DNA of 23,005 nucleotides from a virus: IMG/VR virus record IMGVR_UViG_3300009370_000912, positions 1-23,005 of that record; one strand, written 5' to 3'. Made by a program: the position numbers and the translations under genes. Of this stretch, positions 1-23,005 are shown one piece after another (within the stretch, counting starts at the first letter, position 1; every line of letters starts with the position of its first letter). Below the pieces are notes generated by a model. The model saw only the letters and a list, made by a program, of their open reading frames with translations. It did no database searches and was not told the DNA's origin.

Positions 1-25
1 AAAAGTAGCGTCTGAAATAAAATGA
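1..25 (+). CDS. Possible 3' end of an upstream gene (partial)
   Basis: Reading from base 2, seven codons (K V A S E I K) end at a TGA at 23-25 that overlaps the next ATG as ATGA. The same ATGA coupling is used at three other junctions in this window, so an upstream gene ending here is plausible. Another frame ends at TGA 13-15, so the frame cannot be decided from so few bases. Confidence 0.3.
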
Positions 26-852
26 GAAAGATATCCTGTTCAGCAAGAAAACAATGGGATGTTCATATCAAAGCATTTTTAGATAAACACATACAACACG
101 CAGAAGAATATTCTAATTTTACTTTTAGTTATGAAGATATAGATTCTGTATTTGGACAAACTGAATACAGTTGTCCTTTATATGGTGGGCGACCTGCTAA
201 AATGCCAGAAATGTTTGAAAAAGATATTGAATGGATTTATGATAAAGGTATTGGTCTTAAACTTACTTTACAAAATAAATTTATAACAGATGAGAAGTAT
301 AAAGAAAGTAAAAAGTTTTTAAAAGAATATCATAGAAAAGGAAATGCAGTTATTACAGCAACTGATAAGTTAGCTGAATATATTAGAAATGATTTTCCTG
401 ATTATAAAATAGAAGCAAGTTGCATACAAGATATTACAGATAATGAACACTATGAAAAAGTTGTTGCAAAGAATTTATATGATACAATTGTTTTACCTAT
501 TCATAGTAATGATGATTTAAAGTTTATAGAAAGTATTAAAAGAAAAGATTTATTAAGATTGTTTATGAATATAGAGTGTTCTTATAATTGTCCTAGTAAA
601 GTTTGTTATGGTACAACTTCTAAAATAAATAGAGAAGAGAGAAAAGGAATGATTTGTAGTTTAATTCATTTAGGTATGGAACGTACTTTTTATAATGATG
701 ATATAACTTGGAGCCAATTTTATTTTGATTTACCTAAATATGAACAAATGGGTATATCTAAATTTAAATTAGTTGCACCTCACGAAGAACAACAACGAAC
801 AGCATTAATGTATAAAAGAAACCATCAAATGTTAGCAAAGTCAGCAAAATGA
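22..852 (+). CDS. U32 peptidase-like (UbiU/UbiV/TrhP type) TIM-barrel protein, putative Fe-S
   Basis: This 276-aa protein resembles the core of the U32 'peptidase' family by eye. A beta-alpha pattern ends in TIVLPIHSNDDLKFIESIK (about 155-173). It is followed by LRLFMNIECSYNCPSKVCYG, where family members have their Cys-rich segment, and by a C-terminal LPKYEQMGISKFKLVAP that matches the family's 'L..aGI.slKIEGR' strand. Cysteines C186, C190, C195 and C212 could bind a 4Fe-4S cluster, as in UbiU/UbiV; C51 and C134 are further candidates. Known U32 members act in O2-independent hydroxylation of ubiquinone, tRNA or rRNA, and most are not proven proteases. The protein is shorter than most members (about 290-450 aa). 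The upstream sequence has no clear Shine-Dalgarno, which fits coupling to a gene ending at 25. The stop overlaps the hemB start as ATGA, so the two are probably made together. The assignment rests on pattern similarity, and the substrate is unknown. Confidence 0.45.
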   Translation: MRKISCSARKQWDVHIKAFLDKHIQHAEEYSNFTFSYEDIDSVFGQTEYSCPLYGGRPAKMPEMFEKDIEWIYDKGIGLKLTLQNKFITDEKYKESKKFLKEYHRKGNAVITATDKLAEYIRNDFPDYKIEASCIQDITDNEHYEKVVAKNLYDTIVLPIHSNDDLKFIESIKRKDLLRLFMNIECSYNCPSKVCYGTTSKINREERKGMICSLIHLGMERTFYNDDITWSQFYFDLPKYEQMGISKFKLVAPHEEQQRTALMYKRNHQMLAKSAK

Positions 853-1703
853 GATTAATACAACCAATATTCGCCAGTTATTCTACAAGAGATACTGGAT
901 TAGGTGAAGATAATAAAATCTATAATGCGTGGAAAGAAGTTAATGAACGTGTTAAGAAAGATATGGATTTAGGTGTAAAAGAATTTCTTTTATTCTATGT
1001 TCCTGAATTTAAATTAGGTGAAAAATCTGATACACATAGAGGTGATGAACATATTGATTCACATAAGTTTGACCAAGTATGTGTAACTGCCGCTAGTCTT
1101 TCAAGAGATATACAACCACAATGTAGATTAATTGTAGATGTATGTTTATGTTCATACACGCAAGACGGTCATTGTTGTATTATAGGCGACCAAGAAAAAA
1201 CAGATAAATTATTATTAGACCAAGCAAAATCAATTTATACAGCGTCTGGCGCTACAATAGCACCAAGTGATTGTCAAGACAATACAGTTAAAAATATTAA
1301 AGAAGTAAAAGATGGTAATATAGATGTTATGAGTTATAGTACCAAATTTCGTTCAACATTTTATAGAAGTTGGCGAAATGCAATGAAAATATCAAAAGGT
1401 ATTCATAGACCATATCAATTAGATGTACACGATAGAGAAGGTGCAATTAATCGTTCTATAAAATATTCAAATGATGGTGCAGATGAATTAATGTTAAAAC
1501 CAGGTATTACTAGTTTAGATTTAATTAAACCTATTAAAGAAGCTACAAATAAACCTGTTGGTGTATATCAAACATCAGGAGAATGGTTAGGTATAGGTGC
1601 GCCTGGTAGTTTAGAAGAAACATATCATATATTCAAAAGAGCAGGTGCTGACTATATGATTACTTATGGAGCAAGACGTTTAGCAAGACATCATAGACAG
1701 TAA
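849..1703 (+). CDS. hemB: Delta-aminolevulinic acid dehydratase (porphobilinogen synthase), HemB
   Basis: This enzyme condenses two 5-aminolevulinate molecules into porphobilinogen, the second common step of tetrapyrrole synthesis. The 284-aa product carries the family signatures in order. DVCLCSYTQDGHC supplies the three zinc-ligand cysteines C99, C101 and C109. SGATIAPSD lies at 133-141. MSYSTKF contains the A-site Lys K166. ADELMLKPG contains the Schiff-base Lys K217. YQTSGEW and RAGADYMITYGA follow. All catalytic elements therefore look intact. It is shorter than bacterial enzymes (about 320-340 aa), mainly because the N-terminal arm that builds the octamer is reduced and the protein starts almost at the first barrel strand (LIQPIF). 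The ATG overlaps the upstream stop (ATGA at 849-852), so the U32-like gene and hemB are coupled. Its own stop TAA (1701-1703) is the first arm of a dyad containing a late promoter. It is probably an auxiliary metabolic gene that raises haem or related tetrapyrrole supply during infection; that role is inference. Confidence 0.9.
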   Translation: MRLIQPIFASYSTRDTGLGEDNKIYNAWKEVNERVKKDMDLGVKEFLLFYVPEFKLGEKSDTHRGDEHIDSHKFDQVCVTAASLSRDIQPQCRLIVDVCLCSYTQDGHCCIIGDQEKTDKLLLDQAKSIYTASGATIAPSDCQDNTVKNIKEVKDGNIDVMSYSTKFRSTFYRSWRNAMKISKGIHRPYQLDVHDREGAINRSIKYSNDGADELMLKPGITSLDLIKPIKEATNKPVGVYQTSGEWLGIGAPGSLEETYHIFKRAGADYMITYGARRLARHHRQ

Positions 1704-1724
1704 TACTCATAAATAGTAGTATTA
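1701..1724 (+). promoter_or_regulatory. Late promoter CATAAATA inside a 7-bp inverted repeat
   Basis: TAATACT (1701-1707) and AGTATTA (1718-1724) are perfect reverse complements around a 10-base spacer containing CATAAATA (1708-1715). This is a one-base variant of the T4-type late element TATAAATA. The first arm contains the hemB stop codon and the second ends at the A of the oxygenase ATG. No Shine-Dalgarno is present. By T4 spacing the transcript would begin only a few bases before the ATG. The site at 3889-3912 has exactly the same geometry. Confidence 0.6.
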
Positions 1725-2341
1725 TGAGTAAACATTGCCAAATAGTAGAAGACCTAGATATTAATTTAGAGGAGTTAATAGCGTGTTATGAAGAGTTTAG
1801 AGAATCAAAAGGTTTTTCAACAGATAATCCTGATAATATAGATTTCAATGCTATATGTATCAACCGTAAACCTGGAGACCCCAAATCAATCTCTGGTGGT
1901 AATATCCGTGGAATCTATTGGACCTATCCTGACAATACAGGTAAAGAAGAACAAAGACTTGAAGAAGTTGAAGAAGAGAAATATACCCAAATTTGTCCAG
2001 AATTTAAAGGCACGTATATTGAGATTCTTTACGATTATTTAACATTAAGATTTAAGTTAGGTCGTGTTCGTTTTCTAATGAAACCACCTAGAAGTTGTTT
2101 AAGTTGGCACCGTGATCCAGAAAAGAGATTACATATCCCAATGATAACAAATGGTGGTAGTAGAATGGTTATTGAAGATGAGAGTTTTCATATGCCAGCT
2201 AATGGAAATGCTTATATTACTGATAATACGAAATATCACAACTTTTTTAATGGTGGTGAAACGTCAAGAGTTCACCTAGTTGCGACTTTATTACCTCCTA
2301 AAGAGATAGACAATGGTGGATTGTTAAATCTTGATAATTAG
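1724..2341 (+). CDS. 2OG-Fe(II) oxygenase, aspartyl/asparaginyl beta-hydroxylase-like
   Basis: This 205-aa protein has a C-terminal half that matches the Asp/Asn beta-hydroxylase branch of the double-stranded beta-helix oxygenases. It has SWHRD with H129 and D131, followed by RLHIPMITNGGSRMVI. Then comes DNTKYHNFFNGG with H172 as the likely distal iron ligand, and SRVHLVATLL, where R182 is placed to bind 2-oxoglutarate. Such enzymes hydroxylate protein side chains or small molecules using Fe(II), O2 and 2-oxoglutarate, and they are common accessory genes in T4-type marine phages. Residues 1-110 are acidic and not recognisable. The ATG lies directly after a CATAAATA element with no Shine-Dalgarno, which suggests late and nearly leaderless expression. 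The TAG stop overlaps the stop of the convergent minus-strand gene. The substrate cannot be read from the sequence. Confidence 0.75.
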   Translation: MSKHCQIVEDLDINLEELIACYEEFRESKGFSTDNPDNIDFNAICINRKPGDPKSISGGNIRGIYWTYPDNTGKEEQRLEEVEEEKYTQICPEFKGTYIEILYDYLTLRFKLGRVRFLMKPPRSCLSWHRDPEKRLHIPMITNGGSRMVIEDESFHMPANGNAYITDNTKYHNFFNGGETSRVHLVATLLPPKEIDNGGLLNLDN

Positions 2342-2544
2342 TCTTGTTCAGAATACAATGTTTGCGAGTATAGAGCTAAAATAAACATAGCAATTCCTAA
2401 CAATGACAAAGTACCACACAAAAACCAATTATCGTTCATAGGAATTCCTTTATAACCTCCGTCAATTGCGCCAACAGCACCAATTAACATCAAAGTACCT
2501 AATATTGAACAAATAATTGTTGTATATTCGTATAGTTTTTTCAT
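2338..2544 (-). CDS. Small two-TM membrane protein, unknown function
   Basis: The only minus-strand gene in the left half encodes 68 aa from an ATG at 2544 (MKKLYEYTTIICSILG). A TTG-initiated form from 2562 is possible, but the ATG has a well-placed AAGGA 5-10 bases upstream and is preferred. Two hydrophobic segments (about 8-26 and 41-59) flank a short hydrophilic loop containing GGYKGIPMNDNW, so two membrane spans are likely. A near-consensus sigma70 promoter lies upstream at 2602-2574. With its own host-type promoter and opposite orientation it behaves like an independently expressed, possibly early gene. It shows no recognisable family. Superinfection exclusion or lysis control are possible jobs for such proteins, but nothing here decides between them. 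Its stop overlaps the oxygenase stop. Confidence 0.65.
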   Translation of the reverse strand: MKKLYEYTTIICSILGTLMLIGAVGAIDGGYKGIPMNDNWFLCGTLSLLGIAMFILALYSQTLYSEQD

Positions 2545-2573
2545 AATGTTTCCTTTTTTCAACTTATACGTTA

Positions 2574-2602
2574 AATATATACTAAAAATTTAAGAAAGTC
2601 AA
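2574..2602 (-). promoter_or_regulatory. Sigma70-type promoter for the minus-strand membrane protein
   Basis: Read on the minus strand, TTGACT (2602-2597) and TATATT (2579-2574) are separated by exactly 17 bases. Each hexamer differs from the -35 (TTGACA) and -10 (TATAAT) consensus by one base. A start near 2567 would give a leader of about 20 bases containing the AAGGA ribosome site. This is the only near-consensus host-type promoter I found in the window. Confidence 0.65.
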
Positions 2603-2620
2603 GGGAAAAATCAAAAAAAT

Positions 2621-2758
2621 ATGCAAAAAATCAAGATTTTATTACTATTTTGTTCTCTTTTTGTTCTAGTTTCTTGTGGAAACGTGCATAATTGCAGATT
2701 TTCTTACGATTTTGAAAAGTTTCCGAATCGGGAAGCGCTTTTCACTTGTAATTTCTAA
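2621..2758 (+). CDS. 45-aa putative lipoprotein
   Basis: A short reading frame encodes MQKIKILLLFCSLFVLVSC followed by about 26 mature residues. The start is a textbook lipoprotein signal: a basic n-region, a Leu/Phe-rich core and the lipobox LVSC-G with Cys19 as the lipidated residue. The mature part (GNVHNCRFSYDFEKFPNREA...) contains two further cysteines. An AAGGGA at 2601-2606 is rather far from the ATG, so translation initiation may be weak. Small lipoproteins in phages can be Rz1-like spanins or surface-exclusion factors, but there is no Pro-rich Rz1 signature and no Rz partner next to it. It lies between the minus-strand promoter and a late promoter. Expression is uncertain; the signal peptide is the main support. 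Confidence 0.55.
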   Translation: MQKIKILLLFCSLFVLVSCGNVHNCRFSYDFEKFPNREALFTCNF

Positions 2759-2766
2759 TATAAATA
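2759..2766 (+). promoter_or_regulatory. T4-type late promoter TATAAATA
   Basis: There is an exact match to the T4 late element immediately after the TAA of the lipoprotein gene and seven bases before the ATG at 2774. No Shine-Dalgarno lies between element and ATG, so the transcript would be almost leaderless, as predicted for the sites at 1708 and 3896. Only a 4-bp repeat (TAAT/ATTA) flanks it here, unlike the 7-bp dyads of those two sites. Confidence 0.6.
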
Positions 2767-2773
2767 TACGATT

Positions 2774-2935
2774 ATGACTTATTGCAATAATTGTGGGAGA
2801 GAATCCCATTGCGGAAAGCCAAAATTTGAAATGATGGAAGCAAGAAAAATTGAAATTTGTAAATATTGCAGATGTGATGATAAAAAATGTAAAAGAAAGT
2901 TGAGAAAACAGAATGTCAAAAGAAAGAAAATTTAA
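2774..2935 (+). CDS. 53-aa Cys-rich zinc-ribbon-like protein
   Basis: The reading frame starts MTYCNNCGRESHCGKPKF. It has C4-x2-C7, H12 and C13, then ICKYCRCDDKKC with C29, C32, C34 and C39, and a strongly basic tail (KRKLRKQNVKRKK). Two CxxC-type knuckles plus a basic tail suggest a small zinc-binding, perhaps nucleic-acid-binding, protein. It follows directly on an exact TATAAATA late element with no Shine-Dalgarno. Its last 23 bases overlap the next gene in a different frame. No family is recognised; the spacing of the cysteines and the promoter are the reasons to call it. Confidence 0.6.
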   Translation: MTYCNNCGRESHCGKPKFEMMEARKIEICKYCRCDDKKCKRKLRKQNVKRKKI

Positions 2936-3119
2936 GTTTACTGATAATAAAGATATTAATGAAGAAATAACGTCTATGAGTTGGAAAAAGGCAGTTAAAT
3001 CTTTTCAAAATAAAGTAAAAACACCTTTAATCTTTATTGAGTGGATAAGTAAGAAAGGTGTTGAAATGACAAAATGGCAAAAACTACCCATTGGTAGAAA
3101 AGATAAGTTAGGAAAATAG
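2913..3119 (+). CDS. 68-aa basic hypothetical protein
   Basis: The product (MSKERKFKFTDNKD...) is lysine-rich and soluble, with a central SWKKAVKSFQNK segment likely to form a helix and a C-terminal KLPIGRKDKLGK. It overlaps the zinc-ribbon-like gene by 23 bases and ends three bases before the bL12 start, so it fits the tightly packed gene order. No clear Shine-Dalgarno is seen, and reinitiation from the upstream gene is possible. I do not recognise a family. Confidence 0.55.
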   Translation: MSKERKFKFTDNKDINEEITSMSWKKAVKSFQNKVKTPLIFIEWISKKGVEMTKWQKLPIGRKDKLGK

Positions 3120-3122
3120 AAT

Positions 3123-3488
3123 ATGTCAAATATTGATACGTTAGTAGAACAATTAGGTAAATTAACAGTAGTTGAAGCAGGCGAATTAGCAAAAAAATTA
3201 GAGAAAACTTGGGGTATAGATTTAGCGGCTATACAAGGAGGCGCACCTGCACCTGTACAAGAAAAAACAGAAGAGTCTTTATTCAAAGTTACGTTAACAG
3301 GTTTTGAAGATAGTAAAAAAATTAGTGTAATTAAGGCAGTTAGAGCATTTAAAGATATGGGATTACTTGAAGCAAAGAATTTTGTTGAAGGTGTTCCTTC
3401 TGTAATTGCAGAAGACCAACAAAAAGAAGAAGCAGATAAGATTAAAAAAGATATAGAAACAGCTGGAGGTAAAATAGAAATAAAATGA
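3123..3488 (+). CDS. rplL: Ribosomal protein bL12 (L7/L12), phage-encoded
   Basis: This 121-aa product is a full-length bL12, as in bacteria (about 120-125 aa). It has an N-terminal dimerisation helix pair (1-33, LVEQLGKLTVVEAGELAKKLE), a short Ala/Pro hinge (about 35-48) and the C-terminal globular domain (52-121). The domain's helix 4/5 face, which contacts EF-Tu, EF-G and other translation factors, is preserved: K66, I67, I70, K71, R74, G80, L82 and K85 align with the E. coli contact residues. bL12 is the flexible stalk that recruits translational GTPases to the ribosome. Phage-encoded bL12 has been reported in marine viruses, including pelagiphages. Exchange of host bL12 for the phage copy, favouring late translation, is a reasonable inference. 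An AGGA lies about 10 bases before the ATG. The stop overlaps the next ATG (ATGA at 3485-3488). Confidence 0.92.
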   Translation: MSNIDTLVEQLGKLTVVEAGELAKKLEKTWGIDLAAIQGGAPAPVQEKTEESLFKVTLTGFEDSKKISVIKAVRAFKDMGLLEAKNFVEGVPSVIAEDQQKEEADKIKKDIETAGGKIEIK

Positions 3489-3589
3489 TAGAACCAATAG
3501 ACACAAAAAAAGTAAAAGAATGGTTTACTAAAAGTTCAGTACCAAATTGGGTTTTAGTAGTTATCGTAATTCTTTGGATACTTGCGTAA
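3485..3589 (+). CDS. 34-aa single-TM peptide between bL12 and the PAAR gene
   Basis: The frame encodes a hydrophilic N-terminus (MIEPIDTKKVKEWFTKSSVP) and a C-terminal hydrophobic segment (NWVLVVIVILWILA), consistent with a tail-anchored membrane peptide. The start overlaps the bL12 stop (ATGA) and its TAA overlaps the PAAR ATG (TAATG at 3587-3591). It therefore exactly bridges two real genes, and this fit is the best argument that it is translated. Its function is unknown; a small membrane peptide just before tail genes could act in lysis or membrane association. Confidence 0.6.
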   Translation: MIEPIDTKKVKEWFTKSSVPNWVLVVIVILWILA

Positions 3590-3891
3590 TGCCAAAGCTA
3601 TGTAGGGATTTAGATTTAGGTACAACAGGTCACGGTTGTGATGTTGTAATAGGTGTTGAAGCAACACAATTTACAGTTAGAGCAAATAATAAACCAGTTG
3701 CTAGACTTAATGATCCTACATTACCACATACTAGACCAGCACCCCCTCCGCCACCGTGTATTCCACATATGGCTAAAGTTAACGTAGGTTCTTCTACAGT
3801 AAGAGCTCAAAATATACCTGTTGCAAGAGTTGGAGATTCTTATGATGGTGGAGAAATGATTCAAGGTTCTGATACAGTAAGAGCGGGATAA
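3589..3891 (+). CDS. 5.4: PAAR-motif protein, tail spike tip (T4 gp5.4-like)
   Basis: This 100-aa product (MPKLCRDLDLGTTGHGCDVV...) is close in length to T4 gp5.4 (97 aa). It shows the PAAR layout: repeated beta units with 'T..V.AN.KPVARLND' (about 28-40) and 'STVRAQNIPVARVGD' (about 68-82), joined by a Pro-rich segment (PHTRPAPPPPPC). Histidines and cysteines near HGC, PHT and CIPH can supply the metal ligands that sharpen the tip. PAAR proteins cap the trimeric central spike and are the first part to touch the cell envelope. An in-frame TTG at 3547 would add 14 residues, but the ATG at 3589 overlaps the preceding TAA and gives the expected N-terminus. The stop TAA is the first arm of the dyad before gene 25. 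Confidence 0.85.
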   Translation: MPKLCRDLDLGTTGHGCDVVIGVEATQFTVRANNKPVARLNDPTLPHTRPAPPPPPCIPHMAKVNVGSSTVRAQNIPVARVGDSYDGGEMIQGSDTVRAG

Positions 3892-3912
3892 CTGTTATAA
3901 ATATTACAGTTA
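3889..3912 (+). promoter_or_regulatory. Late promoter TATAAATA inside a 7-bp inverted repeat
   Basis: TAACTGT (3889-3895) and ACAGTTA (3906-3912) are perfect reverse complements flanking a 10-base spacer containing the exact late element TATAAATA (3896-3903). The first arm begins with the PAAR stop TAA and the second ends at the A of the gp25 ATG, the same geometry as at 1701-1724. No Shine-Dalgarno is present before gene 25. The element probably starts late transcription of the baseplate block. The dyad could also form an RNA hairpin in read-through transcripts that covers the stop and start codons. Confidence 0.7.
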
Positions 3913-4421
3913 TGGCACAAGACAACCAAGCATTTTTAGGCGATTATACACCAAACGTTAAAAGTTCTAGTAAAAGGCAATCTAGGAAGTTTAGAGATAT
4001 AGATTTAGACTTTGGAAGACATCCAGTTACTAATGACGTTAATATGGTTGAAGACGCTATAGCTATAAAAAGGTCAGTAAAAAATTTAATACAAACAAAT
4101 TTCTATGAAAGACCTATGCATCCAGAATTAGGATGTGGTATAAGAGAATTGCTGTTTGAAAATTATACACCAGTAATGTCAGTATATCTAAAAAGAAAAA
4201 TAGAAGAAGTTTTAATTAATCACGAACCTAGAATTGTATTAACTGGTATTACAATAAATGGAGATGATTTTGACCAAGGAGAACAACATCAACAATTGGA
4301 TGCTAATAGATTAGCTTCTAATGATATAGATGGTAATAGATTACGTATAGATATTTATTTTGATATCATAGGTGTACCACACCCACAAACAGTTTCAATG
4401 ACTTTACAAAGGTTAAGATAA
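3912..4421 (+). CDS. 25: Baseplate wedge protein gp25 (GPW/gp25 family)
   Basis: This 169-aa protein has the gp25 core: DIDLDFGRHPVTNDVNMVEDAIAI (30-53), then VKNLIQTNFYERPMHPELGCGIRELLFE and a C-terminal LRIDIYFDIIG. gp25 is the wedge component that contacts the sheath initiator region and is conserved across contractile injection machines (phage P2 gpW, T6SS TssE). T4 gp25 is 132 aa. The extra length here is a hydrophilic N-terminus and an insert around DDFDQGEQHQQLDANRL. It starts directly at the second arm of a late-promoter dyad, without a Shine-Dalgarno. Gene 6 follows one base after its stop, matching the conserved 25-6 order. Confidence 0.93.
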   Translation: MAQDNQAFLGDYTPNVKSSSKRQSRKFRDIDLDFGRHPVTNDVNMVEDAIAIKRSVKNLIQTNFYERPMHPELGCGIRELLFENYTPVMSVYLKRKIEEVLINHEPRIVLTGITINGDDFDQGEQHQQLDANRLASNDIDGNRLRIDIYFDIIGVPHPQTVSMTLQRLR

Positions 4422-4422
4422 A

Positions 4423-6276
4423 ATGGCACAACATAAATTAGAAGTATCAGAATTAGATTTTGATAAAATAAAAGCAAATTTAAAAGTTTTTTTACAAAGT
4501 CAAACACAATTTCAAGACTATGATTTTGATGGTGCAGGTTTAAATATTTTATTAGATGTTCTATCTTACAACACTCACTATTTGTCATACATTGCTAATA
4601 TGTCAACTAATGAAATGTATTTGGATAGTGCAGACATAAGAAAAAATATTGTTTCATTAGCAAAGATGTTAGGATATACTCCTACATCTCCTAGAGCACC
4701 AAGAGCAGTTATTGATATTGTTGTTAATAACGCAACTGGTTCGTCTGTAACTATGCAGAAGGGAACAGTTTTCTCAACTACAGTTGATAAAACAGATTAT
4801 CAATATGTAACTAATGCAGATATAACAATTTCACCAGAAAATGGAGTTTATAAATTTGAAGATGTAACTGTTTATGAAGGAACATTGGTTACATTTAAAT
4901 ATACTAATGATGTAAATGATAGTGACCAAAAATTTGTTATACCTAGTTCTTATGCAGATACTTCAACTTTAAAAGTTACCGTTCAAAATAGTGGAACAGA
5001 TACAACACAATCAGTTTATTCTTTAGCAGGTGGTTATAATGATGTTGCAGGTGATTCAAAAGTTTATTTTATACAAGAAGGTACAGATAGTCAATACGAA
5101 ATTTATTTTGGTGATGGTGTAACTGGTAAAAATTTAGAAGATGGTAATATTGTAATAATGGAATATATTGTAACTAATACAGTAAATTCAAATGGTGCTT
5201 CAAAATTTTCATTAGCAGGAAACATTGGTGGTTATACAAACGTAACTATAACTACTGATTCTAATTCTCAAGGTGGTGCAATTGGAGAATCAAGTTCTTC
5301 AATAAAATTTAACGCACCTTTACATTATGCTGCTCAAGATAGAGCAGTTACAGCAACTGATTATGAAACTTTAGTTAAATCAATTTATCCAAATGCAAAA
5401 TCAGTAAGTGCGTGGGGTGGTGAAGATGATGAAACTCCACAATATGGTGTTGTAAATATTTCTATTAAAGCAAAATCAGGATCAGTATTATCAGATACAT
5501 CAAAAGCTGATATTGTAACTCAATTAAAACCATATAACGTTGCTTCAGTAAGACCAGTTATAAAAGATCCAGAAACAACTTCTGTAATAATTACTTCAAA
5601 TGTTAAGTATGACGCAAAGGCAACAGCAAAAACTGCTGATACTATAAAGGCAGATGTTATTGATAAGTTAATAACTTATAATGCTACTACTTTACAAAAG
5701 TTTGATTCAGTATTCAGATATTCAAAAGTTACAGGTTTGATTGATAGTACAGATGATAGTATTCTATCAAACATTACAACTGTTAAAATTAGAAAAGATT
5801 TCCAACCAATAATTAGTACATCTTCAAAATATAATATCTATTTTAGAAATGCATTATATAATCCACACTCGGGACATTTATCAAGTGAAGGTGGAATATT
5901 AAGTTCATCAGGATTTAAAATAGATGGTAATGCTAACGAATGCTTTTTTGATGATGATGGCGCAGGTAATGTAAGATTATATTATTTGTCAAGTGGAGTA
6001 AAATCTTATTTAAATTCAACACAAGGTACAATTGATTATTCAACAGGTGCAATAACACTTAATTCAATGAACGTTGTTAGTATATCAAATATAAGAGGTG
6101 CAACTTCAACTGTAATTGAATTAACAGTAACACCAAGTTCTAATGATGTTGTTCCAGTTAGAGACCAAATTGTTGAAATGGATATTGCAAATTCAAGAAT
6201 AACAGTTACAGCTGATAGTTTTGTAGGAGGAAGTGCTGAGGCAGGTGTCGGATACACAACTACTTCCAGCTACTAA
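4423..6276 (+). CDS. 6: Baseplate wedge protein gp6
   Basis: At 617 aa this is close to T4 gp6 (660 aa). The N-terminus aligns well with T4 gp6: LKVFLQSQTQFQDYDFDGAG, LNILLDVLSYNTHYLSYIAN, then MYLDSADIRKNIVSLAKMLGYTPTS. The central part contains the gpJ-like 'YFGDGVTGK' and the 'YAAQDRAVTATDYETLVKSIYPNAKSV' region typical of gp6/gpJ baseplate proteins. gp6 dimers link neighbouring wedges into the iris ring and change shape during sheath contraction. It starts one base after gene 25 ends, and the next ATG lies six bases after its TAA. No Shine-Dalgarno is obvious, so translational coupling is likely. Confidence 0.93.
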   Translation: MAQHKLEVSELDFDKIKANLKVFLQSQTQFQDYDFDGAGLNILLDVLSYNTHYLSYIANMSTNEMYLDSADIRKNIVSLAKMLGYTPTSPRAPRAVIDIVVNNATGSSVTMQKGTVFSTTVDKTDYQYVTNADITISPENGVYKFEDVTVYEGTLVTFKYTNDVNDSDQKFVIPSSYADTSTLKVTVQNSGTDTTQSVYSLAGGYNDVAGDSKVYFIQEGTDSQYEIYFGDGVTGKNLEDGNIVIMEYIVTNTVNSNGASKFSLAGNIGGYTNVTITTDSNSQGGAIGESSSSIKFNAPLHYAAQDRAVTATDYETLVKSIYPNAKSVSAWGGEDDETPQYGVVNISIKAKSGSVLSDTSKADIVTQLKPYNVASVRPVIKDPETTSVIITSNVKYDAKATAKTADTIKADVIDKLITYNATTLQKFDSVFRYSKVTGLIDSTDDSILSNITTVKIRKDFQPIISTSSKYNIYFRNALYNPHSGHLSSEGGILSSSGFKIDGNANECFFDDDGAGNVRLYYLSSGVKSYLNSTQGTIDYSTGAITLNSMNVVSISNIRGATSTVIELTVTPSSNDVVPVRDQIVEMDIANSRITVTADSFVGGSAEAGVGYTTTSSY

Positions 6277-6282
6277 TGACTA

Positions 6283-8859
6283 ATGGCAAAATTTACTGAT
6301 AAAATTTCATCAATAATTTCAGGACAATTACCTGAATTCATAGTTAGCGAACATCCAAAGTTTGCTGAGTTTCTTAAAGTCTATTATCAATTATTAGAGT
6401 CTGCTGAATTATCAGTAACTTCTATTAAATCAACAGAAGGTATCTTATTAGAAACAGAAACTAATCAAGCTAATAATTTAGTATTAGACGCAAGTGCTTT
6501 AGGTAGTGCAAGAACATCACTAGACGCAGGAGATAAAATTATTTTTGAAAAATATTCTGGTACTGAATATGGAAAATTTGAAAGAGGTGAAACAGTTACA
6601 GGACAAACTTCTGGTGCAACTGCTGTTTTATTAACAGAAGATTTAGATAATGGTCGTTTATTCATAACTGCTAACAGTAAATTTATAGATGGTGAAACAA
6701 TTGTAGGTGGTAGTTCAAATGCTTATGCAGTAATAAGTAATTATAAACCCAATCCTGTAAATAATATTGCTGACCTAGTTAACTTTAGAGACCCAGACGG
6801 TGTTATAAGTTCTTTCTTATCAAATTTTAGAGATGAATTTCTTGCAACATTACCAGATAAATTAGCAAACAAAGTTGATAAAAGAAATCTTATAAAAAAT
6901 GTTAAATCTCTTTATCGTTCTAAAGGTACGAATAGAGGACACGAAATATTTTTTAGAATATTATTTAATGAAGAATCACAAACATTTTATCCAAGAGAGA
7001 ATTTATTAAGAGTATCAGATGGTAAATATGATACATTAAAAGTTATGAGAGCAATTGGTGATAGTGGTGATACAGCGCAATTAGTTGGAAGAACAATAAC
7101 AGGTTCAACTAGTTCAGCATATGCAATTGTTGAAAATGTTAATAAGTATCAAATTGGTGCAGATACAGTTACAGAATTTATTTTAAATAATGATTCTATT
7201 CAAGGTATATTTCAAATTGGTGAACAAATAGTAGGTACTGCTTCAGATGAAGACGATTGGTATATTAAAGGAACTATAACTGGAATTCCAGGAACAAAAG
7301 TACTTACAAATGATGGTGCATTAAATGAAACTGCTGATACAGTTAAAGTTGTTGCAGGTGGTGTTGGTGCTATATTTACTATTGATGAAATTGGTTCAGG
7401 TGAATTAACAGATATTGTAATTACAAACAAAGGCGCAAACTATTCAGTTGGTGATGAATTAGTATTTGATAATAGTGGAACTAACGGAAGGGATGCTGCT
7501 GGATTTGTAAGAGTTGTTAATGGTGGTATTGCAAGTGAAACTTCTGGCCAAATAGTTTTAGAAGATGGTACTAATGCAGGTGACCAATATTTTGGTAATA
7601 GTATTATGCAAGAAAAAGATACAGGCAATGGAACAATTGAAAAAATATTTTTAACTTATAATGGTACAGGATATACTTCTTTACCTACTGTAACTATAAA
7701 CTCATCAACAGGTTCAACTGGAACTGTAAATGCTTGGGGTAATGAGATTGGAAGAATTGTTAAATTAAAAACAGTTGAATTAGGAAAAAAATATCAAGAC
7801 GCTCCTACTCCTCCAACATTATCATTTTATAATAGTGCTATATTATCAAATGCAACAGGAGCTTTTACAGTTGGACAATCTTGTACAACATCAAGTGGAC
7901 AAGGAACAATTGTTTCATATAACTCTAATACAAATGTATTAAGAATAAAAGATATTACAGGCACATTTACAGAAGGTCAAGTATTATCAGCAGATTCAGG
8001 TGGTTCAGGAACTATTGCAAAAAATGATCCTGCCTCAGCAACAGTTAATGTAGTTTCAGTTGCAGATACAGATGGAATCTTTATTAATGAAGATGGTAAA
8101 CTTTCTGAAAGTACAATGAAGATACAAGATAGTTTATACTATCAAGATTTTTCTTATGTATTGAAAGTTGCTAGTTCCATTGCAGTATGGCGGGATGCAT
8201 TTAAAAAGACAATGCATACAGCAGGTTTTTATTTTACAGGTCAAGTAGATATAACAAATAGAATAGACGCAAGAGGATCGTTGCCTATGATTGGTGCTGT
8301 TTCTGGTAGACAAGAAGTTGAAATACCATTAATTGCAATTCTTAATACTTTATTCTCGGTTATATTTGGTAGAAGATTAGGAACAATAGATGATGGAACA
8401 TCTTTAAGAGCAAATGCTCTTGAATCAGGAACAATTGACCAAGACCCACAAACACACGAACACTTTGCTAATAATCAAAGGGATGTAACTCTAACAAGAG
8501 CTGGAATAGATTATGATTATTTAACTAGAAAAAGGTCATCAATAGATAAGCAACTTGTTAAACAAGGTCACGCATATGCAGGACCACGTTGGGGAACTTT
8601 AGACAAATACGCAACTACTATATTTGCAAATGATATAGGATATACGTTTAAAACATTTAATGAATTAAAGGTATTTGGAACAAGGACTAGTTTAGATGGA
8701 CGAAGTGGAATATTCTTAATGTCTTCTGACCCTAATGGTAAAAACGTTAAGATGATGACTGCTTTTCCTTCAGTAGTTACATATAACCAAAATGACTTTA
8801 GTAATACAGTTGTAAGGTGGGATGATGAAGGACCACTTTTTGATGATACAACACCGTAA
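6283..8859 (+). CDS. Baseplate wedge-associated structural protein (858 aa)
   Basis: The N-terminus (FTDKISSIISGQLPEFIVSE, HPKFAEFLKVYYQLLE) and the segment LIKNVKSLYRSKGTNRGHEIFFRILF (about 203-228) are typical of a conserved structural protein that follows gp6 in T4-type cyanophages. Between and after these are beta-rich modules: 'FERGETVTGQTSGATAVLL' (about 99-117), 'GRTITGSTSSAYAIV', and two 'NKGANYSVGD' / 'NGTGYTSLPTVTI' units. The C-terminal part (about 640-858) has helical and mixed sequence. Its position between gp6 and gp8 is that of T4 gene 7, but I see no convincing similarity to T4 gp7. It probably works in the wedge or its periphery. The next gene follows after a late promoter. 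Confidence 0.75.
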   Translation: MAKFTDKISSIISGQLPEFIVSEHPKFAEFLKVYYQLLESAELSVTSIKSTEGILLETETNQANNLVLDASALGSARTSLDAGDKIIFEKYSGTEYGKFERGETVTGQTSGATAVLLTEDLDNGRLFITANSKFIDGETIVGGSSNAYAVISNYKPNPVNNIADLVNFRDPDGVISSFLSNFRDEFLATLPDKLANKVDKRNLIKNVKSLYRSKGTNRGHEIFFRILFNEESQTFYPRENLLRVSDGKYDTLKVMRAIGDSGDTAQLVGRTITGSTSSAYAIVENVNKYQIGADTVTEFILNNDSIQGIFQIGEQIVGTASDEDDWYIKGTITGIPGTKVLTNDGALNETADTVKVVAGGVGAIFTIDEIGSGELTDIVITNKGANYSVGDELVFDNSGTNGRDAAGFVRVVNGGIASETSGQIVLEDGTNAGDQYFGNSIMQEKDTGNGTIEKIFLTYNGTGYTSLPTVTINSSTGSTGTVNAWGNEIGRIVKLKTVELGKKYQDAPTPPTLSFYNSAILSNATGAFTVGQSCTTSSGQGTIVSYNSNTNVLRIKDITGTFTEGQVLSADSGGSGTIAKNDPASATVNVVSVADTDGIFINEDGKLSESTMKIQDSLYYQDFSYVLKVASSIAVWRDAFKKTMHTAGFYFTGQVDITNRIDARGSLPMIGAVSGRQEVEIPLIAILNTLFSVIFGRRLGTIDDGTSLRANALESGTIDQDPQTHEHFANNQRDVTLTRAGIDYDYLTRKRSSIDKQLVKQGHAYAGPRWGTLDKYATTIFANDIGYTFKTFNELKVFGTRTSLDGRSGIFLMSSDPNGKNVKMMTAFPSVVTYNQNDFSNTVVRWDDEGPLFDDTTP

Positions 8860-8864
8860 AAGAT

Positions 8865-8872
8865 TATAAATA
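8865..8872 (+). promoter_or_regulatory. T4-type late promoter TATAAATA
   Basis: There is an exact late element five bases after the stop of the 858-aa gene. The ATG at 8895 lies 22 bases downstream and is preceded by AAAGGAAG. Unlike the 1708, 2759 and 3896 sites, this one leaves room for a leader with a Shine-Dalgarno, and no inverted repeat surrounds it. Confidence 0.7.
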
Positions 8873-8894
8873 GTAAAGTAATTTAAAGGAAGAA

Positions 8895-10913
8895 ATGGCT
8901 AAACAATCAATATTTTTAGGAACAGTATCCAATGATGGAACAGGTACTAACCTGCGTGGTGGTGGTAGTATCATAAATCAAAATTTTGACGAAATCTATA
9001 CAGCGATTGGTGATGGTACTAACTTAAAAGGTTATATTACTATTGAAGATACAAGTTCTACACAGGATACAGTAAATATTGGTGAAAAAATACAATTCAT
9101 TGGAGCTAATGGTATTACAACAACTGTTGGTAATAATGAAGTTCAAATTGCTATAGACGGTACAGTTCTTACAGAAACATCAGCAGATACATTAACTAAT
9201 AAATCAATTGCTTTAGGTGTTAATACAATTACAGGAACCGTAGCAGAATTTAATACTGCTTTGACAGATGGTGATTTTGCGACAATTGCTGGTACAGAAA
9301 CCCTTACAAATAAAACTTTAACAAGTCCAGTTATCAACACACCAACAGGTGATGTTGCAACTAAAGACGGTACAGAAACCCTTACAAATAAAACTTTAAC
9401 AAGTCCAGTTATCAACACACCAACAGGTGATGTTGCAACTTTAAGTGGAACTCAAATTCTTTCTAATAAAACAATAGATACTGGATCAAACTCAATTACA
9501 GGTACGTTATTTACTTTTGCTGATGATACATCATCAACTAATACTATAGTACAAGGTGATACTTTAAAATTTTCTGGTGGTAACGGTATACAAACAACTT
9601 TAAGTGGAGATTTAATTGAAATTAAAGCTTCAGGAATTACAAATACAGAAATAGACGCTAATGCTGGTATTTTAAATACACAATTAGCAAACAATTCAGT
9701 TACTATTGGTTATACAGCAGTTGAATTAGGAACAAGTGCAACTAATGTAAATGGATTATCAATAACTGGTTCTGCTTATATAACAATTAACGGACAAGGA
9801 TCAGCAATAAGATTTAATCATCCTAACCTTGCTAGTTTCCCTACAGCGGCAACTTATTCAGGTTCGCCTGCTTTAGATGAAGCAACACTTAAACCTTATA
9901 TGGCTTCAGCGTCAGGTTGGATAAACTTATTAACAGAAAATGATCCTGTTGAAAGACACTCAAATGTTAATGTAACAGGAATTGCAGATGGACAAGGACT
10001 TGTTTGGAATGCTTCAACAACAAGATTTGAAGCAGGTTCACTTGGTGGAACAATTGGTAGATACGAAGACGCTTCAGCAAGATTTGCAGTAACTTATAAT
10101 AGTTCAACTTCATATAGATTTACTTCACACTATGGAACTGTTGATAATCCAACAATTTATATAAAACAAGGTACAACTTTTGCTTTTGATTTATCTGCTT
10201 TAGCAGGATCACATCCTTTTGCTATACAAACTTCAAGTGGTGCTTTCAATTCATCAAATAGAATTGAAACAGGATTAACACACGTTGCTTCAGATGGAAC
10301 AGTTACAACAGGATTAAATGCTCAAGAAAAAACAAGTGGTGTATTATACTTTGACGTACCATACGACCAAGCAGGACCTATATATTACGTATGTACTGCT
10401 CATCCAGCGATGAACGGTGAAATAAAAGTTAATTCAAAAGGAGAATCTACTGGTCTTAATAACTCACAAATTTGGTTATTAACAGCAGATACAGCTTTAA
10501 CTGGAAATTCAAGTATGGCAGATATTACTGCTAATATAGCAGAAAGTGCTGTTACAGGATATGCAAGAATAGGTGATCCTATGTCAGTATCTTCTGGTGT
10601 ATTTACTTTTCCATCTACTGGTATTTGGGAAGTAGAAGGAATATTTAATTTTTCAGGTTCAGAAGGTTATGCTCAAGGTAGTATATATGTTACAACAAAT
10701 AATGCAACTTGGAGCCAAGTAGCATTAAGTTCCGAAGAATCAGATAACCAAGAATATGGTCAAGCTAATTTAAAAGCACAAATTGATGTAACAGATACAG
10801 CAAATGTAAAAGTCAAGTTCCAACAAGGTGGTACTATGAGTGGTAACGCTTTAAAAGGAAATTCGTCTTATATGAGAACAGGATTTTTATTTAGAAGATT
10901 GGGAGATACGTAA
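8895..10913 (+). CDS. Tail fibre-like structural protein with tandem repeats and a cupredoxin-like domain
   Basis: This 672-aa protein has four visible parts. Residues 1-60 (FLGTVSNDGTGTNLRGGGSI, NQNFDEIYTAIGDG) are a conserved fibre N-terminus of marine T4-type phages. Residues 95-200 carry 'TLTNKTL' repeats, including a 24-residue unit repeated perfectly at 133 and 159. Residues about 388-513 form a cupredoxin-like beta domain ending in IYYVCTAHPAMNGEIKV. H440, C500, H503 and M506 form a complete type-1 copper ligand set with the C-x2-H-x2-M spacing of amicyanin. Residues about 522-672 (VFTFPSTGIWEVEGIFNFSG, ANVKVKFQQGG) look like a C-terminal jelly-roll head of the C1q/TNF type. It probably sits on the baseplate as a fibre or fibre connector that may touch the host surface. 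It has its own late promoter and a good ribosome site (AAAGGAAG). Copper binding is inferred only from the ligands. Confidence 0.75.
   Translation: MAKQSIFLGTVSNDGTGTNLRGGGSIINQNFDEIYTAIGDGTNLKGYITIEDTSSTQDTVNIGEKIQFIGANGITTTVGNNEVQIAIDGTVLTETSADTLTNKSIALGVNTITGTVAEFNTALTDGDFATIAGTETLTNKTLTSPVINTPTGDVATKDGTETLTNKTLTSPVINTPTGDVATLSGTQILSNKTIDTGSNSITGTLFTFADDTSSTNTIVQGDTLKFSGGNGIQTTLSGDLIEIKASGITNTEIDANAGILNTQLANNSVTIGYTAVELGTSATNVNGLSITGSAYITINGQGSAIRFNHPNLASFPTAATYSGSPALDEATLKPYMASASGWINLLTENDPVERHSNVNVTGIADGQGLVWNASTTRFEAGSLGGTIGRYEDASARFAVTYNSSTSYRFTSHYGTVDNPTIYIKQGTTFAFDLSALAGSHPFAIQTSSGAFNSSNRIETGLTHVASDGTVTTGLNAQEKTSGVLYFDVPYDQAGPIYYVCTAHPAMNGEIKVNSKGESTGLNNSQIWLLTADTALTGNSSMADITANIAESAVTGYARIGDPMSVSSGVFTFPSTGIWEVEGIFNFSGSEGYAQGSIYVTTNNATWSQVALSSEESDNQEYGQANLKAQIDVTDTANVKVKFQQGGTMSGNALKGNSSYMRTGFLFRRLGDT
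9291..9440 (+). repeat. Perfect tandem repeat, 72 bases per copy, period 78
   Basis: Bases 9291-9362 and 9369-9440 appear identical and are separated by six bases, giving two in-frame copies of a 24-residue unit (GTETLTNKTLTSPVINT...VAT) in the fibre-like gene. Diverged copies of the 'TLTNKTL' core flank them (about residues 97-104 and 185-193). Identity including synonymous positions points to recent duplication or gene conversion. Confidence 0.95.
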
Positions 10914-10922
10914 AATAATTAG

Positions 10923-10930
10923 TATAAATA
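10923..10930 (+). promoter_or_regulatory. T4-type late promoter TATAAATA
   Basis: There is an exact late element ten bases after the fibre-like gene stop. It lies 18 bases before the gene 8 ATG at 10949, with a well-placed AGAGGA in between. It is the leadered class of late promoter, like the site at 8865. Confidence 0.7.
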
Positions 10931-10948
10931 TATGAAAGAGGATAATTA

Positions 10949-12409
10949 ATGCCAGCAATTATAACAAATAAATTTAGAATTCACAACTCGGAGCAATTCC
11001 AAGAAGCGTTTTCTGAAGCGTCAGGAAACACTTTCTATTTAGGTATAGGAAGACCGCAACCATTTACTACTTCTACAAGAGGAGATGGTAGAACAAATAA
11101 CGAAGGTACAGATTTATTACCTGTAACTCCTCCTGACAATGAAAATACACAAAATTTTACATACGATAGTATGCTTGCTTGTAAAAAAGTTGCAAGTACA
11201 AATGCTGGATTTGTAGTTCCTAGAAGAAATTGGGTGACTGGTACAGTTTATGATTATTACAGACACGATTATGGTGGATATGTAACAGGTGGAACAACAG
11301 CACAAACTTCAACAAGTGGTGCTGCTACTTTATATGACGCAACTTTTTATGTTTTAACAACTCAAAGAAACGTATATAAATGTTTAGATAACAATAACGG
11401 TGCAACTTCAACTGTAGAACCTACAGGAACATCAACAACAATATTAACAACTGCTGACGGATATAAGTGGAAGTATATGTATACTTTAACTGCCGCTCAA
11501 CAAGCAGATTTCTTATCTGTAGATTTTATGGCAGTTGGTACAAATGCAACAGTAAGTTCTGCCGCTGTAGATGGTGCAGTTAATATAATTAAAATTAAAA
11601 CAGCAGGTTCAGCTGGTACAGACGGAACACACACAGGTGTTGCAATACGAGGAGATGGATCAGGTGGAGTTTGTTCAGTAACTATTGCTTCAGGTGCAGT
11701 TACAGATGTAACCGTAACTACTCCAGGAACAGGATATACTTTCGGGTATATTAAACTTGCAGATATAAATTCTGCTGGTGGTGGATCATTAATCAGTACA
11801 GAATTAGATGTAATAATTGAACCAAAAGGTGGACACGGATTTAATGCAGTACAAGAGTTAGGCGGTTTCTTTGTTATGTTAAATACAAGTTTAGAAGGAA
11901 CTGAATCAGCTAATTCAGGTGACGTAACTGTTGCAAACGATTTTAGACAAGTAAGTTTGATAAGAGACCCTAAATCTGGAGGCGTTGCCGCTACTGCCAA
12001 CACATTAAGAGCAACTTCAGCAGTTGTTGGATCAGGAAGTACAGGAACATTTTCAGTTGACGAAAAAATTTCACAAGCAAGTACAGGTGCAGTTGGAAAA
12101 GTTGTAGAATGGGATCCATCAAATAAAATATTATATTATATTCAAACAAGACACAATGATGAGGGAGTAGATAGCAACGGTAATCAAACAGCGTTTAGTG
12201 GCACGAATATTATTACAGGTGCAGATACATCAGCGACTTTAACACCTGCAACAACAACAGGTACAGTTAATAGCCAAACATTTTCAAGTGGATATTCTAG
12301 TTCAGAAATAGACCACGGTTCTGGTGAAGTAGTCTATGTAGAAAATAGAGCACCAATCACTAGAGCTGCTGACCAAACCGAGAATATCAAACTGATTATA
12401 GAATTTTAG
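10949..12409 (+). CDS. 8: Baseplate wedge protein gp8
   Basis: Clear T4 gp8 signatures are present: ITNKFRI at the start, FYLGIGRPQPF (29-39, T4 'IFITFGRSEPW'), VPRRNW (90-95, T4 'IPRRDW'), VYKCLDNNNG (142-151) and DGYKWKYMYTL (170-180). The C-terminal VYVENRAPITRAADQTENIK corresponds to T4 'IYMENRPPIIMAMDQTEEIN'. gp8 binds gp6/gp7 in the wedge. At 486 aa it is about 150 residues longer than T4 gp8 (334 aa). The excess is mostly a Gly/Thr-rich beta insert (about 205-290, with PGTGYTFGYIKL) and a second one near 360-445 with an 'ISQASTGAVGKVV' module shared with neighbouring proteins. A dedicated late promoter and a strong ribosome site precede it. Confidence 0.9.
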   Translation: MPAIITNKFRIHNSEQFQEAFSEASGNTFYLGIGRPQPFTTSTRGDGRTNNEGTDLLPVTPPDNENTQNFTYDSMLACKKVASTNAGFVVPRRNWVTGTVYDYYRHDYGGYVTGGTTAQTSTSGAATLYDATFYVLTTQRNVYKCLDNNNGATSTVEPTGTSTTILTTADGYKWKYMYTLTAAQQADFLSVDFMAVGTNATVSSAAVDGAVNIIKIKTAGSAGTDGTHTGVAIRGDGSGGVCSVTIASGAVTDVTVTTPGTGYTFGYIKLADINSAGGGSLISTELDVIIEPKGGHGFNAVQELGGFFVMLNTSLEGTESANSGDVTVANDFRQVSLIRDPKSGGVAATANTLRATSAVVGSGSTGTFSVDEKISQASTGAVGKVVEWDPSNKILYYIQTRHNDEGVDSNGNQTAFSGTNIITGADTSATLTPATTTGTVNSQTFSSGYSSSEIDHGSGEVVYVENRAPITRAADQTENIKLIIEF

Positions 12410-12418
12410 GAGAGATAA

Positions 12419-15400
12419 ATGCCAAGTCCAACAGATTTTAATTTATCGCCCTATTATGATGACTTTAACGAAAGTAAAAAGTTTCATAGAGTTCTTTTTA
12501 GACCAGCATTTGCTGTACAGGCGAGAGAATTAACACAAGCACAAACTCAATTACAAAATCAAGTAGAGAGGGTATCAGACCATCTATTTGAAAAAGGTGC
12601 TATGATTATACCTGGTGAAGTCGGGTATGATTTAAATTACACTTCAGTAAAACTTTCAGCAAAATCAAACTCAACATTAGCAGATTATAATGGATTAACT
12701 TTAACAGGTGCAACTTCAGGACTTGTTGCAAAAGTTATAGGTGTTGCAGTTGCAGATGGAACTGATCCAGATACATTATATGTAAAATATTCAACAAGCG
12801 GAACAAATAATACATCAACTGCTTTTACTGATTCAGAAACTTTAAATTGTACGATTAATAGTTTACCTGCTACAGCAACTGTTGCTTCAACACACATAGG
12901 ATGTGCTGCTGAAGTTCAAAAAGGAGTTTATTATATTAATGGATATCACGTTGAAGTATTACAACAAACTATTGTTCTTGACAAATATACAAATACACCT
13001 TCTTATAGAATAGGTTTAGTAGTTGCAGAATCTTTTGTAACTCCAAATGAAGACGCAAGTTTAAATGATAATGCTCAAGGATCATCAAATCAAAATGCTC
13101 CAGGTGCTCATAGATTTAAAATTGATTTAACATTAACAAAATTATCTTTAGCTTCAACAGCAGATAAAAATTTTATAGAATTATTAAGATTAAAAAATGG
13201 TATTTTACAAAATAGAGTTAGAAATACAGAATACGGAGTATTAGAAGATACTTTTGCTCGTAGAACGTTTGACGAATCTGGTGATTATATTACTAAAGGG
13301 TTTGAGTTAGATGTTAGAGAACATTTACTATCAGGAGATAATAGAGGTATTTACTCTTCAGGTTCAGGTGGTGATTCATCTAAACTTGCAATAGGTTTAG
13401 CTCCTGGAAAAGCATATGTTAAAGGTTATGAAATAGAGAAATTAGGAACAACTTTTGTTGATGTAAATAAATCAAGAGATTTTGATACACAATCAAATTT
13501 AAAAACTAGATATGATATAGGAAATTATTTAAATGTAACTAACGTTTATGGTTCGCCAGATGTTGGTTTCGTTTCAGGTGATATAGAATCATATAAAGGT
13601 CTTGATTTATATAAATCAGCAACTGCTGTTAGAGGAACAGGTAATGCTGGAACTCTTTCAGGTATTAATACAATAGGAAGAGCTAAATCAAAAGGGTTTG
13701 AATATTCAACTGGTACTGCTACTAATAATATTTTTTCAAGTGCAGGTTTAACAAGTTCAGTTTTTAAACATTTTATATTTGATTTAGAATTATTTACTCA
13801 CTTAAATATTTTAGAAGCAACATCATTTACAACTGGTGAAACTGTAACAGGAAGTACTTCAGGTGCTACTGGTGTAGTTCAATCAGTTTCTACAGCAGAA
13901 ACAGTTACTATTAATAATATAACTCAATCAAATCCAGCAGAAGTTCAAATTGCAACTTCTCATCAATTACAAGATGGACAACAAATAACAATTGCAGGTG
14001 TTGGAAGTTCTTGGGCAATTGATTCAGTTGTAACTACTGGTGGAACATTTACAGTTAGAGATAGAGGTACTACAAATTGGTATCTGTATAAAGAAGATGG
14101 AATAACTCCTGTTAATTGTACAACTCCTGGTGTAGGTGGTACGGCAACTCACGGAGTTGTAGTTCTTTCAAATGTACAAGGTTCTTTTGCTCAAAATGAA
14201 ACAATCACAGGTGGAACATCAAGTAATACAGGAACTATACAAACAAATACATTAGGAAGAAAAGGAGTAAGAACGTTTGGAACAGATGACATTAAACAAG
14301 TTTCAATGGCAGGTTCTCCAACGTATACTTCGGATGTAGTATCTGATACTAAAAATATGACAGGTACAATATCTGTAACAGGTGCAGGAAAAACAATTAA
14401 TGGATTTGGTACAAGATTTACAGATGAATTAAGACCTGGAGATAGAATTACATATACAACTGATACTCCTCTTTCTGAAACAAATGAAGTTGCTTATGTT
14501 ATTAATGATACAACTTTTGCAGTAACTACTGGTGCAGGTGCAAACGTAACTAAATCATCTTTTACTAGAGGACGTGGTGAAATTAAAGAAGCAAGTAAAA
14601 ATATTTCTATCTTTAAAATGCCACACGAAACTATTAAGACATTAAAGACAACTGCTAATTCTGGTATAACAGATACAAATTTTGCAGTTAGAAGAAATTT
14701 TACAGCAACATTATCAGGTAATGGTGACGCTTCAATTACAGCAGGAACAAATGAAACTTTTGCTGGATTAACAGAAAAAGATTTTTCTGTATCTATTATG
14801 GCAACTGGTGGTGGTGGTTCTGGTGCCGTGGGAGATGTATTAAGTTTAGAAGGTACTAACCATTTAGCACAAACAATATTTTCATTAGGAGGTTCTCCAA
14901 CTGGTAAAACTTTAACATTAAATTTTGGTACTAGTTATGCAGGACATAAAATAAAAATTTTAGCAACAGTTAATAGAAGTGTTGCAAATTCTAAATCTAA
15001 AACTTTAAATAGTTCGCAAACAGTACAAATTTCTACACAATCAATTATAGAAAGTGGAACAATTGGTTTAGGTAGAGCAGATGTTTATGCTGTAGCTAGT
15101 GTTCATATGGCAAGTGACTTTGCTACAAATGCAACAACTGCTGATACAAATATTACAGATAGATTTAATATAGATACAGGACAAAGAGATAACTTCTATG
15201 ATATTGGAAGATTAAAATTAAAAACAGGTGCATTAACACCTACAGGAAGATTATTAGTTACATTTAGTTATTTCTCACACGGTTCAGGAGATTACTTTGA
15301 TGTAGACTCTTATTCAGGTGTTGTAGATTATGAAGATATTCCATCATATGAATCAGCAACAACTGGTGAAAGATTTGAATTAAGAGATACTTTAGATTTT

Positions 15401-18400
15401 AGACCAAGAGTTAATGATTCTTCAACAATAGATTCAGGTAATCAAGACCGTACTTATGACGGTACAGGTTCATCAGCTTTTGATATAATAAAATTTGGTA
15501 CAGATATTACTTCTGACTTTGAATATTATTTACAAAGAGTTGATAAAATATTTTTAGATTCAAATGGTAAATTTCAAGTATTAAGTGGTGCAAGTTCATC
15601 AACACCAGATATACCTGGTTCTTTAGATAATGCTATGCATATGTACACTTTGTTTTTACCTAGTTATGGATTAAACACAGCAGACGTTAGTATAGAAACA
15701 GTTGACAACAGAAGATATACAATGAGAGATATTGGACATTTAGAAAGAAGAATAGAAAATGTTGAATATTATACTCAATTATCTTTATTAGAAGTTGCTG
15801 CTCAAACATTACAAATACAAGACGCAGATGGTTTTGATAGATTTAAAAATGGATTTGTTGTAGATAATTTCACAGGACACTCAATAGGTGATCCAGGAAA
15901 TGTTGATTATAAAGTTTCAATGGATATGGCAAAAGGTGAAATGAGACCAACGTTTAATGAGGATGCAGTTCAACTTATTGAACGTGATGAAGATGGTACT
16001 GCTATTACTGCCGCTGATAGAACAGCTGGACAATATCAAAAAACAGGAGATTTAATTACATTACCTTATACTGAAACAGCTTTAATAACTCAACCTTATG
16101 CAAGTAAATCAATTAATGTTAACCCATTTGGAATATTTACTTGGATTGGTTCAATTGCATTAACACCAGCAAATGATGAATGGAAAGAAACAGAAAGAGC
16201 ACCAGAATTAACAATTACAAATGATGATGGTTCTTGGGATACTTTAGTTAAAGAATCTGGTAATCCAAATCTTCAATCTGTAGAATTAGGAACAGTTTGG
16301 AACGAATGGACAAATAATTGGACTGGACAACAAACAACTAATAGTACAGAAAGATTTGAACAAAGAGGTGGTCACGGTTGGAGAGTGATGGAGAGAGATA
16401 TCCAAACAACTACATCAACTGGTACAAGAACAAGAACAGGAATTAGACAAGTATTAGTTCCAAAAACAGTTACAACAAATGTTGGTGATAGAATTATAAG
16501 TGTAGCGTTTGTTCCATTTATTAGAAGTAGAACAGTATCATTTACTGCTTCAAGAATGAGACCAAATACAAGAGTTTATGCTTTCTTTGATAGTGATGAT
16601 GTATCTGCTTATATAACACCAAATGGAGGTTCTTTAGGTGGTAATCTTGTCACGGATGCTAACGGTTCTGTAACGGGAACTTTTGCAATACCTGATCCTA
16701 AAGTAGATTCAAATCCAAGATGGAGAACAGGTCAAAGAATTTTTAGATTAACAAGTTCATCTACAAATGTTTTAACACAAGCGCCAGATACGGCTGCTAA
16801 TGCTGAATATATTGCCAGAGGTATTATAGAAACAGTACAAAATACAATTATCTCTACAAGAACAGCGGGAGTTGAATTTAGAGCAACTAACGAAACAGAA
16901 AATATTACAAGAACAGATGTCCAACGAGGTGCAAGTAGACAAGTTGGTTATCACGATCCACTAGCACAAACATTTATGATAGATGATGAAGGTGGTGTTT
17001 TCTTAACATCTATAGATTTATTTTTCAGTTCTAAAGACGCTAATATACCTTTAACTTTACAAATTAGAAATACAGTAAACGGTTATCCAGGACAAAATAT
17101 ATTACCATTTAGTGAATTGTCATTAAATCCAGCTGATGTTAATGTAAGTGCTGACGCAACAGTTAAAACTACATTTACGTTTCCAAGTCCTGTATATGTA
17201 CAAGAAAATACAGAATATTCTTTTGTATTAATGGCTAACTCAACTGACTATAATTGTTATGTTGGAAGATTAGGAGAAACAGTAATAGGTTCAGATAGAA
17301 CAATATCAGCACAACCATATGCTGGTGTAATGTTTAAATCACAAAACGGTGTAACTTGGACAACTGAACAAAACGAAGATATTAAATTTACATTGAAGAG
17401 AGCAGAATTTGAAAATGTAACTGGAGATGTTCACTTAACAAATGATACTTTACCAGCTAGAACACTTAAAAATAATCCAATTAGAACAACAAGTGGTTCT
17501 GATATTGTTAGAGTTTATCATCCAAATCACGGAATGCACGGCACATCAAACAATGTAACTATTTCAGGAGTGCCAGCAGGAACACATAATGGATTAGCAC
17601 ATAGTTCAATTAACGGAACATATACAAGTATATCAAACGTAACTTTAGATAGTTATGATATACAAATACCAGGTTCTACAAACGCAAATACTTCAGGAGA
17701 TATTGGAAGTAATGCTGTAACAGCAACACAAAATAGAAAATATGATGTATTAAATTTATCAGGTGTACAAACAATGAAAGTACCTAATACAAGTATTGAA
17801 TGGTATATTAGACCAACTACTGGACAATCAATGCACGGTTCAGAATCAGAATTTAGTTTAACTTCAGTTGCAAATAAAATTGCTGTTGTTAATTCTGAAA
17901 ATATACATTTTAATAGTCCAAAAGCTATAATGAGTGAAATAAATGAACAAAATGAAATGTCAGGTCAAAAATCATTTTTCTTAAATTTAAAACTTTTAAC
18001 TAGTAATACAAAAGTATCACCAGTTTTAGATACACAAAGAACGAGTGCTTTTGTAATTTCAAATAGATTAAATAATCCAACGTCTGGTAATACACCAGAT
18101 TTTGTTAGTGATGTTTCTTCAACAGGTTCATCAACAGCTGCTGTTTATTTAACTAAACCTGTAGTGTTAGAAAATTCATCAACATCTTTAGATGTTAGAT
18201 TGACTTCAAATATTAGGTCTAGTTCAACTGTACAAGTTTATCATAGAACAATAGGTGCTGAAGATGAAAGAAAAATTGATGATTTATCTTGGACACCATT
18301 TAATACAAATGGTGAAGAAGATTCAGCAATAGTTCCTGCCGAAAATGATACAACATTTAAAGAATACAAATATTCTGTAGCAGGGTTGAATCAATTTACA

Positions 18401-18490
18401 TCTTTCCAAATTAAAATAGTAATGAAAGGGTCAATATCATCATATCCTCCAATAGTAAGAGATATGAGAACGATAGCATTGGCGATATAA
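12419..18490 (+). CDS. Giant DUF4815-type baseplate/tail structural protein (2023 aa)
   Basis: The N-terminus (DFNLSPYYDDFNESKKFHRV, LFRPAFAVQARELTQAQTQLQNQVERVSDH) is the DUF4815 signature found in very large structural proteins of T4-type cyanophages. The long middle is beta-rich and modular: 'FTTGETVTGSTSGATGVVQ' (about 471), 'QNETITGGTSSNTG' (about 592), Ser/Thr-rich stretches, and LEFRPRV-type and WKETERAPEL segments that recur in such proteins. The C-terminal third contains AQTFMIDDEGGVFLTSIDLF (about 1515), followed by a lectin-like beta fold (IPLTLQIRNTVNGYPGQNIL) and a final IVRDMRTIALAI. At twice the size of T4 gp7 or three times gp10, it may take the place of those peripheral wedge proteins, since no separate gp7 or gp10 is visible here; that is inference. 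A TAGGAGAG ribosome site sits just before the ATG, and there is no separate promoter after gp8. Confidence 0.8.
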   Translation: MPSPTDFNLSPYYDDFNESKKFHRVLFRPAFAVQARELTQAQTQLQNQVERVSDHLFEKGAMIIPGEVGYDLNYTSVKLSAKSNSTLADYNGLTLTGATSGLVAKVIGVAVADGTDPDTLYVKYSTSGTNNTSTAFTDSETLNCTINSLPATATVASTHIGCAAEVQKGVYYINGYHVEVLQQTIVLDKYTNTPSYRIGLVVAESFVTPNEDASLNDNAQGSSNQNAPGAHRFKIDLTLTKLSLASTADKNFIELLRLKNGILQNRVRNTEYGVLEDTFARRTFDESGDYITKGFELDVREHLLSGDNRGIYSSGSGGDSSKLAIGLAPGKAYVKGYEIEKLGTTFVDVNKSRDFDTQSNLKTRYDIGNYLNVTNVYGSPDVGFVSGDIESYKGLDLYKSATAVRGTGNAGTLSGINTIGRAKSKGFEYSTGTATNNIFSSAGLTSSVFKHFIFDLELFTHLNILEATSFTTGETVTGSTSGATGVVQSVSTAETVTINNITQSNPAEVQIATSHQLQDGQQITIAGVGSSWAIDSVVTTGGTFTVRDRGTTNWYLYKEDGITPVNCTTPGVGGTATHGVVVLSNVQGSFAQNETITGGTSSNTGTIQTNTLGRKGVRTFGTDDIKQVSMAGSPTYTSDVVSDTKNMTGTISVTGAGKTINGFGTRFTDELRPGDRITYTTDTPLSETNEVAYVINDTTFAVTTGAGANVTKSSFTRGRGEIKEASKNISIFKMPHETIKTLKTTANSGITDTNFAVRRNFTATLSGNGDASITAGTNETFAGLTEKDFSVSIMATGGGGSGAVGDVLSLEGTNHLAQTIFSLGGSPTGKTLTLNFGTSYAGHKIKILATVNRSVANSKSKTLNSSQTVQISTQSIIESGTIGLGRADVYAVASVHMASDFATNATTADTNITDRFNIDTGQRDNFYDIGRLKLKTGALTPTGRLLVTFSYFSHGSGDYFDVDSYSGVVDYEDIPSYESATTGERFELRDTLDFRPRVNDSSTIDSGNQDRTYDGTGSSAFDIIKFGTDITSDFEYYLQRVDKIFLDSNGKFQVLSGASSSTPDIPGSLDNAMHMYTLFLPSYGLNTADVSIETVDNRRYTMRDIGHLERRIENVEYYTQLSLLEVAAQTLQIQDADGFDRFKNGFVVDNFTGHSIGDPGNVDYKVSMDMAKGEMRPTFNEDAVQLIERDEDGTAITAADRTAGQYQKTGDLITLPYTETALITQPYASKSINVNPFGIFTWIGSIALTPANDEWKETERAPELTITNDDGSWDTLVKESGNPNLQSVELGTVWNEWTNNWTGQQTTNSTERFEQRGGHGWRVMERDIQTTTSTGTRTRTGIRQVLVPKTVTTNVGDRIISVAFVPFIRSRTVSFTASRMRPNTRVYAFFDSDDVSAYITPNGGSLGGNLVTDANGSVTGTFAIPDPKVDSNPRWRTGQRIFRLTSSSTNVLTQAPDTAANAEYIARGIIETVQNTIISTRTAGVEFRATNETENITRTDVQRGASRQVGYHDPLAQTFMIDDEGGVFLTSIDLFFSSKDANIPLTLQIRNTVNGYPGQNILPFSELSLNPADVNVSADATVKTTFTFPSPVYVQENTEYSFVLMANSTDYNCYVGRLGETVIGSDRTISAQPYAGVMFKSQNGVTWTTEQNEDIKFTLKRAEFENVTGDVHLTNDTLPARTLKNNPIRTTSGSDIVRVYHPNHGMHGTSNNVTISGVPAGTHNGLAHSSINGTYTSISNVTLDSYDIQIPGSTNANTSGDIGSNAVTATQNRKYDVLNLSGVQTMKVPNTSIEWYIRPTTGQSMHGSESEFSLTSVANKIAVVNSENIHFNSPKAIMSEINEQNEMSGQKSFFLNLKLLTSNTKVSPVLDTQRTSAFVISNRLNNPTSGNTPDFVSDVSSTGSSTAAVYLTKPVVLENSSTSLDVRLTSNIRSSSTVQVYHRTIGAEDERKIDDLSWTPFNTNGEEDSAIVPAENDTTFKEYKYSVAGLNQFTSFQIKIVMKGSISSYPPIVRDMRTIALAI

Positions 18491-18494
18491 GAAA

Positions 18495-18716
18495 ATGGCA
18501 AATGGAGTTTTGAAAGTTGAAGGACACGCAGATTTAATTAGAGATGTTAAAACTAATGCAATAGTAAGAACAAGCAACGAATATGCTGTTTATATGAGAA
18601 GAGTAAAACAAAGAGAAGAGAACGCAGACAAATTAAGAGGTGTGTGTTCCGAGATAAATAATTTAAAGAAAGAATTAAGAGAAATAAAAGATTTAATTAA
18701 GAAGGTTGTAAAATAA
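18495..18716 (+). CDS. 73-aa coiled-coil hypothetical protein of the tail block
   Basis: This short protein (MANGVLKVEGHADLIRDVKT...) starts four bases after the giant structural gene and ends one base before the next ATG. Residues about 32-72 are a charged amphipathic helix (MRRVKQREENADKLRGVCSE, INNLKKELREIKDLIKKVVK) with a heptad pattern that suggests a coiled coil. Its N-terminal 'HADLIRDVKTNAIVRTSNEY' looks like a small conserved head. Its place between structural genes suggests a minor virion or assembly component. I do not recognise a named family. Confidence 0.7.
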   Translation: MANGVLKVEGHADLIRDVKTNAIVRTSNEYAVYMRRVKQREENADKLRGVCSEINNLKKELREIKDLIKKVVK

Positions 18717-18717
18717 A

Positions 18718-19602
18718 ATGGCTGCTAGACAGATATTACCAAATCAAACGTTAGAAGATTTAAGAGTTCAGTTTAATCTCTTATCTGCTGATGACTTTGG
18801 CGACATAGGAACGTTAGATCCAGGTTTGTCAGCAACAAGTGTTATAGGTGCTGTAAATGAATTGTCTGCTCAAGTATTTGCTGCTGAAGGTTGGAAGATG
18901 GAAGATTCAACTTCAACACAACAGGTGGTTGGTGCAGGTCAAGTTGCTAGATTTCTTGGATCATCAGGAATAACTGCTGTTGTATCTTCTCCAGATACAT
19001 TAACAATATCATTAACAGACGCTGTATCTGTTGCAACTTCTGTAACAGCTCCAACACTTTATGCAGGTAATTTAACTTTATCAAGTGGTTATATTACAGA
19101 CTCAAGTGGTATTATAAATTTTGATAATGAAAATATAACAACAACTAATGAAGTATCTGGTGGTACTGGTACTTTTGGAACAGTTGTAGGTACAGGTGGA
19201 ACTCATACATTAGGAACAGTTCAAATTTCTGGTAATCAAATTTCATCTACAGATTCTACAGAATTAGTTGTTAATGATAACTTACAAATTTTAGGAGATG
19301 TAAAAGCAAATAATTTTACTCCTTTATCAGGAGACCAAGTTACTGTAAATTCTAATTTAGAAATAGGTCAAAATAAAGGTATCTTCTTTGAAGGTGCAAC
19401 AAGTGATAGTTTTGAAACTCAATTAACTGTAGTTGATCCAACAAGTGACCAAATAATAACATTTCCTGACGCAACAGGAACAGTTGCTTTAACAAACACA
19501 ACAGGTTATGCGACAGGTAGTATTTTTACTGCTTCAGTATCTTTAGTAATATACAATTCAGCAGGGGTAGCGCAAAAGACGATTGTTGGTAGTGCTACAT
19601 AG
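18718..19602 (+). CDS. Beta-rich virion structural / fibre-like protein (294 aa)
   Basis: The N-terminal segment (LPNQTLEDLRVQFNLLSADD, then FGDIGTLD and SVIGAVNELSAQVF) resembles the attachment end of short fibre or structural proteins in marine T4-type phages. The rest is low-complexity Thr/Ser/Gly/Val beta repeats such as 'GTGTFGTVVGTGGTHTLGTV' and 'TFPDATGTVALTNTTG', which suggest a trimeric beta-helix shaft. It has no globular head of its own, so it may be a shaft to which another protein binds. It is tightly packed, with one base after the coiled-coil gene and an AGGAG before the following gene. The function is inferred from composition and place. Confidence 0.6.
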   Translation: MAARQILPNQTLEDLRVQFNLLSADDFGDIGTLDPGLSATSVIGAVNELSAQVFAAEGWKMEDSTSTQQVVGAGQVARFLGSSGITAVVSSPDTLTISLTDAVSVATSVTAPTLYAGNLTLSSGYITDSSGIINFDNENITTTNEVSGGTGTFGTVVGTGGTHTLGTVQISGNQISSTDSTELVVNDNLQILGDVKANNFTPLSGDQVTVNSNLEIGQNKGIFFEGATSDSFETQLTVVDPTSDQIITFPDATGTVALTNTTGYATGSIFTASVSLVIYNSAGVAQKTIVGSAT

Positions 19603-19613
19603 GAGATTAAATT

Positions 19614-20543
19614 ATGGCTATACGAGCTCCTCTATATTATAGCGCAGGCAATTTGAAAGAAATGACTTCTGCCGAAGTCAATGAAATTGTTTCACAAATA
19701 ATATATCAATATTCATTAGCACCTTCTGTTGCATTATCAGTAGTTGGTTCTGGTGGTAATGTAGGATCAATAACAGATACAAGACAACAAGCAGGTGAAA
19801 TGCATACTCATAATTCATCTTTTCCAGCTGAATCAACAACAAATGAACCTACAACGGTAACTGTTACCTACGATAAAATTACAAAGACAACAAACTCTGG
19901 TTCAGCTCCAACTGATTCAGGAAAAACTTGGCCTGTCTATAGAACAGCGACTAATAATATTCAAGCAATGTCATTGCAAGATATTAAAGATACTTTTCTT
20001 CATCCTGCAATAGATTTATTAGTAAGTGCAAGTTTAGGAACTGACCAAGGTGGTACGTATCATATTAACACTTCAAATAATGTTGCAGGTTCTACTTTAG
20101 TTAATGGAACACCAATTTTTGTAAATACTCAAGCAGATACAACTGCTTATTCACCAGGAACAATTGGAGACCACGCATTGGATAATCCTACAACAATTCA
20201 AAATTATTATTTACATAGAATAGATGGTGCCAATAACACTCCAAAAACACCACTTTATGTTACCGCTGGAAATGATTTAAGAGAATATGTAACAGCAGAT
20301 TTTAATACTTTAATAGGTAATGCTCTTAAATATACTGCTGGTTCTTCAGCAGATGGCTATAAAATAACTTATAGTTATTCATCAGGAACAAATAGAGGTT
20401 CTGGTATGGCAGATACAATATTATCTGGTACAGGTGATTATCAAACAAGATATGTAAATACAGATGATTATAGAGCGCAAGAGTTTCCAACTGGTACACC
20501 TACAACATCAAATACTTGGTATTTGAAAATAAGTAAAGCTTAA
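19614..20543 (+). CDS. Conserved-type virion structural protein (309 aa)
   Basis: The start (MAIRAPLYYSAGNLKEMTSAEVNEIVSQI) resembles proteins found in pairs after fibre genes in marine T4-type phages. The middle contains 'WPVYRTATNNIQAMSLQDIKDTFLHPAIDLL' (about 105-135) and a second similar phrase, 'TPLYVTAGNDLREYVTADFNTLI' (about 218-240), which restates the N-terminal 'APLYYSAGNLKEMTSAEVNEIV'. An internal repeat architecture is therefore likely. The C-terminal part is Ser/Thr-rich beta sequence ending NTWYLKISKA. An AGGAG lies nine bases before the ATG. It is probably a minor tail or fibre component; the exact role is unknown. Confidence 0.6.
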   Translation: MAIRAPLYYSAGNLKEMTSAEVNEIVSQIIYQYSLAPSVALSVVGSGGNVGSITDTRQQAGEMHTHNSSFPAESTTNEPTTVTVTYDKITKTTNSGSAPTDSGKTWPVYRTATNNIQAMSLQDIKDTFLHPAIDLLVSASLGTDQGGTYHINTSNNVAGSTLVNGTPIFVNTQADTTAYSPGTIGDHALDNPTTIQNYYLHRIDGANNTPKTPLYVTAGNDLREYVTADFNTLIGNALKYTAGSSADGYKITYSYSSGTNRGSGMADTILSGTGDYQTRYVNTDDYRAQEFPTGTPTTSNTWYLKISKA

Positions 20544-20559
20544 ATTATAGGAGTAGATT

Positions 20560-21057
20560 ATGATTAATGAAGAAAATTTTATAACAGCACATTTTATAGA
20601 TAATGAAAGAAAAAATATTGAAATATTATTAAAAAGTGATGACGGAACAGCAGTCAATCCACATATACTTGAATATGATGTTGACAATCCAAATTGTCAA
20701 GAATTATTAAAGTTTTGTTCTTTAGACCAACTTCACGAAAATACTTATACTAAAAAACAAGAAGAACGAAAAGCTTTTGTTAATCAAATTAAACGAATAG
20801 CACAAAAAGAAGGTCTTATTAAAGATATAATAGAAGAGGTTAATCCTAAATTTATTGAATTGATGATGGACTTTCTTTTAAGTAATAAGAAAGAACATAT
20901 AGACCGTTTATTTAATTTTAAAATATATTTGTTTGAACAAGATATAGTAAAGAATTGTAAAGACCAAAGTTTAAAATCTACTATTAGAAAATCAAAAACT
21001 CCTTTAGAAGCACTTAAAATTTATATTAAACTTTGGGAAGATACCAATAAGATTTAA
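20560..21057 (+). CDS. Hypothetical 165-aa protein closing the late block
   Basis: This acidic/basic mixed, mainly helical protein starts MINEENFITAHFIDNERKNI and shows an N-terminal beta segment (residues 1-40, 'NIEILLKSDDGTAVNPHILEYD'). The remaining helices include 'KQEERKAFVNQIKRIAQKEG' and 'IDRLFNFKIYLFEQDIVKN'. It has a good ribosome site (TATAGGAG) and follows the preceding structural gene by 16 bases. It is therefore co-transcribed with the tail genes and may be a chaperone or minor virion protein. Its last 32 bases overlap the 3' end of the convergent glycosyltransferase gene. I do not recognise a family. Confidence 0.75.
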   Translation: MINEENFITAHFIDNERKNIEILLKSDDGTAVNPHILEYDVDNPNCQELLKFCSLDQLHENTYTKKQEERKAFVNQIKRIAQKEGLIKDIIEEVNPKFIELMMDFLLSNKKEHIDRLFNFKIYLFEQDIVKNCKDQSLKSTIRKSKTPLEALKIYIKLWEDTNKI

Positions 21058-22117
21058 TCCATTCTTCTTTACAAGAGTGTATATCAGTTTCAGGACCAGC
21101 AAAGTGTACTATTTTTATATTAGGATGTGGTTTATCTAATATCATATAATCCTCTTTAAATCTTTTACAATACTCTACATTATTTTCTAAATTTTGTTCT
21201 TTATCTAAAGTATATTTACCAATCCATTTACCTTTAATTAAAGATATCGGTATATTATTTTTAGTTGCTATATCTTCAACAAAGTTTTGTTCACCAAAAT
21301 ATTTGTAATGTACTTGTCCTGTATTATAATAATGTAATTGCCATTTTTCTGGATCTTTTATAAAAGTATCCCATATAACTTTACATTGTCCAGATTTAAA
21401 TTTAAAGAATCCTCCTTGAAGTTTTGGTTTTGGTAATCCCCACCATTTATCATAAGATACTAATTCATTATCTACTACAGGCCAACCTATTAAATCATCC
21501 ATATTATTTACAATAATTTGGTCAATATCCATAATAATAATTTCATCTGTAGGTTTTTGTTCCATAAATTCTGGATTAAAGAAAGATAATTTATGCCAAT
21601 GGCGTTTTATTTTACTATCTTTTGGTAAAGGAATAACTTTATCTGCTTTAACATTTGGATTATCACTATAACAAATAAATTCAAATGGAAATGTACAGTA
21701 TGTTTTTAATCCATTATAAAGTTTTGCAACATAATCAGGTGAATATTTTCCTTCAAAATAAACACAACATATTTTAATATTAGTTTTTCTAGCTTCTGTA
21801 AGCTTGAAAAAACCCCCTCCACTTTCTTTTCCTCTTGCTTTATTAAGAGATTGATATAAAGGAATACCACAAAATTTTTGACAAAGTATAGCTGGATCAG
21901 TTTTTAATTCTTCAAAAAAGTTTTGCCATTCTTTACTATTAATAATATCTTCTATCTTTTCGTTATTTGAAACTTTTAAATGTTTTTGTGTTATTCTTTC
22001 TATTTGAGGTTCTATTAAAGCTACAGGAGTATCTACCCAACAACACGGCAGTATATAACCTGTTGCTGAATAAGAAAGTTCTTTAAACGATAAGCATTTT
22101 GGATTAATTTTTTTCAT
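21026..22117 (-). CDS. SPASM-like domain fused to a GT-A glycosyltransferase
   Basis: This 363-aa protein has two parts. Residues 1-100 look like the SPASM/twitch Fe-S domain normally found at the C-terminus of radical SAM enzymes: INPKCLSFKELSYSATGYIL, PCCWVD, and later CQKFCG, with C8, C25, C26, C79 and C83. Residues about 112-340 form a glycosyltransferase of GT-A fold: KICCVYFEGKYS at the first strand, DEIIIMDIDQIIVNNMDDLI with the metal-binding D197-x-D199, LQGGFFKFKSG (233-243) and GEQNFV (275-280). The protein would transfer a sugar from a nucleotide-sugar; the acceptor is unknown. The start ATG lies immediately after the TAA of the radical SAM gene and in the same frame, so the SPASM domain may belong functionally to that enzyme. 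The 3' end overlaps the convergent late-block gene by 32 bases. Confidence 0.8.
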   Translation of the reverse strand: MKKINPKCLSFKELSYSATGYILPCCWVDTPVALIEPQIERITQKHLKVSNNEKIEDIINSKEWQNFFEELKTDPAILCQKFCGIPLYQSLNKARGKESGGGFFKLTEARKTNIKICCVYFEGKYSPDYVAKLYNGLKTYCTFPFEFICYSDNPNVKADKVIPLPKDSKIKRHWHKLSFFNPEFMEQKPTDEIIIMDIDQIIVNNMDDLIGWPVVDNELVSYDKWWGLPKPKLQGGFFKFKSGQCKVIWDTFIKDPEKWQLHYYNTGQVHYKYFGEQNFVEDIATKNNIPISLIKGKWIGKYTLDKEQNLENNVEYCKRFKEDYMILDKPHPNIKIVHFAGPETDIHSCKEEWIKSYWYLPKV

Positions 22118-22816
22118 TTATTTTTCTAATTTATCTAATGCTACTTTCCAATCTTTATAACCTTCATTTTTTATATTTTTAAACATTCGTAAATCATTAT
22201 TATAACGGTTAACATAGTAATTTGGATTTCTAGGTTTATATTTGTCACCACCCAAACCCCAACGACCTGAAAAAACTAAATCAAATTCAATATTGTTTGC
22301 CTTTGCCATACCTCTTGCTTCTTCTATGTCATTTTCATTATATCTGAAAACAATATATTGCCAAACAGAAGTTTTACATTTTTTAGCACATAACTTTGCC
22401 ATTTCAAATAATTTTTCACCATCTTGATGAATTCTATATTTGTGACTATCTTTAGGTAGACCATCAATACCAAACATCCAAACTGCTTTAGGATTTACAT
22501 CAAATGCTTCTTCATACCATTTTACAGGTTTGTGTGTGGATGCTGTATTAATCGTTACTGGAATATTTTTTTTGTAACAATATTTTAACATTTTAATTAA
22601 TAAAGGATTAGCAGTAGGGTCTGATATTTGACCACAAAAAAGTAATCCTTTTTCAAAGTAATTAGCAATTTTTATAAAATCACCCCACGGCATATCTTTA
22701 CCAGGTACTTTATGTCCAACTTTTCTTATTGCTTGTCTTTGACATTTAGGACACTCTAAAGGACACTTATGACTAGAGTCTATATTAATTTTTCTATTTG
22801 AAAAATCGTATATCAT
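22118..22816 (-). CDS. Radical SAM enzyme core (no SPASM of its own)
   Basis: This 232-aa product has the canonical CxxxCxxC cluster motif, C18-PLE-C22-PK-C25, in SSHKCPLECPKCQRQ. It is followed by a phage-type SAM-binding 'LLFCGQISDPTANPLL' strand and repeated beta-alpha units (VTINTAST, AVWMFGIDGLPKDSHKYRI, SVWQYIVFRYNEND) of a partial TIM barrel. The protein ends right after the barrel. The auxiliary-cluster (SPASM) domain expected for this subgroup is found instead at the N-terminus of the next gene, in the same frame and separated by a single TAA. Such enzymes carry out radical chemistry on peptides or sugars. The coupled glycosyltransferase hints at glycan or glycopeptide modification. 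The start ATG overlaps the stop of the upstream gene (ATGA on the minus strand). Confidence 0.88.
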   Translation of the reverse strand: MIYDFSNRKINIDSSHKCPLECPKCQRQAIRKVGHKVPGKDMPWGDFIKIANYFEKGLLFCGQISDPTANPLLIKMLKYCYKKNIPVTINTASTHKPVKWYEEAFDVNPKAVWMFGIDGLPKDSHKYRIHQDGEKLFEMAKLCAKKCKTSVWQYIVFRYNENDIEEARGMAKANNIEFDLVFSGRWGLGGDKYKPRNPNYYVNRYNNDLRMFKNIKNEGYKDWKVALDKLEK

Positions 22817-23005
22817 TTACACTTTCCACAATGTCTTTGACATTGCCATATAGCATTAACATCATTCCAACTATTAGGTAATGTTTCTGTATACCATTTA
22901 TGATTTATTATATCTAGTAAACTAGAAGTAAAAATATTAAGTTCTTTTTTATATTTTTCATATTCTTTCATAACTGGATGTTTCATAAAATCAGTTTGTT
23001 CAGAA
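22813..23005 (-). CDS. C-terminal end of an unknown protein with a Cys-rich tail (partial)
   Basis: The minus strand is open from the window edge to a TGA at 22815-22813, giving at least 63 residues: a helical part (MKEYEKYKKELNIFTSSLLD), then WYTETLPNSWNDVNAIW and a terminal CQRHCGKCK. The stop overlaps the radical SAM start as ATGA, so it is the upstream member of the same operon. The C-x3-C-x2-C tail could hold an Fe-S cluster or zinc. No start is visible inside the window with a ribosome site, so the gene continues beyond it. It may be another radical SAM-related or sugar-modification partner; the identity is unknown. Confidence 0.7.
   Translation of the reverse strand, partial: SEQTDFMKHPVMKEYEKYKKELNIFTSSLLDIINHKWYTETLPNSWNDVNAIWQCQRHCGKCK

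Follow-up and report, generated by a model that had tools for sequence, protein, structure and literature searches.

Why should a tetranucleotide be lost from a phage genome in every context except one? The question is raised by a 23,005-base virus record, here referred to as the window (the whole stretch of DNA that was analyzed), which is a fragment of a T4-like phage akin to the SAR11 (Pelagibacter) myophages; its closest named relative is Mosig EXVC030M (72% across gp6). A sequence-only reading had proposed that GATC occurs in the window only as GGATC or GATCC, which are two strand readings of a single site. The observation is real: all 26 of the 26 sites are preceded by G or followed by C, in the hexamers GGATCA (11 sites), TGATCC (9), AGATCC (2), and CGATCC, GGATCC, GGATCG and GGATCT (1 each). 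GATGC likewise follows a G at seven of seven sites, and the avoidance signature (GATC, GATGC, CATG and TCGA) spans positions 1 to 23005. The exempt sites, with their strands, are as follows.

2114..2118, minus, GGATC
3712..3716, minus, GGATC
4118..4123, minus, GGATGC
4298..4303, plus, GGATGC
5479..5483, plus, GGATC
5566..5570, minus, GGATC (gp6 position; GATC here in 10 of 10 near sequences compared)
7491..7496, plus, GGATGC
8026..8030, minus, GGATC
8193..8198, plus, GGATGC
8275..8279, plus, GGATC
9483..9487, plus, GGATC
9798..9802, plus, GGATC
9942..9946, minus, GGATC
10206..10210, plus, GGATC
10575..10579, minus, GGATC
11657..11661, plus, GGATC
11783..11787, plus, GGATC
12029..12033, plus, GGATC
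12112..12117, no single strand, GGATCC (sole window site with GGATC on both strands)
12764..12768, minus, GGATC
13079..13083, plus, GGATC
15890..15894, minus, GGATC
15961..15966, plus, GGATGC
16654..16659, plus, GGATGC
16694..16698, minus, GGATC
16955..16959, minus, GGATC
18817..18821, minus, GGATC
18958..18962, plus, GGATC
19435..19439, minus, GGATC
19764..19768, plus, GGATC
21351..21355, plus, GGATC
21894..21898, plus, GGATC
22538..22543, plus, GGATGC

As a null model, 2,000 synonymous-codon shuffles of 17 open reading frames (7,267 codons) were used. GATC without a flanking G (unflanked) was observed 0 times against a shuffle mean of 28.6 and minimum of 17. GATC with one flanking G was observed 25 times against a mean of 32.9, a count equally low in 65 of the 2,000 shuffles; these exempt sites are at most mildly depleted, and a separate expectation gave 14.1 for the same 25. 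HGATGC was found 0 times against a mean of 31.1, and GGATGC 7 times against 2.0, which was equally high in 2 of 2,000 shuffles. With CATG and TCGA also at 0, the window displays the avoidance expected of type II restriction sites. Codon choice follows the same rule, as the reading had described: before C-starting codons other than CCN, Asp is GAC in 24 of 24 cases; GAT accounts for 15 of the 21 that precede CCN; and before the remaining codons Asp is GAT 366 times and GAC 60 times. Arg before TCN is AGG (3) or CGT (3) and never AGA, with AGGTC at all three of positions 4071, 8533 and 18215. The reading was also right that simple Dam-type avoidance is insufficient, in that the depletion differs between GATC contexts and GGATC is tolerated (observed/expected 25/14.1 in the window and 112/105.1 in the relative G054).

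The tabulation of GATC contexts, extended to relatives, agreed with this pattern: unflanked GATC was 0 in the window, in HTVC008M, in Mosig and in 34 near loci (without locus L002, whose gp6 is 100% identical to that of the window, L001; the set lacks independence, with differences of 7 to 25% at third positions among nine compared loci). In HTVC008M, GATC with none, one or two flanking G residues stood at 0/232.5, 55/89.0 and 28/8.5 (observed/expected, as below), GANTC at 0/264.6, 33/101.2 and 10/9.7, and GATGC at 9/117.6 after H and 14/22.5 after G. G053 and G054 show a similar flank pattern; in G056, GANTC agrees with HTVC008M and one-flank GATC is low (6/31.0). For GANTC in HTVC008M and three relatives, the values were 34/835 unflanked and 199/352 with one flanking G. 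The exempt GATC sites themselves are partly depleted in G053 (one-flank 37/96) and HTVC008M (55/89). When all 4-mers, 5-mers and gapped 5-mers were scanned, the exemption of GATC after a G came first in HTVC008M, G053, G054 and the near set; the scan also listed GANTC words in HTVC008M, G053 and G054 and GATGC in HTVC008M, G053, the near set and Mosig with G013, although the GGATGC exemption of G013 is weak (3/17.0 versus 2/80.8 elsewhere). The exemption is not specific to GATC; the exempt contexts of GATC, GANTC and GATGC have GGA in common. For words beginning with anything other than GA, a flanking G gives no rescue, as seen for ACGT (0/69 in Mosig), TCGA (1/70 in HTVC008M) and CATG (0/26 for the window, 0/373 for the near set).

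Several details of the flanks differ between phages. Mosig-like phages retain almost only GGATCC. GGANTC is depleted in Mosig (27/103.9) and the window (4/15.6) and also in G013 and the near set; unflanked GANTC is near normal in all of these, and the GGA model does not explain their GGANTC depletion. A narrower context, in which GGA would need A, C or T as the next base, was drawn from GGAGTC at 0/73 in four genomes and then withdrawn; because Mosig (0/18) and G013 (0/14), which do not avoid GANTC, are depleted of GGAGTC as well, no restriction is assigned to the base after GGA. Additional exemptions were seen for GCTGAG, CCAGAG, GCTAAG, GGTGAC and AGCCG, and these may reflect other phage DNA modifications.

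The exemption is confined to one lineage among those compared. The podovirus HTVC019P has the same recorded host as HTVC008M, Pelagibacter ubique HTCC1062, and is purged of GATC in the manner of plain avoidance, with no exemption. In 80 related podovirus loci (their classes set from the data, with unflanked GATC at or below 5% of the composition expectation), GATC occurred once against approximately 2,069 expected, again with no exemption, and GGATC once against 562. GANTC in these loci stood at 37/676 with one flank and 198/1,744 unflanked. Separately, 11 loci were picked out of 80 for zero unflanked GANTC. As neither HTVC019P nor the podovirus loci spare any flank of GATC, the exemption is tied to the phage lineage and not to a nuclease. 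The T4-like phage Melnitz, which lacks DruA, has all GATC classes strongly depleted (10/309, 10/136 and 3/15 for none, one and two flanking G residues) with any gradient toward the exemption being weak.

Overall, the best explanation, and in our judgment a probable one, is that the phage DNA is protectively modified at 5′-GGA. The phage would be exposed to endonucleases cutting GATC, GATGC, CATG, TCGA and others, and in relatives also GANTC, and would have lost the recognition words in all contexts but those with a G directly before the GA. Its own DNA would be modified in the short context 5′-GGA-3′, most simply at the adenine, and this modification would block cutting, so that sites in the GGA context could be tolerated. 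In HTVC008M and the clade of the window, a single marked strand would be enough at GATC, and in Mosig-like phages both strands would seem to need the mark, GGATCC being almost alone in its survival. That the exemption represents a base modification, and that the modified base is the A, we infer from the avoided and tolerated words. The sequence-only reading had left a choice between a context-dependent nuclease and a protective modification; a preceding-G exemption that is common to GATC, GANTC and GATGC and absent in HTVC019P and the 80 podovirus loci favors the second and counts against the first. Its suggestion of modified bases at GGATC holds as to modification and was too narrow as to the site, the context appearing to be GGA.

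The modifying enzyme may, with about even odds, be one or both of the two DruA-family (PF14236) proteins of HTVC008M, which would then resemble Mom acyltransferases. Above the PF14236 gathering score of 27 lie HTVC008M gp122 (40.9 bits) and the protein of locus L540 (79.6 bits); the paralogue of gp122 in HTVC008M is located at 86.0–87.3 kb. The family was found in Mosig, HTVC008M and G053 and not in Melnitz, HTVC010P or HTVC019P; there was no match in the exempt records G001, G056, G057, G002, G003 and G005, all fragments, and none was seen in the tail-region fragments searched for the clade of the window. The modelled DruA-like protein (pLDDT 79), encoded close downstream of the DNA polymerase, matched GNATs in Foldseek (best E value of 6.4e-3, with no PDB match below 0.001). 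VIA-align ranked Mom of phage Mu first (8bv8_A, Z 9.3, 185 aligned, rmsd 4.7), with many ordinary GNATs within 1 Z unit and the rmsd of Mom larger; in BFVD, a viral Mom was match 7 (E value of 2.3e-3). A homologue from a cyanophage (50.9% identity) carries the annotation "methylcarbamoylase mom". The second DruA protein gave a weak model (pLDDT 70; best Z 5.4, against 4.8 for Mom).

Relatives without GATC avoidance carry DruA-like genes as well. Seven of 31 homologue-bearing records have stretches of this kind, and they, as well as the cyanophages with a DruA-like gene, are uninformative on the link between DruA and the exemption because GATC is not avoided there. Locus L477 combines a DruA-like gene with the one-flank exemption (0 unflanked and 5 one-flank GATC); no DruA-like locus with the near signature was found among the best 80 of at least 600 and the best 80 of 145 relatives. 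The fuller proposal, that DruA-family proteins from T4-like phages of SAR11 and cyanobacteria act as Mom-like acyltransferases, hypermodifying 5′-GGA and shielding the phages from a dense set of nucleases thought absent in sequenced SAR11 hosts, is tentative, and we place it somewhat below an even chance.

Alternatively, an unrecognized cytosine-modifying enzyme could mark the opposite strand, at the cytosine of TCC. Avoidance data cannot separate the A in GGA from the C in TCC, and C5-carboxymethylation at GC has been reported in a Synechococcus phage (PMC12783734); we nevertheless consider this unlikely. The C5 methyltransferase profile PF00145 was missing from HTVC008M, Mosig, G053 and 12 other records and positive in Melnitz alone (1 of 16), and together with a wider motif it recovered Melnitz and nothing in HTVC008M, Mosig, G053, G054 and G013. 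Moreover, the candidate enzyme looks Mom-like, and the target of Mom is described as adenine N6 (PMC7824862).

A similarly low probability attaches to phage-encoded nucleases that destroy the DNA of hosts or competitors; the phage would spare its own genome through the lost words and the marks at GGA. Such a reading bears on the identity of the cutter and fits alongside modification at GGA. SAR11 genomes are reported to contain almost no restriction systems (PMC7029224 and PMC9516812), HTVC010P does not avoid GATC on the same recorded host as HTVC008M, and Mom domains of jumbo phages are described as fused to nuclease domains (PMC7824862). On the other hand, unrelated podoviruses purge the same GATC, and the DpnII family (PF04556), a narrow test, was above cut-off in 0 of 19 records, two being sub-threshold.

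It is improbable that a host methyltransferase acting at GGA-containing sites makes the mark and the phage only benefits. The natural hosts of the clades may differ, but HTVC019P and HTVC008M share a recorded host and only HTVC008M has the exemption, which is likewise missing from the 80 podovirus loci. Nucleases sensitive to flanks, unable to cut after a preceding G on DNA that carries no modification, would fit the GATC pattern of the window alone; they are very improbable, as an identical quirk would be required in specificities for GATC, GANTC and GATGC against one lineage only, and GGATC is itself purged in the podovirus loci.

Methyltransferases of the AlwI type are specific for GGATC. 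That a dedicated enzyme of this type shields GGATC alone is marginally less credible still: the exempt G054 does carry a D12 methyltransferase, but the exemption covers GGANTC and GGATGC too. The methyltransferase search proposed by the reading did not supply the solution, since profile searches for five families (PF05063, PF01555, PF02086, PF00145 and PF05869) found none in the exempt HTVC008M; its sole NPPY-bearing open reading frame found is a DUF6433. In G053, four of the families were absent and the fifth appeared as one sub-cut-off PF01555 fragment (14.3 bits). Chance, codon usage or composition, for which low G+C and nothing further speaks, has practically no probability, as none of the 2,000 codon shuffles reached 0 unflanked GATC or 0 HGATGC.

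MT-A70, which adjoins the DNA polymerase in Mosig-like loci, was rejected as the protector of GGATC: loci with and without it retain GGATCC. In the DNA-polymerase locus set, loci that have it mostly tolerate CATG and lack ACGT, but CATG is missing from several MT-A70 loci that are more distant.

Protective modification at GGA invites comparison with Mom of phage Mu, the motif of which is S-A-S-N-Y as against the GGA context deduced here. The candidate has a GNAT-like predicted fold with Mom as the top-ranked structural match, and a marked adenine within a short motif would, as with Mom, keep several restriction enzymes from cutting; the candidate differs in being longer, in belonging to PF14236 DruA and in coming from T4-like marine phages, and its activity is only predicted. 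With DruA of Druantia type I (PF14236, DUF4338), it shares family membership above the Pfam cut-off. The function of DruA is given as unknown in PMC7251935, the whole word DruA does not occur in PMC12458937 or PMC13192584, and no described activity was found among the open-access papers listed. A Druantia type I locus combines druA with druB, druC, druD and druE. Unlike the Druantia gene, that of HTVC008M adjoins the DNA polymerase, among annotated replication and recombination genes, and its position and lineage look protective rather than defensive. Phage Dam-class (D12) methylation is different again, in that protection in the window follows the preceding G and not the word GATC; G015, G016, G017 and G021, with identical D12 proteins, do not avoid GATC.

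Restriction-site avoidance by phages is reviewed in PMC12707154, which cites Rusinov et al. 2015 and 2018. Here too, short type II recognition words are nearly all lost, but the residual sites have one flank common to three words, which indicates a protective context. GANTC depletion was reported in about half of 33 pelagiphages, in passages that mention no flank rule (PMC9516812), and HTVC008M is GANTC depleted by the present counts; a description of the GGA exemption or of GATC contexts in pelagiphages was not found among the open-access papers listed.

Our results suggest that the recognition context of an undescribed phage DNA modification can be read from sequence alone, and they name DruA as a testable enzyme family for it. 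Because HTVC008M and Mosig are cultured phages with one cultured host on record, the proposal is directly testable. The findings imply heavy sequence-specific cleavage of SAR11 phage DNA, and, if the proposal is true, flank-dependent exemptions in avoided words would constitute a fossil map of phage DNA modifications.

The window, a T4-like virus record of 23,005 bases, encodes a gp6 that is 72% identical to that of Pelagibacter phage Mosig and 55% identical to that of HTVC008M, together with porphobilinogen synthase (ALAD, PF00490), ribosomal protein L7/L12 and a PAAR protein.

849-1703, porphobilinogen synthase (ALAD/HemB) gene
3123-3488, ribosomal protein L7/L12 gene

In an annotated phage collection, matches to ALAD/HemB came from nine records, all distant (<60% identity) and seven of them unannotated. 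A deep-ocean pelagimyophage with other heme genes is described in section 7 of PMC7029224, and passages of that paper report L12 in some group PMP-A pelagimyophages.

According to the sequence-only reading, GATC occurs in the window only as GGATC or GATCC. This was borne out, as each of the 26 sites is preceded by G or followed by C, and the codon-choice evidence cited for it proved correct when recounted over the window's ORFs. In 2,000 synonymous-codon shuffles of 17 ORFs, GATC without a flanking G averaged 28.6 sites (minimum, 17) against none observed, and sites with one flank averaged 32.9 against 25 observed. Likewise, GGATGC occurred seven times (shuffles, 2.0) and GATGC in other contexts never (31.1). 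CATG and TCGA were also missing (means of 33.2 and 18.5, respectively), as were CTAAG, CACTG and AGCCT.

The same pattern was found in relatives, with expectations taken from a first-order Markov model. The 34 loci closest to the window (304,677 bases) contained 0 unflanked GATC sites against 469 expected and 259 flanked sites against 201; these loci share common ancestry, yet exempt sites in gp6 also arise at differing positions. A search with HTVC008M gp6 gave 80 loci, which were sorted into classes defined from the same data: 26 with the exemption for a single flank (0/573 unflanked and 247/249 flanked sites), 51 that did not avoid GATC and 3 with few sites. The HTVC008M pattern is common to the related records G053 and G054, and G056 resembles it with few sites; the Mosig pattern, in which GGATCC alone is left, is common to G013, G014 and G001.

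GATC sites, observed/expected: unflanked; one flanking G; two (GGATCC)
HTVC008M (147 kb): 0/232.5; 55/89.0; 28/8.5
G056: 0/75.7; 6/31.0; 4/3.2
Mosig (141 kb): 0/226.9; 0/93.7; 19/9.7
45 less closely related loci (323,379 bases): 2/456; 15/174; 65/17 (probably inflated by a shared site)
Melnitz (T4-like, different host): 10/309; 10/136; 3/15
HTVC019P (podovirus): 0/61.4; 0/23.1; 0/2.2

The exemption extends beyond GATC. GANTC in HTVC008M was observed 0 times without a flank (264.6 expected), 33 times with one (101.2) and 10 times with two (9.7), and pooling with G053, G054 and G056 gave 34/835 unflanked and 199/352 one-flank sites. A scan of all short words recovered the preceding-G exemption for GATGC: GGATGC versus other contexts stood at 50/47 versus 19/240 in the 34 closest loci, 20/25 versus 13/120 in Mosig, 23/27 versus 12/127 in G053 and, weakly, 3/17 versus 2/81 in G013. 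In 11 of 80 Mosig-like loci, picked for zero unflanked GANTC, 26 one-flank GGANTC sites remained against 111 expected. A flanking G did not rescue CATG, TCGA or ACGT. Since GATC, GANTC and GATGC share the exemption and these three words lack it, the exempt feature common to the former is 5′-GGA-3′, with the following base left open. The exemption does not account for the depletion of GGANTC in Mosig, G013 and the window's clade, where other GANTC is near normal.

Other words showed flank preferences of their own. In the window and its 34 closest loci, CTGAG nearly always follows G (GCTGAG, 65/57; other 5′ bases, 10) and CAGAG nearly always follows C (CCAGAG, 62/57; others, 8), possibly reflecting other modifications. 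Further exemptions were GCTAAG and GGTGAC in G053 and AGCCG and GCCGA in HTVC008M.

A nuclease that spares G-flanked sites is ruled out as an explanation for the podoviruses, in which GATC is purged without exemption: 80 HTVC019P-related loci (953,140 bases) contained 1 GATC against about 2,069 expected, and their GANTC was depleted with no relief from a flank (one-flank, 37/676; unflanked, 198/1,744). In these loci GGATGC was purged (0/166) and other GATGC was normal (1001/858), which suggests that GGATG/CATCC is avoided there. HTVC019P, HTVC008M and HTVC010P have the same recorded host, and HTVC010P does not avoid GATC. In Melnitz every GATC context was depleted, with a weak gradient that we do not count as an exemption. 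The exemption is a trait of the phage lineage.

A protective modification specific to the phage, placed on GGA or on the opposite TCC, would account for all three words. The simplest position of the mark would be the adenine following GG, because cognate methylation of that adenine protects GATC and GANTC. For the HTVC008M class and for the clade of the window, a mark on a single strand would be enough; Mosig-like phages would need both strands of GATC to be marked, but not those of GANTC or GATGC. Passages of PMC7029224 and PMC9516812 report almost no restriction systems in SAR11. Site avoidance by phages (PMC12707154), Mom modification (PMC7824862) and GANTC depletion in pelagiphages (PMC9516812) have all been described; among the open-access papers listed by literature searches we recognised no GGA-context exemption and nothing tying DruA to DNA modification.

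Profile searches found none of PF05063, PF01555, PF02086, PF00145 and PF05869 in HTVC008M; in G053, four of these methyltransferase families were not found and PF01555 gave only a fragment (14.3 bits, below the cut-off of 26.7). G054, which avoids GATC, carries a D12 methyltransferase; it differs from the identical D12 proteins of G015, G016, G017 and G021, a lineage that does not avoid GATC. Adjoining the DNA polymerase gene is MT-A70 in Mosig, a C5 methyltransferase in Melnitz and the DruA-family (PF14236) gp122 in HTVC008M, which has a second paralogue at 86.0-87.3 kb. DNA polymerase loci with a downstream MT-A70 gene mostly tolerate CATG and lack ACGT; those without it mostly lack CATG and keep ACGT. 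PF14236 matched 13 of 22 records, 12 of them above the cut-off. Mosig, HTVC008M and G053 were among the matching records, and Melnitz, HTVC010P and HTVC019P were not; the family is present also in relatives without avoidance, and no DruA genes of the window's own clade were found. The predicted structure of one DruA-family protein, from locus L239 (44 sequences; pLDDT, 79; pTM, 0.75), matched GNAT enzymes in Foldseek, none with E below 0.001. A second alignment ranked the phage Mu Mom structure first (Z of 9.3 over 185 residues; rmsd, 4.7), the other GNATs listed having Z of 8.2-9.0 over 135-162 residues. Salmonella phage Mom was match 7 in BFVD (E of 2.3e-3), preceded by an amidoligase and five matches whose names were uninformative. 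A cyanophage homologue bears the annotation 'methylcarbamoylase mom', and the model of the paralogue was poor but GNAT-like. Fold likeness proves no function, and we therefore advance as a hypothesis, with about an even chance of being right, that the DruA-family protein is the enzyme that would modify GGA in these phages.
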